A stretch of 59,290 nucleotides of DNA from Sphingobacteriaceae bacterium. GTDB taxonomy: Bacteria; Bacteroidota; Bacteroidia; B-17B0; Aurantibacillaceae. The stretch lies in assembly GCA_947453445.1 (NCBI GenBank), contig CANGGP010000015.1, forward strand, positions 1 to 59,290. The letters run 5' to 3'. Shown here in pieces: positions 1 through 59,290 of the stretch. Within the stretch, counting starts at the first letter, position 1; every line of letters starts with the position of its first letter. The notes below the pieces were generated by a model that had not been told where the DNA came from, made no database searches, and saw nothing but the letters and a program-made list of their open reading frames with translations. The position numbers and the translations under genes are program-made.

Positions 1-365
1 AAGAAAAAAGTAAGAGAAAAATTGATTTCAATTAAAACAAAATTTGATTTTGTAAATTACTGTTAATCAAGTATTAAAAAATTAGTTACTTAAGAGGCAA
101 AAGAAAAGAAAGAATTTTTCTATGAAAATTCAAGAGCGGGTGGAGAATCGCCTTGTCTTTTTGCTCTGCGCACAAGCTCGCTCAAATGTACTAAGGCACA
201 TTTGCCGTTGACTAAGAAAAAAGTAAGAAGAAAATTTTTTTTGCTGAAAAACTAAAAATGCAAAGAAAATCGTATTGCCTTGATTTTTTGTCCAACGCTC
301 AACCTCGCTCAAATGTGCCAAGCACATTTGCCGTTATCAAGAAAAAAGAAAGTAAGAAATCAATT
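1..365. repeat. Degenerate ~127-bp repeat array with palindromic cores
   Basis: Two related copies are offset by 126-127 bases. Both contain CCTTG (151-155 and 278-282), CTCGCTCAAATGT, CACATTTGCCGTT (197-209 and 323-335) and an AAGAAAAAAG-type tail (from 214 and from 339). The right copy has a perfect 9-bp inverted repeat, CAAATGTGC / GCACATTTG at 310-318 and 322-330, enclosed by near-matching outer arms (280-289 and 353-362). The left copy keeps a 7-bp version at 183-189 and 198-204. Related A-rich tails at 1-16 and about 91-118 suggest further decayed copies. No coding potential was recognised. This looks like a decayed dispersed repeat; its family is unknown to me. Confidence 0.6.
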
Positions 366-584
366 AGTCAAACGGGTGAGATCTTATACCGATTTCTAAG
401 TGGAAGTTCTACTGTGTACTTTTCTAAATTAAGCCCACAAACAGATTATCAGCCTGAAACTCTTGCAGATTGCATGAAAAAACAGTATGGCATAATTTAT
501 TCCGGACAACAATGATTTAAAACATTGATCATTGATACAATATTTAAAATCTGGTATCCACAGAATTCTGCACTTGTGAAGGAG

Positions 585-695
585 CGGCATGATTGAGATT
601 CTGCGCCAGGGATGCGAAGGGGTAGCTCTTTTGCCGCCTGCATCTATAGCGGCAAAAAGCCGAAGCGATAGCGTAGCCCGCAGCAGCCCGTTAAG
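585..695 (+). ncRNA. GC-rich hairpin element, possible structured RNA
   Basis: This stretch is much richer in G and C than its surroundings. It contains a 9-bp perfect stem, TTTTGCCGC at 629-637 pairing with GCGGCAAAA at 649-657, with an 11-base loop, followed by GCCGAAGCGATAGCG. From memory, elements of the form 'GCGGCAAAAAGCCGAAGCG...' recur in Bacteroidota intergenic regions and may correspond to a described RNA motif such as Flavo-1, but I cannot confirm that. There is no start, ribosome site or codon pattern supporting a protein. The strand is assigned only from the motif orientation. Confidence 0.35.
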
Positions 696-870
696 GCGCC
701 CAAATAAAATAAATAATAATGTAAAAAGACATACGATAATTTTTCAGTTTTTTTTACTTCATGGGGAGCGCCTAAAAAGTAATTAATTTCAAAAAAAATT
801 AAGAAGTGTTTATGGGTTTTTTCTAATTATAGGGTGCGCCCAAATAAAAATAAAAAATGCAGAAAAAAAT
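696..870. repeat. Three ~70-bp AT-rich tandem units
   Basis: The marker GCGCC followed by (C/T)AAA occurs at 696, 768 and 836, a spacing of 72 and 68 bases. The first and third copies begin identically (GCGCCCAAATAAAA). Each of the second and third units is preceded by a G-run (GGGGA or GGGT). The interiors are AT-rich and only loosely similar. The third unit runs up to the queE stop codon. The units could be decayed repeats or a 3' regulatory region of queE. Confidence 0.45.
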
Positions 871-1524
871 CTAAGGAATATTGATGTATTTGTGTGTCTG
901 CAAACTAATCATCCATTTAGGATGTTGTTTCACATACGCAATAATGTGTGGCAACAATTCGTTGCGTTTGCTCCACTCGGGTTGTAGGTATAAATAGCAA
1001 TTAGGTCCCACTTTTTGTGCTTGTTCTTCAGCCCATTTAAAATCGTTTTGATTGTAAACAATTACCTTTAATTCGTTGGCTTTCGAATAAATTTCATCCA
1101 AAGGTTTCATGGTTTTTTTGGCCGATAAACAAATCCAGTCCCATGTGCCGCTTAAAGGATAAGCGCCCGAAGTTTCGATAAAGGTTTCAATGTTTTGTTC
1201 TTTTAAAAGGCGGGTAATGCTGTTTAAATTGTACATGAGTGGCTCACCGCCGGTTACCACCACACTTTTAGCTTGGTAATTTTGAAGGTTTTTAATAATT
1301 TGATCCACCTTGGTTAATGGATGTACGTTGGCATCCCAACTTTCTTTTACATCGCACCAGTGGCAACCAACATCACAGCCGCCAATGCGAATAAAATAGG
1401 CCGCTTTGCCGGTGTTAAAACCTTCGCCTTGAATGGTGTAAAATTCTTCCATCAAAGGCAGTACTTCGCCTTTGGCCAATGCACTTGTTTGTTCAGCGTT
1501 TAAACTATGTAATTTGTAGCTCAA
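871..1524 (-). CDS. queE: 7-carboxy-7-deazaguanine synthase (radical SAM)
   Basis: QueE converts 6-carboxy-tetrahydropterin to 7-carboxy-7-deazaguanine in queuosine/preQ0 synthesis, using S-adenosylmethionine and a 4Fe-4S cluster. The protein (217 aa) has the EEFYTIQGEG opening motif at about residues 26-35, the cluster motif GGCDVGCHWCD with C50, C54 and C57 (CX3CX2C), and the TGGEPL motif typical of the family. The start is TTG at 1524: an in-frame stop lies just upstream at 1534-1536, and the first ATG would be residue 25, which would remove the usual N-terminal lead-in. A perfect -7 box ends 4 bases before this TTG, so the mRNA may be leaderless. No other queuosine gene is in the window. 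Confidence 0.93.
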   Translation of the reverse strand: MSYKLHSLNAEQTSALAKGEVLPLMEEFYTIQGEGFNTGKAAYFIRIGGCDVGCHWCDVKESWDANVHPLTKVDQIIKNLQNYQAKSVVVTGGEPLMYNLNSITRLLKEQNIETFIETSGAYPLSGTWDWICLSAKKTMKPLDEIYSKANELKVIVYNQNDFKWAEEQAQKVGPNCYLYLQPEWSKRNELLPHIIAYVKQHPKWMISLQTHKYINIP

Positions 1525-1528
1525 GCTG

Positions 1529-1536
1529 CAAAGTTA
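1529..1536 (-). promoter_or_regulatory. -7 promoter box of queE
   Basis: The minus strand reads TAACTTTG, a full match to the Bacteroidota -7 consensus TAnnTTTG. It lies 4 bases upstream of the TTG start of queE, which implies a very short or absent 5' leader. A clear -33 TTTG was not identified. Confidence 0.5.
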
Positions 1537-1634
1537 AGGAATGATTCTAAGTTCTTGTCTTTAATTTGCTTTAATTGAACTTTTTCGTCTTATTTCTGTT
1601 AGGTTTACTTAACACAGTTCCCTTTTATTATTAG

Positions 1635-1642
1635 TAAATTTG
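1635..1642 (+). promoter_or_regulatory. -7 promoter box of bshA
   Basis: TAAATTTG matches TAnnTTTG and ends 6 bases before the bshA ATG. The transcript would start at or next to the start codon. No convincing -33 element was seen. Confidence 0.5.
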
Positions 1643-1648
1643 TAGGGT

Positions 1649-2788
1649 ATGAACATTGGAATGGTTTGCTTCCCAACCTATGGTGGAAGCGGGGTAGTGG
1701 CCACAGAACTTGGTATTGCACTGGCAAATAAAGGCCATAAGGTGCATTTTATGTCGTATTCACAGCCTTTTCGTTTAAATATTTTTAATGAGAATTTGTT
1801 TTACCACGAGTTTAATGTGAACGATTATCCCTTGTTCGATTACCAACCATATGAAAGTGTGTTGGCCAGTAAAATTGTGGATGTCGCCATTTACGAACAG
1901 TTAGATGTATTACATGTGCATTATGCCATTCCGCACGCTTCGGTGGCGTATACTGCGCAGCAAATTTTATTGTCGAAAAAAATATGGTTGCCTTATGTAA
2001 CCACCTTGCATGGTACTGATATCACTTTGGTTGGCCGAGACCCGGCTTTTGAACCCGTGATTCGTTTTTCGTTAAACAACAGCAATGCAATTACTTCTGT
2101 ATCTGAAAGTTTAAAAAAAGAAACACTCAAAACATTTAAAATTGATAACAAGATTTCTGTCATTCCTAACTTTATCAATGTAAAGGATTATGATGTAAAG
2201 TATGATCCTTGTTTAAAACGCAAATACGCCAGTCATGGCGAAAAGGTGATGGTGCACATCAGTAACTTCAGAAAAGTAAAGCGTGTGCAAGATGTGGTGC
2301 ATGTATTTAATGAAGTGAAAAAACAACAAGCCTGTAAATTAATTTTGGTGGGCGATGGTCCCGAAAAAGTAAATATTGAGCAACTCATCCGCCAGTTGAA
2401 TCTTCAACACGATGTGCTGATGATGGGTAGGGTGGTTGATCCAAAAGAAATTTTAAGCATTGCCGATTTGTTTATTTTGCCTTCAGAAACCGAGAGTTTT
2501 GGTTTGTCGGCTTTGGAAGCCATGGCCATGAAGGTGCCTGTTATCAGCACCAACAGTGGTGGTTTGCCTGAAGTAAACATTGAAGGCAAAACCGGTTTTT
2601 TAAGTAAAGTGGGCGATATTGATGAGATGTCGGCAAATGCCTTAATTTTATTGAAGGATAAAAAGAAACACGAATTATTTAGCCAACAAGCCTTTAACCA
2701 AGCCAAAAAATTTGACATCGAGAAAATACTTCCGCTTTACGAAAAGCAATACAATTTGTTATTGAAAACGGAGGGAATGAAAAGTTAA
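1649..2788 (+). CDS. bshA: N-acetyl-alpha-D-glucosaminyl L-malate synthase
   Basis: BshA is the GT4 glycosyltransferase that joins UDP-GlcNAc to L-malate, the first step in making the low-molecular-weight thiol bacillithiol. The 379-aa protein begins with the glycine-rich nucleotide-sugar loop (PTYGGSGVVATELG, from residue 9), has the VTTLHGTDIT segment, and carries the retaining-glycosyltransferase EX7E motif at E282 and E290 in SETESFGLSALE. The length matches the family. It is transcribed divergently from queE, with a -7 box directly before the ATG. The other bacillithiol genes are not in this window. apaG follows on the same strand after 34 bases and could be cotranscribed. Confidence 0.95.
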   Translation: MNIGMVCFPTYGGSGVVATELGIALANKGHKVHFMSYSQPFRLNIFNENLFYHEFNVNDYPLFDYQPYESVLASKIVDVAIYEQLDVLHVHYAIPHASVAYTAQQILLSKKIWLPYVTTLHGTDITLVGRDPAFEPVIRFSLNNSNAITSVSESLKKETLKTFKIDNKISVIPNFINVKDYDVKYDPCLKRKYASHGEKVMVHISNFRKVKRVQDVVHVFNEVKKQQACKLILVGDGPEKVNIEQLIRQLNLQHDVLMMGRVVDPKEILSIADLFILPSETESFGLSALEAMAMKVPVISTNSGGLPEVNIEGKTGFLSKVGDIDEMSANALILLKDKKKHELFSQQAFNQAKKFDIEKILPLYEKQYNLLLKTEGMKS

Positions 2789-2822
2789 GCATTGCAAGTA
2801 AGGAGCCTATTCATTACAACTC

Positions 2823-3209
2823 ATGGTAAAAATTAGCACGCATAAAATTGAAGTTTCGGTAAGGTGTGAATACTACCCTAAGCACAGTGTGCCTAAGGAA
2901 AGCCATTATTTTTTTGTGTATTACATTAGCATTCAAAACAACAGTGAATTTGCTGTTAAGTTGTTAAAGCGCCATTGGGATATTTTTGACAGCAACGGCG
3001 AAAAGCGCGTGGTTGAAGGTGAAGGTGTTGTTGGAGAAACCCCTGAACTACTGCCCGGTGAAACTTTTACCTACAACAGTGGTTGTAATTTATTGTCTGA
3101 AATTGGTTACATGGAGGGTTATTACACCATGGTTAAACTGATTGATAATACTGAGTTTAAAGCCGAAATTCCCCGTTTCGAATTAATTGTACCCGCCAAA
3201 TTAAATTAG
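2823..3209 (+). CDS. apaG: ApaG family protein
   Basis: The 128-aa protein matches the ApaG/DUF525 family throughout: a single beta-sandwich domain with the conserved ending of GETPELLPGETFTYNSGC followed by GYMEGYYTM. ApaG is linked in enterobacteria to Co2+/Mg2+ tolerance, but its biochemical role is unsettled. There is no signal peptide, so it is probably cytoplasmic. It lies 34 bases after bshA on the same strand and converges with the TPR gene, leaving only 10 bases between the two stops. Confidence 0.9.
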   Translation: MVKISTHKIEVSVRCEYYPKHSVPKESHYFFVYYISIQNNSEFAVKLLKRHWDIFDSNGEKRVVEGEGVVGETPELLPGETFTYNSGCNLLSEIGYMEGYYTMVKLIDNTEFKAEIPRFELIVPAKLN

Positions 3210-3219
3210 TCAAATCACA

Positions 3220-4290
3220 TTACTTACAGTATTGTTGAAGCAGTTTTAAAGCCAGCTCACTGCCCAAACCGTCTGCTTTTTCAAGGTCGCTGCAAGCCCC
3301 GCGTTTATCTCGCACCGCCATTTTAATGGCCGCTCTGTTTACATAAGCACTGGCATAATCAAATTTTAGTTTAATGGCATAATCCAAATCTTTTAAGGCG
3401 GCCTCATAACTTTTTGTGCCGCCTTTGGCTGTTCCGCGGTAACAGTAACTCACCGGATTTTTGTTGTTTATTTTAATGGCAGCATCTAAATCAACAATGG
3501 CCCCGCTGTTGTCGTTGGCGTTTATTTTCGCCGCAGCGCGTGAAATATAGTCTTCTTCTTGCGGCGGAATGGTGTCGATATAAGTGTTCCAATCTTTTAC
3601 GGCGCCTTTAAAATCACCCACTTCAAATTTGCTTTTGGCGCGTAGTTTATAGGATTCAAAATCGATTTTGTTTTTGGGCATCAGGGCAATGGCATCGTTT
3701 AATTCCTTTATGGCATAATTGTATTCTTTCTTTGCAAAACGGATGTCTGCTTTTAGTTTTACCACATCTACGTAGCGTGGTCTCCATTCTAGCGCCACTT
3801 CACAGGCCTCAAGGGCTGTTTTGTAACTTTTGCCAATAAACATGAGTTTTGCCCGGTAATAAAACAATTCAGCATCTTCCAGTTTGTCTTCCAAACATAA
3901 AAAAACAGCCGTGTCAAGCATCTCCTTACACTCTTTATACTGGTGGTTCAAAAAATAATTAATGCCCCTTAATTTATCGGTTTCATAATTTAGAGGGGCA
4001 ATTTTGTCGGCCTTTAACAAGTCTTTGTCAGCCCCTTTATAATCTTCCATTTTTATTTTGGCGTAGGCCATTTTATTGTAAGCTTCCCAAAAATCTGATT
4101 TTTCTTTGATGGCTGCTTTAAAGGTGTGTACGGCTTCTTTGTATTTTGTTGAATCGATTAATTTGCAGCCTTTTAAATAAAGTTGTAAGTGTTTGGCTAC
4201 CGAATCATTGCTGTATTCTTGTGACCAAATATTTAGTTTGCAACAAAAGATAATTGCTAAAACCAACCATTTATAAAACTTTTGCCTCAT
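3220..4290 (-). CDS. Secreted tetratricopeptide repeat protein
   Basis: The 356-aa protein opens with a signal peptide of about 23 residues (positive start, hydrophobic core, ending WSQ). The rest is a run of TPR-type helix pairs; repeats such as YKEAVHTFKAAIKEKSDFWEAYNKMAYAK and YAIKELNDAIALMPKN show the 34-residue spacing, with roughly seven to eight units. Such proteins act as protein-protein scaffolds, here probably in the periplasm. Nothing in the sequence names a partner. The 61-base gap to the divergent SPFH gene must hold both promoters. Confidence 0.85.
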   Translation of the reverse strand: MRQKFYKWLVLAIIFCCKLNIWSQEYSNDSVAKHLQLYLKGCKLIDSTKYKEAVHTFKAAIKEKSDFWEAYNKMAYAKIKMEDYKGADKDLLKADKIAPLNYETDKLRGINYFLNHQYKECKEMLDTAVFLCLEDKLEDAELFYYRAKLMFIGKSYKTALEACEVALEWRPRYVDVVKLKADIRFAKKEYNYAIKELNDAIALMPKNKIDFESYKLRAKSKFEVGDFKGAVKDWNTYIDTIPPQEEDYISRAAAKINANDNSGAIVDLDAAIKINNKNPVSYCYRGTAKGGTKSYEAALKDLDYAIKLKFDYASAYVNRAAIKMAVRDKRGACSDLEKADGLGSELALKLLQQYCK

Positions 4291-4351
4291 TTTTTAAAAG
4301 TCTTTTGAACTAAGGGTTTAATTAAATATCTTTATACAAATATAACCGTAT

Positions 4352-5281
4352 ATGCCAATTGGAATGATAATTTTAGTCGTATTGCTTGTTTTGGCCATTC
4401 TCTCCTTTGTGAGCGTTCAACAAGGTACCATTGCCATTACCACTGTTTTCGGCAAGTTTAACCGCATTTTACGTCCGGGATTAAATTTTCGCATTCCTTT
4501 TATTGAAGTCATATTTAAAAAAATATCGGTACAAAATCGCAGTGTTGAACTTGGATTTCAGGCAGTTACCATTGATCAAGCGAACGTTAACTTTACGGCC
4601 ATGTTGCTATATTCGGTGATTAACAGCGATGAAGAAACCATTAAAAATGTGGCTTTTAAATTCATCGATGAAAAGAATTTTATGCAAGCCTTGGTGCGCT
4701 CCATCGAAGGTTCGGTAAGGGCATTTGTGGCCACCAAAAAACAAGCCGAGGTTTTAATTCTTCGCCGCGAAATTGTTGAAGCCGTAAAAGATCAATTGGA
4801 TAGAACCCTTGAAGAGTGGGGTTATCACCTCATTGATTTACAACTTAACGACATTACTTTCGATGAAGAAGTGATGCGCTCTATGGCCAAAGTTGTTGCC
4901 AGTAATAATTTAAAATCGGCTGCCGAAAACGAAGGTCAAGCTTTACTCATTACACGTACCAAAGCTGCTGAAGCCGAGGGTAACTTTATCAAAATTTCGG
5001 CACAAGCCGAAAAAGAAGCATCACAACTAAAAGGGCAGGGCATCGCTTTGTTCCGCCAAGAAGTAGCCAAGGGAATGGCCGGTGCCGCAAAAGAAATGGA
5101 GGAAGCCAATTTGGATGCCTCATTAATTCTTTTTAGTATGTGGACCGAAGCCGTTAAAAATTTCGCGCAAGACGGAAAAGGAAATGTCATCTTTTTAGAT
5201 GGCAGTGTTGATGGAATGCAAAAAACCATGAAGGACATGATGGCCTTAAATCAAGTAAATAATATCAAACCAAATAAATAA
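4352..5281 (+). CDS. SPFH/stomatin-like membrane protein
   Basis: The 309-aa protein starts with a single membrane helix (about residues 3-22) and continues with an SPFH/Band 7 domain: QGTIAITTVFGKFNRILRPGLNFRIPF is the classic entry motif, and a long Ala/Glu-rich coiled coil follows from about residue 185. These proteins form large ring assemblies on membranes and are linked to membrane microdomains and protease control. HflC or prohibitin-like names would be possible, but no HflK partner is adjacent. The M43 protease gene begins 16 bases downstream, so cotranscription is possible. Confidence 0.88.
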   Translation: MPIGMIILVVLLVLAILSFVSVQQGTIAITTVFGKFNRILRPGLNFRIPFIEVIFKKISVQNRSVELGFQAVTIDQANVNFTAMLLYSVINSDEETIKNVAFKFIDEKNFMQALVRSIEGSVRAFVATKKQAEVLILRREIVEAVKDQLDRTLEEWGYHLIDLQLNDITFDEEVMRSMAKVVASNNLKSAAENEGQALLITRTKAAEAEGNFIKISAQAEKEASQLKGQGIALFRQEVAKGMAGAAKEMEEANLDASLILFSMWTEAVKNFAQDGKGNVIFLDGSVDGMQKTMKDMMALNQVNNIKPNK

Positions 5282-5297
5282 TTATCAAATAACAAAA

Positions 5298-7451
5298 ATG
5301 AAAAAACAGTTACAAAAAATCGTTCTAAGCTTGGCTGTATTGTCAACGTTGGGATTAACTGCTCAAGAAAACCGACTCATGCCTTGCGATACATACAATG
5401 CCATGGAGGCGCATTTTAAGGAAGATGCCCTAGCAAAAATACGATTCGACAAAGTTCAAGCAGAAATCAATGCTTTAAGAGACAATTTACAATCCAACAA
5501 AGCCAAAACAGCCATCAATACATACACCATTCCTGTTGTGTTTCATGTGCTTCACGTAGGTGGTCCTGAAAACATTCCTGATTCACAATGTATCACCGCT
5601 TTGGCCGAAATTAATAAAATGTACGCCCGTGCAGGCAGCGATACTGCAAGCATTGCAGCGCCATTTAAAGCCATTTACCACGATACCGGCATTCGTTTTG
5701 TTTTGGCGCACAAAGATCCTAACGGTAACTGCACCACCGGCATTGAGCACATTTACGACACGCGAACTGATTGGGATAGAAATCCTACCAATTCAGCCAG
5801 TTATTTATTTAACGGTTTAACTTGGAACCCAACCAAATATTTGAACGTAATAGTGGTGAAACAAATTGTGGCAGCACCCGGTCAGGTTGGTGTGGTTGAA
5901 GGTTACACCTATTTACCAGGTACTTGGGGTTTAGGCGCCAATCAAGATGCGGTGGTATTTGCTTATGGCGCCATGACAGGCACCAATGCAAGAAGTATTG
6001 CCCATGAATTTGGTCATTGGTTTAGTTTGGCCCATACTTTTGGGAATACCAATAATCCCGGCATCAGCTGTGGCGACGATGGTATTAGCGATACACCGCC
6101 AACAAAAGGTTATTTCAGCACTTGTCCTACCAGCTTAAGCGGTAATTCATGTGCCACTTCAAACACAACCTGGTACAGTGCCGGTATGGCCAATGTGGAA
6201 AACATCATGGATTATTCAAGCTGTCCTAAAAACTTTACCGATGGTCAAACCACCAACATTATTGCTACTTTAAACAGCTCGGCCGTTGGTAGAAATAATT
6301 TATGGTCAACAAGTAATTTAATTGCCACCGATGTTGCCGGTACAGGTATTTGTGCGCCTACCGCGAATTTTATTTCCACCACAGGTTACACTGTTTGTTC
6401 AGGCGGAAGTTTGAACATGAAAGATTTTTCATACAATGGAACCATCACAAGTTATAACTGGTCGGCCGGTTCAGGCGCTACTGTTGCCTCACCAAATACA
6501 CCGAATACCAGCATTATCTTTAACACCATTGGTACCTCTAACGTTTCATTAACGGTAAGCAATAGCCAAGGTACAAGTACCAAAGTACGCCAAGTGCTTG
6601 TGCGCGATGGTAGTCCTGCCATCACCCTACCAATGACCGAAAGTTTTGAAAACGACACCATTCCTACAGGATGGAATGTAATTAATCAAAACGCCAATTC
6701 AGCGAAATGGAAACAAACTGATTTAGCTGCTTATGATGGTTTTCAATCGTTTTATATTGATGGTGCAACCACTTTTGCCAATCAAATCGACATTCTTGAA
6801 ACGCCAATTATTGATGTTTTAAACAATGCAGACAAGTCATTTACCCTAGCCGTTTCGTATGCACAAGCAAGTACATCATACACTGATCAATTGATCATTG
6901 ATGGTTCAAATGATTGTGGTGGCACATGGAAAAACATTGCCAATATTCCTGCAACACAATTACGTCAAAATTCAGGCGGCATCACCACCATGCCTTGGTA
7001 CCCTCAATTTCCAAGCGATTGGAGAATTTGGAATATTGGTAATTACCCGGCATGGACCAGTGATTTTATTACTTCACCAAATGTGAAATTGAGATTCTCA
7101 TTTTTGGAATCAGCACCGGGCCATGGCAATAATATTTTTATTGATGCCATTAATTTGTTTGGACAGCCCGTTGGAATCAATGAATTAACCAAAAAATATG
7201 CTTTCAGCATGTATCCAAACCCAACACAAAACGAGGCCAACATTCGCTTTACTTTGAGTGATGAAGCATCGGTAAAATTGGTGATTTGTGATGTTTTGGG
7301 CAAGGAAATCGAAACCTTAATTCAATCTAACTTAAAACCGGGCGAACAAAATATCACATTGAATAAAAATGCGCATTTGGCAAAAGGAATTTACATTGTA
7401 AACCTAAATGTGAATGGTGCTACAATGACCAAAAAATTAGTGATTAATTAA
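5298..7451 (+). CDS. Secreted M43-family zinc metalloprotease with T9SS sorting domain
   Basis: The 717-aa protein has a signal peptide (residues 1 to about 22, ending LTAQ), a metzincin catalytic domain, a PKD-like domain (about 350-435), a MAM-like beta-sandwich region (about 440-630) and a C-terminal T9SS type A sorting domain from about 635 (SMYPNPTQNEANIRF... to KLVIN). The zinc site is H236-E-F-G-H240 with H246 as third ligand, and IMDY provides the Met-turn. The usual glycine of HExxHxxGxxH is serine (S243). Family knowledge (PAPP-A/cytophagalysin type) predicts an extracellular endoprotease. A strong terminator follows. Confidence 0.88.
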   Translation: MKKQLQKIVLSLAVLSTLGLTAQENRLMPCDTYNAMEAHFKEDALAKIRFDKVQAEINALRDNLQSNKAKTAINTYTIPVVFHVLHVGGPENIPDSQCITALAEINKMYARAGSDTASIAAPFKAIYHDTGIRFVLAHKDPNGNCTTGIEHIYDTRTDWDRNPTNSASYLFNGLTWNPTKYLNVIVVKQIVAAPGQVGVVEGYTYLPGTWGLGANQDAVVFAYGAMTGTNARSIAHEFGHWFSLAHTFGNTNNPGISCGDDGISDTPPTKGYFSTCPTSLSGNSCATSNTTWYSAGMANVENIMDYSSCPKNFTDGQTTNIIATLNSSAVGRNNLWSTSNLIATDVAGTGICAPTANFISTTGYTVCSGGSLNMKDFSYNGTITSYNWSAGSGATVASPNTPNTSIIFNTIGTSNVSLTVSNSQGTSTKVRQVLVRDGSPAITLPMTESFENDTIPTGWNVINQNANSAKWKQTDLAAYDGFQSFYIDGATTFANQIDILETPIIDVLNNADKSFTLAVSYAQASTSYTDQLIIDGSNDCGGTWKNIANIPATQLRQNSGGITTMPWYPQFPSDWRIWNIGNYPAWTSDFITSPNVKLRFSFLESAPGHGNNIFIDAINLFGQPVGINELTKKYAFSMYPNPTQNEANIRFTLSDEASVKLVICDVLGKEIETLIQSNLKPGEQNITLNKNAHLAKGIYIVNLNVNGATMTKKLVIN

Positions 7452-7470
7452 TCCTTTTAAAGGTTGCTAA

Positions 7471-7501
7471 AAATCCCGATTGAGAAATTCAATCGGGATT
7501 T
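7471..7501 (+). terminator. Terminator after the M43 protease gene
   Basis: A 13-bp perfect stem (AAATCCCGATTGA / TCAATCGGGATTT, arms 7471-7483 and 7489-7501) with a 5-base loop is followed by a T-run. It ends the M43 transcript before comEC. Confidence 0.9.
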
Positions 7502-7530
7502 TTTTTTATATTTTTACAACAAATTCTTAA

Positions 7531-9558
7531 ATGAAACCCATTCCATTTTTAAGAATATGCTTGCCATTTATCGGCGGAATTATACTGGCGCAGGTTTATC
7601 AACCTTGCCTGAATGTGTTGTATTTGCTCGGTTTTGAGGCATTAGTTTTGTGTTTACTTTGCTTTTTTCTTTTTGTTTGGAAAAAAAAGTTTTTTGAAAT
7701 TGTGTTATTGGATTTGTTTTTCTTAGTGCTTGCGCAATTGCTTGTTTTGCAAATTAACAACAATAGGCAACTACAGTTAAAGCCGCTTTTATTTGATCCC
7801 ACATTAAAGCAAACTTATGTGGGCTTTGTTTCTGAAATACCTACCAACAAAGAAAAATTTGTAAAATGCCCCATACAAATTACACATGTATTGATGAAGC
7901 ATCAACTCGTGCCTTTTAAAACCGAAATCATCGCTTATTTTAAAAAGGATCAATGGCCTCGTAAATTTTTACCCGGACAGTTTTATTTGATGAATACACG
8001 ATTAATCATGCCACAGTCACCGAAGAATCCGGGCGAATTTGATTATGCCCAATACCTGAAGCACAAACACATGTATTACACGGCATTTATTGATTCTAAA
8101 AATTACCAATTGTTTCAACATCCACTGGTTTTGGGTCCCGGCATACAGCTGATGGGATTAAAATTCAAACAACAATTATTGGATATCATTCATCAGGCAA
8201 GCTTGAGTGAAAATGCCGCAGCCATTTGCTCGGCTTTGTTAACAGGTTATGATGATGACATTGATAAAGCGGTGATGAATGCCTTTTCACATTCAGGTAC
8301 CTTACATGTGCTGTCTGTGTCAGGATTGCACACCGGCTTAATATATTTACTGCTCAATTTTATATTCAATGTATTTGATCCGCATAACCGTTTTAAAATT
8401 TTTCGGTATGTGTTAATCACCGCTCTGTTATGGCTCTTTGCACTGATAACGGGCTTTTCAGCACCAGTTTTAAGGGCTGTACTCATGTTTAATTTTTTAG
8501 GTTTGGCCAAACTAATCAAGCGGCAAAGCGATTTGTTGAATGTGAATATATTGTTGTTTTCGGCTTTTATCCTCTTGTTTTATAATGTTGATTTTGTTTT
8601 TGATGTTGGATTTTTATTGAGTTATGCAGCCATGTTGGGTATTTTGGTTTTTGCACCAAACATGCTTAAATCCTGGCAAATAAAAAACACTTTCTTAAAG
8701 TATTGTTTTGAAAGCAGCATTGTTTCAATTGCCGCCACCATCAGCACCTTGCCAATTACTTTGTATTATTTTAATCAGTTTCCAACATGGTTTGTACTTT
8801 GCAATCTGGTAGTAGTGCCCTTATCGTTTGTGGTACTTTTATTGTCGTTTTTATTGGTGTTTAAAATCGCCTTTGTTGATTTAATCATCAATGCCTTGGT
8901 AAAGCTGATGCTTGTGTTTATAGGGTTTTTTAGTGAAGGAAAATTTAGCTACATCAACTACATCCATTTTAATGCCATAGATGCTTTGTCTTTAACTTGT
9001 CTCACACTCTTGCTTTATTTTTTTCTAATGCGAAAAAACTTTATTGGCATTGCCCTTGCCTTTATTCTTTTAATTACCTGGCAATGCTATAATTTGTATG
9101 ATTCCTCCAAAAGTAAATTGAGCAAAACACTTACTGTGTACTGTGTTAAAGGTAAAAGTAGCGTCTTGCTTAAAAACAGAAACCTTGCACTGTATAACAA
9201 CACCGACAGTCTTGGTTTTCAATATAGTTTAAGCAATCATTTTGTAACTTTTAATTATGCCATGAAGTGCCACCGAAATTTTAATTTCTTGGATCTTAAG
9301 CAACAAAAAATGGTGATTCTAAACACGCCTAATCGTATGCCCATCTGCGATAAAAGTAATGTCACCCATTTATTGGTAGCCAATAATTTTTGTTTAAATC
9401 CTACGTTATTCTCACAATTTAAAAAGTTAAAGCTTGTGGTGGTCGATGCATCGAATCGCCTTGAGATTATTCATAAAACTGTGTATTTATGTCGTAAATT
9501 TGGCATTGCATTTTACGATGTCCGAAAAAGCGGTGCGTACACAATGGAATTACAATGA
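7531..9558 (+). CDS. comEC: ComEC/Rec2-family DNA uptake channel
   Basis: ComEC is the inner-membrane channel through which single-stranded DNA enters during natural transformation. The 675-aa protein has N-terminal membrane helices, an extracytoplasmic OB-like region (residues 60-200), and the Competence domain with its signature (GTLHVLSVSGLHTGLIY around 250-270), followed by multiple helices to about 520. The last 150 residues sit where other ComECs carry a metallo-beta-lactamase domain, but the metal-binding histidine cluster is not visible, so this domain is degenerate or lost. It overlaps the next gene by 4 bases (ATGA), which indicates coupled translation. Confidence 0.9.
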   Translation: MKPIPFLRICLPFIGGIILAQVYQPCLNVLYLLGFEALVLCLLCFFLFVWKKKFFEIVLLDLFFLVLAQLLVLQINNNRQLQLKPLLFDPTLKQTYVGFVSEIPTNKEKFVKCPIQITHVLMKHQLVPFKTEIIAYFKKDQWPRKFLPGQFYLMNTRLIMPQSPKNPGEFDYAQYLKHKHMYYTAFIDSKNYQLFQHPLVLGPGIQLMGLKFKQQLLDIIHQASLSENAAAICSALLTGYDDDIDKAVMNAFSHSGTLHVLSVSGLHTGLIYLLLNFIFNVFDPHNRFKIFRYVLITALLWLFALITGFSAPVLRAVLMFNFLGLAKLIKRQSDLLNVNILLFSAFILLFYNVDFVFDVGFLLSYAAMLGILVFAPNMLKSWQIKNTFLKYCFESSIVSIAATISTLPITLYYFNQFPTWFVLCNLVVVPLSFVVLLLSFLLVFKIAFVDLIINALVKLMLVFIGFFSEGKFSYINYIHFNAIDALSLTCLTLLLYFFLMRKNFIGIALAFILLITWQCYNLYDSSKSKLSKTLTVYCVKGKSSVLLKNRNLALYNNTDSLGFQYSLSNHFVTFNYAMKCHRNFNFLDLKQQKMVILNTPNRMPICDKSNVTHLLVANNFCLNPTLFSQFKKLKLVVVDASNRLEIIHKTVYLCRKFGIAFYDVRKSGAYTMELQ

Positions 9559-10550
9559 AAATACGAATAGGCGATAAGGTTAAATTTTTGAATGAAGTAG
9601 GAGAAGGGGTCGTTTCACGCATCAAAGATGCTAAATCGGTTTACGTTGAAATGAACGATGGTTTCGAAATTCCATTTCTGTTGAGTCAACTGGTGCCGGT
9701 GCACACCGAATTAATTTTAAACAAAGATGCCGAGAACATCGAAATTGAAGAGGATGCCTATCTCAGTGATTGCCTTTATTTTGTGATTGAACCCGATCAC
9801 GAACTCCTCGATTTGGTGAATGAATACCGGATCTATTTATTTAATGCCTCCTCTTATAACATTTTGTTTACATACTCTATCAAGGATGAAGAGCATTATC
9901 AATCCATTAAACACGGCGAAGCCGGCGCCTATCAAAAAGTGCTTTTAAAACAAGTGAAAATTAACTTTTTCAACGAGTATTTTTTTCACAAACTGGATGG
10001 CGTTTTTTTCAAAAATAATTTTTATAAAACCCAAAGTCCGGTTTCGGAAGTGATGCATATCACCAAAAAAATTCTGCATCAATCCATGCCCATTGAACAC
10101 ATCGAATTTAAACACCCGGTGTACGCTTTTATTTTAAAGGATGATTTCGCAAAGATTGAAAAAGTAGATGGCGGTATCGACAATGAAGCTTTGTTGGAAC
10201 ATCAAAAGTTCATCAAGGAGTTCAAGAACCAGGCAAAGATTTCTAAATCCGCCAAAAAAGCCGCGCAAAGTTTAGAAAAAGAGGTGGATTTACACATTGA
10301 AGAATTGGTTGAAAACCCTGGTCACTTAAGCAGCATAGAAATGTTGCACATTCAACTCGAAACGGTTGAAAAAGAAATTGATGAAGCCTTATTGAACAAT
10401 CTCAAAAAAATTATTTTTATCCATGGGGTTGGCAATGGTCGTTTAAAACAAGAAATCATTCAAATTTTAAAAGAACATCCTAACTTAACATACCACGATG
10501 GCTCTTACAAAGAATATGGCTACGGCGCAACACAAGTAAATTTTAAATAA
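9555..10550 (+). CDS. DUF2027 and Smr domain protein
   Basis: The 331-aa cytoplasmic protein starts with a small SH3-like DUF2027 opening (IGDKVKFLNEVGEGVVSRI), followed by a beta-rich middle, a Lys-rich helical linker (about 218-245) and a C-terminal Smr domain (VDLHIEELV, then FIHGVGNGRLK, ending in a GYGAT loop). Smr domains nick or cleave nucleic acids; in some bacteria they act on DNA recombination, in others on stalled ribosome mRNA. The role of this Bacteroidota architecture is not established. Its start overlaps comEC by 4 bases; that may reflect a functional link to DNA uptake or merely operon packing. Confidence 0.88.
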   Translation: MKIRIGDKVKFLNEVGEGVVSRIKDAKSVYVEMNDGFEIPFLLSQLVPVHTELILNKDAENIEIEEDAYLSDCLYFVIEPDHELLDLVNEYRIYLFNASSYNILFTYSIKDEEHYQSIKHGEAGAYQKVLLKQVKINFFNEYFFHKLDGVFFKNNFYKTQSPVSEVMHITKKILHQSMPIEHIEFKHPVYAFILKDDFAKIEKVDGGIDNEALLEHQKFIKEFKNQAKISKSAKKAAQSLEKEVDLHIEELVENPGHLSSIEMLHIQLETVEKEIDEALLNNLKKIIFIHGVGNGRLKQEIIQILKEHPNLTYHDGSYKEYGYGATQVNFK

Positions 10551-10557
10551 TTATTTT

Positions 10558-11766
10558 ATGATTCCTTTTTCTCCGCCACGCATCGACGATTTAATTTGCA
10601 ATGAAGTGGTGGCCACACTTAAAAGTGGTTGGATTACCACCGGACCAAGAACCAAATCATTCGAAAAAAAGATTGCCGAATATTGCGCAGTGCCCAATGT
10701 GCTATGCTTGAACTCAGCAACAGCCGGCCTTGAACTCATGTTGCGTTGGTTTGGATTGAAAGAAGGTGATGAGGTAATTTTACCTGCTTATACTTATTCT
10801 GCAACCGCCAATGTGGTGATTCACTGTGGTGCTAAACCTGTTTTTGTCGACGTAAACCAACATGATTTTAACATCAATGTTTCAAACATCGGCAAGGCCA
10901 TTACCAAAAATACCAAGGTAATTATGCCTGTTGATTTTGGCGGTATGCCTTGCGATTACAACGAATTAAATGCCCTTGTAAAATCAAAACAATCCTTATT
11001 TGTTTCTGAAAACGACAATCAAAAATTATTGAACCGAATTTTGGTGTTGAGCGATTCGGCACATTCTTTTGGTGCTTCTTACCAAGACAAAAAGGCCGGC
11101 GCTTTAACCGATGTGAGTGTGTTTTCTTTTCATGCCGTAAAAAATCTTACCACGGCCGAAGGTGGCGCCATAGCGCTAAATTTGCCGGCACCATTCGACA
11201 ATAAAAGCATTTACGATTTATTATGTATTAAAAGTTTACACGGCCAAAACAAAGACGCCTTGGCAAAAACACAAAAGGGCAATTGGCGATACGACATTGT
11301 TGAAGCGGGTTATAAATGCAATATGACCGATCTTTCGGCGGCCATTGGTTTAATTGAATTGGCGCGTTACGATAACGACACCCTGCTGAAACGTAAACAC
11401 ATTGTAGATACCTATAATCGATTGTTATCGCAAAATAAACTCATCCTTTGTCCGGTTTTTGAAACGGCCGATAAAACCAGTTGTTACCACCTTTATCCGA
11501 TGCGCATCAAAGGCATAAATGAACAACAACGCGATGCCATCATGCACGAAATTTTTAATATGAATGTTAGTGTTAACGTGCATTTTATTCCGGTTCCTGC
11601 CATGACCTTTTATAAAAACTTGGGTTATTCAATGCAACATTATCCTGTAACCTACGATAATTTTAGCCGCGAAATTTCATTGCCTGTTTATTACGATTTA
11701 AGTGATGACAATATTCAAACGGTTGTAAATGCTGTAAATACTGCTATTTCTAAAGTATTGGGATGA
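10558..11766 (+). CDS. DegT/DnrJ/EryC1-type sugar aminotransferase
   Basis: A PLP-dependent aminotransferase (402 aa) of the family that aminates nucleotide-linked keto-sugars. The PLP-binding lysine is K195 in FHAVKNLTTAEGG, and the GWITTGPRTKSFE and LNSATAGLEL motifs near the N-terminus are family-typical. It overlaps the next gene by 4 bases (ATGA), and that gene encodes an initiating sugar-phosphate transferase. A pair of this kind makes and then loads an amino-sugar onto undecaprenyl phosphate, as in bacillosamine pathways. The exact sugar cannot be assigned. Confidence 0.92.
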   Translation: MIPFSPPRIDDLICNEVVATLKSGWITTGPRTKSFEKKIAEYCAVPNVLCLNSATAGLELMLRWFGLKEGDEVILPAYTYSATANVVIHCGAKPVFVDVNQHDFNINVSNIGKAITKNTKVIMPVDFGGMPCDYNELNALVKSKQSLFVSENDNQKLLNRILVLSDSAHSFGASYQDKKAGALTDVSVFSFHAVKNLTTAEGGAIALNLPAPFDNKSIYDLLCIKSLHGQNKDALAKTQKGNWRYDIVEAGYKCNMTDLSAAIGLIELARYDNDTLLKRKHIVDTYNRLLSQNKLILCPVFETADKTSCYHLYPMRIKGINEQQRDAIMHEIFNMNVSVNVHFIPVPAMTFYKNLGYSMQHYPVTYDNFSREISLPVYYDLSDDNIQTVVNAVNTAISKVLG

Positions 11767-12353
11767 AACGTTTGTTTGATGTCATATTTTCACTCATTGG
11801 TTTATGTATACTCTTGCCGTTTTTTTTAATTTTTGCATTGCTCATTCTTTTTAGTTCAAAGGGCGGTATTTTTTATTTGCAAAAGCGCGTAGGCAAGGGT
11901 GGTTTCGAATTTAAATTATACAAGTTCAGAACCATGAAACCAAATGCCGATCAATTGGGTTTACTCACCGTTGGCGGCCGCGACCCGCGCATCACCCAAA
12001 TCGGTTATTATTTAAGGAAGTATAAATTAGATGAATTGCCACAATTAATCAATGTGTTGATTGGCGACATGAGTTTGGTTGGTCCTAGACCTGAAGTAAA
12101 AAAATACACTGATTTGTATACCGATGAACAAAAAAAAGTACTCATGGTGAAACCCGGAATTACTGATTACGCCTCTTTGCTTTATTTTGAAGAAAATGAT
12201 TTACTTGCTAAATCAAGCGATCCGGAAGATACTTACATTCAAAAAATAATGCCGGCCAAATTAAAATTAAATCAATTGTACATTCAAAACATGGGCTTTT
12301 GGTCCGACATGAATATTATTTTTAAAACAATTAAACGAATTTTCCTGAAGTGA
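11763..12353 (+). CDS. Initiating sugar-phosphate transferase (PF02397 type)
   Basis: The 196-aa protein is a minimal bacterial sugar transferase: one N-terminal hydrophobic hairpin (about residues 7-31), then the conserved cytoplasmic domain with KRVGKGGFEFKLYKFRTM, LRKYKLDELPQLINVL and GDMSLVGPRPE. This family moves a sugar-1-phosphate from a UDP-sugar to undecaprenyl phosphate, the first membrane step of a surface glycan. The short, PglC-like length contrasts with the long WbaP-like homologue at 33375-34796. Its start overlaps the aminotransferase stop, so the two are probably translated together. Confidence 0.92.
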   Translation: MKRLFDVIFSLIGLCILLPFFLIFALLILFSSKGGIFYLQKRVGKGGFEFKLYKFRTMKPNADQLGLLTVGGRDPRITQIGYYLRKYKLDELPQLINVLIGDMSLVGPRPEVKKYTDLYTDEQKKVLMVKPGITDYASLLYFEENDLLAKSSDPEDTYIQKIMPAKLKLNQLYIQNMGFWSDMNIIFKTIKRIFLK

Positions 12354-12370
12354 ATTGGCGCTTTTATAGG

Positions 12371-12670
12371 CTACGATAAAACCGGATTGGAAGGAAATTG
12401 ATTTTGAATTTGAAACAAATATTGGTCAATTTTATAACCATCCTTAATGGGCAGAATATCAATGATTCTTTCTGCTGTAGATGAAATGCATACTTCTACA
12501 AAAAAACCGCGTAAGAAAAACAACAAGGTCTTATAACTATTGTCCAACATTGTGTCGAGATGAATGGCTTGTGCTAAAAGTTCATGAATTTGCTCGTCTT
12601 TTGATTTGTTACAGAAGTCTGAATAGTCTTCAAAGTCAAATTGTAAATGGTGTTCTGAGTGCTTTTCCAT
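12371..12670 (-). CDS. Small protein of unknown function
   Basis: A 99-aa acidic, mostly helical protein with a His-rich N-terminus (MEKHSEHH) and no signal peptide. I do not recognise a family. The opposite-strand frame over the same bases is Cys- and Arg-rich and looks like a shadow, so the minus strand is preferred. It sits 20 bases after the end of the next minus-strand gene, suggesting a two-gene unit, and converges with the sugar transferase at a 17-base gap. Confidence 0.55.
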   Translation of the reverse strand: MEKHSEHHLQFDFEDYSDFCNKSKDEQIHELLAQAIHLDTMLDNSYKTLLFFLRGFFVEVCISSTAERIIDILPIKDGYKIDQYLFQIQNQFPSNPVLS

Positions 12671-12690
12671 AAGATCAATTTTTAGTGCAA

Positions 12691-13215
12691 TTAAATACCG
12701 GGTTGACGTCTAAATGCTAAAGAATAAGTTAAGTGAAAACCGGCACAACGAATAGCAGTAAGGATTAAGAAATCTTTCACTTCACTTTTCCATCTTTTTT
12801 GAAAGGTTTTATTTGATTTACATTCTTTGTTCATGTAATAAACCAAAGTCACACCGTCGATGCTGCGTTTGGTGGTTCTTAAAAGGTGATATGCATCGGT
12901 GGTACAGGCAAAAATGGTGGTGCTGCCTAAAAATTTTGGACCCATTTGTGGCTCGTTGTTGTAATATTTGTTTTTCCAACTAACAGCCGGATTCCAGAAT
13001 TTATCATTTGCATTTGGAAAACGTTGTTTAAAGCCGTTTTCATAGTGGTAACTGATTGATTCGATGGTACCATCCAACATACCCGAAACAAACATGGCTG
13101 AACCTGAAATCAAGTAATCTTTCCATTTTTTTTGTGCTTGCATGCTTTGAACACTTAAAAGCGCAATAGCCACCAGGATGAGGAGGCTTTTCGAATATTT
13201 GTGAATGTTTTTCAT
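12691..13215 (-). CDS. Conserved secreted protein of unknown function
   Basis: A 174-aa protein with a clear signal peptide (MKNIHKYSK, hydrophobic core, cleavage after MQAQ at about residue 28). The mature part is rich in aromatic and basic residues, with FPNANDKFWNPAVSWKNKY in the middle, two likely hydrophobic helices and a conserved-looking C-terminal AFRR. I do not recognise a named domain. It is probably periplasmic or membrane-attached. The 311-base gap upstream holds the ftsH terminator and a possible small RNA. Confidence 0.75.
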   Translation of the reverse strand: MKNIHKYSKSLLILVAIALLSVQSMQAQKKWKDYLISGSAMFVSGMLDGTIESISYHYENGFKQRFPNANDKFWNPAVSWKNKYYNNEPQMGPKFLGSTTIFACTTDAYHLLRTTKRSIDGVTLVYYMNKECKSNKTFQKRWKSEVKDFLILTAIRCAGFHLTYSLAFRRQPGI

Positions 13216-13332
13216 GGTCTTGATTTCTGATGTAAAGGTCCGCCATTGATGGGCGCAGAACTACTTTATAAGAAAACAATCATTACAGATGTAAGATTTC
13301 CATGAAATTGGTGTAAGAATTTGAAGCTCAAA

Positions 13333-13482
13333 TCAAAAAAACGCCTGAAAATGTTCTTGCAGGCTGATTTTAGAGGTTTTGGATAATTGTTTTTGTAAGC
13401 CTTTTGTATTTACTTACACCCCTTAAAAATTGGTTTTAGAATGGGCCAGCGCTTGTTTGTATGTAATTGGCCTAAAAAAGTA
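13333..13482 (-). ncRNA. Candidate small RNA with own terminator, downstream of ftsH
   Basis: In the 311-base gene-free gap 13216-13526, the minus strand shows in order: a near-consensus -7 box (TACTTTTT, plus coordinates 13475-13482), a GGCCA/TGGCC stem (13444-13448 with 13468-13472), a TGTAAG/CTTACA stem (13394-13399 with 13413-13418), and a GCCTG/CAGGC stem (13343-13347 with 13360-13364) followed by a run of seven T. That would be a ~135-nt RNA with an intrinsic terminator. The ftsH terminator lies just upstream, so this would be a separate transcript. Each stem is short, so the call is tentative. Confidence 0.25.
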
Positions 13483-13500
13483 AAAAAGGGGAAATAAAAA

Positions 13501-13519
13501 AGCCCGAATAAATCGGGCT
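13501..13519 (-). terminator. Terminator of ftsH
   Basis: Stem AGCCCGA / TCGGGCT (13501-13507 and 13513-13519) with a 5-base loop lies 8 bases past the ftsH stop on the minus strand and is followed there by a T-run. Confidence 0.88.
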
Positions 13520-13526
13520 TTTCTAA

Positions 13527-15647
13527 TTAGGCGATGTTTTCTGTGCCGTTGCTTGGCGCTGCGGCTATCGAAGGCCGAAATTGTTCTTCGTATTTTTCAA
13601 ATGGTCTTTTGCCGAAAATTTCCTCGAGATCTTCTTTAAAAATAACTTCCTTTTCAAGTAATTTTTCAGCCAATACAGTTAGCTTTTCTTTGTTCACATT
13701 TAAGATTTGCTTGGTTTTAGCATACGCAATATCAATGATTTTCTTTACTTCTTCATCAATTGTTTTGGCTGTGCTTTCACTGTAAGGCTTGCTAAAGGTG
13801 TATTCACTTTGTCCTGAACTGTCGTAGTAAGAAATATTACCAATTTTTTCATTCAAGCCATAATACACAATACTTGCGAAGGCTTGTTTGGTGATTTTTT
13901 CCAAATCACTCAAGGCGCCGGTGCTCACTTTACCAAATATGATGTCTTCAGCTGCTCTTCCGCCCAAAGCGGCACACATTTCATCCATAATTTGATCAGC
14001 TGTTGTAATTTGTCTTTCTTCAGGTAAGTACCAAGCAGCACCCAATGATTTACCTCTAGGCACGATGGTTACTTTAACCAAAGGACTCGCGTGTTCAAGC
14101 ATCCAACTCACAGTCGCGTGACCGGCTTCGTGGAAGGCAATCACTCTTTTTTCTTGTGGCGTGATGATTTTGTTTTTCTTTTCTAAACCTGCAATAATAC
14201 GATCTACTGCATCTAAAAAATCCTGACGTTGCACTGTTTTTTTGTTAGAACGTGCAGCAATTAAAGCGGCTTCGTTACAAATATTGGCAATGTCGGCACC
14301 ACTGAAGCCCGGTGTTTGTTTGGCCAAAAATTCAATGTCAACACTCTCATCAATTTTAATTTTTTTCAAATGCACTTGGAAAATTTCCTTGCGTTCATTT
14401 AAATCCGGCATGTCTACATAAATCTGTCTGTCGAAACGACCGGCACGCATCAAGGCTCTATCTAAAATATCAGCTCTATTGGTGGCCGCTAAAATAATCA
14501 CACCGCTGTTGGTGCCAAAACCGTCCATTTCCGTTAAGAGTTGATTCAAAGTGTTTTCTCTTTCATCGTTTGAACCTGCCGAAATACTTTTACCGCGGGC
14601 ACGTCCAATGGCGTCAATTTCATCAATAAAAATAATACAAGGCGCTTTTTCTTTCGCTTGACGGAATAAATCACGCACACGCGATGCACCAACACCCACA
14701 AACATTTCCACAAAATCAGAGCCGCTTAAAGAGAAGAAAGGCACCTTGGCTTCGCCTGCAACGGCTTTGGCCAACAAGGTTTTACCGGTACCCGGAGGAC
14801 CAACCAATAATGCACCCTTCGGAATTTTAGCACCTAAATCGGTGTATTTTTTTGAGTTCTTTAAAAAGTCAACAATTTCCATGACTTCCATTTTGGCACC
14901 ATCTAAACCGGCCACATCATTAAATGTAATGTTCACATGAGAATCTTTGTCGAATAAAGTCGCTTTTGATTTACCGATGTTAAAAATTTGACCGGGACCG
15001 CCTGAACCGCCGCCACCGCCCATACGGCGCATCATAAAAATCCAAATCACAATCATGATCACAAAGGGCAATATCCAAGGCAATTGCTCGCTCATCCAAT
15101 TGCTTTCTTCAATGCTTCTGGCTGAAATTTGTTTTTCTTTTGGAATGCCGGCATCGTTTTGCACTTTTTCCATGCTGGCTAAGAAATAATCGATGGATGG
15201 AATGGTTACAAAAAATCTCGGACCGGTGTAAGCTTTATCCGGAAAATATGCTTTGCCAGTTTTAGGGTTTTTATAGCGGTCTAATGCTGCTGCACTATCT
15301 GCATTTACATAAATGCGCGCAATGGTTTTGTTTACAATTACCACGTCATTCACATCGCCCTTCACCAACATGTCTTGGTAAAATTTACTCAAAGGTACTT
15401 CAACCAATTTTGAATTAAAATCGTTTCCGTAAAACACAAAAAACAACAATACCGCAATTACAACACCGTAAATCCAATAAAAGTTGTTGCCACTCGAACT
15501 GTTTTTACCTCCGCCCAAAGGAGAATTTTGTCGCCCGAATTTTTCTTTCATGCGCTCAAATTGTTTCTTTCTTTCTTCTTCCGTAGGCGATTGTTTGCTT
15601 TCGTTGGTGGTATTCTGTGCCGGTTCTTTTTTTTCTTCTTCGTTCAT
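13527..15647 (-). CDS. ftsH: ATP-dependent zinc metalloprotease FtsH
   Basis: FtsH is a membrane-anchored hexameric AAA+ protease that degrades misfolded membrane proteins and selected regulators. The 706-aa protein has a charged N-terminal tail, a helix at about 55-72, a periplasmic region, a second helix ([16 protein letters not shown]), a Gly-rich linker, the Walker A GPPGTGKT from about residue 283, Walker [12 protein letters not shown], and the zinc motif H506-E-A-G-H510. ATG at 15647 is chosen; a TTG 18 bases further out adds only six residues. It follows rsfS on the same strand, with birA divergent, a gene order I recall as common in Bacteroidota. Confidence 0.96.
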
Positions 15648-15671
15648 TATGTTTGTTTCGATCAAAATTCG

Positions 15672-16226
15672 TTAATCTTTAATGTGGGTTATTTCTGCAT
15701 CACCCCAAAGTCCTTCAATATTGTAATATTCACGCATGTCTTTTAAAAACACATGGGCCACAACATTGATGTAATCCAATAATATCCACTCGCCGTTTTG
15801 TTGCCCTTCGCTATGGTATAATTTATCTTTGGTTAGTTTGTCAACAGTTTCTTCAATGCTGTCGGCGATTGAATTCACGTGAATGTTACTGTCGGCATCA
15901 CAAATCACAAAATAATCTGTTACCCGATGTTCTAATTCTGTTAAATTTAAAACACAAATGTTTTTGGCTTTACGTTCTTTCATGCCTTCAACTATGGCGT
16001 CTAATAAACCCAAAGTTTGTTCCTGACTGGCTTGTTTTTTCGGACGTTTGGTTGTTGCAGGTTTTTTCTTCTTCTCGGAATTGGCAATTAAATTCGCGGC
16101 ACGTATTTCACGTTCTTTTTCAGTAATCACTTTTTTGACTGCCTTGCCGGTTTTTTTTGCTGATTTTTTTACCACAGCTTTTTTACCTTTTTTTGCAGCG
16201 GATTTAAGAACTGGTTTTTTTGACAT
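15672..16226 (-). CDS. rsfS: Ribosome silencing factor with Lys-rich N-terminal extension
   Basis: RsfS binds ribosomal protein uL14 and blocks subunit joining when nutrients are low. The conserved domain covers about residues 70-184: LLDAIVEGMKERKAKNICVLNL, YFVICDADSNIHVNSIAD, EWILLDYINVVAHVF and REYYNIEGLWGDA. Before it is an unusual extension of about 68 residues built of Lys, Ala and Val, resembling histone H1-like tails, so this is longer than the usual 110-130 aa. The ATG at 16226 is the start; no later ATG precedes the domain core. The stop is 24 bases before the ftsH ATG, so the two are cotranscribed. Confidence 0.92.
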   Translation of the reverse strand: MSKKPVLKSAAKKGKKAVVKKSAKKTGKAVKKVITEKEREIRAANLIANSEKKKKPATTKRPKKQASQEQTLGLLDAIVEGMKERKAKNICVLNLTELEHRVTDYFVICDADSNIHVNSIADSIEETVDKLTKDKLYHSEGQQNGEWILLDYINVVAHVFLKDMREYYNIEGLWGDAEITHIKD

Positions 16227-16280
16227 ATAATATTTTTATTGCTTCGCTTAACTTTATTTTATTAGGTTTACACTAAGCAA

Positions 16281-16288
16281 CAAATTTA
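16281..16288 (-). promoter_or_regulatory. -7 promoter box of rsfS-ftsH
   Basis: The minus strand reads TAAATTTG, a full TAnnTTTG match. A TTTTTG on the same strand (plus coordinates 16311-16316) lies 22 bases upstream, as expected of a -33 element, and sits inside the start of birA. A weaker box for birA (TTATTTG at about 16291-16297) points the other way, so the two divergent promoters overlap. Confidence 0.5.
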
Positions 16289-16303
16289 GACTTATTTGGC
16301 GTA

Positions 16304-17068
16304 ATGGAAACAAAAATTATGGGTAAAAAACGCATTTTTTTACCTGAAGTAGATAGCACCAATTCTTATGCCACCAAGCTGTTAAAGAACGTTAAGCCCG
16401 AAGAAGGTACCCTTGTTTACACCGATTACCAAACCCATGGAAGAGGTCAAAGAGGAATGGTCTGGAGTGCACAACAGGCGAGTAATTTAACCTTTTCGGT
16501 GATTTTAAAACCTAACTTTTTAGCAGTCGAAAATTATTATTATTTGTACAAAATAGCCGCCTTGGCCTGTTATGACACATTGGCTAAAATAATCGATAAT
16601 AGCCAATTTGACATTAAAATAAAATGGCCGAATGACATATTGGTGAATAAACAAAAAATTGCCGGCATTCTCATTGAAAACAGTTTCGCGGAAAATAGCT
16701 TGCAATGGTCGATTATGGGCATAGGCATGAACGTGAATCAGAAGTTGCAAGGCGCACCATTTAATGCTGTTTCAATATTTGATTTGATTGGAAAAACTAC
16801 TGATAGAAACGATCTCATGGGTTTGTGTTGCCAGTCACTCGACAAGTATTATGCATTGCTCAAGTTGGGTGAGTTTGCGCAGATTAATCAACTTTATTTT
16901 TCTCGATTGTTAGGTATTGATGAATGGTGCACGGTTGTACTTAAAGGTAAGCCCATGCGCATACAAGTGAGCAGGGTAAACACCGATGGTTTATTGGTGG
17001 TGCGCGATCAAAATGCGATTGAATATGAAGCTGATGTGAAGGATGTTACCTGGCTTTTGAAGGATTAA
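16304..17068 (+). CDS. birA: Biotin--[acetyl-CoA-carboxylase] ligase
   Basis: BirA activates biotin with ATP and attaches it to the biotin carboxyl carrier protein. The 254-aa protein has the biotinyl-AMP loop GRGQRG at residues 46-51, KWPNDILVN, and the IAGILIE strand, followed by a small C-terminal SH3-like domain. There is no N-terminal helix-turn-helix, so it is a monofunctional (non-repressor) ligase. ATG at 16304 gives a short lead of about ten residues before the fold starts; ATG at 16319 is possible. Its 3' end overlaps the convergent SDR gene by 23 bases. Confidence 0.94.
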   Translation: METKIMGKKRIFLPEVDSTNSYATKLLKNVKPEEGTLVYTDYQTHGRGQRGMVWSAQQASNLTFSVILKPNFLAVENYYYLYKIAALACYDTLAKIIDNSQFDIKIKWPNDILVNKQKIAGILIENSFAENSLQWSIMGIGMNVNQKLQGAPFNAVSIFDLIGKTTDRNDLMGLCCQSLDKYYALLKLGEFAQINQLYFSRLLGIDEWCTVVLKGKPMRIQVSRVNTDGLLVVRDQNAIEYEADVKDVTWLLKD

Positions 17069-17963
17069 GCGCATTCAAAGCCGCATCAAGTGTGCCATAC
17101 TGAAAGTGAAAGTTGTGTTGAATGAGTTTGTCGCATGAAATTTTTAATCCTCTGGTCAATGCCAAATGTCTTTCACCCAAAATTAATTTCAATAAAAATT
17201 CAGGCACATTCGGTAAAAAGAAAGGACGATGAAGTGATTTCGCAAGTTGTTTACTGAATGTTTGATTCGTTACAATTTCGGGTGCCACAGCGTTGAATGT
17301 GCCGTTTAATTGGGGGTTTTCAACTGCATAAAGAAATAAATTCGATAAATCATCAATGTGTATCCAAGGAAAATATTGTTGGCCACTCGCCAAAGCAGCG
17401 CCAAATCCGTATTTAAAAGGCATACTCATTTTTGGCAAAGCCCCAGCTTGTGAAGCCAACACGATTGCAATTCTGAAAATTGTCATCTTATCGGCCAGTT
17501 TTTCAAAGGGCGCATAGGCAGCTTCCCACTTTACACAAGTGTCGCCCATAAAATCATGGCCCGGCGCCGAAGTTTCGGTAAATAATTGCGCACTTTGTAC
17601 TGCACCATAATAGCCAACTGCACTTGCGCCGATAAATTGTTTTAATGGGATTTTGTTTTGTTGAATGGTATCAATCAACAATTGGCTTGATTTAACTCGT
17701 GATTCAATGATTTCCTTTTTGTAAGCAGGCGTCCAAGCCTTATCCACTATACCTGCACCGGCCAAATGAATCAACACATCCACATTGTCGAATGCTGCCA
17801 AATCAATGCTTTTATTTTTCCAATCCCATTGGTATGTTTGAATACCATTTGTTGAATTGGCATGTCGACTCAGCACCACCACTTCATGCTTTTTGCTTAT
17901 AAATAAATCGGTGATGGCCTTACCCAGTAATCCACTTCCGCCACTAATTAATATCTTTGCCAT
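17046..17963 (-). CDS. TIGR01777-family NAD(P)-dependent epimerase (YfcH-like)
   Basis: A 305-aa extended SDR protein. The nucleotide-binding loop is GGSGLLG at residues 8-14, VDVLIHLAGAGI follows at about 63-74, and SAVGYYG supplies the active-site region. The C-terminal DUF1731-like tail (PFFLPNVPEFLLKLILGE) is diagnostic of the YfcH/TIGR01777 group. The substrate is unknown; the plant homologue is linked to cell division proteins. It converges on birA with a 23-base overlap, and a 34-base gap separates it from the divergent ferredoxin gene. Confidence 0.88.
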   Translation of the reverse strand: MAKILISGGSGLLGKAITDLFISKKHEVVVLSRHANSTNGIQTYQWDWKNKSIDLAAFDNVDVLIHLAGAGIVDKAWTPAYKKEIIESRVKSSQLLIDTIQQNKIPLKQFIGASAVGYYGAVQSAQLFTETSAPGHDFMGDTCVKWEAAYAPFEKLADKMTIFRIAIVLASQAGALPKMSMPFKYGFGAALASGQQYFPWIHIDDLSNLFLYAVENPQLNGTFNAVAPEIVTNQTFSKQLAKSLHRPFFLPNVPEFLLKLILGERHLALTRGLKISCDKLIQHNFHFQYGTLDAALNALNPSKAR

Positions 17964-17997
17964 ATAACAATAACAAATCTATCTTTAATAAGTTTAC

Positions 17998-18309
17998 ATG
18001 GTATACGACATTCATTTATTTATTTGCACAAATCAACGCAGCGATTCTGCTAAATTAAGTTGCGGCGAAAGCCATGGCTTAGAGCTGGTGGCTGAATTCA
18101 AAAAACAAATCAAAGATTTAAAAGTGAATCTTAAAATTAGAGCCAACCGCAGCGGTTGTTTGGGCATTTGTGATTTTGGACCAACAGTGGCCATTTATCC
18201 TGAAGGTACTTTTTATGTGGGTGTAAAAAAAGAAGATGTGAAGGAGATTGTTGAGTCACACATTCTTCACCAAACAAAAGTGCAACGTTTATTGCTGAAA
18301 AATGGCTAA
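17998..18309 (+). CDS. Thioredoxin-like (2Fe-2S) ferredoxin domain protein
   Basis: The 103-aa protein matches the thioredoxin-fold 2Fe-2S ferredoxins, with cysteines C10, C22, C54 and C58 (SGCLGICDFGP around the second pair) and a conserved GPTVAIYPEGTFYVGV strand segment. These proteins carry single electrons, and the partner is not identified. A TATCTTTA box at 17980-17987 is the likely promoter. The stop overlaps the next gene's start by 8 bases, giving a likely three-gene unit with the next two genes. Confidence 0.88.
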   Translation: MVYDIHLFICTNQRSDSAKLSCGESHGLELVAEFKKQIKDLKVNLKIRANRSGCLGICDFGPTVAIYPEGTFYVGVKKEDVKEIVESHILHQTKVQRLLLKNG

Positions 18310-18655
18310 TCTGCCCGATATCAATCATTCTTTGCAGCAAGAAGATTTATTTCTTGTTTTTAAAAATCAATTGCACAAAGATTTTGAATCTTGTGGTTTA
18401 TCAACTGATTTTATAACACAACTGCCACGCTTGTTTTTGGATTTAAGGCAAAGCATTGAAACCGAAATTAAACACATTGCTAAAACATCGAATAGTGGAT
18501 TGTATAATTTGCTTTACCGTATCGACATCAGCGAAATACAAATAAAAAATTATTTAGTGACCAACGCAGCGCTAAGTTATGAGTGTGCTTTGGCCGAATT
18601 AATGATCAAAAGAATTTTACAAAAAGTAATTTTTAAAAAACGTTTTTCATCTTAA
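18302..18655 (+). CDS. Conserved helical protein of unknown function
   Basis: A 117-aa, all-helical, cytoplasmic protein with no signal peptide and no recognised domain. The N-terminal half contains FVFKNQLHKDFESCGL-like amphipathic helices, and the C-terminus is basic (KVIFKKRFSS). It overlaps the ferredoxin gene by 8 bases and ends 1 base before the acetyltransferase start, so it is translated as part of the same operon. The context does not indicate a function. Confidence 0.72.
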   Translation: MANLPDINHSLQQEDLFLVFKNQLHKDFESCGLSTDFITQLPRLFLDLRQSIETEIKHIAKTSNSGLYNLLYRIDISEIQIKNYLVTNAALSYECALAELMIKRILQKVIFKKRFSS

Positions 18656-18656
18656 T

Positions 18657-19133
18657 ATGGATATAACTGTTCGAAAGGGTTCTGAAAACGATATTGCTGC
18701 AGCTTTGAATTTGATTCGTGAATTGGCGCATTTTGAATTGGCGCCTGACGAAGTGGAAGTAAACGAATTGCAAATGATGCAATGGGGTTTTGGTGAACAT
18801 AAGTTATTTGATTTTTTTGTGGCAGAAAAAAACAAGCAAATAGTTGGCATGGCTTTGTATTATTATAAATACTCAACATGGAAAGGCAAGTGTATTTTTT
18901 TGGAAGACATTATTGTTACCGAATCGCAAAGAAGACAAGGTATTGGCAAATTGTTGTTTGATGAAGTATTAAAGCAAGCAAAACTTGAAAAAGTAAAACG
19001 ACTCGAATGGCAAGTATTGAACTGGAATACCGATGCCATTGAATTTTACAAGCATTACAATGCGAATCTCAACAATGAATGGTCGAACGGGAAATTGGTA
19101 TTTGATCAAATACAAGCCTTTAATTTTGATTAG
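18657..19133 (+). CDS. GNAT family N-acetyltransferase
   Basis: A 158-aa single-domain acetyltransferase. The acetyl-CoA binding motif A is present as QRRQGIGKLLFDEVL (about residues 92-106), preceded by the FLEDIIVTESQ strand, and motif B has WQVLNWNTDAIEFYKHYNA. The closest look-alikes are diamine or thialysine acetyltransferase-type proteins, but the substrate cannot be decided. Its last 14 bases overlap the convergent gene on the other strand. Confidence 0.9.
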   Translation: MDITVRKGSENDIAAALNLIRELAHFELAPDEVEVNELQMMQWGFGEHKLFDFFVAEKNKQIVGMALYYYKYSTWKGKCIFLEDIIVTESQRRQGIGKLLFDEVLKQAKLEKVKRLEWQVLNWNTDAIEFYKHYNANLNNEWSNGKLVFDQIQAFNFD

Positions 19134-19719
19134 TCGTTACCAAACACTTGGGAATGTTCCATTGTCGACGGTATTTGCTTAAATCAATGATCATACCATC
19201 ACAGTTCAAATAATCACCTGCTTTGTTTCGTTTCATCATCAAGGCATTGCCTTGTTGAATTTCTTTGATGATCAATAACGATAATTCTTCCAAGCCAACA
19301 CGGTGGTATTGTTTAGCAATTTTAAAACCTATTTCATTGTTGTATAAATCCATCACACTACTTAGGCTATCGGGCACTTCATCATCTTCATTTTGCCATC
19401 GCAAGTAACTTTTGTAATTTGCTTTTTCATGCAAAATGCCCAAGCGTCGAATTTTTTTTAAACTGATTTTTTGTGCAAAAGCGGCCATCATAAAACAATG
19501 GCGAAAGGCATCTAATTTACCACCGGATATGTATTTGTCGAGCGATGTGTTGTTATTTTGTGCAAGGTAAATTGGCCAGGCTTTTTTGTATGTTTTTTTT
19601 AGCTTGACGGCTGAAAACGGGTGAAATAAAGCCCAGCGCTTTTCAATAAAACTTGAAGCAACATTTTGAGCAAATGTGCATTGCACCATAAATAACAAAA
19701 AAAGAATTCGCATCTGCAT
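19120..19719 (-). CDS. Secreted protein with DUF6973-like domain
   Basis: The 199-aa protein has a short signal peptide (ending TFAQ at about residue 18), then a helical region with DAFRHCFMMAAFA and a later LHEKANYKSY segment. The paired His motifs resemble the DUF6973/NA-type helical family, but I assign this from memory. The last part contains LNCDGMIIDLSKYRRQW. It is probably periplasmic. The start at 19719 is one of two close ATGs; the other (19713) drops two residues. The function is unknown. Confidence 0.7.
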   Translation of the reverse strand: MQMRILFLLFMVQCTFAQNVASSFIEKRWALFHPFSAVKLKKTYKKAWPIYLAQNNNTSLDKYISGGKLDAFRHCFMMAAFAQKISLKKIRRLGILHEKANYKSYLRWQNEDDEVPDSLSSVMDLYNNEIGFKIAKQYHRVGLEELSLLIIKEIQQGNALMMKRNKAGDYLNCDGMIIDLSKYRRQWNIPKCLVTTNQN

Positions 19720-19808
19720 CTCATCACAAGTTATTATTCTTTTCAGAAATAAACAAAAGGATGTTTATACTTATACTTTTTGAAGACGCATTCAGCGGGG
19801 CATTATGA

Positions 19809-19816
19809 TAAGTTTG
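19809..19816 (+). promoter_or_regulatory. -7 promoter box
   Basis: TAAGTTTG matches TAnnTTTG and ends 4 bases before the ATG at 19821, implying a near-leaderless transcript. Confidence 0.45.
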
Positions 19817-19820
19817 TAAG

Positions 19821-20090
19821 ATGGGTTTAGGTCGCGATTTATTGAATGGTATTTTAAAAAAGCGTGAATTTACTTTGGTTGAAAGTATCGGCGACTTAAA
19901 AGATAAGTTGGCCGCCGGCACTAAATTAACATACGAAGAAAAAACAGCCATTAATAATTACGAACGTTATAAGGCCAATATTTTGAATGCTGAAATGGAT
20001 GAAGCGCGTTTTCAAAATAAATTCAAACAAATGCAAGTAATTGCCAATTTGGGCGATTGGCGTGAATTTTTAAAGGAGGAATATTTCTAA
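19821..20090 (+). CDS. Small conserved protein of unknown function
   Basis: An 89-aa soluble helical protein with many charged residues. It has an LKDKLAAGTKLTYEEKTAINNYERYK segment and a Trp near the end (GDWREFLKEEYF). I do not recognise a family. It has its own perfect -7 box directly before the ATG, which supports it being a real gene, and lies 63 bases ahead of fbp on the same strand, where fbp has a separate promoter box. Confidence 0.7.
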   Translation: MGLGRDLLNGILKKREFTLVESIGDLKDKLAAGTKLTYEEKTAINNYERYKANILNAEMDEARFQNKFKQMQVIANLGDWREFLKEEYF

Positions 20091-20126
20091 ATCCCACTTT
20101 TTTCTGTAAATCAGTATTAAAATGCT

Positions 20127-20134
20127 TAACTTTG
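20127..20134 (+). promoter_or_regulatory. -7 promoter box of fbp
   Basis: TAACTTTG matches TAnnTTTG and ends 19 bases before the fbp ATG, leaving a short leader. Confidence 0.5.
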
Positions 20135-20153
20135 CCCTTCAAAAATTTTAGGC

Positions 20154-21167
20154 ATGAACGTACAAACATTAGGACAGTTTATCATTGAAAAACAAGCTGA
20201 TTTTCCTTACGCAAAAGGTGAATTATCGCGCTTGTTACGCGACATTGGTATTGCTGCCAAAATTGTAAACCGCGAAGTAAACAAAGCAGGTTTAGTTGAG
20301 ATATTGGGCGAAACCGGCGAAACAAATATTCAAGGTGAGCGCGTTAAAAAATTAGATGTATTTGCCAATGATCAGTTCATTGCTGCCTTAAAAGCAGGTG
20401 GTGAGGTTTGTGCCATTGCCAGTGAAGAAAACGACGAAATCATTCCAATTGATTCTGAAATTTCGAAAAGCGCAAAATACGTGGTGGCCATGGATCCACT
20501 CGATGGTTCATCAAACATTGATGTAAACGTTTCTGTTGGGACCATTTTCTCTGTGTATCGTCGCACCAGCTTAAGCGGCCCTGGTAACTTAGAAGATTTT
20601 ATGCAACGTGGCACCGAACAAGTGGCTGCCGGTTACATCATTTATGGTTCAAGTTGTATGCTGGTGTATACCACCGGCAAAGGTGTGAACGGCTTTACTT
20701 TAGACCCTACAATTGGCGAATTTTGTTTGTCGCATCCAAACATGCAAACCCCAAAAATGGGTAAAACTTATTCCATCAACGAAGGTAATTATTTGCATTT
20801 CCCTGATGGTGTGAAAAAATTCATCAAATACTGTCAAGAAGAAAACAAAGAAACCGATCGTCCTTACTCATCACGTTATATAGGTTCGGGTGTGGCCGAT
20901 ATTCACCGTAACTTAATTACAGGTGGTATTTATATTTATCCTACAACCACAAAATCACCAAATGGCAAATTGCGTTTGTTATACGAATGTAATCCTTTGG
21001 CATACATTGTTGAGCAAGCTGGCGGTAAGGCTACAACTGGTGGCAAACGTATTATGGAAGTGCCAATTACGGAGTTACACCAACGCACACCGTTGTTTTT
21101 AGGCTCTTCTGAAATGGTTGATATTGCCATGGATTTTATGGCCAAGTTTTCAAGCGAAAAAGTATAA
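20154..21167 (+). CDS. fbp: Class I fructose-1,6-bisphosphatase
   Basis: The enzyme hydrolyses fructose-1,6-bisphosphate to fructose-6-phosphate, the committed step of gluconeogenesis. The 337-aa protein carries the metal and phosphate site [14 protein letters not shown] at about residues 111-124, the IASEEND acidic site just before it, and the substrate region [14 protein letters not shown] followed by GGIYIYP and [16 protein letters not shown]. The length is normal. A promoter box precedes it and a terminator follows, so it is probably transcribed alone. Confidence 0.96.
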
Positions 21168-21192
21168 TTTAAAAATCTATGATAAGGTTAAT

Positions 21193-21214
21193 AATCCCCA
21201 TGAAATTGGGGATT
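21193..21214 (+). terminator. Terminator of fbp
   Basis: Stem AATCCCCA / TGGGGATT (21193-21200 and 21207-21214) with a 6-base loop is followed by a T-run of about eight. Confidence 0.85.
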
Positions 21215-21384
21215 TTTTTTTGGCATCTGCTATTTCAGTTCAATCCATCTTTTTAATTTTATTGATTTGCAAAAGACTTAATGTATTGCTTTAGGTAAAA
21301 ACATTAACAAAATTCTGTTGTTAAATAGCCGATTTTAAATGCAGGATAAATTGTAATTTACTTAGATTTAAGCATTATAAAGCT

Positions 21385-22155
21385 ATGTTGAAACGACCTG
21401 TTATTTTAGTTACCAATGATGATGGAATTTATGCACCCGGCATAAAATTTATAACCAATTTGGCCAAACAATTTGGTGATGTAATGGTTGTTGCGCCCGA
21501 TAAGCCGCAAAGCGGGATGGGGCATGCCATTACAATCAATGCCACTTTGCGTATTCAAAAAACAAATTACCACGGTGTAGAAACCGAATATGCCTGCAGC
21601 GGAACCCCTGTTGATTGCGTTAAAATGGCTGTTAACCATGTGCTGAAAGACCGTCCTGATTTAGTGATTAGTGGCATCAACCACGGCAGCAACAGTTCGA
21701 TTAATGTGATATACAGTGGCACCATGAGTGCCGCCATTGAAGGGGCTTTAGAAGGCACGCCCAGCATTGGTTTTAGTTTGTGTGATTATTCTTCTGATGC
21801 CGATTTTTCGCAAGCACAAACTTTTATTGCACATCTCATCGAACAAAGCCTTAAAAACAAAATGCCAAAAGGGGTTTGCCTAAATGTGAATATTCCTAAA
21901 CTACCAGCCGCACAAATAAAAGGCATTAAAGTGGTTCGTCAGGCGCGCGGTAATTGGGTTGAGCGATTCGAAGAGCGTCAAGATCCATACGGTAGAAACT
22001 ATTATTGGTTAACCGGTGAATTTGTAAATTTTGAACCTGAAGCTTGCGATACCGATGAATGGGCCTTGGCCAACGGTTATCTTTCGGTTGTGCCAACACA
22101 GGCCGATATGACAGCGCACGCATTGTTGAACGATATTAAACATTTTGAATCATGA
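21385..22155 (+). CDS. surE: 5'/3'-nucleotidase SurE
   Basis: SurE is a metal-dependent phosphatase acting on nucleoside monophosphates and linked to stationary-phase survival. The 256-aa protein begins with the metal site LVTNDDGIYAPGI (D12 and D13), then VVAPDKPQSGMGHAIT and the SGINHGSNSSINVIYSGTMSAA block. It is the first gene of a tightly packed operon (overlaps of 4, 1, 4 and 4 bases through 25208). The 217-base gap upstream contains the fbp terminator and a TAGATTTA near-consensus -7 box at about 21364. Confidence 0.95.
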   Translation: MLKRPVILVTNDDGIYAPGIKFITNLAKQFGDVMVVAPDKPQSGMGHAITINATLRIQKTNYHGVETEYACSGTPVDCVKMAVNHVLKDRPDLVISGINHGSNSSINVIYSGTMSAAIEGALEGTPSIGFSLCDYSSDADFSQAQTFIAHLIEQSLKNKMPKGVCLNVNIPKLPAAQIKGIKVVRQARGNWVERFEERQDPYGRNYYWLTGEFVNFEPEACDTDEWALANGYLSVVPTQADMTAHALLNDIKHFES

Positions 22156-22472
22156 AAAATTGGATGGTTAAAATAGACAAGTGGTGGATGGGTATCATCA
22201 TCGGTTTGGTTTTTCCGATGCTCTTTTATTTTTTTTATTGGGCATTGTTTCACCACCAACTTGCATTTCCGCTTCGCTTTACCAGCTATCTCCTCAAAGG
22301 TTACATGTTAAGTAATGTGATAAAAATGTGTGGATTAGGGAACCTGCTCATGTTTTATTTTGGATTAAACAAACGCCTCGACGGATTCAGCAAGGGAATC
22401 ATCGTAAGCGTATTGTTTTATGTTGCCCTCGTTGCTTATGTGAGTTATACCTTTGAACCCGAAATTTTTTAA
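22152..22472 (+). CDS. Small membrane protein of unknown function
   Basis: A 106-aa protein with three likely membrane helices (about residues 14-34, 50-72 and 80-100) and aromatic-rich loops. It overlaps surE by 4 bases (ATGA) and shares its stop (TAATG) with the lpxB start, so translation is coupled. I recognise no domain. Its position between surE and lpxB suggests an envelope role, but that is inference. Confidence 0.75.
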   Translation: MKNWMVKIDKWWMGIIIGLVFPMLFYFFYWALFHHQLAFPLRFTSYLLKGYMLSNVIKMCGLGNLLMFYFGLNKRLDGFSKGIIVSVLFYVALVAYVSYTFEPEIF

Positions 22473-23599
22473 TGAAGTATTATTTTATAGCAGGTGAAGC
22501 CAGTGGTGATTTACATGCAGCCAATTGTATGCGCGAACTTTTGCTGCAAGATAAACAAGCTGAATTTGCGTTTACCGGCGGTGATTTAATGCAGGAAGTG
22601 AGCAAGGTCAAAGCCGACATTCACATTCAACAAATGGCCTTTATGGGCTTTGTGGATGTGCTTAAAAACATCGGCACCATTCAAAAGAATTTTAAAATTG
22701 TGAAAGAAGCCATTTTGAAATTTAAACCCGATTTATTGGTGCTTGTAGATTATCCGGGATTTAATTTGCGAATGGCCAAGTGGGCCCACGAACAAGGCAT
22801 TAAAGTGGATTATTATATTTCCCCAACTGTTTGGGCATGGAAAGAAAATCGCATCGAAATCATCAAAAAATTTGTGCACAACATGTTTGTGATTTTACCT
22901 TTTGAAGAAGCATTTTATGCCAAACACAATCACAAGGTTCATTTTGTTGGTCATCCGCTCATCGATGCCATTGCACAAAAACAAAAGAACTTTATTTCGA
23001 AAGAAGATTTTATTCTTCAAAATCATTTAAGCCATAAGCCAATCATTGCAGTATTACCAGGCAGTAGGGTGCAAGAAATTGAACGCATGTTGGACAGCAT
23101 GGTAAAGGTAATCCCACATTTTAAAAGTCATCAATTTATTTTTGCCGGATCGAATCATTTACCTTCACACTACTATGAGAAGTTAAAGCAAAAAAACATT
23201 GCTGTTGTATTTAATCAAACCTATGAATTAATGGCTTATGCACACGCAGGCATTATCAAATCAGGAACATCAACACTAGAAAGTGCCTTGTTTAATTTGC
23301 CGCAAGTGGTTTGCTATAAAGGCGGCAATTTATCTTTTGAAATAGGAAAACGCTTGGTAAATGTAAAATACATTGGTTTACCAAATTTAATTATGGATAA
23401 ATCTGTCGTTAAGGAATTGGTGCAATACGATTTCACCGTTGAAAATATTAAAACCGAACTAAGTGAATTAATCAACAACGAAGCATACCGCAACCGCATT
23501 TTATCTGATTACAAGACCTTGCACACCATGTTAGGCGGCAAGGGTGCTTCACATCGATTGGCTGAATATTTATGTTTGGATGCACAAGCCGTAAAATGA
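22472..23599 (+). CDS. lpxB: Lipid-A-disaccharide synthase
   Basis: LpxB (GT19) joins UDP-2,3-diacylglucosamine to lipid X to form the lipid A disaccharide, at the inner face of the cytoplasmic membrane. The 375-aa protein starts with the family motif FIAGEASGDLHAANCM and has QQMAFMGFVDVL, YYISPTVWAWKENR, and the C-terminal sugar-nucleotide site (GIIKSGTSTLESALF). It is embedded in the surE operon, with a 1-base overlap on the left and 4 bases on the right. Confidence 0.95.
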   Translation: MKYYFIAGEASGDLHAANCMRELLLQDKQAEFAFTGGDLMQEVSKVKADIHIQQMAFMGFVDVLKNIGTIQKNFKIVKEAILKFKPDLLVLVDYPGFNLRMAKWAHEQGIKVDYYISPTVWAWKENRIEIIKKFVHNMFVILPFEEAFYAKHNHKVHFVGHPLIDAIAQKQKNFISKEDFILQNHLSHKPIIAVLPGSRVQEIERMLDSMVKVIPHFKSHQFIFAGSNHLPSHYYEKLKQKNIAVVFNQTYELMAYAHAGIIKSGTSTLESALFNLPQVVCYKGGNLSFEIGKRLVNVKYIGLPNLIMDKSVVKELVQYDFTVENIKTELSELINNEAYRNRILSDYKTLHTMLGGKGASHRLAEYLCLDAQAVK

Positions 23600-24783
23600 A
23601 AAAAAGGCACATGAAGCGATATCTCTTTCTCCTTTTCTTACCTGTTTTATTGGCCTTTAGCCCATTCGTTATTTCAACCGAAACACTTCAAATTCGAATT
23701 TTCGCACATTTAAAAATTAAATCTTGTCAGTTTGTTTTAACCACAGGCAATTATAAAATCTTGGCCGATGGCAATCTATTGTCGCCGATAAAAATCAACG
23801 ATGTATTCAGCTTTACATTACAAGGTGATGATTCAGTCAATGTTTACAAGAATCTTAAATTTAACGGCCGATTTAAATACCTTAAATTCATTAATGAAAG
23901 TAACAATGAAATGAAGGTAAAAATTGTTGACCCTGATCGCAAGATTAGGGTTTATCAAGGCAACATGAGTGTGAATGTGAGTGAAGGTTTTTTAAGAATC
24001 ATCAATGAAGTATCACTTGATAATTACATTGCCGGTGTAACCGAAGCTGAAGCGGGTGTAAAAGCCAATATTGAATTTTATAAAGTGCAAGCCATCCTTG
24101 CCCGAACATTTGCCTTGGCACACATCAACAAACATGTTGTTGAAGGCTTTAGTTTATGCGATCAAGTGCACTGTCAGGCTTATTTCGGAAAGCCACACGA
24201 ATTAAGTATTATTCGTGCTGTAGAAGTAACCAAAGGTAAAGTGGTTGTTGACCAAAATTTAAATTTAATCATCGCCGCGTTTCACAGTAACAGCGGTGGT
24301 CAAACGGCCAATAGCGAAGATGTGTGGGGCAAATCAACACCATATTTAAAAAGCATCATCGATACTTTTAGCACCCGTATGCCCAATGCCAAATGGGAAA
24401 GGAAAATGCTCACAGAAGATTGGTTGACCTATTTAAAATTAAAACATAATTTCCCCGTTGATAAAATGGAAGTGAAGGAGCTGGCTCTTAACTTTAACCA
24501 AGAGCACCGAAAAGTATATTTAGAATACAATAACCAAAGAGTGCCGCTCAAAAATATCCGACAAGATTTACAATTAAAATCAACTTATTTTAATGTTAAA
24601 CAATGTGGTCGCGACAGTGTTGTTTTTACAGGAAAAGGTTATGGTCATGGTTTAGGCATGTGCCAGGAAGGCGCTATGCGCATGGCAAAATTGGGCTATT
24701 CGTACACCGATATTTTAAATTTTTATTACCAAGATATTTTACTCATCGATTTACACCAACTTAGTTTTTTTAAAGACGAATGA
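23596..24783 (+). CDS. SpoIID/LytB domain protein
   Basis: SpoIID-type proteins cleave or activate cleavage of denuded peptidoglycan strands. The 395-aa protein has an N-terminal membrane/signal helix, then the SpoIID domain with VSLDNYIAGVTEAEAG (likely catalytic Glu region), KVQAILARTFAL, AAFHSNSGGQTANSEDVW, and the closing GKGYGHGLGMCQEGAMRMA. ATG at 23596 is chosen over the frame beginning at 23572: it overlaps the lpxB stop by the usual 4 bases (ATGA) and leaves a clean signal peptide. This organism does not look like a spore former, so a general cell-wall role is likely. Confidence 0.9.
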   Translation: MKKRHMKRYLFLLFLPVLLAFSPFVISTETLQIRIFAHLKIKSCQFVLTTGNYKILADGNLLSPIKINDVFSFTLQGDDSVNVYKNLKFNGRFKYLKFINESNNEMKVKIVDPDRKIRVYQGNMSVNVSEGFLRIINEVSLDNYIAGVTEAEAGVKANIEFYKVQAILARTFALAHINKHVVEGFSLCDQVHCQAYFGKPHELSIIRAVEVTKGKVVVDQNLNLIIAAFHSNSGGQTANSEDVWGKSTPYLKSIIDTFSTRMPNAKWERKMLTEDWLTYLKLKHNFPVDKMEVKELALNFNQEHRKVYLEYNNQRVPLKNIRQDLQLKSTYFNVKQCGRDSVVFTGKGYGHGLGMCQEGAMRMAKLGYSYTDILNFYYQDILLIDLHQLSFFKDE

Positions 24784-25208
24784 AGCATCCTACATTGAAA
24801 TATCTTTTTTTATTTCTGTTTCTAGGTTGTTTCCTAATGTCAGTTCAAGCCCAACAGCCCGAAACAATTCGCGTACGAAAAGAGTCGAATTTGGTGAAAG
24901 CTTATTTTGATGTTACCGAATTAAAATTACTGCCCATCGATCGTTTCGGAAATCCCCAAGACAATAGAATCATGGGTTTTAAATTGTATGTGAAGAATAA
25001 GCGCGAAACAAAAGAATTTGAATCCTTCAGCAGTGCCTTAACGCCCGAAATGCTTACTTATTTGAATGCTTTAAAAGATGCCGCAAAAATATTTTTCACA
25101 AATATCATGGTGGAGGAGGATGAATCGCGTTTGATTAAATTACCGGATGTTATTGAAGTGTGGTTTCCAAATCCTAACAGCCATCAAAAAACCAAAAAGC
25201 ACAAATGA
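24780..25208 (+). CDS. Secreted protein of unknown function
   Basis: A 142-aa protein with a signal peptide of about 24 residues (ending VQAQ), then a mainly beta region with DRFGNPQDNRIMGFKLYV. The basic C-terminus (HQKTKKHK) is unusual. I recognise no domain. It overlaps the SpoIID gene by 4 bases and is the last gene of the surE operon. Only 26 bases separate it from the convergent SPOR-like gene. Confidence 0.75.
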   Translation: MKHPTLKYLFLFLFLGCFLMSVQAQQPETIRVRKESNLVKAYFDVTELKLLPIDRFGNPQDNRIMGFKLYVKNKRETKEFESFSSALTPEMLTYLNALKDAAKIFFTNIMVEEDESRLIKLPDVIEVWFPNPNSHQKTKKHK

Positions 25209-25234
25209 TTGCGTTAAACACCAATGCAATGCTT

Positions 25235-25987
25235 TTAGTCCAATATCTTTTCGCTGAGTAATTGTCCCAGTAATTTTCTTTCGCCATTGTAATAAGCCAC
25301 TATAAAGGCTTCTTTTAAATCGCAGGCCTGTACTTTGCGTAAAACTACCAAAGCCTCGTTATAGCTGCTGTAATTGCCAATTGTAAAGCGTGTAATGTAA
25401 TCACTGTCAATTTTTCGAATAATTTTAGGCAAACTAATCATGGGCGTATAATTAAAATTCTCATAAAATTTAAAAGCGCCCACTTGAATTTTATAATATA
25501 AATTTTCTTTCACCAGTTTGCCGTATTTCTCTTCAAAGCCCGCTAATTTCAGACTTTTATTGTATTTCTCGTCGATGGCTTTTTTGAGTTCTTCAAGTTT
25601 ATGGTCATAGGCCGGAGATGTAAAATCTGCAAACACATTGATGCTTTTGTCAGAATCCAAATTTTTAGTGCTCACCAACAATACTTGTGGTGGAAATTTA
25701 TTGACTTTTACAAGCAATTCATACTCATCACCTTTGCGCAATTGTGTTTTAAATAAACCGGTTTTTTCGTTGGCATTTGTTTTTTCTAAACTACCATGAT
25801 TTTTTAATGTGGAGTTAATTTCAATCACGGCCGCATGCGGCTTGCCATCAACCGTTACCATGCCTTCAATGGCTATTTGCAAGGTTTGTTGGGCCTGCGT
25901 AGCCATAAAGTGTGGACCCAAAATAGGCGACAGCTCAAATGAACCATGCATTAATAAGCACACCGAAATCAACACAATGGTTTTCAT
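25235..25987 (-). CDS. Secreted protein with C-terminal SPOR-like domain
   Basis: A 250-aa protein with a signal peptide of about 32 residues. Residues 34-130 form a beta-sandwich like an OmpA-linked carboxypeptidase-regulatory domain (EGMVTVDGKPHAAVIEI). A charged helix follows (EELKKAIDEKYNKSLKLAGFEEKYGKLV). The C-terminal part starts YYKIQVGAF and continues with RFTIGNYSSYNEALVVLRKV, which is the pattern of SPOR peptidoglycan-binding domains. A role at the cell wall is likely. It is transcribed alone. Confidence 0.78.
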   Translation of the reverse strand: MKTIVLISVCLLMHGSFELSPILGPHFMATQAQQTLQIAIEGMVTVDGKPHAAVIEINSTLKNHGSLEKTNANEKTGLFKTQLRKGDEYELLVKVNKFPPQVLLVSTKNLDSDKSINVFADFTSPAYDHKLEELKKAIDEKYNKSLKLAGFEEKYGKLVKENLYYKIQVGAFKFYENFNYTPMISLPKIIRKIDSDYITRFTIGNYSSYNEALVVLRKVQACDLKEAFIVAYYNGERKLLGQLLSEKILD

Positions 25988-26026
25988 CGACTGTGCTTAA
26001 TAGTGATTGGCGAAACAGGAAATTGC

Positions 26027-28102
26027 TTAATTGTTGATTGGTAACAATCCATATTCTTTACCGTAAATCAACATTTGTGTTTTAAAATCTTCAGGATAAG
26101 TAATTTTCACATCAATTATTTTATCGCCTTCCATCACCGGCATCAACTTAGGTTGAATAAAACCGGCGTATGGTGCAATCTTTAAATTGCTGTAACGTGA
26201 TAACACTTCCTTGTGTAATTCAGGATCAATTTTAACGCCGTAATTTTCAATTAAAGCCTGACCTGCCTTGTAGTCACCTTGCGATTTTATGCGTTGTATC
26301 TCTCTCAATAAATCGCCAAACAAAACCCTCAACTTGGCATAGTCGTTTACTACAAAATATGTTTTTCCGTTTTCAAATATTTTCTCAATTACTTTGTCTT
26401 TGCTGCCTTTTTCATATACCCAAGCAGCAACCATTTTACGGTTACGCATATGCGCTTCTTCAATGTCCTTGCCCGGTTTAATGCGCGCCAATTGCACAAT
26501 CAAGCCTTTGGTGATGTATTCATCATAAGCTGCCTTACCGTAATCTAAACTTGGCATTACACCCAATTCAACCAATTTAGGATCCATTAAGTAATACAAT
26601 GCCACTAAATCAGCACGACCTTCCTCCAAAGCACTGGCATAATTTTTTAATGTTTCATGCGGTTGTCCAATGCCTGCTTCTATTTGTCCGCTGGCATGCC
26701 CAATTACTTCATGCATATCGGTGTGCAATTTATCAGCCAAAGAGGCATAATTCATCACACGGTCTTTGGTGGCTTGGTCATAATAAAATTCATTCACCAC
26801 ACTGCCACCGGCTGCTTGATCATAGGCTTCAACAATATTTCCCAAGTTAACCGATTTGCTGCCATGTGTTTCGCGAATCCATTCGTTATTTGGTAAATTA
26901 ATACCAATCGGGGTGCTAGGCGCAGCATCACCACTTTCAACAACAGCATTAATTACTTTCGCCGAAATACCGGTTACACTTTTTTTCTTGTGTTGAGGCA
27001 AAATAGGGGAGTTGTCTTCAAACCATTGCGCGTTGGCACCAATGGTGGCTATGCGTTTGCTGGCTTCAAAATCTTTAATCGACACCACCGATTCAAACGA
27101 GCCTTTTTTACCCAATGGATCATGGTACACTTCAATAAATCCATTCACCACATCAACTGCACTTTCAGTGTCTTGTACCCATGCAATATTATAAGTGTCA
27201 AAATCAACAAGACTACCTGTTTTGTAAAAAGTAATCAATGCATCAATGGATTTTTTCTGTTTTTCATTTTCTGTTACAGTACTGGCTTTTCCTAACCAAT
27301 ACACAATTTTTTCAATGGCTGCCGAATACATGCCGCCCACTTTCCAAACTTTTTCGATCACCTTGCCGTTTTCCTTTACAACCTTGCTGTTTAAGCCATA
27401 CATCGGATTTTGTTTGCTGTTTTTATCGGTTTGGGCTTCATAAAATTTTAAGACCTCTGCCTGATTCACACCTTCATAAAAATTCACTGCACTAGCCTGA
27501 ATCATGTCTGTTTTGGCATCCAAACTCACGCGCTTAGGTGCTATCGCAGGATTGTAAACCAAGTCGGCCACAAACTTAATAAAGTCTGTTTTACTCTGAT
27601 TGGCGGCCTTTGGTAAACTTGCTTCATCAACATGTTCTAAGGCATGCATAAAAAATTCCTGCGAACATTCAGGAAAAAATTTATCATGGTTGTAATGGTG
27701 ATGAATACCATTGCTAAACCAAACACGCTTGGCATACACTTCCAATTTTTTATACTCATCGCTTGCATTATCATGACTCTCAGTGTTCAAAAGGGCTTCC
27801 AATGTTTTACGAATCACCAAATTGTATTTATAATTCTGATCAAAATTGATGTCTCTTCCACACAATGCGGCTTCGTATAAATAATACAACAAAGTTTTGT
27901 TTTGTAAACTGAGCTCGTCGAATCCTTTCACCTGATAACGCAACACACGCAAATCGGAAAATTGCTCGGCTACATAATTAAATTTTTCTTCAGCTTTTAC
28001 CACTGTATCTGTTTTTACAGTGTTTTGTGCTAATTCATTTTTGTCTGAATGACATGCATTTAATACTAATGCCAAACCGGAAAGCGTGATGATTTTTTTC
28101 AT
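26027..28102 (-). CDS. M49-family dipeptidyl peptidase III-like lipoprotein
   Basis: The enzyme would release dipeptides from the N-terminus of short peptides using zinc. The zinc motif is HEVIGH at residues 464-469 (M49 proteins have HELLGH/HExxGH) and the second motif is LEEGRADLVALYY. The ATG at 28102 gives a 691-aa protein with a lipoprotein signal ending LVLNAC (Cys17); a longer TTG-started frame would bury that signal, so it is rejected. Most DPP III proteins are cytosolic; an exported lipoprotein form is a Bacteroidota trait I recall. It is probably periplasmic or surface-attached. Confidence 0.9.
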   Translation of the reverse strand: MKKIITLSGLALVLNACHSDKNELAQNTVKTDTVVKAEEKFNYVAEQFSDLRVLRYQVKGFDELSLQNKTLLYYLYEAALCGRDINFDQNYKYNLVIRKTLEALLNTESHDNASDEYKKLEVYAKRVWFSNGIHHHYNHDKFFPECSQEFFMHALEHVDEASLPKAANQSKTDFIKFVADLVYNPAIAPKRVSLDAKTDMIQASAVNFYEGVNQAEVLKFYEAQTDKNSKQNPMYGLNSKVVKENGKVIEKVWKVGGMYSAAIEKIVYWLGKASTVTENEKQKKSIDALITFYKTGSLVDFDTYNIAWVQDTESAVDVVNGFIEVYHDPLGKKGSFESVVSIKDFEASKRIATIGANAQWFEDNSPILPQHKKKSVTGISAKVINAVVESGDAAPSTPIGINLPNNEWIRETHGSKSVNLGNIVEAYDQAAGGSVVNEFYYDQATKDRVMNYASLADKLHTDMHEVIGHASGQIEAGIGQPHETLKNYASALEEGRADLVALYYLMDPKLVELGVMPSLDYGKAAYDEYITKGLIVQLARIKPGKDIEEAHMRNRKMVAAWVYEKGSKDKVIEKIFENGKTYFVVNDYAKLRVLFGDLLREIQRIKSQGDYKAGQALIENYGVKIDPELHKEVLSRYSNLKIAPYAGFIQPKLMPVMEGDKIIDVKITYPEDFKTQMLIYGKEYGLLPINN

Positions 28103-28278
28103 GGATAGGTGAATAATGTGTGCAAGTTTAAGACTTATTTCAGGCTTTTGCAAAGAAGCTTTTAATAATTAATGATCAGGTTTTATGACTGTTTCAGCAT
28201 CACGCTAAGCCACTTAAATAACTGATGATAATCATTCAAGTTCAATCAATTTTTTGATTCACCGATGAATTTATTTCT

Positions 28279-29514
28279 TTAGTCTATTAAATCTTTTGGA
28301 TAACAGATAAAATGCTTGGTAACCGGCTTACTTAAACTTTGGATGTTTAGTAAATCACTGGCATCGGCTACATCAACCAATTTTCCGTTTTTCATCAAAA
28401 TGTTGATGTGTATGCTTTTTGCACTGTAAGCACTGTTGTTCACTGTGTCGGTAAACACAAAATAATGGGCTTCCTTTTTGCTGATGCCATATAAACGACT
28501 AACTTTTTGCGTCAGTGTTGTGATCAGTTTCTTGCTGATAGGCGCGTTTTGAATTTCTACTTTAAACAATTTTCGCTCCAAAATTTGAAGGCATAAACGC
28601 GATAGAATTTTATCCTCGTGCTCGCTCCAAACCTTTATCGAAGCCACAACATCGTGGTCATCGAGTTTCGAAAATTGTTGTAATATGTTTTTGTCTTTTT
28701 TAAAATCGTTGATGGTATAGTTCTTCTGTAAGAAAAATTGTAAGGCCGGTGTGGCGAACAAAATTTCACCCGTGGCACTTAGTTCTTTAGCCCGTTTCAA
28801 AATATTGACCAATAAATTTTCGGCACTCAATACCGTTTTGTGCAAATATACCTGCCAGTACATCAATCGCCTCGCAATTAAAAATTTTTCGATGCTGTAA
28901 ATGGCCTTGTGCTCAACCACCAATTCGTTTTTCACCACAGCCAACATTTTAATAATTCTATCGCTGCTTATTACGCCTTCGCTTACACCTGTAAAAAAAC
29001 TGTCGCGCTTCAAATAATCCAATCGGTCCATATCCAATTGTGAACTCACCAATTGATGCAAAAATTTCTTTTTGTGTTGGTTGTTAAATATTTGTATGGC
29101 CAAACTTAATTTGCCCGAAAAGGCTTCATTTAAGCGACTCATAAACAAACTGCTGATGGTTTCGTGGCTAATGCCGTTTACCAAACTGTGTTCCAATGCA
29201 TGTGAAAAAGGACCATGCCCGATATCGTGTAATAAAATAGCAATCAAAACAGCTTCTTCTTCCGCTGCACTGATGTCAACATTTTTTTGCTTCAAAGTTT
29301 GAATGGCATCTTGCATTAAATGCATCGCACCAATGGCATGGTGAAACCTGGTGTGCAAGGCGCCGGGATAAACCAAATTGGTTAAACCCAGTTGTTTAAT
29401 TCTTCGTAGGCGTTGAAAATAGGGGTGATTGATTAGGTCGTATATCAGTTCTCCGGGTATGGTTACAAAACCGTAAATAGGATCGTTAATGATTTTTTTC
29501 TTGTTGGTGGGCAT
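28279..29514 (-). CDS. HD-domain phosphohydrolase
   Basis: A 411-aa cytoplasmic HD-superfamily protein. The metal motifs are clear: ALHTRFHHAIGAMHLM (H), AILLHDIGHGPFSHALEHSL (HD), and SSQLDMDRLDYLKRDSFFTG (D). Proteins of this kind are dNTP triphosphohydrolase-like; the substrate is not settled. It is divergent from porX, with an 81-base gap that must contain both promoters. Confidence 0.92.
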   Translation of the reverse strand: MPTNKKKIINDPIYGFVTIPGELIYDLINHPYFQRLRRIKQLGLTNLVYPGALHTRFHHAIGAMHLMQDAIQTLKQKNVDISAAEEEAVLIAILLHDIGHGPFSHALEHSLVNGISHETISSLFMSRLNEAFSGKLSLAIQIFNNQHKKKFLHQLVSSQLDMDRLDYLKRDSFFTGVSEGVISSDRIIKMLAVVKNELVVEHKAIYSIEKFLIARRLMYWQVYLHKTVLSAENLLVNILKRAKELSATGEILFATPALQFFLQKNYTINDFKKDKNILQQFSKLDDHDVVASIKVWSEHEDKILSRLCLQILERKLFKVEIQNAPISKKLITTLTQKVSRLYGISKKEAHYFVFTDTVNNSAYSAKSIHINILMKNGKLVDVADASDLLNIQSLSKPVTKHFICYPKDLID

Positions 29515-29595
29515 TAATTTTTTTTAAAACTAAAATTCGTTAAATAGGATAATACCCCTAAATTTAATACGTTATTTGCAATAAAACCAATAGCA

Positions 29596-31152
29596 ATGGA
29601 GAAAATAAAAATTTTATGGGCCGATGATGAGGTGGAATTGTTGAAACCGCACATTTTATTTTTAAACAACAAGGGTTATGATGTAATCACTGCCTTAAGC
29701 GGCGACGAAGCCATTGATTTGGTTGCCGACAATAATGAAATTGCTGCTGTGCTGTTGGATGAAAACATGCCCGGCTTATCAGGTTTGGAAACATTGGTGA
29801 AAATCAAACAAAGTCACCAAGACATTCCGGTGATCATGATCACCAAAAGTGAGGAAGAACACATTATGGATGATGCCATTGGCAGTAAAATTGCCGATTA
29901 CCTCATTAAACCGGTAAATCCTAACCAAATTTTATTGGCCTTAAAAAAAGCACTCGATAATAAACGTTTGGTGAGTGAAAAAACCAACACCGATTACCGT
30001 AAGGAATTCGGCGCCATTGGCATGAGCATTAACGATAATTTAACTTGGGAAGAATGGGCTGCCTTGTACAAAAAAATTATTTATTGGGAATTGGAAATGG
30101 ATAAACTGCAAGACAAAAGCATGTATGATGTTTTGAAAATGCAAAAGTCGGACGCCAACAACCAGTTTTTTAAATTCATTGAAAAAAATTACATCAATTG
30201 GCTCAACGGTAAAAACCAAAACCCACCCGTGATGAGCCACACACTCATCAAAAATAAATTCATTCAAGAGTTAAGCGGGAGCGATCCGGTATTTTTTATT
30301 TTAATTGATAATTTGCGTTTTGACCAATGGAAAATTATTCAACCTTTTATACAGGATTATTACAAAGTTGAAGCCGAGGAATCTTATTTCAGTATTTTAC
30401 CCACTGCCACACAATACGCGCGAAATGCCATCTTTAGCGGATTATTACCAAGCGAAATAGAAAAACGTTTTCCCGATTTTTGGTTAAATGACGAAGAAGA
30501 GGGTGGTAAAAATTTACACGAAGAAGCTTTAATGCAAGCACAATTAAAGCGACTTGGTAAAGAATTTAAAATGAGTTATACCAAAATCACCAATTTTAAT
30601 GCCGGGAAAAAATTGGCCGATAACATCAATAACTTATTGCAAAATAAACTGAATGTGATTGTATACAATTTTGTGGATATGCTCAGTCACGCGCGTACCG
30701 AAATGGAAGTGATTCGTGAATTGGCTGAAAATGAATCAGCATATCGCGGCATCACCAAAAGTTGGTTCGAACATTCTCCTTTGTTCGACATCATCAAACA
30801 ATTGGCTGCCAAAAAAATTAAAGTGGTGATTACCACCGATCACGGCACTGTGCATGTGAAGGAACCAACAAAAATATTAGGCGATAAAAATGTGAACAAC
30901 AATTTGCGTTATAAACAAGGCAAGGCATTGGAGTATAGCGCCAAAGAAGTTTTTGAAATTAAAAATCCAAGCGATGCTTTTTTGCCTAAACAACATCCTA
31001 GTACACGCTTTGTATTTGCCCGCGAAGATCGTTTTTTTGCCTATCCCAATAACTACAACTATTACGTGAATTATTACAAAAACACCTTTCAACATGGCGG
31101 TGTGAGCCTAGAGGAAATAATTATCCCTTACATTGTGTTGAATGCAAAATAA
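29596..31152 (+). CDS. porX: T9SS regulator PorX (response regulator with PglZ domain)
   Basis: PorX is a response regulator controlling type IX secretion in Porphyromonas and Flavobacterium, with a receiver domain joined to an alkaline-phosphatase-like PglZ domain. The 518-aa protein has receiver residues D10, D11, the phospho-acceptor D55 (LLDENMPG), T83 and K105. The PglZ part (about 220-515) carries DNLRFDQW, PTATQYARNAIFSGL, VDMLSHARTEME and TTDHGTVHV, the metal-binding elements of the phosphatase core. The length is typical. tsaE follows 9 bases later. It gives the T9SS substrate genes at 5298 and 37693-55429 a plausible regulator in the same region. Confidence 0.94.
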   Translation: MEKIKILWADDEVELLKPHILFLNNKGYDVITALSGDEAIDLVADNNEIAAVLLDENMPGLSGLETLVKIKQSHQDIPVIMITKSEEEHIMDDAIGSKIADYLIKPVNPNQILLALKKALDNKRLVSEKTNTDYRKEFGAIGMSINDNLTWEEWAALYKKIIYWELEMDKLQDKSMYDVLKMQKSDANNQFFKFIEKNYINWLNGKNQNPPVMSHTLIKNKFIQELSGSDPVFFILIDNLRFDQWKIIQPFIQDYYKVEAEESYFSILPTATQYARNAIFSGLLPSEIEKRFPDFWLNDEEEGGKNLHEEALMQAQLKRLGKEFKMSYTKITNFNAGKKLADNINNLLQNKLNVIVYNFVDMLSHARTEMEVIRELAENESAYRGITKSWFEHSPLFDIIKQLAAKKIKVVITTDHGTVHVKEPTKILGDKNVNNNLRYKQGKALEYSAKEVFEIKNPSDAFLPKQHPSTRFVFAREDRFFAYPNNYNYYVNYYKNTFQHGGVSLEEIIIPYIVLNAK

Positions 31153-31161
31153 TTTTGTTTG

Positions 31162-31596
31162 ATGTTTCAAAACGAAATCAATTTACAAGTTAATTCAATT
31201 GCTGATTTACCTGTGGCAGCCAAAAAATTAATTGCGTTTTTTGGTCAATATAAAATTGTGCTCTTTGAAGCACCTATGGGGGCAGGCAAAACAACCTTGA
31301 TCAAAGAAATTTGCCGTTGCCTTGGTAGCAATGATCTGTTTAGCAGTCCTACCTATGCCTTGGTGAATGAATATGCATCGCCACACGGTAAAATTTTTCA
31401 TTTTGATTTATACCGATTAAAAAATACCGAAGAACTTTTTGATATAGGCATCGAAGATTATCTTGCCGCCAACAACTTTTGCTTTGTTGAATGGCCCGAA
31501 AAGCTGATAGAAATCATCGATTCAAATTATGTGCAACTCGAAATAAAAATCGACGAAAATATTCGTTACATTCGAGCCACAAAAATCACAATATGA
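31162..31596 (+). CDS. tsaE: tRNA t6A-synthesis ATPase TsaE
   Basis: TsaE is the small ATPase of the complex that makes N6-threonylcarbamoyladenosine at position 37 of tRNAs. The 144-aa protein has the Walker A motif GAGKTT (residues 40-45, preceded by EAPM), SSPTYALVNEY, and FHFDLYRLKNTEELFDIGIEDYL, ending with FVEWPEKL. The ATG at 31162 is preferred over the TTG immediately before it. It overlaps the next gene by 4 bases and follows porX closely, a common arrangement in Bacteroidota. Confidence 0.94.
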   Translation: MFQNEINLQVNSIADLPVAAKKLIAFFGQYKIVLFEAPMGAGKTTLIKEICRCLGSNDLFSSPTYALVNEYASPHGKIFHFDLYRLKNTEELFDIGIEDYLAANNFCFVEWPEKLIEIIDSNYVQLEIKIDENIRYIRATKITI

Positions 31597-32429
31597 AACA
31601 CCTTCTTGTTTTATTTTTAACTGTATTTACATTTACTGCTTTTTCACAAAACGATACCATTAAACCCAAAATCAAAAAGAAACATTATGTGTATTATACC
31701 TGGGGTTACACAAGGGCTTGGTATAGCACCAGCACCATTCATTTTGTAGATTTATCGAATAAATACCATCCGGTAACAGGCAATAACAATTATTACGATT
31801 TTACCATTTCAAATGTACACGCCACCGATCGCGCTGATTTTAATAAAATTCGTGATGTCATCAATATCACCATTCCACAATTTGTGAGCCGTTTGGGCTT
31901 TCATATCAATAATAAATGGGATTTTGAAATCAATTACGACCACGCCAAATATGTGGTTGATGATGGACAACGCACCCATATTAAAGGACAAATTTTTGGT
32001 CAGCCTGTTGATAAGGACACCACCTTAACGCCTGCTTTATTGCATTTTGAGCACACCGATGGCGCTAACTTTTGGATGTTTAATGCAGTGCGTAAATTTG
32101 ATTTAATAAAACGAGGCGATTTATTTCGCGCCACTTGGGTAGTGAAGCCGGGTGCCGGCTTTGTGTTTCCACGTACCGATGTAACCATGTTTGGCGAACG
32201 TCTCAATAACAATTGGCACATTTCAGGTTGGATTGTGGGGGTTGAAAGTGGATTGCGTTTACAATTTATCACACATGGTTTTTTCGAATTTGTCGGAAAG
32301 GCAGTGTACGCCGATTACACCAAATGTTTGGTGTTGGGTAAAGGCAATGGTACCGCCAATCACCATTTTTTCGCCACTCAACTTACTGCCACCATAGGGT
32401 ATAAGTTTTGTTCGAAATCAAATCAATAA
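31593..32429 (+). CDS. Predicted outer membrane beta-barrel protein
   Basis: The ATG at 31593 overlaps the tsaE stop by 4 bases and starts a good signal peptide (ending TFTAFSQ), so the earlier start at 31491 is rejected. The mature protein (278 aa in all) alternates aromatic and polar residues in strand-like stretches and includes SGWIVGVESGLRLQF and LTATIGYKF near the end, as outer-membrane barrels do. There is no named domain. Its link to porX/tsaE may be only operonic. Confidence 0.72.
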   Translation: MKHLLVLFLTVFTFTAFSQNDTIKPKIKKKHYVYYTWGYTRAWYSTSTIHFVDLSNKYHPVTGNNNYYDFTISNVHATDRADFNKIRDVINITIPQFVSRLGFHINNKWDFEINYDHAKYVVDDGQRTHIKGQIFGQPVDKDTTLTPALLHFEHTDGANFWMFNAVRKFDLIKRGDLFRATWVVKPGAGFVFPRTDVTMFGERLNNNWHISGWIVGVESGLRLQFITHGFFEFVGKAVYADYTKCLVLGKGNGTANHHFFATQLTATIGYKFCSKSNQ

Positions 32430-32487
32430 ACGCTTTTAATTTTAGTGAGAGATAATGCTTGAAGCCTCACAGGCATTCAATTTCAGT

Positions 32488-33357
32488 TCAACTGAAATAA
32501 ATATCCATACAAACAAATACACTGAAAGCAACACTGGCAATACCGTTAGTGGTGCCAAAGGCCAAATTTACTTTGCTCAAATCGTTTGGTTTTACAAGCG
32601 TATGCTGATAAATTAATAAGCCTGTAAAAAGCACAGCGCCTATCAAATAGTATTTTCCAAAAGGACCATAAAGATACGCCAAGCTTAACAGCATCACCAC
32701 CATTACATGAAAAGCTCTCGACAAAAGCAAGGCGTTTTTTCTTCCCAAATAAACAGGAATAGATTTTAATTTTTGACTACGATCAAATTCATCATCTTGC
32801 AAGGCATAAATAATATCAAAACCACTCACCCAAAAAAACACAATCACACTAAAAATAATTGGGAGTACGGCAAATTGAGAAGTAAGCGCAATATAGGCGC
32901 CAATAGGGGCAAGGGCCAATCCCATTCCCAAAATTAAATGGCAGAGCGGCGTAAACCTTTTGGTGAAACTGTAGCCTAAAACCACCAGCAAAGCCACCGG
33001 CGATAAATAAAAACAAAGTGGATTTATAAAATAAGTAGCCGTCATAAATATCAGCGAACTTACAATCACCAAGGCCAAGGCTGCTTTTGGAGATATTTGT
33101 CCCGACGGAATTTCACGCACCACCGTTCGCGGATTCAAAGCATCAAATTCTCGATCAATATAACGGTTAAATGCCATGGCAGCGCTTCTCGCCATTACCA
33201 TACAAACCAAAACCAACAAAAAAGTACTTAAACTAAATTCCGCATCTCCTGTTCGAATGGCCATGAAAAAACCAATCAAAGCAAAGGGCAATGCAAAAAT
33301 GGTGTGACTGAATTTCACCAACGAAAGATATTTATTGAGCGTGCGAATCAAAAGCAA
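32488..33357 (-). CDS. UbiA-family prenyltransferase, MqnP-like
   Basis: A 289-aa membrane protein with about eight helices and the two Asp-rich prenyl-diphosphate sites of the UbiA family: NRYIDREFD (about residue 64) and DIIYALQDDEFDR (about 185). The spacing and MARSAAMAFNRYID match the group often annotated as MqnP, the prenyltransferase of the futalosine menaquinone route; 4-hydroxybenzoate prenylation is the alternative. No ATG precedes residue 32, so a TTG start (33357, or 33351) is the best guess. The gene starts 18 bases after the preceding minus-strand gene. Confidence 0.85.
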   Translation of the reverse strand: MLLIRTLNKYLSLVKFSHTIFALPFALIGFFMAIRTGDAEFSLSTFLLVLVCMVMARSAAMAFNRYIDREFDALNPRTVVREIPSGQISPKAALALVIVSSLIFMTATYFINPLCFYLSPVALLVVLGYSFTKRFTPLCHLILGMGLALAPIGAYIALTSQFAVLPIIFSVIVFFWVSGFDIIYALQDDEFDRSQKLKSIPVYLGRKNALLLSRAFHVMVVMLLSLAYLYGPFGKYYLIGAVLFTGLLIYQHTLVKPNDLSKVNLAFGTTNGIASVAFSVFVCMDIYFS

Positions 33358-33374
33358 TCTGTATTTAATGAATA

Positions 33375-34796
33375 TTATTTTCCCCTGCCTTGCAACACAA
33401 TTAAAATTGTATGCACCAATATTTTAAAGTCCAACAATAAACTCATATTTTCAACATATAAAATATCAAATTTTAAACGGTCAATCATTTCGTCTACATT
33501 TTCAGCATAGCCAAATTTTACTTGTCCCCAACTGGTAATGCCCGGTCTTATTTTTTGCAGGTGTTTGTAGTGCGGTGCTTTTAAAACAATTTTATCGATG
33601 TAATAACGACGTTCTGGGCGCGGACCAACCAAACTCATATCACCAATTAAAACATTGTAAAACTGCGGCATTTCATCCAAACGTACTTTTCTTAGAAAAC
33701 GACCAAAGGAAGTCACACGCGGGTCGTTAGCACTTGATAGGGCAGGGCCTTCACGCTCTGCATCCGGTGTCATAGTGCGGTACTTGTAAATGTAAAATGG
33801 CTTGCCGTGAATACCAATGCGTTCTTGTTTAAAAAACATCGATCCTTTTGAACCCAATCGTACCAAAATACCGATGAGCAAAAACAACCAACTAAAACAA
33901 ATCAATACAACAATCGAAACAAATACATCAATGAAACGCTTCACCGAAATTTGCCATTCAGGAATGATTTGATTTTTAATTTCAATTAAAGGAGTGCCTA
34001 AAATGCTGGTCATTTTAACATGACCACTCAGAATATCATAAATATCAGGAATGATTTTAATAATCACACCCATGTCTCCCAAATCATTCACAATGTTTTT
34101 AATGTAATCATGCTCCCAACTTTCTAAAGCAATAATCACTTCTTCAATTTGGTTTTGCTCAATAATGTTTTTAATGTCGTGGTATTCACCCAAATGTTTT
34201 AATTCTTTTTTTAGTTCTTCCGAATAACCGTTTTTACCTTCAATGTGAATAAAACCAATAAAGTCGTTGCCAATGCCATACTTGAGTGAATTGATTTCTC
34301 TAAACATTTTCAAAGCCCTTTCATTACTGCCAAGGATGATGGTTTTAAAACCAAATTGTTTACGATGAATTTGTTTATTCGTAGCGGTTGATAAAGCAAA
34401 TCGAATAGCAGCAGTTAATGTAAAGTGCGCTGTGAAAATCACAAAATACATTTTGTAATACAATCTATACGACACCACTGAATCATCGAGTAACAAAACA
34501 AAAAACATCACGGTAACACCAATGATTGATGTGCTCAGTGTTTGAAAAAATTCGTTGATACGTGATTTACGCAACACATTGTTGTACGAACCCGACAAAT
34601 AATACACCAACACCCAAATCACCGGCAACACAATCACACTAATGAAAAATTGATTGTCGAAAATGTTACTCGGTATTTCGCCGGTTTTTAAAGAATCAAC
34701 TTGTGTTTTACGATAATAGTTAAAAATGGTCCATGCCATTGCCGCCGAAAACAAATCCGCCAAAATATAGTATATGGTGCTGAGTCGTTTACGCAT
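33375..34796 (-). CDS. Polyprenyl glycosylphosphotransferase (WbaP-type, long form)
   Basis: A 473-aa integral membrane protein: an N-terminal set of four or five helices, a cytoplasmic Rossmann-like middle domain (about 145-255, TIILGSNERALKMFREI), another helix (about 280-305) and the C-terminal sugar-transferase domain (FKQERIGIHGKPFYIYKYRTM, RLDEMPQFYNVL, GDMSLVGPRPE). It transfers a sugar-1-phosphate to undecaprenyl phosphate to start a surface polysaccharide. The start overlaps the preceding lipoprotein by 1 base, so they are cotranscribed. This is the second such enzyme in the window. Confidence 0.92.
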   Translation of the reverse strand: MRKRLSTIYYILADLFSAAMAWTIFNYYRKTQVDSLKTGEIPSNIFDNQFFISVIVLPVIWVLVYYLSGSYNNVLRKSRINEFFQTLSTSIIGVTVMFFVLLLDDSVVSYRLYYKMYFVIFTAHFTLTAAIRFALSTATNKQIHRKQFGFKTIILGSNERALKMFREINSLKYGIGNDFIGFIHIEGKNGYSEELKKELKHLGEYHDIKNIIEQNQIEEVIIALESWEHDYIKNIVNDLGDMGVIIKIIPDIYDILSGHVKMTSILGTPLIEIKNQIIPEWQISVKRFIDVFVSIVVLICFSWLFLLIGILVRLGSKGSMFFKQERIGIHGKPFYIYKYRTMTPDAEREGPALSSANDPRVTSFGRFLRKVRLDEMPQFYNVLIGDMSLVGPRPERRYYIDKIVLKAPHYKHLQKIRPGITSWGQVKFGYAENVDEMIDRLKFDILYVENMSLLLDFKILVHTILIVLQGRGK

Positions 34797-35647
34797 TATA
34801 GAAATACCAATTTTAAATTATCGAGCAATACGCGCGGTTCATCGGCTTCTGTTTTAGCCATGTAAAAACAAATTTTGTAGCTGTTCGAAACAGGGGGATT
34901 GTTCACCGTACTCGCCAATTGAATATAGGCTTTATTCCAATTTGGCTGTGTGTTAAAGGTAAAAACATCCTTCACCTCGGTATTATCGCCAATAATGCCG
35001 ATTGTAAATGGATTATTGCATTTGTAATTTAATTCCAAATACACATTACTGTTCGAGAGGGGAATATTAAAACTACTGTAAGTTTCAATTTGAGCAAAAA
35101 CGCCACCGCCAACAATTTTTAATTCTAAATATTTATTTTCAAATGATTCGTTGCTCGCTGCAATCTGCATTGATACTGTTGATGCGGCTGAATTACTTGA
35201 ACGGATCATGCTTTGTCCGTTATTGTCGAAGTTCTCGAGCCATTTAAAAGTGGTGGTGGTATTATAACTAAAAGTGAAATCGCGCTGAATCACTTTTTCA
35301 TTGTCAACCAAGGTGTCGAATTCAATGTTGTTAAACAGTGGCCAAAATAAACGCGTACTCCCAATACCATTGTTTTTAATGCCACCCAACACCGAAATTT
35401 TAACCTTCTTGCCATTGCTTACAATGGGGATTCTGTTTTCAATGGGATAAACACCTTTAAAAAATCCGTCAACATAAACCCATAAATCGGTGATTTTATG
35501 ACTGGCGCTGCCTTGATTGCCTTGCACCGCCAACTTAATTGATCCGGGTTGTATAAAAAATGATTCAGGTGCAGATGAATATTTTTTACAGCCGGATAGG
35601 GAAAAAAGGAATGAAAATGCAATAATGTTCAGTAAAAATAGTTTCAT
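34796..35647 (-). CDS. Lipoprotein of unknown function
   Basis: A 283-aa predicted lipoprotein: the signal ends SLSGC, with the lipid-bearing Cys at residue 20. The mature part is beta-rich. The C-terminal half (from about 150) looks like a jelly-roll carbohydrate-binding or MAM-like fold (KYLELKIVGGGVFAQIETYSSFNI, then VLLDNLKLVF). The stop overlaps the glycosylphosphotransferase start by one base, so a role in surface polysaccharide handling is plausible, but that is inference from position. Confidence 0.72.
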   Translation of the reverse strand: MKLFLLNIIAFSFLFSLSGCKKYSSAPESFFIQPGSIKLAVQGNQGSASHKITDLWVYVDGFFKGVYPIENRIPIVSNGKKVKISVLGGIKNNGIGSTRLFWPLFNNIEFDTLVDNEKVIQRDFTFSYNTTTTFKWLENFDNNGQSMIRSSNSAASTVSMQIAASNESFENKYLELKIVGGGVFAQIETYSSFNIPLSNSNVYLELNYKCNNPFTIGIIGDNTEVKDVFTFNTQPNWNKAYIQLASTVNNPPVSNSYKICFYMAKTEADEPRVLLDNLKLVFL

Positions 35648-35943
35648 ATCATCCTGTCTTTATCCCTCATTTTTTGCTGTGATACCAAATATCGCAGGCC
35701 CCAAAAATTTACATTCTTGAAACCATTTTAGCATCCTGTACAAATCTAAACGAATGTTAAAATGGAATATTGTGCAATTTAAAATATATTTTTTTAGTGG
35801 GCTACAAAAATAACATTCCCGCTTTAATTAAAAATATATAATATCAATTATTGTGGGGTTCAAACTTTTAAAATTTTGATGTTAGTAATTCAAACGAATT
35901 GAAAGTTCAGATGTAATTTAACTGAGTAGTTTTACAATTGAAA
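35648..35943. other. Intergenic region between divergent lipoprotein and pcm
   Basis: 296 AT-rich bases without a gene. A near-consensus -7 box for pcm, TAGTTTTA, lies at 35927-35934. I saw no clear box for the minus-strand lipoprotein, no repeat and no RNA gene. Confidence 0.4.
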
Positions 35944-36624
35944 ATGTTTTATCAAGTATCCAAAGAAGACGAGTATTTATTTAAAGGCAAGCGCCGACGT
36001 TTGGTTGAACAGTTAAAAACCAAAGGCATTAAAAATACAATGGTTTTGGCTGCCCTCGAAAAGGTGCCACGCCATTTGTTTTTTGATACCAGTACCGCGC
36101 GGCCGGCCTTGCTCGATCATGCATATAGCGACAAGGCTTTGCCCATTGGGGCAGGACAAACCATTTCGCATCCATACACGGTGGCTTTTCAAACCGAACA
36201 ACTCGATATTCAACAAGGCGATAAGGTGCTTGAAATCGGCACCGGTTGCGGTTATCAAACCGCCGTTTTAATTGAAATGGGCGCCAAGGTGTATACCATC
36301 GAACGCCAAAAAGCACTGTTCGATAAAACAAAATTATTTTTACCCTATGTTGGCTACAAGGCCGTAAAAATAGTGTATGGCGATGGTTATAAAGGCTTAC
36401 CGCAGTTTGCCCCATTCGATAAAATAATTGTCACAGCAGCAGCACCTTATATTCCCAACGATTTATTGCTACAACTTAAAGTAGGGGGGATGATGTTAAT
36501 TCCTTTGGGTGAGGGCGATGTACAAGAAATGATCTGGTTAAAAAAAACAGGTCCAACCGCTTTCGATAAAAAAGTGCTGGGAAATTTTAAATTTGTACCG
36601 TTACTCCAGCACAAGTCGGGTTAA
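35944..36624 (+). CDS. pcm: Protein-L-isoaspartate O-methyltransferase
   Basis: PCMT repairs isoaspartyl damage in proteins by methylating it with S-adenosylmethionine. The 226-aa protein has VLEIGTGCGYQTAVL (SAM motif I), the preceding QTISHPYTVAFQTEQL substrate-loop block, and the family C-terminal LIPLGEG segment. ATG at 35944 is chosen; a TTG two codons earlier is possible but weaker. No partner is adjacent. Confidence 0.94.
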   Translation: MFYQVSKEDEYLFKGKRRRLVEQLKTKGIKNTMVLAALEKVPRHLFFDTSTARPALLDHAYSDKALPIGAGQTISHPYTVAFQTEQLDIQQGDKVLEIGTGCGYQTAVLIEMGAKVYTIERQKALFDKTKLFLPYVGYKAVKIVYGDGYKGLPQFAPFDKIIVTAAAPYIPNDLLLQLKVGGMMLIPLGEGDVQEMIWLKKTGPTAFDKKVLGNFKFVPLLQHKSG

Positions 36625-36686
36625 AAAATAAAATTGATAACACTAAAATCCTTTCATCTGCGTTTATTGTAAAATTATTATCATTC

Positions 36687-37604
36687 ATGAAAAATTTTGC
36701 CACACTTTTAATAACCATTCTCTCCATGAGTTTAAATGCGCAATCACTTGTGTCAAAAGACGGAGAACCATACTTGCCTGAAGCCAAAGACTGGGGCATT
36801 AGCATTGATGCCACCAAATTAATTAAAACGGCAAATTTTTCTTTCGTATCCGACTTGCAAACCATTTCAGGTAAATATTTTCTTACAGATAAGAGTGCCA
36901 TTCGTGCCGGCTTACGTTTAGGTTTTGATAATTGGACATCAACAAATTGGGTGCCCGATCGCAGCAAAGTTTTAACCACTGCGGCCTATCCATCAACTTA
37001 CCCTTTAAAGGAAAACAAATGGACACGAAATTTCTCAACAGTGGGATTAAGTTTTGGATATGAAAAACGCAGAGGTAAAACAAAATTGCAAGGTATATAC
37101 GGAGCAGAAATTGGTTTTTATTTTGCCACCTTAAAAGACAAATTCACTTATGCCAATAAATTAAACGCTTCTTCTGGTGCAAGCGGCGGAACAGTTGATT
37201 CAACCTATGATGCAATGACCAGTCCTTTATTTGGCAAGGCACAAAACATCAATTTAAGTCCGGCAATACAAGGCGTTACCGGTTATGCCCGTATGTTAGA
37301 AAGAACCAGTGGCGTATTTTTTTCTGTTGTAACAAGGGCATTTATTGGTGCCGAGTATTTTGTGATTCCAAAATTAAGCATCGGCGGTGAATTTGGTTGG
37401 GGACCAAGTTTTACGCTTGAAGGACGTTCTAAAACAACCTACGAATCAATCGGTATTTCAACAGTTCCGGGTGCATCAAGTGTTCCTACAGTGAAACAAA
37501 CCACCTTTGATGGGCCGCAAAACAAAAGTTTTACCTTGGATAACGATAATTTTAATTCTTTGGGCGGATTATCGGCTACGTTAAGGGTGAATTTGTATTT
37601 TTAG
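36687..37604 (+). CDS. Predicted outer membrane beta-barrel protein
   Basis: A 305-aa protein with a signal peptide (ending SLNAQ, about residue 19) and a mature region made of alternating strands: FSFVSDLQTISGKYFLTDKSAIRAGLRLGF, TVGLSFGYEKRR and ATLRVNLYF at the C-terminus. The terminal aromatic is a typical barrel-assembly signal. There is no T9SS domain and no named family. It precedes the six-gene T9SS block on the same strand with an 88-base gap. Confidence 0.8.
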   Translation: MKNFATLLITILSMSLNAQSLVSKDGEPYLPEAKDWGISIDATKLIKTANFSFVSDLQTISGKYFLTDKSAIRAGLRLGFDNWTSTNWVPDRSKVLTTAAYPSTYPLKENKWTRNFSTVGLSFGYEKRRGKTKLQGIYGAEIGFYFATLKDKFTYANKLNASSGASGGTVDSTYDAMTSPLFGKAQNINLSPAIQGVTGYARMLERTSGVFFSVVTRAFIGAEYFVIPKLSIGGEFGWGPSFTLEGRSKTTYESIGISTVPGASSVPTVKQTTFDGPQNKSFTLDNDNFNSLGGLSATLRVNLYF

Positions 37605-37692
37605 TTTGATCTCAGACTTGAAGCGGCTTCGGGCTTAAATTAGCATTTTAAAGTTTTTTTAATTAATTTACAGCCGCTAAAAGTGCCAAATT

Positions 37693-40224
37693 ATGAGGAA
37701 GGTTTACATTCGGATTTTTACTTTGTTCTTTATCTTAATTGCGTTTCAGAAAATGACAGCGCAGGTATCTTTATACGCCTTTTCGCAATTTACGGCACCT
37801 TACACTAGCATTACCGGCGGAACCGTTTTCGGGAACACCTTAACCGATGATCAAGTTTTTGTGAATACCGGCGTACCGCTAGGGCAGGGTATGGGGGTTA
37901 ACGGGCCCGGTTTACCCATTGGCTTCACATTTACCATGAACGGCTTAATTTTTGACAAAATTAGCATCGATGCCAATGGATTTATAGGATTAGGAACCTC
38001 AAGCATCAGTCCTTTTTGCGAAACGTATTTAAACTCTCAATATACGCCTATTTCGGCTACATCATCTGTAATGCCGGTGTTTCAGCACAAAGTGGTAGGT
38101 TTTGGAATGGATTTACAAGGCCAAGCCACAGGCTCTGGTTCTGAATTAAGAATGCAAACCATTGGATCGTCTCCAAATCGTACAGCCGTGGTGCAATGGA
38201 CAAGTTATAGAAAATACAATAACACCGGTGATGATTTTAATTTTCAAATTCGCTTGATAGAAACTGCTAACATTATGGAAGTGCGTTATGGCAACTTTGT
38301 CAATAATGCCACTGCGGGATCTGCTCAAATTGGCTTAAGAGGGGCTTTAAACAACGATTTTAATAACCGCTTCACAAATGCATTAAATCCTTGGTCAAAT
38401 TCTGCGCCGGGTTCACTGGTGAATACAGCTGCCAATTTTAATGTGAATTTGGTGCCTGCTTCCGGTACAGTTTACCGTTGGACACCACCACCAATGTGTT
38501 CCGGCACACCTTCTGTAAACAATATTGTTGGTTCGCCAACGGTGATGTGCCCCGGTGGTTCTTCTACTTTAATGCTAACCGGCACTTATACCAATTCAGG
38601 CATCAGTTATCAGTGGCAAGCTTCTTCAACTTCTTCAACCGGACCATTTTCTGCCGCATCAGTGGGTGGCGTGCCGATTTATTATGCAAACAATGTGCCT
38701 TCAAGTGTTTGGTATCAATGCGTGGTAAGTTGCATGGGAAGTGGTCAATCGAGTGTTACGCAACCCATTCTATTACAAACCAGCAGTGCCTTAGTAAACA
38801 ACACTCCTTACCTCGAGGACTTTGAAAGCATAATTATCAATAACCAATTACCCAATTGTTCATGGACAGCCTCCAATCCATCAGTGATTTGTCAAACCTA
38901 TACTTCATCAAATACCAACAATCGCGTACCGCATTCCGGCTACGGTTTTGCTTCATTCAGATATGGTACCCAAACAAATGGTGATGTATTTTACACTAAC
39001 GGTATTCAACTATACGCAGGTGTTACTTATTCTGCATCTGTTTGGTATGTTAACGATGCTACGCCGGGCTGGAATCTTTTCTCTATGTCGATAGGTCCGA
39101 ATCAATCAACTTTAGGTTTAACAGCCATCGCTAGTCTCACCGGTAATATTGCAAACATAGCCTATCAATCACTGAGCAATACGTTTACGGTAGCAAACAA
39201 TGGTGTGTATTACGTCGCCATCCGTGCTTACGGAATAAATTCAACCCAATATTTAAGTTTTGATGATTTATCAATCACCGCACCATGCAGTTTAAATAGT
39301 TTGAGCATGAGTATCAATACCACGAATTCAGTTATTTGCAGTGGTCAGTCATCAACAATTAATGTAAACGGGGCCAATACTTATTCCTGGTCGAATGGTA
39401 GTAATGCCTCATCTATTACCGTGAGTCCGGTTACAACCAATACATTTACTGCTGTTGGAACTTTAACAAATACAGGATGTACCCAAACCTTGAGTCAAAT
39501 TATCCAAGTGAATCAATCGCCGGTTGTTAGTATTTTCGCCTCACCCCTTAGTGTATGTGTAGGTTCAACCTCAACACTTTTTGGATTGGGTGCTGATACA
39601 TTTACTTGGTCTAATGGTTCATCAACATACACAACAGTGGTGAGCCCAAGCGTCACTTCAACATATTCAGTGATTGGCACAAATACTTACGGTTGCCAGG
39701 GTGGCGCAAATATTCAAATAGTTGTATTGCCTAGTCCTACTGTTGCCGCAGTGATGTACCCCACACAAATCTGCGCCAATGAAACAGCAACATTAACCGG
39801 TTTTGGTGCGGCTTCTTACTATTGGCAAGGAAGTAATTTTATCTACAGCACTGCCAATAATTTTGTTGTTAAACCAAGCAGTAGCATTAATTTTACCTTA
39901 ACGGGCACCGGCACCAATGGATGCAGTGCTAGCACCAATATTTCACTGTTGGTGAATGCTTGCACCGCTTTAGGTGAGGAGACCTTGTTGGCAACAAATT
40001 ACAGCATCTTACCAAATCCATTCAATGAAAAATTTTTAATTCGCAGCAGCACCAATAACATTTACAACTTGAAATTGCATGATATAAGCGGCAAGTTGTA
40101 TTATCAAAAAAATAATTTACTGGGCGATCATGAAATTGCAATTGAATTGCAAGCAGGTATTTACTTTCTGAGCATTGAATCATTAAACGAAACCAAGGTC
40201 ATCAAAATGGTAAAAAGCGAGTAA
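37693..40224 (+). CDS. T9SS-exported modular surface protein, nidogen-like head
   Basis: 843 aa. Signal peptide 1-24 (ending MTAQ). The head, about 25-260, resembles the 'YAFSQFTAPYTSITGGT' region I know from Bacteroidota fibronectin-type proteins and is nidogen-like. Then come an Ig-like QW module (about 265-365), the FEG...DDL module (about 370-532), three Cys-containing Ig-like modules of ~73 residues (about 532-760, each ending in a NGC-like turn), and the type A sorting domain (about 762-843, YSILPNPFNEKF to KMVKSE). It is the first of six adjacent T9SS genes. I saw no clear terminator after it. Confidence 0.87.
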   Translation: MRKVYIRIFTLFFILIAFQKMTAQVSLYAFSQFTAPYTSITGGTVFGNTLTDDQVFVNTGVPLGQGMGVNGPGLPIGFTFTMNGLIFDKISIDANGFIGLGTSSISPFCETYLNSQYTPISATSSVMPVFQHKVVGFGMDLQGQATGSGSELRMQTIGSSPNRTAVVQWTSYRKYNNTGDDFNFQIRLIETANIMEVRYGNFVNNATAGSAQIGLRGALNNDFNNRFTNALNPWSNSAPGSLVNTAANFNVNLVPASGTVYRWTPPPMCSGTPSVNNIVGSPTVMCPGGSSTLMLTGTYTNSGISYQWQASSTSSTGPFSAASVGGVPIYYANNVPSSVWYQCVVSCMGSGQSSVTQPILLQTSSALVNNTPYLEDFESIIINNQLPNCSWTASNPSVICQTYTSSNTNNRVPHSGYGFASFRYGTQTNGDVFYTNGIQLYAGVTYSASVWYVNDATPGWNLFSMSIGPNQSTLGLTAIASLTGNIANIAYQSLSNTFTVANNGVYYVAIRAYGINSTQYLSFDDLSITAPCSLNSLSMSINTTNSVICSGQSSTINVNGANTYSWSNGSNASSITVSPVTTNTFTAVGTLTNTGCTQTLSQIIQVNQSPVVSIFASPLSVCVGSTSTLFGLGADTFTWSNGSSTYTTVVSPSVTSTYSVIGTNTYGCQGGANIQIVVLPSPTVAAVMYPTQICANETATLTGFGAASYYWQGSNFIYSTANNFVVKPSSSINFTLTGTGTNGCSASTNISLLVNACTALGEETLLATNYSILPNPFNEKFLIRSSTNNIYNLKLHDISGKLYYQKNNLLGDHEIAIELQAGIYFLSIESLNETKVIKMVKSE

Positions 40225-40332
40225 TTTTTATCTGCTTGCTGGTTGTTTTATTTTGTCCAAATCCTTTCTAATACCCAAATATCAACGATTTCGGGGAACA
40301 TTGTTAAAACTTAATTTTTTTTTAACCTGATG

Positions 40333-40365
40333 TTTGCAGGTTTGGAAATTATTTAATTATATTAG
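40333..40365 (+). promoter_or_regulatory. Promoter-like region of the first beta-helix gene
   Basis: TTTG at 40333-40336 and TATATTAG at 40358-40365 are 21 bases apart, matching the -33/-7 layout. The following leader (to 40389) shares the pattern TGAAATAA...TAACT.ACA with the leader of the next paralogue (43771-43795), so this region may be conserved by function. Confidence 0.45.
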
Positions 40366-40389
40366 TGAAATAATTTAACTCACATAAAC

Positions 40390-43300
40390 ATGAAAAAAAG
40401 TTACAAAGCAATTAAAATGTTCGTCGTGCTCCTGGCACTGATGACAATGAAAATGAGCGCCCAGTTAAATGGTTTGTACACCATTAACTCTGCCTCGCCT
40501 GCCTCCACGTCAAACTACACAAGTTTCACATCCCTGGCTTCTGCCTTAAATAGTTTGGGTGTTTCAGGTCCGGTGACCGTTAACGTTGTGGCCAACTCAG
40601 GTCCTTACGTTGAGCAAATAACATTTAACCAATTTACCGGTATATCTGCTACAAACAGTGTATTGATTAATGGAAATGGCAATACCCTTACATTCGCTTC
40701 ATCAAACTCTGCTGCTCCTTGGACCATCTTAATGAATGGTGCAGATTATATGGCCATTACTAACTTAACAGTGACTGGAACAGGAAGCTATGCTTATGCT
40801 TTAATGTTGGTTGGTGGTGCAGATTATAATGGATTTTCAGGTTGTTATTTCGGTGTACCTGCAAACGGTACCTCAACCAGTCAAATCCCTGTTTGTATCA
40901 GCGGTTCAAACACTTCATACTCAGCCTTTGCAAATTCAGGAAACTATAATACATTTTTAAACTGTACTATGTTTTCAGGATATTGTGCTGTTTCTCACTT
41001 CGGTTATTCTGGGTCACCTTACAATACAGATAACAGATTCATCAGTTGTAATTTTACCGACTGGTATGTAATGAGCTGTTATGCTTATTACGCAAAGAAT
41101 TTAACCATTTCAAAATGTAATATTTCTCGTCCAACACGTACGGCTATTACCACAACTTATGGTATGTACGCATACTATTGCACAGGTTCATTGTTCGAAA
41201 AAAACAGACTTTTCCAATTGTTCGATGGTAGCCCAGGTTACACAGGTACTTTGTATGGACAATACTTATACTACAATCCAATTGCTAGTCCGGGTGTTCA
41301 ACAAAACAACTTCATCAATAACATTGTAAACATTGATAATTTTAATGGTTTCGTTTATGGAACTTATTGCTACTATTGGAACGGAAATTTTGATCACAAT
41401 ACAGTGAACATCGACATGCCGAACTACAACTACACCGGTACAGTTTATGGTTTCTATGGTTATGGTACTGCATCAACATATCCATTTAACTACAGAAACA
41501 ATTGTTTGACAATGAATTTAGGTGGATCAGGAGGGCATTATGCTTTCTATTGCCCTATCACTTCAGGCTTTACAATGAACAACAACAACATCATTAACTA
41601 CCGTTCAATTGGTACAAATTCAACAACCAATAACTACCACTCATATTGGAATGGTGCTTATTACAACCAAACTGCATTATTAGCTGCAGGCGCAAACGTT
41701 GGTGGCTCTATGTTGAATCCAAATTATTTGAATCCTGCTTCAACAGGTATCAATAACTTCTTACCTACTAATCCTGCAATGGATAACTTGGGTGCTGCCA
41801 TTGGCGTTCTTCAAGATAACAATAGCCAAGTACGTGGAACTACTCCTGATATCGGTGCTTTAGAATTTTTAAACACACCTTGTAGCGGTGCACCTCCTCT
41901 TACTTCAGTGCAAACACCTACAGCCATTCAATGTCCTAGTGTTGTATTAGGTTTAGGTTTTGTTAACTCTTATACTTTAGCTAACATGGGTTTCCAATGG
42001 ATGTCTTCAACTACTTCTAGTGTTGGACCTTTCACTGCTATTTCTGGTGCTACCAATCAAGCTTTAACTACGCCTCCTACAACTGTAAATACTTGGTTTA
42101 CTGCTTCAGTAACTTGTTTAAACGGTAACCAAGGTATCAACACCACTGCAGGTTTAGTTCAAATTGCAGGTACAACTACCAACTCTGTTCCTTACTACGA
42201 AAGTTTTGAAGGCATTAGCGGTGTGAACAAATTACCAAACTGTTCATGGTCTGCCAGCAGCTTGGGTGGAAATTGTTTAACATACAATACAACACAATTA
42301 AACAACCGTTTCCCTCGCACAGGTACTAATTTTGCTTCTTTCTATTACAATCCGGGTAACGTAAACAGCTTCTATACCAACGGAATTTATTTGAATGCAG
42401 GTGTTACTTATTCAGCTTCGATGTGGTATACTACTGAATATTATGGTTACACAAACTGGACAGATTTATCAATCTTAGTTGGTCCAAATCAAAGTTCAGT
42501 TGGTGCAGTTGTTGTAGCTACTACAGGTGGTAACGCTGTTAGCCCTGTTTACAAATCATTATCGAATACATTTACTGTAGGTACTTCAGGTTTATATTAT
42601 GTACAAGTTAGAGGTACAGGAAATACTTCAAGTTCAGCACAATATTTAACTTGGGATGATTTAAGAATTGAAGCACCATGTGCATTGAATTCTTCATCAA
42701 TTTCTGTTTCTAGCACAGGTACTGCTGTTTGTTTAGGTCAATCAGTTACTTTATCAGCTTCGGGCGCTACAAGTTACACTTGGAGCAATGGTTCTAACGC
42801 CAGCTCTATCACTGTAGTACCAAACGGTAACACCAATTATGTGGTAAGTGGTGCAAGCGCTCTTACCGGATGTGTGGCGCAAGCCAACTTAAACATTACT
42901 GTTAATCCATCACCTATTGTTTCAATTTTTGCAGGTACAGGTTCAGTTTGTAAAGGTAGCTCAATCAACTTAACAGCTTTTGGTGCTGCAAATTACAACT
43001 GGAGTGGTAATGCAGGTACTTCTGCAATGGTAAGTGTTTCACCTACTGTTACTACATCTTATACTGTTATCGGTATTAACTCATATGGCTGTACAAGTTC
43101 AGCTGTTCAAGTTGTGAATGTAAACAACGCTCCTGCGTTAAACGTTGGTGGTGTTAATACTTCAATGTGTGTTGGCGAAAGCATGACATTAACCGTGTCT
43201 GGTGCTTCAACTTACACTTGGACTTCTCCTTCAATCATGATTCAAGGTGCTAATGTTGTAGTTAGCCCGGTTAACACAACTACTTATGTTGTTACTGGTA

Positions 43301-43614
43301 CTGATGCCAACGGTTGTGTTGGTACATCAAACTATGTATTATCAGTTAACCTTTGTCAAGGTTTAAATGAAATCACAACTGCTAATGGTGTTAAATTATA
43401 TCCTAATCCAACCAAAGGCGAATTAAACATTGAATTCAATAACGACAATGCTAAAAACATTACTGTTACTGATTTAATGGGTAGAGTTGTAATGGCTACT
43501 ACACTTGGTAACAAGAAAAACAACCTAAGCTTAACTACTTTAGCAAACGGTGTTTATTATGTGAAAATTGAATCAAACAATTCAACTGAAGTTGTAAAAG
43601 TTGTAAAACAATAA
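40390..43614 (+). CDS. T9SS-exported beta-helix surface protein, copy 1
   Basis: 1074 aa. Signal peptide 1-25 (ending KMSAQ). The head (about 26-500) is a right-handed beta-helix of short Asn/Gly/Tyr-rich turns, closed by the TPDIGALEF motif at about 486-494, which marks the end of such helices. Next come an Ig-like QW module (500-595), the FEG...DDL module (600-764), three Ig-like modules (about 768-990) and a T9SS domain (about 995-1074, KLYPNPTKGELNIEF to KVVKQ). It is very similar along its length to the next gene. Beta-helices often bind or process polysaccharides, but no catalytic residues could be assigned. Confidence 0.9.
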   Translation: MKKSYKAIKMFVVLLALMTMKMSAQLNGLYTINSASPASTSNYTSFTSLASALNSLGVSGPVTVNVVANSGPYVEQITFNQFTGISATNSVLINGNGNTLTFASSNSAAPWTILMNGADYMAITNLTVTGTGSYAYALMLVGGADYNGFSGCYFGVPANGTSTSQIPVCISGSNTSYSAFANSGNYNTFLNCTMFSGYCAVSHFGYSGSPYNTDNRFISCNFTDWYVMSCYAYYAKNLTISKCNISRPTRTAITTTYGMYAYYCTGSLFEKNRLFQLFDGSPGYTGTLYGQYLYYNPIASPGVQQNNFINNIVNIDNFNGFVYGTYCYYWNGNFDHNTVNIDMPNYNYTGTVYGFYGYGTASTYPFNYRNNCLTMNLGGSGGHYAFYCPITSGFTMNNNNIINYRSIGTNSTTNNYHSYWNGAYYNQTALLAAGANVGGSMLNPNYLNPASTGINNFLPTNPAMDNLGAAIGVLQDNNSQVRGTTPDIGALEFLNTPCSGAPPLTSVQTPTAIQCPSVVLGLGFVNSYTLANMGFQWMSSTTSSVGPFTAISGATNQALTTPPTTVNTWFTASVTCLNGNQGINTTAGLVQIAGTTTNSVPYYESFEGISGVNKLPNCSWSASSLGGNCLTYNTTQLNNRFPRTGTNFASFYYNPGNVNSFYTNGIYLNAGVTYSASMWYTTEYYGYTNWTDLSILVGPNQSSVGAVVVATTGGNAVSPVYKSLSNTFTVGTSGLYYVQVRGTGNTSSSAQYLTWDDLRIEAPCALNSSSISVSSTGTAVCLGQSVTLSASGATSYTWSNGSNASSITVVPNGNTNYVVSGASALTGCVAQANLNITVNPSPIVSIFAGTGSVCKGSSINLTAFGAANYNWSGNAGTSAMVSVSPTVTTSYTVIGINSYGCTSSAVQVVNVNNAPALNVGGVNTSMCVGESMTLTVSGASTYTWTSPSIMIQGANVVVSPVNTTTYVVTGTDANGCVGTSNYVLSVNLCQGLNEITTANGVKLYPNPTKGELNIEFNNDNAKNITVTDLMGRVVMATTLGNKKNNLSLTTLANGVYYVKIESNNSTEVVKVVKQ

Positions 43615-43634
43615 TCATTTTTTTAATCCTTAAA

Positions 43635-43665
43635 AATCCCCGAGTAGAAAATCTACTCGGGGATT
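43635..43665 (+). terminator. Terminator after beta-helix copy 1
   Basis: A 14-bp perfect stem (AATCCCCGAGTAGA / TCTACTCGGGGATT, arms 43635-43648 and 43652-43665) with a 3-base loop is followed by T-runs. Confidence 0.93.
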
Positions 43666-43764
43666 TTTTTTGTTTCATTTATTCTGAAATTCGTTCGAAT
43701 TTCTGCACTATTGTTAATATTTTGATTTTGTTGAAAGAATATTTTAATGGGACTTAAAAATTAA

Positions 43765-43772
43765 TATATTTG
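43765..43772 (+). promoter_or_regulatory. -7 promoter box of beta-helix copy 2
   Basis: TATATTTG matches TAnnTTTG and ends 23 bases before the ATG at 43796. No matching -33 TTTG is in the usual place. Confidence 0.5.
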
Positions 43773-43795
43773 TGAAATAAACTAACTTACAAAAC

Positions 43796-46700
43796 ATGAA
43801 AAAAAATTACAAAACCATTCGAATGTTTGTGGTGCTTATTGCACTGATGACAATGAAAATGAGCGCGCAGTTAAACGGCTTGTACACGATTAACGGTGGT
43901 GCTCCCGCATCAACTTCAAATTACACAAGTTTCACTGCTCTTGCCGCTGATTTAAACAGTTTAGGTGTTTCTGGTCCGGTTACTGTTAACGTTGTGGCCA
44001 ACTCAGGTCCATACAATGAACAAGTTACTTTTAACCAATTCACCGGTATTTCAGCAACAAACAGTGTATTGATTAATGGAAACGGTAATACTTTATCATT
44101 TTCATCTTCCAATTCTGCTGCTCCTTGGACAATGTTGATGAACGGTGCTGATTACATGGCCGTAACCAACATGACAGTGAGCGGTTCAGGTACATACGCT
44201 TATGCATTGATGTTGGTTGGTGGTGCTGATTACAATACATTCAACGGTTGTCGTTTTGCAGTGCCTGCTAATGGTACTTCAACCAGTCAAATCCCGGTTT
44301 GTATCAGTGGTTCTAACACTTCTTATTCAACTTTTGCGAATTCAGGAAACTATAACACATTTAATAACTGTACCATGTTTTCAGGATATTGTGCAGTTTC
44401 TCACTTTGGTTATTCTGGGTCACCTTATAATACCAATAATACCTTCAACAGTTGTAATTTCTTAGATTGGTATGTAATGAGTTGTTATGCTTATTATGCA
44501 AAAAACTTAACCATTTCAAGATGTAACATCGCGCGTCCAACACGTACGGCTATTACCACAACTTATGGTATGTATGCCTACTATTGCCAAGGTTCATTCT
44601 TCGAAAAAAACAGAATTTACAGTTTATTCGATGGTAGCCCAGGTTATACCGGAACATTATACGGTCAATACTTATATTATAATCCAATTGCCAGTCCTGG
44701 TGTTCAAACCAACACTTTCGTAAACAACATTGTAAACATTAATAACTTTAATGGATTTATGTATGGTACTTATACCTACTACTGGAATGGTAACTTTGAT
44801 CATAATACTGTAAACATCGATATGCCGGGTTACGGTTACACCGGAACCATTTATGGTTTCTATGGTTATGGTACTGCATCTACTTATCCATTTAACTACA
44901 GAAATAACATTCTTACCATGAATTTAGGTGGTTCAGGCGCACACTACGCTTTCTATTGCCCTATCACTTCAGGTTTCACCATGAGCAACAACAATATTAT
45001 TAACTACCGCTCAATTGGTACCAACTCTACAACTACTGATTATCACTCATATTGGAATGGTTCTTATTATAACCAAACACAATTATTAGCCGCCGGTGCT
45101 AACTTTGGTGGTAGCATGGTGAATCCTTTGTATATGAATCCAACTTCTACAATTTCATCAAACTTTTTACCAACCAATGTGGCCATGGATAATTTAGGTA
45201 CAGCGATTGGTGTGACTCAAGATAACAACAGCCAAACCCGTGGAACTACTCCTGATATCGGTGCATTGGAGTTCTTGAATACACCATGTAGCGGTGCTCC
45301 GGCATTAACCTCTGTTCAAACCCCAACAGCTGTTCAATGTCCTAGTGTAGTTTTAAACTTAGGTTTTGCTAGTTCTTATACAACAGCAAACGTTGGTGTT
45401 CAATGGATGTCATCAACCACTTCAAGTGTTGGTCCATTTACAGCTATTTCAGGCGCAACTACTCAAGCATTGAATACTGGTATGATCACACAAAATACTT
45501 GGTACACTGCTTCAGTTACTTGTTTGAATGGTAACCAAAGTATTAATACAACTGCCGGTTTGGTTCAAATTGCAGGTACTACTACTATGAATGCTCCTTA
45601 TTATGAAAATTTTGAAGGCATTAACGGTTTAAACGGCTTACCAAACTGTTCATGGTATTCTCCAATTTTAGGTAACGGTCTTTATACTTACACAAGTAGT
45701 TCAAGTAATAACCGTATTCCTTATTCAGGTACTAAATTTGGTGCTTTCGCGGTTTCTCCAATTGGTTCTGATTACTTATACACCAATGGTATTTACTTAA
45801 ACGCAGGTGTAACTTATTCTACCGGTATTTATTTCCAAACTGAATATTATGGTTATACCAATTTCTCTGATTTATCAATTTTGTTAGGTACTTCACAAAG
45901 CACAACAGGTTTAGTTAGTTTAGCCTCTACCGGTGGTCCTGCTTTAAGCCCTAGCTACAAATTATTATCGAACACTTTCACAGTATCAACTTCTGGTTTA
46001 TATTATTTTGCAATTCGTGCTACCAAAGCTTCAGGATCTGCTCAATACTTATCATTTGATGATTTCTTTGTAACTGTACCTTGTAACTTAAATCCATTAA
46101 ACGTTTCAATTGCTGCAACTGCTACACAAGCTTGTGTTGGTCAAAATGTAATTTTAACCGCTTCTGGTGCTAATACTTATTCATGGAGCACAGGTGCAAC
46201 TACATCAACAATCAGTGTTTCTCCTAATTCAAATGCAACTTATAATGTAATTGGAACAAGTGCATTAAGTGGTTGTGGTGCTAATGCAAGTAAATTAATT
46301 CTTGTTAATCCTACACCGCAAGTGTCTATTTTCACAAATGCTACGTCAATCTGTAAAGGTTCATCAGCTAATTTATCAGCTGTAGGTGCCGTAGGTTACA
46401 ACTGGAGCAATGCGCAAACCAGCAACATTATTTCTGTTAGTCCTACCGTTACAACTACATACAGTGTAATTGGTGTTAACCAATATGGTTGTCAAGGTAA
46501 TGCTACACAAGTAATCACAGTAAACAATTTACCGAGCATTACTGCTGCTGCTACCAATGTTCAAATGTGTGTTGGTGAAACTGTAACGCTTTCTGCTACA
46601 GGTGCATCTACTTATGTTTGGAATTCAAACAACAATACTGTTTATGGTGCTAGCGCCGCTGTATCGCCGTTATCAAGTATTACCTATACTGTAACCGGTA

Positions 46701-47017
46701 CCGATGTGAATGGTTGTAGCAATACTTCAAACATCAGTTTAAGTGTTAATGCTTGTACTGGTTTAGGAGAAATTACAACCACTGCAAATGGTGTTAAAGT
46801 TTATCCAAATCCTACAAAAGGTGAACTTAACATTGAGTTCTTAAACGATGCTTCTAAAACTGTTGATGTGTTAGATTTAACCGGTCGTTTGGTTCAATCA
46901 AATAACACTAACAGCAAAAAAATGAATGTAAACTTAAGCAGCTTGTCAAATGGAATTTACTATGTAAAAATCCAAAGCAACAAAACTGTTGAAGTTGTTA
47001 AAGTTGTAAAACAGTAA
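43796..47017 (+). CDS. T9SS-exported beta-helix surface protein, copy 2
   Basis: 1073 aa, with the same architecture as the gene before it: signal peptide 1-25, beta-helix head to about 495 (ending TPDIGALEF), QW module, FEG...DDL module (599-762), three Ig-like modules and T9SS domain (VKVYPNPTKGELNIEF to KVVKQ). The head is nearly identical in protein to copy 1, with many silent base changes, while the FEG module and Ig-like modules differ more. This points to an old duplication kept under protein-level constraint. A terminator follows. Confidence 0.9.
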   Translation: MKKNYKTIRMFVVLIALMTMKMSAQLNGLYTINGGAPASTSNYTSFTALAADLNSLGVSGPVTVNVVANSGPYNEQVTFNQFTGISATNSVLINGNGNTLSFSSSNSAAPWTMLMNGADYMAVTNMTVSGSGTYAYALMLVGGADYNTFNGCRFAVPANGTSTSQIPVCISGSNTSYSTFANSGNYNTFNNCTMFSGYCAVSHFGYSGSPYNTNNTFNSCNFLDWYVMSCYAYYAKNLTISRCNIARPTRTAITTTYGMYAYYCQGSFFEKNRIYSLFDGSPGYTGTLYGQYLYYNPIASPGVQTNTFVNNIVNINNFNGFMYGTYTYYWNGNFDHNTVNIDMPGYGYTGTIYGFYGYGTASTYPFNYRNNILTMNLGGSGAHYAFYCPITSGFTMSNNNIINYRSIGTNSTTTDYHSYWNGSYYNQTQLLAAGANFGGSMVNPLYMNPTSTISSNFLPTNVAMDNLGTAIGVTQDNNSQTRGTTPDIGALEFLNTPCSGAPALTSVQTPTAVQCPSVVLNLGFASSYTTANVGVQWMSSTTSSVGPFTAISGATTQALNTGMITQNTWYTASVTCLNGNQSINTTAGLVQIAGTTTMNAPYYENFEGINGLNGLPNCSWYSPILGNGLYTYTSSSSNNRIPYSGTKFGAFAVSPIGSDYLYTNGIYLNAGVTYSTGIYFQTEYYGYTNFSDLSILLGTSQSTTGLVSLASTGGPALSPSYKLLSNTFTVSTSGLYYFAIRATKASGSAQYLSFDDFFVTVPCNLNPLNVSIAATATQACVGQNVILTASGANTYSWSTGATTSTISVSPNSNATYNVIGTSALSGCGANASKLILVNPTPQVSIFTNATSICKGSSANLSAVGAVGYNWSNAQTSNIISVSPTVTTTYSVIGVNQYGCQGNATQVITVNNLPSITAAATNVQMCVGETVTLSATGASTYVWNSNNNTVYGASAAVSPLSSITYTVTGTDVNGCSNTSNISLSVNACTGLGEITTTANGVKVYPNPTKGELNIEFLNDASKTVDVLDLTGRLVQSNNTNSKKMNVNLSSLSNGIYYVKIQSNKTVEVVKVVKQ

Positions 47018-47025
47018 TATTTTAT

Positions 47026-47061
47026 AAACGCACCCTCATCTATTTAGTTGAGGGTGCGTTT
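47026..47061 (+). terminator. Terminator after beta-helix copy 2
   Basis: A 13-bp perfect stem (AAACGCACCCTCA / TGAGGGTGCGTTT, arms 47026-47038 and 47049-47061) is followed by a short T-run. It ends only 30 bases before the next ATG. Confidence 0.9.
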
Positions 47062-47091
47062 TTTAATTGTACCAATTAGAAATCTAGAAAA

Positions 47092-49419
47092 ATGAAAAAA
47101 ATATACCAAACAATTAAAGCATTTTCAATAATGCTACTTTTAGGGAGTGGATCTTTAAATGCACAAGGCTATTGCGCTAATGCTGCGCTTTACACCGCCG
47201 ATGAAGAAATTTATAACTTCATGCTAAATGGCGCTCAAACCAATACTTTGTATTCGTTCACCAACGGTTGTTCAACACCTGCGCCAGGACCGGGTTCATC
47301 GTTGAGCTTGTATTCAAATTTTAAATCACTTGGGGTGTTTACCAATTTAGTGGTTGGCTCTACTATATCCTTTTCAGTTGCTGAGAATGAGTGTGATGGG
47401 GCAACTTATTATGCCAATGGAATTGGAATCTGGATTGACTTTAACCAAAATGGTTTATGGACAGATCCGGGTGAAACCATTTTTACTTCGCCTTCAACCA
47501 TCACAAGTCCTCAAAACATTGCAGGAACCTTTTCGGTGCCTTCAACCGCCATTGCAGGAACAACTGTTGTTAGGGTAATTTGTGCTGAAGGTTATTCAGG
47601 CACAGGTTTAACCCCTTGTATGTCGACAGTTTATTATGGTGAAGTAGAGGATTACGTTGTAAACATTATTCCTGCTGTGCCTTGTTCAGGTGCACCAACT
47701 TCAAACACTGCCGTTGTTACACCAACAAGTCCATTGTGTTCTGGCTCAAGTGCTCAAATTAACTTGGCCAATACTTACACTGTTGGAGGCATCACTTACC
47801 AATGGCAATCATCTACAACTTCTTCAGTTGGTCCTTGGACAGCTGTAAGTAATGCCACGTCATATGCATTATCTACACCAACTTTAAGCAGCCCAATTTG
47901 GTATCAATGTGTTGTTACTTGTACCAACGGTAATACATCAATCAACACTGTACCGGGTGCAGTTTCAATTGCCCCAACAACAACCAACACTGTACCTTAT
48001 TATGAAGGTTTTGAGGGTATTGCAACCAATAATCAATTGCCAAATTGTTCATGGAACGCAAATAACATTGGTTCTACATCAAGAACTTATATTTCTTCTT
48101 CTAATCAAAACAGAGTGCCAAGAACAGGTCAAAAATTTGCTTCATTCTATTATTCACCGGGTACCACAGGTTTCTTCTGGACCAACGGTATTCGCCTTGA
48201 AGCAGGTGTAACTTATTCGGCTTCTGTTTGGTTTACAACTGAATATTATGGTTATACCAACTGGACTGATATGTCAATTTTATATGGTACAGCGCAATCA
48301 ACAACCGGTTTAACAACAATTGCAACCACTAGTGGTTCAGCTGTTAGTCCTGTTTACAAATCATTATCGAACACATTTACCGTTGCTACTTCTGGCTTGT
48401 ATTATATTGCCATCAGAGGAACCAGCAATGGCTCTTGTTGTGGTTACAATTTATCATGGGATGATTTAGCGATCGAAATCCCTTGTACTTTAAATTCAGT
48501 GAGTGTGGCGGTAAATTCTCCAACCAACGCAATTTGCGCCGGAAATTCTATTGCATTAACGGCTTCAGGAGCTAATACTTACTCATGGAATACAGGTGCA
48601 ACAACTGCTTCAATCAACGCAGCGCCAAATTCTAATTTAACTTATTACGTTACCGGAACAAGTTCATTAAGTGGATGCTCTGGAACTGGCTCGTTAAATG
48701 TGATTGTAAACCCTTCACCAGTTGTTTCTATTTTTGCTGATAAGGTAAATGTATGTAAAGGCAAACCTGCAACATTGTTTGCATATGGTGCAAGTTCTTA
48801 CAACTGGAGTACACTTTCTAATTCAACGCAAATTGTTGTAACACCTACCACAACTACATCTTATACCGTTAATGGTACAAATTCATTTGGTTGTACCGGA
48901 ACTGCTGTTCAACAAGTATCTGTATTGCCTCAACCAAATGTTGTTGCTGCAGGAACATCTACATCAATGTGTGTTGGTGAAACAGTAACACTTCAAGCGA
49001 GTGGTGCTGCAACTTACCAATGGTTGTCGCCATCTATCTTTGTTCAGTCTGCACAAGCAATTGTATCGCCAAATACCACCACCACTTTTACCTTAACCGG
49101 TACTGATGCGAATGGTTGTACTAACACTTCAAATTTAACCTTAAACGTGAATGCATGTACTGGTATTAATACCGTTGCAAATAACGCAGGTGATTTAAAA
49201 GTTTATCCAAATCCTAGTAAGGGAGAATTCACTTTAGAATTGGGTAACTCATTTGATAAAACAATTGAAGTTGTTGATTTTACCGGTAAATTGATTCAAA
49301 GCAATAAAACAAACAACGCCAAGATTAATCTTAACATTAGCCAATATTCAAATGGTATTTATTATGTGAAAGTAATTTCAAATAATTCCGTGAATGTGAT
49401 TAAAGTTGTTAAAGAATAA
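47092..49419 (+). CDS. T9SS-exported surface protein with GEVED head
   Basis: 775 aa. Signal peptide 1-25 (ending SLNAQ). The head (about 26-198) is a GEVED domain: APGPGSSLSLYSNF, WIDFNQNGLWTDPGE and the defining YYGEVEDYVV. The chassis follows: Ig-like QW module (200-298), FEG...DDL module (300-464, with the GSCCGYNLSWDD loop), three Ig-like modules (to about 690) and T9SS domain (KVYPNPSKGEFTLEL to KVVKE). The C-terminal two thirds are closely related in protein to the next gene. The 30-base gap after the upstream terminator has no visible promoter box. Confidence 0.9.
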   Translation: MKKIYQTIKAFSIMLLLGSGSLNAQGYCANAALYTADEEIYNFMLNGAQTNTLYSFTNGCSTPAPGPGSSLSLYSNFKSLGVFTNLVVGSTISFSVAENECDGATYYANGIGIWIDFNQNGLWTDPGETIFTSPSTITSPQNIAGTFSVPSTAIAGTTVVRVICAEGYSGTGLTPCMSTVYYGEVEDYVVNIIPAVPCSGAPTSNTAVVTPTSPLCSGSSAQINLANTYTVGGITYQWQSSTTSSVGPWTAVSNATSYALSTPTLSSPIWYQCVVTCTNGNTSINTVPGAVSIAPTTTNTVPYYEGFEGIATNNQLPNCSWNANNIGSTSRTYISSSNQNRVPRTGQKFASFYYSPGTTGFFWTNGIRLEAGVTYSASVWFTTEYYGYTNWTDMSILYGTAQSTTGLTTIATTSGSAVSPVYKSLSNTFTVATSGLYYIAIRGTSNGSCCGYNLSWDDLAIEIPCTLNSVSVAVNSPTNAICAGNSIALTASGANTYSWNTGATTASINAAPNSNLTYYVTGTSSLSGCSGTGSLNVIVNPSPVVSIFADKVNVCKGKPATLFAYGASSYNWSTLSNSTQIVVTPTTTTSYTVNGTNSFGCTGTAVQQVSVLPQPNVVAAGTSTSMCVGETVTLQASGAATYQWLSPSIFVQSAQAIVSPNTTTTFTLTGTDANGCTNTSNLTLNVNACTGINTVANNAGDLKVYPNPSKGEFTLELGNSFDKTIEVVDFTGKLIQSNKTNNAKINLNISQYSNGIYYVKVISNNSVNVIKVVKE

Positions 49420-49437
49420 TTCCTTTTCTCTTTAGAA

Positions 49438-49467
49438 AAAACCTCCACTTTTTTAAGTGGAGGTTTT
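49438..49467 (+). terminator. Terminator after the GEVED-head gene
   Basis: A 13-bp perfect stem (AAAACCTCCACTT / AAGTGGAGGTTTT, arms 49438-49450 and 49455-49467) is followed by T-runs. Confidence 0.92.
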
Positions 49468-49545
49468 TTTTTATCTTTTTTTGTTAATTATTTGCCTGAA
49501 GTAAATTTTAATTGTAAATTGAATCCAAAATAAAAACTAACAAAC

Positions 49546-51708
49546 ATGAAAAAAATCTATTCTATGATTAAAGCGAAATTGCTGATTTTGCCTTTATTGT
49601 TCTTATTCAGCAATGCGAATGCGCAATTTTGTGTAACGCCAACACAAACAGTTGGTATTTTTCCAACCTTGATCACACAAACCACCACTGTATATACAGG
49701 GGCAATTTGTTTTACCTTTAATGCAACGCAAGGTTGTACTTATTTCTTCTCAACATGTAATTTAAGTACTGCAGATACATATTTGTATTTGTACAATGGT
49801 ATTGGTGGAACCAATATCGGCGGTTGGGATGACCAATGTAGTGTTCAATCACAATTTACTTGGGTTTGTCCTACAACAGGTATTTATTCTGTGTTGTTAG
49901 CACAATATGTTTGTTCAACTTTGAGTTCAGGTACTGCCATGTCGTATTCAACAAGTTGTGCTTCTGTTCCTTGTTCAGGCACACCTTCTTCAAATACTGC
50001 TATTCCAATTCCAACCACTCAGGTTTGTCCGGGTTCAAGCGGAACAGTTGCTTTAGCCAATACCTACACTGTTGCAGGCATTGCTTACCAATGGATGACT
50101 TCAACAACTTCTTCAGTTGGTCCTTGGACTTCTGTAACCACCGGCACCAATCAAACTTTAATTACACCAACGTTGGCAGCACCGGCATGGTATAACTGTG
50201 TGGTTACTTGTACCAATAGTTCAAATACCTTTACAACCAATGTAGCAGGATTTAACGTAGCCAGCACCACCACAAATACAGCGCCATATTACGAAGGTTT
50301 TGAAGGTGTGAGTTTAAATGATCAACTTCCAAATTGTTCATGGAAAGCAACCGGCTTCACTTCTAATCCTAGAACTTATACTTCTGCTCAAAATCAAAAT
50401 AGAGTGCCGCGTACAGGAAATAAATTTGCTGCCTTTTATTACTCTCCGGGTAATACCAATTATTTCTGGACCAATGGAATTTGGTTAGATGCAGGTGTTA
50501 CATATTCGGCATCGTTGTGGTATACAACTGAATATTATGGTTACACCAACTGGTCTGATTTGTCAATTCTTTATGGAACTGCTCAATCTTCAACAGGTTT
50601 AACACCAATCGTTTCTACCAATGGTGCAGCAGTTAGTCCGATTTACAAATCATTATCAAATACATTTAGTGTAACAAGTTCAGGTTTATATTACATTGCC
50701 ATTAAAGGTACTAGCAATGGTTCATGTTGTGGTTATAACTTATCATGGGATGATTTAGCGATTGAAATTCCTTGTTCTGCAAATGCAGTAAGCGTAGCAG
50801 TTTCAGCACCTTCAAGTTCAATTTGTCAAGGTAATTCAGTTACTTTAACAGCAAGTGGTGCCAATACTTACACATGGAATACCGGTGCTACCGGTGCTTC
50901 ATTAACTGCAGCGCCAAATTCAAACTTAAGTTATATTGTTTCAGGAACCAGCACCTTAACAGGTTGTGTAGGCACTGCAACACGAAACATTTCGGTAAAT
51001 CCTTCACCGGTAGTTTCAATTTTTGCAGATAAAATCAATGTTTGTAAAGGTAAATCAGCAACTTTGTTTGCTTATGGTGCAAGCAATTATAACTGGAGTA
51101 CACTTTCAAATTCTACACAAATTGTTGTAACGCCTACAACAACAACTTCTTATACAGTAATCGGTACCAATGCATTTGGTTGCAGTGGTCAAGCTGTTCA
51201 ACAAGTATCGGTATTACCTCAACCTAATGTGGTTGCTGCAGGTACTTCAACAAGTATGTGTGTTGGTGAAACAGTAACATTGCAAGCTTCGGGTGCTGCA
51301 ACTTATCAATGGTTAACACCTGCGGTTTATATTCAAGCTGCACAAGCCATTGTTTCTCCGAATACCACAACAACTTATTCATTAACAGGAACCGATGCAA
51401 ACGGTTGTACTAACACTTCTAACATTACAATTAGTGTAAGCGGATGTACTGGTATCAATACTGTTGCGAACAACAGCGGCGATATTAAAGTATTCCCTAA
51501 TCCAAGCAAAGGTGAATTTGTAATTGAAATGGGAACGACTTATGATAAAACAATTGAAGTGGTTGATTTTACCGGTAAGGTGATCCAATCTAGCAAAACT
51601 TCAAGTGCAAAAGTGAACGTAAACATCAATAATTACGCAAACGGCATTTACTACGTGAAAGTAATTTCAAATGGTGGTGTTGATGTGATTAAAGTTGTAA
51701 AAGACTAA
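49546..51708 (+). CDS. T9SS-exported surface protein with PPC-like head
   Basis: 720 aa. Signal peptide 1-26 (ending NANAQ). The head (about 27-145) looks like a bacterial pre-peptidase C-terminal (PPC-like) beta-sandwich, with TADTYLYLYNG and a Cys-rich core. The rest is the common chassis: QW module, FEG...DDL module (245-410, again GSCCGYNLSWDD), three Ig-like modules and T9SS domain (KVFPNPSKGEFVIEM to KVVKD). It shares very similar FEG and Ig-like modules with the gene at 47092, but a different head. Confidence 0.9.
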   Translation: MKKIYSMIKAKLLILPLLFLFSNANAQFCVTPTQTVGIFPTLITQTTTVYTGAICFTFNATQGCTYFFSTCNLSTADTYLYLYNGIGGTNIGGWDDQCSVQSQFTWVCPTTGIYSVLLAQYVCSTLSSGTAMSYSTSCASVPCSGTPSSNTAIPIPTTQVCPGSSGTVALANTYTVAGIAYQWMTSTTSSVGPWTSVTTGTNQTLITPTLAAPAWYNCVVTCTNSSNTFTTNVAGFNVASTTTNTAPYYEGFEGVSLNDQLPNCSWKATGFTSNPRTYTSAQNQNRVPRTGNKFAAFYYSPGNTNYFWTNGIWLDAGVTYSASLWYTTEYYGYTNWSDLSILYGTAQSSTGLTPIVSTNGAAVSPIYKSLSNTFSVTSSGLYYIAIKGTSNGSCCGYNLSWDDLAIEIPCSANAVSVAVSAPSSSICQGNSVTLTASGANTYTWNTGATGASLTAAPNSNLSYIVSGTSTLTGCVGTATRNISVNPSPVVSIFADKINVCKGKSATLFAYGASNYNWSTLSNSTQIVVTPTTTTSYTVIGTNAFGCSGQAVQQVSVLPQPNVVAAGTSTSMCVGETVTLQASGAATYQWLTPAVYIQAAQAIVSPNTTTTYSLTGTDANGCTNTSNITISVSGCTGINTVANNSGDIKVFPNPSKGEFVIEMGTTYDKTIEVVDFTGKVIQSSKTSSAKVNVNINNYANGIYYVKVISNGGVDVIKVVKD

Positions 51709-51729
51709 TATTTAAGCTTTTTAATTCAG

Positions 51730-51755
51730 AGCCTCCTCAAGCAATTGGGGAGGCT
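51730..51755 (+). terminator. Terminator after the PPC-head gene
   Basis: Stem AGCCTCCTCAA / TTGGGGAGGCT (51730-51740 and 51745-51755, one T-G wobble) with a 4-base loop is followed by six T. Confidence 0.88.
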
Positions 51756-51877
51756 TTTTTGTTTAAATTTTTTTACAGATTATACGATTATTTTCTCACA
51801 AAGAAGGTTTTTTAATTTATTTTATCTACATTTAGGTTTTAATTATTATTATTTAACAAACTAAATTACTCGATTTT

Positions 51878-54800
51878 ATGAAAAAAAAACTTTTACATCT
51901 GCTGGTTATGGTTTTTTGCATAACTAGTTATCAAATCAAATCACAATGTAATAATACAAGTTCCTTTGGCTCTGCAACAGCACCTGCGCAAGGAGCTTCC
52001 TTAACTGTTACCACTTGCCAGTATGGTGGAGAGTATTGTACAATTTCATCTGTCGTTTCAGGAAATACTTATTCTACAGGATCTTCAGTGAGCACAGATT
52101 TTTTTACAATTCGTTCCGGTTCATCTTCCGGTCCGGTTGTTGCTTTCGGTCAATCACCTTTGGTTTGGACTGCAACCAGTGCAGGAACCTATTATATGCA
52201 TTGTAATACGAATAGTTCATGTGGAACTATTTCAGCTTGCAGAAGTGTGTTTTTTGGATGTTTGAATCCTGCTTGTAACAATACAAGTGCTTATGGCACC
52301 GCTTCAGCACCGGCTTTAAATAATACAATTACAATCACAACTTGTAATTATGCAGGTGAGTATGCTACAATTTCAGGTGTAGTTGCAGGAAATACTTACA
52401 GTTCATCATCAAGTGTTTTAACTGATTACATTACAATCAGAAGCGGTAGTTCTTCTGGGCCTGTAGTAGCAACCGGAGTAAGTCCTGTTGTTTGGGTGGC
52501 TCAAGTTGCCGGTACACACTATATCCACGTTAACTCTAATTCATCTTGTGGTACTGTTAGTTCTTGTCGTTCGAATATTTTATCATGTTCAGCAAGTCCA
52601 CTACCTCCAAATTGTACAGGAACTCCACCTTCAGCTACTGCTGTAATTTCAACTACCAGCGGTTGTCCGAATTCTCCGTTTGGTCTTACTGCTACAGGTA
52701 CTGTTGCGGCAACAGGTGTAACTTATCAGTGGCAATCATGTCCTACTACAACAGGTACTTGGGTTGGTGTTCCTACAGCTACCAATGTTATATTATCAAC
52801 CAGCGTTTCTGCCACAACATACTTTCGTTTGTTGACAACCTGTACTTTAAGTGCATTATCAGCAACCTCTTCAATAGTAAGTTATTCAGTTGTTAATCCT
52901 GGTCCTTGTGTTTGTAATGCTTATCAGGCTTGTGCTGTAACACTTACAAGTGATGAAGAAATTTTGGGTGTTGCAGTTGGATCTATGAATAATGTGAGTA
53001 CTTGTACTACAACTGCTCCAGGACCTGGTTCTTCGAATCAATTGTATAGTAATTATACCAATTTTGTTACCCCTGCAAGCGTATGTCCAGGCGCTGTTGT
53101 GCCATTCACCATTACTGCCGGAACTTGTGGCGGTTGGTATGGTACATCATTGGTAATGTATATTGATTATAACTCTAATGGTGTTTTTACAGATGCAGGT
53201 GAAATGGTTTATTTGAACACTGCCGCAACGCAAGGTCTTAATTCAGGAACTTTTACAGTTCCTATTACAGCTGCAATTGGTACAACTCGCTTGAGAATTG
53301 TTTTAACAGAAGGTACAGGAAGCACGCCTCCATCTGTTGGAAGTATTTCAAACTGGGGTGAAGTTGAAGATTATTGCTTTACAGTTCTTTCACCTCCAAC
53401 CATTACCGCTTCGGGTGGTTCAGTTTGTCCGGGTGCTCCATTTGTAATTACGCCTTCAGGTGCATCAACTTATACTTATATTGCTTCTACAGGAACTTTG
53501 TCTACAGGTAGCACAGGTACTGTAAATCCAATTACCAATTCAACTTATACAGTTACCGGAACCGGTTCAAACGGCTGTGTAACGCCTTCTAACAGTGCTT
53601 TTGCAGGTACAGTTGCAGTTGCCTTGTTGCAATCTCCAACCTTAACATCAGTATCTTCACCAACAGCTTATTGTAGAGGTGGTTCGGCCACTTTAACTGT
53701 TGCTGGCGCAAATACTTATACATGGACCGGTTTAGGTTCAAATGCATCTAGTGTAAGCGTTAGTCCAACTGTTACAACAGTATATACTGTTTCAGGTACA
53801 GGTACCAATGTTTGTAATGGTGTTGTAGCTGTAACTGTTGTTGTGAATCAAATTCCAACAATTACCGTAAATAGTGGAACATTGTGTACAGGCTATAACT
53901 TTACTTTAACGCCTGGTGGGGCTTCAACCTATACAATTACAGGACCATCAGGAACTGTATCACCTGTTGTTAATCCTTTAGCGAACATCAACTATACAGT
54001 GAACGGAACAAGTACTGCAGGTTGTGCTTCTATTCCTTCGGTGGCACCAATTTCAACAGTGCTTGTTATTCCTTCACCAACCATTACTGCATCAAGTGGT
54101 ACTGTTTGTATTGGGTTAAACTTCAGCTTGAATCCAACTGGTTCAAATGGCACTTACTCGGTGAATGGTGTTACAATCTCAAATGCGGCCGGAGCCTACA
54201 GCCCTGCTGTGAATACAACTTATTCAGTGAGTGGTACAAATAACAATGGTTGTGTATCTTTCTCACCTGCTGTTGCCAACGTAACAGTTGTACCTATTCC
54301 TACCATCACGGCAGTTGCCTCATCGCCTTCAATTTGTGTAGGTCAGGCCTCAACCAATTTAAGTGCTTCGGGAGCCAACACCTATACTTGGAGCAATAAT
54401 GCAACCGGCGCAAGTGTTGCCGTATCACCAAACCAAACAACTGTGTTTCAAGTAACCGGTACCAGCACATTGTTGTGTAACAGCTCAACAACCGTAAACG
54501 TTTTTGTTTGGCAATTGCCTCCGGTATTGTTGAATACATCACAAAACTTTGTATGTGTGGGCGGACCATCAACTTTAATAGCGCAAGGTGCCAATACATA
54601 TTCATGGTCAAATGGTTCTTCATCATTTAGTACTGTGGTTAATCCTACAATCTCATCAAATTACTCAGTAACAGGAACAGATTTGAATGGTTGTTATAAT
54701 ACCGCTACTGTTGCAATTAATGTAAATACTGTTGTAATGAATGTGGCGCCTACATCAACCACAGTTTGTTTAGGTTCATCATTTACATTCAGTGCAAGTG

Positions 54801-55429
54801 GTGCTACTACTTATTCATGGAATGGTACTTTTGGATTTAATACTTTCTTGGCTACACCTACCGGTCCTACTGCGTATACAGTTACTGCGGTAGATCCAAA
54901 CAACTGTCCTCAATCAAAAGTAGTATTGGCCAACGTATATCAATTACCAGTTGTAACTGCTGCTGCCAGCAGAACTTTAATTTGCTTGAATGAATCAGCT
55001 ACGATTACTGCAAGTGGTGCAAGTACTTATTCATGGAGCAATGGTGCATCTACAAGTTCAATTGTTGTTTCTCCTAACATCGATATCACTTACATGTATA
55101 CTGTTGTTGGTACCGATACCAATAATTGTACAGCTACTGCCTCTCAATCATTGGTTGTTAGCAAGTGTGTTGGTTTAGAATCTAGAGGTGTAGAAGCCAA
55201 TTTATGGAGTGTTTATCCTAACCCTGGTTACGGTGTTTACACTGTTGAATTGGGTGGCAGCTCAGTAAAATCAATTCAAGTAATTGATGTTACCGGAAGA
55301 ATCATCCTTAACGAAAAATCAAACAGTGAGAAATTTATTGTGAACATCAATAATTATCCAGCTGGTGTATATTACTTAAAAGTAAGTACTACTGATTCTA
55401 ACAAAACCATCAAATTAATTAAGGAATAA
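51878..55429 (+). CDS. Large T9SS-exported protein with eight Ig-like modules
   Basis: 1183 aa. Signal peptide 1-22. Two copies of a ~105-residue Cys-rich head unit (about 24-130 and 132-238), each with CNNTS, an E-Y-TIS-VVSGNTY stretch and IRSGSSSGPVV. Then a QW-like module (about 245-340), a GEVED domain (343-503, ending WGEVEDYCFTVL), eight tandem ~72-residue Ig-like modules (about 505-1095), and the T9SS domain (SVYPNPGYGVYTVEL to KLIKE). It lacks the FEG...DDL module of the five preceding genes. A near-consensus -7 box (TACATTTA) lies about 50 bases upstream. Confidence 0.9.
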   Translation: MKKKLLHLLVMVFCITSYQIKSQCNNTSSFGSATAPAQGASLTVTTCQYGGEYCTISSVVSGNTYSTGSSVSTDFFTIRSGSSSGPVVAFGQSPLVWTATSAGTYYMHCNTNSSCGTISACRSVFFGCLNPACNNTSAYGTASAPALNNTITITTCNYAGEYATISGVVAGNTYSSSSSVLTDYITIRSGSSSGPVVATGVSPVVWVAQVAGTHYIHVNSNSSCGTVSSCRSNILSCSASPLPPNCTGTPPSATAVISTTSGCPNSPFGLTATGTVAATGVTYQWQSCPTTTGTWVGVPTATNVILSTSVSATTYFRLLTTCTLSALSATSSIVSYSVVNPGPCVCNAYQACAVTLTSDEEILGVAVGSMNNVSTCTTTAPGPGSSNQLYSNYTNFVTPASVCPGAVVPFTITAGTCGGWYGTSLVMYIDYNSNGVFTDAGEMVYLNTAATQGLNSGTFTVPITAAIGTTRLRIVLTEGTGSTPPSVGSISNWGEVEDYCFTVLSPPTITASGGSVCPGAPFVITPSGASTYTYIASTGTLSTGSTGTVNPITNSTYTVTGTGSNGCVTPSNSAFAGTVAVALLQSPTLTSVSSPTAYCRGGSATLTVAGANTYTWTGLGSNASSVSVSPTVTTVYTVSGTGTNVCNGVVAVTVVVNQIPTITVNSGTLCTGYNFTLTPGGASTYTITGPSGTVSPVVNPLANINYTVNGTSTAGCASIPSVAPISTVLVIPSPTITASSGTVCIGLNFSLNPTGSNGTYSVNGVTISNAAGAYSPAVNTTYSVSGTNNNGCVSFSPAVANVTVVPIPTITAVASSPSICVGQASTNLSASGANTYTWSNNATGASVAVSPNQTTVFQVTGTSTLLCNSSTTVNVFVWQLPPVLLNTSQNFVCVGGPSTLIAQGANTYSWSNGSSSFSTVVNPTISSNYSVTGTDLNGCYNTATVAINVNTVVMNVAPTSTTVCLGSSFTFSASGATTYSWNGTFGFNTFLATPTGPTAYTVTAVDPNNCPQSKVVLANVYQLPVVTAAASRTLICLNESATITASGASTYSWSNGASTSSIVVSPNIDITYMYTVVGTDTNNCTATASQSLVVSKCVGLESRGVEANLWSVYPNPGYGVYTVELGGSSVKSIQVIDVTGRIILNEKSNSEKFIVNINNYPAGVYYLKVSTTDSNKTIKLIKE

Positions 55430-55448
55430 TCTTCTTAACATTTCTTTT

Positions 55449-55479
55449 AAAGCGTCTTCAATTTTATTGAAGACGCTTT
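55449..55479 (+). terminator. Terminator after the eight-module gene
   Basis: A 14-bp perfect stem (AAAGCGTCTTCAAT / ATTGAAGACGCTTT, arms 55449-55462 and 55466-55479) with a 3-base loop is followed by a T-run. Confidence 0.93.
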
Positions 55480-55501
55480 TTTTTTAAGCACAAGTTTAAT
55501 G

Positions 55502-55509
55502 TACATTTG
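55502..55509 (+). promoter_or_regulatory. -7 promoter box of sod
   Basis: TACATTTG matches TAnnTTTG and ends 23 bases before the sod ATG at 55533. Confidence 0.5.
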
Positions 55510-55532
55510 TAGTCTAATTAAAAACAACAATT

Positions 55533-56144
55533 ATGGCTTTTGAATTACCTAAATTAAATTATGCATTCAATGCATTAGAACCACATATTGATGCCAAAAC
55601 CATGGAAATTCACCACGGTAAACACCATCAGGCTTATGTTACCAATTTAAACAACGCCATTGCAGGCACAGATGCTGAGAAAATGAGCATTGAAGATATT
55701 TGCAAAAATATTTCGAAGTACCCAATGCCCGTTAGAAATAATGGTGGCGGACATTATAATCACTCTTTGTTTTGGCAAGTGATGTCACCAAACGGTGGCG
55801 GTGTGCCTAAAAATGAAGTGGGTGCAGCCATTGAAGCTGAATTGGGCGGATTCGACAAGTTTAAAGCCGATTTTATGCAAGCCGGTGCCACCCGTTTTGG
55901 TTCAGGTTGGGCTTGGTTAGCTGTTAAGGCAGATGGTAAATTATGCGTTTGCAGCTCACCGAATCAAGACAATCCTTTAATGGATATTTCTGATTGCAAA
56001 GGCACTCCAATTTTGGGTATGGATGTTTGGGAACATGCTTATTATTTAAATTATCAAAACCGCCGTCCTGATTACATGACCGCATTTTTTAATGTGATCG
56101 ATTGGAATAAGGTGAATGAACTTTACCTCAAAGCAAAACACTAA
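55533..56144 (+). CDS. sodA: Superoxide dismutase, Mn-type residue pattern
   Basis: SOD converts superoxide to oxygen and hydrogen peroxide. The 203-aa protein has the metal ligands in [20 protein letters not shown] and DVWEHAYYL. The positions that separate Mn from Fe enzymes read [11 protein letters not shown] (Gly) and [10 protein letters not shown] (Gln), the pattern of Mn-SOD; a cambialistic enzyme cannot be excluded. There is no signal peptide, so it is cytoplasmic. It converges on alaS and shares a bidirectional terminator with it. Confidence 0.93.
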
Positions 56145-56152
56145 ATAAAAAA

Positions 56153-56176
56153 AGCCCTTCATTTTTGAAGGGCTTT
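56153..56176. terminator. Bidirectional terminator between sod and alaS
   Basis: Stem AAGCCCTTCA / TGAAGGGCTT (56153-56162 and 56167-56176) with a 4-base loop is flanked by A-runs on the left and T-runs on the right, so it can stop transcription from both directions. Confidence 0.9.
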
Positions 56177-56197
56177 TTTTTTGAATCAATGAATCGC

Positions 56198-58864
56198 TTA
56201 AATCAGACTTTTTGCCTTTTCAATGGCTTTTGATAGTCCGGCTAAATTGGTGCCGCCTGCCTGGGCATAAAAGGCTTGACCGCCGCCGCCGCCATTAATT
56301 TCTTTAGCCAATTCGCGCACAATGGCACCTGCATTCAGTTTTTTATCCTTCACTAATTCATCGTTAATAATCACCGAAATGCTTGGTTTGCCGTTTAGTT
56401 CGCAAGCCAACACGCAAAATAAATTTGGAATTTCATTTCTTAATTCGAACAAGAGGTTTTTAAGTTCTTCAGCATTATCAAATGAAATTTGTTGGGCTAT
56501 AAAATTGATCTCTGCTTTTTTCTCAATTTTTTGTGTGAGCTCTTTTTTAATCATCGACGCTTTCTCTTTGTAAAAAGCCGAAAGTTGTTTTTGTAATTGA
56601 TGATTTTCTTCCACCAAATTTTGAAGCGATTTTAAAACATCTTTGGGTTGTTTTAAAATGTCTTTTACCTCATGAATCAATTTGCCTTGTTGATCAAAAA
56701 ATTCCTCTGCTTTAATGGAAGTGATGGCTTCAATCCTTCTAATACCGGCGGCTACAGCGCCTTCACTCGTAATCTTGAAATAACCAATTTGTCCGGTTGA
56801 AGGCACATGGCAACCGCCACATAATTCGATGGAGTAATTTTTATCGAAAGTTACAACACGAACAATGTCGCCATATTTTTCGCCAAACAAAGCCATGGCA
56901 CCGGTTTTTTTGGCTTCATCAATGCTCATGCTTTCAATTTTTCCGGCAATGTTTTCACGGATTTTTGTATTCACAATTTTTTCGATGCGCACAATTTCAT
57001 CATCGGTAATTTTTGCAAAGTGTGAAAAGTCGAATCGTAAATGTTCATCATTCACCAAACTTCCCTTTTGTTCAACATGGGTGCCTAAAACCATGCGCAG
57101 AGCGGCGTGGAGCAGGTGGGTGGCCGAATGGTTATTGGTGGTGTACAAACGTTTTTCTTTGTTCACCTTTGCCGCAAACGTGGCGTTTAATTTTTCAGGT
57201 AATTTATCACAATAGTGAATCATCACACCGTTTTCTTTTTTGGTGTCGTTGATTTCAATTTTCTCGTTGATGTTTTCCAAGTAGCCCGAATCACCAATTT
57301 GTCCGCCGCTTTCGGCGTAAAAAGGGGTTTTATTGAGTACCAAGTGAAATTGTTCTTTGTTTTTGGCCTTTACCTTACGGTAGCGCACAATCATGGCCTC
57401 ACATTCCAAATCGGTATAGCCCAAAAATTCGGTTTCTTTTTCCTGACTTTCACTGAGGTGTTTGTTTTCTTCAACGTAGATCCAATCATCAGTGTCTACT
57501 GCTGTTGCAGCGCGCGAACGATTTTTTTGCTCAGTTAAGTAGGTATCAAAACCCTTTTCATCAATGCTCAAATTATAACCGCGGGCAATTAATGACGTTA
57601 AATCCAATGGAAATCCAAAAGTATCGTACAATTCAAAAATAACTTTACCGTCGATGATTTGTTTGCCGGCAGCACTGGTATCAATACACACTTGGTCGAT
57701 GCGTTTTAAGCCATGTTCAAGCGTTTTGTAAAAGGATAATTCTTCTTCACGAATAACCTTTTCGATCAGAATTTTTTGCGTGTTCAGTTCATTAAATGCA
57801 TCGCCCATTTGATGCGCCAATGTTGGCACCAAACGGTACATGAATGGTTCTTTTAAGTTTAATGTTTGGTACCCATAACGAATTGCTCTTCTTAAAATAC
57901 GACGAATTACATAACCGGCGCCGGTATTGCCGGGTAACTGACCATCGGCCACACTGAATGAAATGGTGCGAATGTGATCGGCAATTACACGAATCGCAAT
58001 GTTGATGAGTTGTTGTTTTTTATGTAACGCTTCATCCTTTGGATTGTAACGTAAACCGCAAAGCTCTTCAATTTTGTGAATGAGCGGCATGAACACATCT
58101 GTGTCATAGTTGCTTTGTTTGCCTTGTAAAACGCGCACCAAGCGCTCGAAGCCCATGCCTGTATCAACGTGTTGTTTTGGTAATTTAATCAAAGAGCCAT
58201 CGGCCCTTCTTTCAAATTCCATAAATACATTGTTCCAAATTTCAATCACTTGCGGATTATCGGCATTCACCAAACTTGCGCCCGGTACTTTTTTTCTTTC
58301 TTCATCACTGCGGCCATCGTAGTGAATTTCAGAGCATGGACCACAAGGACCCATTTCGCCCATTTCCCAGAAGTTATCTTTTTTATTGCCGTTTAAAATG
58401 CGGTCTTCACTTACAAATTGCTTCCAAGTATCATATGCTTCTTGATCAAAGGCCAAACCTTCTTTTTCGTAGCCTTCAAACACAGTTACATACAAACGGT
58501 CTTTGTCAATTTTATAAACTTCAGTTAATAATTCCCAAGCCCAAGCAATGGCTTCTTTTTTAAAATAATCGCCAAAGCTCCAATTGCCAAGCATTTCGAA
58601 CATGGTGTGGTGATAAGTATCTACACCAACTTCTTCTAAATCATTGTGCTTTCCGCTTACACGTAAACATTTTTGTGTATCGGCCACACGTGGGTATTGA
58701 ATAGGGGCATTGCCCAAAAAAATATCTTTAAATGGCGCCATCCCACTGTTGTTGAACATGAGGGTAGGGTCGCCTTTCACCACCATGGGTGCGCTAGGCA
58801 CTATGTGATGACCTTTGCTTTTGAAAAAATCGAGAAATGTTTGACGTACTTTGGATGCTTCCAT
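56198..58864 (-). CDS. alaS: Alanine--tRNA ligase
   Basis: AlaRS attaches alanine to its tRNA and edits mischarged serine and glycine. The 888-aa protein is of normal length: class II catalytic core at the N-terminus (VRQTFLDFFKSKGHHIVPSAPM, MFNNSGMAPFKDIFLG, FEMLGNWSFGDYFK), the editing domain with NNHSATHLLHAALR (HxxxH) and CGGCHVPSTGQIG, and a Gly-rich C-terminal GGGGGQAFYAQAGG DHHA1-type segment. The ATG at 58864 begins the usual family start. Confidence 0.97.
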   Translation of the reverse strand: MEASKVRQTFLDFFKSKGHHIVPSAPMVVKGDPTLMFNNSGMAPFKDIFLGNAPIQYPRVADTQKCLRVSGKHNDLEEVGVDTYHHTMFEMLGNWSFGDYFKKEAIAWAWELLTEVYKIDKDRLYVTVFEGYEKEGLAFDQEAYDTWKQFVSEDRILNGNKKDNFWEMGEMGPCGPCSEIHYDGRSDEERKKVPGASLVNADNPQVIEIWNNVFMEFERRADGSLIKLPKQHVDTGMGFERLVRVLQGKQSNYDTDVFMPLIHKIEELCGLRYNPKDEALHKKQQLINIAIRVIADHIRTISFSVADGQLPGNTGAGYVIRRILRRAIRYGYQTLNLKEPFMYRLVPTLAHQMGDAFNELNTQKILIEKVIREEELSFYKTLEHGLKRIDQVCIDTSAAGKQIIDGKVIFELYDTFGFPLDLTSLIARGYNLSIDEKGFDTYLTEQKNRSRAATAVDTDDWIYVEENKHLSESQEKETEFLGYTDLECEAMIVRYRKVKAKNKEQFHLVLNKTPFYAESGGQIGDSGYLENINEKIEINDTKKENGVMIHYCDKLPEKLNATFAAKVNKEKRLYTTNNHSATHLLHAALRMVLGTHVEQKGSLVNDEHLRFDFSHFAKITDDEIVRIEKIVNTKIRENIAGKIESMSIDEAKKTGAMALFGEKYGDIVRVVTFDKNYSIELCGGCHVPSTGQIGYFKITSEGAVAAGIRRIEAITSIKAEEFFDQQGKLIHEVKDILKQPKDVLKSLQNLVEENHQLQKQLSAFYKEKASMIKKELTQKIEKKAEINFIAQQISFDNAEELKNLLFELRNEIPNLFCVLACELNGKPSISVIINDELVKDKKLNAGAIVRELAKEINGGGGGQAFYAQAGGTNLAGLSKAIEKAKSLI

Positions 58865-59050
58865 TGTGCTTTTTAAATGAGTGGCGAAGATAATTATTTA
58901 GGAGGTTTTTTGAAACTATTGTTTAAACAATGTTTTGCTAAGAAATTAAGACTTTATCGCAATTTCGCTGCGAATTCGACAAATCGAATGAATCGTTTTT
59001 TGAAAGGTTTAAAAGGATTTAAAAAAAAAGTGAAGCCATTTAATTTCTGA

Positions 59051-59290
59051 TTACCAAATGAATGGAAACAGCTTGTATTTGGTTTTTTGACTGTATTCAC
59101 GGTATCCATTAAGTTCATTCAACAAGGTTTTATCCTCAAGTGCAGTGCGTAAAATCAGCAGCAGTAAAGACATGGCCACCGGAATGCTCGACCACAATGA
59201 GCCGAAAATGAGCGGAAATCCCAATGCCTGAATCACAGAGCCTAAATAAGCAGGATGTCTCACGATGCTGTATAATCCTGTACTGCAACC
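59051..59290 (-). CDS. Isoprenylcysteine methyltransferase-like membrane protein, 5' truncated by window edge
   Basis: The frame is open to the window end, so only the C-terminal 79 residues are visible and the start lies outside. VRHPAYLGSVIQALGFPLIFGS is the SAM-binding and membrane motif of the ICMT/PEMT-like methyltransferases, and EDKTLLNELNGYREYSQKTKYKLFPFIW is the typical end. The Met annotated at 59263 would really be an internal GTG (Val). The substrate is unknown. Confidence 0.85.
   Translation of the reverse strand, partial: GCSTGLYSIVRHPAYLGSVIQALGFPLIFGSLWSSIPVAMSLLLLILRTALEDKTLLNELNGYREYSQKTKYKLFPFIW

What the first reader, a model, noticed from the sequence alone, without database searches (positions are those of the whole stretch)
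37693..55429. Six-gene T9SS surface-protein array with a shared chassis and exchangeable heads
Six large genes in one orientation, nothing between them, each with a signal peptide and a T9SS type A sorting domain. Five share the same order of QW module, FEG...DDL module, three Ig-like modules and sorting domain, while the N-terminal head differs: nidogen-like, beta-helix (twice), GEVED, PPC-like. The sixth drops the FEG module and expands the Ig-like modules to eight. Seen directly: the modules and their order. Known: these tails are recognised by T9SS in Bacteroidota. Inferred: a locus that diversifies surface binding by swapping heads on a constant stalk. I do not know whether this arrangement has been described.
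Basis: partly seen in the sequence, partly recalled or inferred. Interest (0 to 1): 0.7.

Follow-up and report, generated by a model that had tools for sequence, protein, structure and literature searches.

The report
Mix-and-match surface proteins, shared stalk
An uncultured Bacteroidota bacterium carries a row of secreted surface proteins with different tips on a common stalk, and relatives show that DNA recombination near the tip-stalk joint keeps some stalks alike while the tips differ, a plausible way to refit the cell surface with new tips.

Summary
All six genes end in a T9SS type A tail; QW is in six, FEG in five, three Ig-like modules in five and eight in the sixth. Corrections: most genes are followed by a strong terminator, and gene 6 also holds GEVED and two N-terminal repeats. 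The array lies between pcm/OMP and SOD; eight relatives with both borders seen carry 1-5 T9SS genes there, no two alike. Across 72 chassis copies in 18 genomes of one genus, head type and chassis partly disagree (24 changes for 8 classes; one GEVED chassis clade rejected). DNA joints explain it: window genes 2/3 share head+QW but not the stalk, genes 4/5 the reverse. The strongest within-genome breakpoints (7 of 151 pairs, four genomes) all fall at or just inside the start of FEG. In G041 two tandem genes are virtually identical from the head/QW border through the terminator while their heads differ at many synonymous sites. So head (often with QW) and stalk (sometimes with terminator) recombine as units. 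Helix heads model as beta-helices; Ig modules match the GhpA grappling hook. A new variant of known adhesin shuffling; binding is inferred.

The parts
37693..40224 (+). Gene 1 (843 aa): NIDO-type head (1-268), QW 269-362, FEG 367-531, three Ig-like modules 540-756, T9SS tail 773-841
   Evidence: same head class in 8 of 72 chassis copies
40390..43614 (+). Gene 2 (1074 aa): parallel beta-helix head, QW 497-593, FEG 594-763, three Ig-like 770-987, T9SS tail 1003-1074
   Evidence: model (PfbA Z 27.4, 327 residues, rmsd 3.6)
43796..47017 (+). Gene 3 (1073 aa): head 87% and QW 84% identical to gene 2, stalk only 55%
47092..49419 (+). Gene 4 (775 aa): GEVED head, QW 197-294, FEG 296-464, three Ig-like 472-688, T9SS tail 704-775
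49546..51708 (+). Gene 5 (720 aa): short 'PPC-like' head (no family hit), chassis 75% identical to gene 4
51878..55429 (+). Gene 6 (1183 aa): two N-terminal repeats (by eye), QW 246-338, GEVED 425-501, no FEG, eight Ig-like modules 509-1095, T9SS tail 1112-1183
42175..42249 (+). Joint of gene 2: coding range of chassis columns 101-125 (start of FEG), the most conserved 25-column stretch, where similarity of genes 2 and 3 falls off
   Evidence: breakpoint column 125, LLR 21.7; coordinates
43632..43668 (+). Intrinsic terminator after gene 2 (17-pair stem)
49434..49471 (+). Intrinsic terminator after gene 4 (17-pair stem)
51728..51757 (+). Intrinsic terminator after gene 5 (13-pair stem)
55449..55479 (+). 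Intrinsic terminator after gene 6 (14-pair stem)
36687..37604 (+). Left flank: protein of no known family, labelled OMP here by eye; relatives of it (38-53%) flank the array in 6 genomes besides the window
35938..36624 (+). Left flank: pcm, protein-L-isoaspartate O-methyltransferase (PF01135 E 2.3e-53)
55533..56144 (+). Right flank: Fe/Mn superoxide dismutase (Sod_Fe_C E 4.1e-38), the anchor used for synteny

Best explanation
The locus is a tandem, recombining array of T9SS-secreted surface proteins made of two kinds of exchangeable unit: a head unit (signal peptide and head, often with QW) and a stalk unit (FEG, Ig-like modules, T9SS tail, in some cases with the terminator behind it). The direct-repeat stalks, above all the conserved start of FEG, give ordinary homologous recombination somewhere to cross. 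Gene conversion or unequal crossing-over between paralogues makes some stalks alike within a genome, duplicates or deletes genes, and joins existing heads to other stalks. Most genes are probably separate transcription units; the protein leaves through T9SS and the Ig stalk presents the head, to bind or act on polysaccharides, particles or cells. Shown from sequence: modules, synteny with variable content, tree conflict, breakpoints. Predicted: beta-helix and Ig folds. Inferred: RecA-type mechanism, surface anchoring, ligand binding, separate expression.
For: Modules and tails. T9SS machinery in the same genome: SprA 2309.8 bits, GldL 212.7 bits; PorX in this window. Strong chassis matches (E<=1e-70, full or partial) in 20 of 40 genus genomes. 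Variable content at pcm/OMP-SOD. Tree: 24 head changes over 66 labelled rows and 8 classes, against 7 without swaps (shuffles: mean 33.9, minimum 29); one GEVED chassis clade rejected, p-AU 1.7e-38, quick tree. Breakpoints: LLR>20 in 7 of 151 within-genome pairs, all at columns 104-136 of 506; in 2 of 2405 between-genome pairs, one of them the same G004 gene. G019: gene L099_3805 matches another helix gene of that genome on the left (78% nt) and its C4 neighbour on the right (88%). G041: 1 synonymous and 0 nonsynonymous differing codons in 575 stalk codons, against 81 and 73 in 480 head codons; near-identity runs on about 54 nt past the stop, through a hairpin seen by eye, then ends. The joint is the most conserved 25-column stretch of the chassis (0.639, median 0.438).
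Against: Over all head types the chassis did not group by genome more than by head (42 against 39 of 81 quartets); the genome-wise signal (FEG 44 of 47) appears after leaving out NIDO, CUB-like heads and two close genome pairs, chosen. The seven strong breakpoint pairs are about four independent cases, and the focus on the joint weakens at lower thresholds (LLR>8: 15 of 27 within-genome pairs at columns 95-140). The stalk+terminator link is not general: 3' flanks do not match in window genes 4/5 or in the G019 pair. The promoter+head link is weak: of 12 within-genome pairs with like 5' flanks, 4 have different heads, and G041 1718/5142 lack it. Most genomes are fragmented assemblies. No within-population variation was tested. 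In G001 and the G004/G005 PPC pair identity varies along the gene without one clean step.
Confidence: 0.7

Rival explanations
1. Plain tandem duplication and divergence: each gene was copied whole, heads diverged fast and stalks slowly under stronger constraint, with no exchange between heads and stalks.
For: Near-identical tandem copies exist (G041 trio). Head labels are far from random on the chassis tree (24 changes against 33.9 for shuffles), so much association is inherited. NIDO keeps mostly its own chassis lineage. In the G004/G005 PPC pair the left end of the chassis is less alike than the rest (0.73 against 0.87), so some rate difference along the chassis exists without exchange.
Against: Synonymous sites step together with the others in G041 (81 synonymous changes in the head, 1 in the stalk), which protein constraint does not explain. 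Unlike heads sit on 75-95% identical stalks, and window genes 2/3 show the opposite direction.
Confidence: 0.16
2. A dedicated diversification system: a site-specific recombinase or other programmed process swaps heads at the joint, as in a shufflon.
For: The strongest breakpoints fall at the same joint.
Against: No inverted repeats of 30 nt or more in window 36500-56200 (seed 16); no recombinase or transposase family among the 38 window ORFs of 150 aa or more scanned, though some had no family hit and shorter ORFs were not scanned; joints differ (head/QW in G041, start of FEG elsewhere), which fits homology better than a fixed site.
Confidence: 0.05
3. Repeated horizontal arrival of whole genes from relatives explains the varying content, with little recombination inside the array.
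For: Head families are shared across the genus and gene number varies; by the count, 49 of 72 copies lie outside the SOD interval or on contigs not linked to it.
Against: In several genomes stalks of paralogues with unlike heads match each other better than the same-headed gene elsewhere, and in G041, G004 and some weaker cases their 3' flanks too.
Confidence: 0.09

Closest known systems
Porphyromonas gingivalis gingipains/HagA (Kgp, RgpA), PMC5266723 (outline, abstract and passages seen)
   Same: T9SS-exported surface proteins with modular adhesin domains that vary between strains; the authors invoke domain rearrangement, allelic exchange and gene conversion
   Different: There the variation described is in the catalytic domain and the C-terminal adhesin domains of strain variants; here N-terminal heads vary among tandem paralogues and the stalk is the shared part
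Fibrillar adhesins with shuffled tip domains (CshA/PAD family; GEVED defined there), PMC10952558 (outline, abstract and passages seen)
   Same: Tip plus repeated stalk plus surface signal; GEVED near the tip; domain shuffling proposed as driver
   Different: That work infers shuffling from architectures across phyla; here joints are visible in DNA between paralogues of one genome; the sorting signal is a T9SS tail
GhpA grappling hook of Aureispira sp. CCB-QB1 (solved structures; a review passage, PMC11205867, describes heptameric T9SS-secreted hooks in ixotrophy without naming GhpA)
   Same: The Ig-like stalk modules match GhpA by sequence profile (E 2.9e-102, 15 stretches, 5898-aa chain) and by fold
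   Different: GhpA is one giant protein; these are 720-1183 aa with distinct heads; shared Ig repeats do not show a predatory role
Streptococcus pneumoniae adhesin PfbA and tailspike/lyase beta-helices
   Same: The head of gene 2 models as a parallel beta-helix (PfbA Z 27.4)
   Different: About 9% identity; fold only, no shared function shown

Membership tests
T9SS type A cargo | C-terminal type A sorting domain over curated cut-off | tested here: met
   6 of 6
T9SS type A cargo | T9SS machinery in the genome | tested here: met
   SprA, GldL and 13 PorP-family genes over cut-off; PorX in the window; other components not searched
T9SS type A cargo | N-terminal signal peptide | tested here: inconclusive
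   signal-like N-termini by eye; no predictor run
T9SS type A cargo | Actual export and surface anchoring | not testable with these tools
   needs proteomics
Modular adhesin with exchangeable tip (fibrillar adhesin type) | Tip domain plus repeated stalk domains plus surface signal | tested here: met
Modular adhesin with exchangeable tip (fibrillar adhesin type) | Different tips on homologous stalks with recombination joints | tested here: met
   about four independent strong cases
Modular adhesin with exchangeable tip (fibrillar adhesin type) | Demonstrated ligand binding | not testable with these tools
   no ligand data
Choice-of-anchor J domain (FEG module) | NF038128 match | tested here: inconclusive
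   1 of 5 FEG modules at E 8.8e-4, no Pfam hit, no solved chain by sequence; jelly-roll-type match 4d0q Z 8.9, 110 residues, in a model of middling confidence there
GhpA-type grappling hook | Homologous Ig-like stalk repeats | tested here: met
GhpA-type grappling hook | Giant chain with neck and base forming a heptameric hook | not tested
   these chains are 720-1183 aa; oligomer state and base were not examined

The most novel reading that the evidence does not exclude
In this genus the pcm/OMP-SOD interval is a standing exchange locus: head units are gained, lost and re-paired with stalk units often enough that strains of one species differ in displayed heads, a recombination-driven surface repertoire that uses the conserved start of FEG as its joint.
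Probability: 0.35. Interest if true: 0.72.

Novelty: new variant of a known kind. Interest (0 to 1): 0.52.

Why it matters
Domain shuffling of adhesins is usually inferred from architectures across distant bacteria. Here joints can be read in DNA between paralogues of one genome, with head and stalk as separate units and a conserved joint. If true, it predicts which parts of such T9SS surface proteins vary fast in nature, gives a simple test (within-species sequencing across one syntenic interval), and warns that annotating these genes by their long conserved stalks hides the part that probably carries specificity.

Tried and rejected
A named-organism search gave little: 4 loci, two of them chassis members from uncultured Bacteroidota MAGs, so the genus is unnamed here. 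A Bacteroidota promoter pattern (consensus recalled) gave 5 matches in the window against 7.8 expected, none in the array gaps; TAnnTTTG-like letters are visible by eye in gaps 2-3 and 6-SOD, which proves nothing. Inverted repeats as a shufflon sign: none of 30 nt or more. AU tests for the C4, C3 and PPC chassis clades did not finish. Quartets over all head types gave no preference. The head of no other helix-class member than gene 2 was modelled. Head classes came from single-linkage BLAST; its 13-member cluster was split by eye into GEVED, CUB-like and other, and one open-ended 57-residue head was put into GEVED by eye. Rows dropped: copies whose best domain began after model position 10, ended before 350 or scored 250 or less (72 kept); 6 rows without a class (3 'other', 3 'single') left out of label counts; pairs with fewer than 250 shared columns left out of the breakpoint scan. 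Of the 83 matches listed, several partial ones (G013:C12, G042:C12, G000:C44, G009:C245, G046:C2, G001:C1:212612) were not fetched by the fetch from genomes.
Full report
WHAT IS THERE. Six ORFs of 720-1183 aa run on the + strand from 37693 to 55429. All end in a T9SS type A sorting domain over the curated cut-off. With module profiles built from 72 related copies (69 for Ig), QW is found in 6 of 6, FEG in 5 of 6, three Ig-like modules in genes 1-5 and eight in gene 6. I add that gene 6 also carries GEVED and two N-terminal repeats (by eye), and that hairpin terminators stand after genes 2, 4, 5 and 6 and by eye after gene 3, so most genes look like separate transcription units. The genome holds at least 150 places with this tail (150 of 240 candidates were scored), so T9SS tails as such are ordinary here; SprA, GldL and PorP-family genes are present.

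THE CHASSIS IN RELATIVES. The 484-aa chassis of gene 5, used as query, has matches at E<=1e-70 (full or partial chassis) in 20 of 40 genomes of the genus. I fetched up to 20 kb around SOD in 37 genomes besides the window, in three of them 40 kb, and most other full copies, and kept 72 chassis copies from 18 genomes. Heads fall into a helix class (30), a GEVED/CUB-like cluster (13), NIDO (8) and smaller classes of 6, 5, 4 and 2, with 4 singles; two copies have no head beyond a 26-residue start.

THE LOCUS. Oriented on SOD, the interval behind pcm and/or OMP holds: window NIDO-helix-helix-GEVED-PPC-gene 6; G041 helix-C6-helix-helix-helix; G012 helix-C6-C3; G046 helix-GEVED-GEVED-C3; more distant T9SS genes in G006 (2), G018 (3), G044 (2), G007 (1), G053 (5). 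These nine genomes show both borders, and no two agree in number, size and head class. In further genomes T9SS genes stand next to SOD but the contig ends before the left border (for example G010, G022, G045, G020); in G019 three other ORFs lie inside the row, and in G001 only one chassis gene stands next to SOD. In others SOD has other neighbours (for example G004, G005, G008, G015, G003, G002). By the count, 23 of 72 chassis copies lie at the SOD interval and 49 elsewhere or on contigs not linked to it.

HEADS AND STALKS DISAGREE. On the chassis tree 66 labelled rows need 24 head changes for 8 classes, against 7 if heads never moved and 33.9 on average (minimum 29) for shuffled labels: the association is partly inherited, partly broken. 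Genome labels need 39 changes against 51.3 for shuffles (minimum 47). Genes of one genome with unlike heads are sister stalks or share a mixed clade in the window (GEVED/PPC), G019, G017, G016, G046/G012 and G004/G005. Holding all nine GEVED chassis together is rejected (p-AU 1.7e-38, quick tree). Over all head types, quartets show no preference for genome over head (42 against 39). Leaving out NIDO, CUB-like heads and the close pairs G004/G005 and G012/G046, a choice made after seeing that result, gives genome-wise grouping for FEG in 44 of 47, Ig1 39 of 47, QW 33 of 47, Ig2 25 of 34, Ig3 28 of 34, tail 21 of 34; resampling genomes, the QW interval includes zero and the tail interval touches it. 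This fits QW travelling more with the head.

JOINTS IN THE DNA. Window genes 2 and 3 share head and QW (78-92% aa per 50-residue block up to residue 600) and then drop to 46-72%. Genes 4 and 5 are unlike in the head and 48-92% per block in the chassis. A two-segment likelihood scan finds LLR>20 in 7 of 151 within-genome pairs, all at columns 104-136, and in 2 of 2405 between-genome pairs, one of which is the same G004 gene; within-pair shuffles give a 99.9% point of 10.7. At LLR>15 it is 10 of 11 within-genome pairs at columns 95-140, at LLR>10 12 of 16, at LLR>8 15 of 27; between genomes 1 of 6, 9 of 52 and 27 of 133. The seven strongest pairs come from G019 (2), G004 (1), G041 (3) and the window (1). 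In G004 a GEVED gene and a PPC gene go from 59% to 93% nt at column 104 and stay alike for about 260 nt past the stop, where one contig ends. In G041 genes L058:1718-4924 and 5142-8429 differ by one synonymous codon in the last 575 codons and in the stop codon; the next mismatch towards the head is at nt 1472 (codon 491), and the profile places the chassis start after residue 489; near-identity runs about 54 nt past the stop, through a hairpin seen by eye, and ends. The heads differ at 81 synonymous and 73 nonsynonymous codons over 480 (sums checked). Like 3' flanks go with like stalks in G041, G004, G012, G016 and one G001 pair, but not in window genes 4/5 or the G019 pair; of 12 within-genome pairs with like 5' flanks, 8 have the same head class (window 2/3, G009, G041, five in G001) and 4 do not (three in G001, one in G005). 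So a stalk+terminator unit is seen in some cases, and a promoter+head unit is only suggested.

WHY THE JOINT THERE. Columns 101-125 (around the PYYEGFEG and LPNCSW letters) are the most conserved 25-column stretch of the chassis (0.639, median 0.438). A conserved stretch would serve homologous recombination; it may equally be conserved for folding. This is inference.

FOLDS AND FUNCTION. The head of gene 2 models as a parallel beta-helix (10-residue mean pLDDT mostly 56-87 between residues 111 and 380, dipping to 42 near 175; mean of the whole model 58.7; PfbA Z 27.4, then tailspikes, epimerases and polysaccharide lyases). The Ig modules match GhpA of Aureispira by profile and by fold. FEG is weakly jelly-roll-like. 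That these are tip-presenting surface proteins is inferred from the folds and the T9SS tail; no ligand is known.

PRIOR WORK. P. gingivalis T9SS proteins vary by domain rearrangement and exchange (PMC5266723, abstract and passages); tip shuffling in fibrillar adhesins is proposed in PMC10952558 (abstract and passages); a Flavobacterium psychrophilum paper (PMC5808330, passages) reports an inverted repeat with an adhesin and a PorP/SprF gene but, in the passages seen, not this pattern. Ten searches of the held library (only listings seen for papers not named here) listed no paper on a T9SS array with head and stalk units; that library lacks most subscription journals, so this is weak evidence of novelty.

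VERDICT. A new variant of a known kind. How often it happens and what the heads bind are open.

Noticed in passing
window 29596-31152 (+): PorX, the T9SS response regulator with a PglZ domain (NF052313, 818 bits), lies about 6.5 kb upstream of the array.
   Followed up: partly
window 33375-34796 (-) and 11763-12353 (+): Two bacterial sugar transferases (PF02397; the first also TIGR03025 over cut-off), possibly for surface polysaccharide.
   Followed up: no
window 5298-7451 (+): A further T9SS cargo: M43 peptidase with PKD domain and Por_Secre_tail.
   Followed up: no
G000 (own genome): At least 150 T9SS type A tails in 3.7 Mb, with Ig-like modules in many other large ORFs, up to 2964 aa.
   Followed up: no
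G001:C1 about 1276380, 2523016, 3938642 (L122, L064, L121): Three similar helix-head genes dispersed over a single-contig genome; stalks 86-88% and heads only 64-68% identical.
   Followed up: partly
L123 4328-5509 and L124 1607-3409: Chassis copies with a 26-residue signal-like start directly on QW and no head; the L123 place is interrupted by a stop.
   Followed up: no
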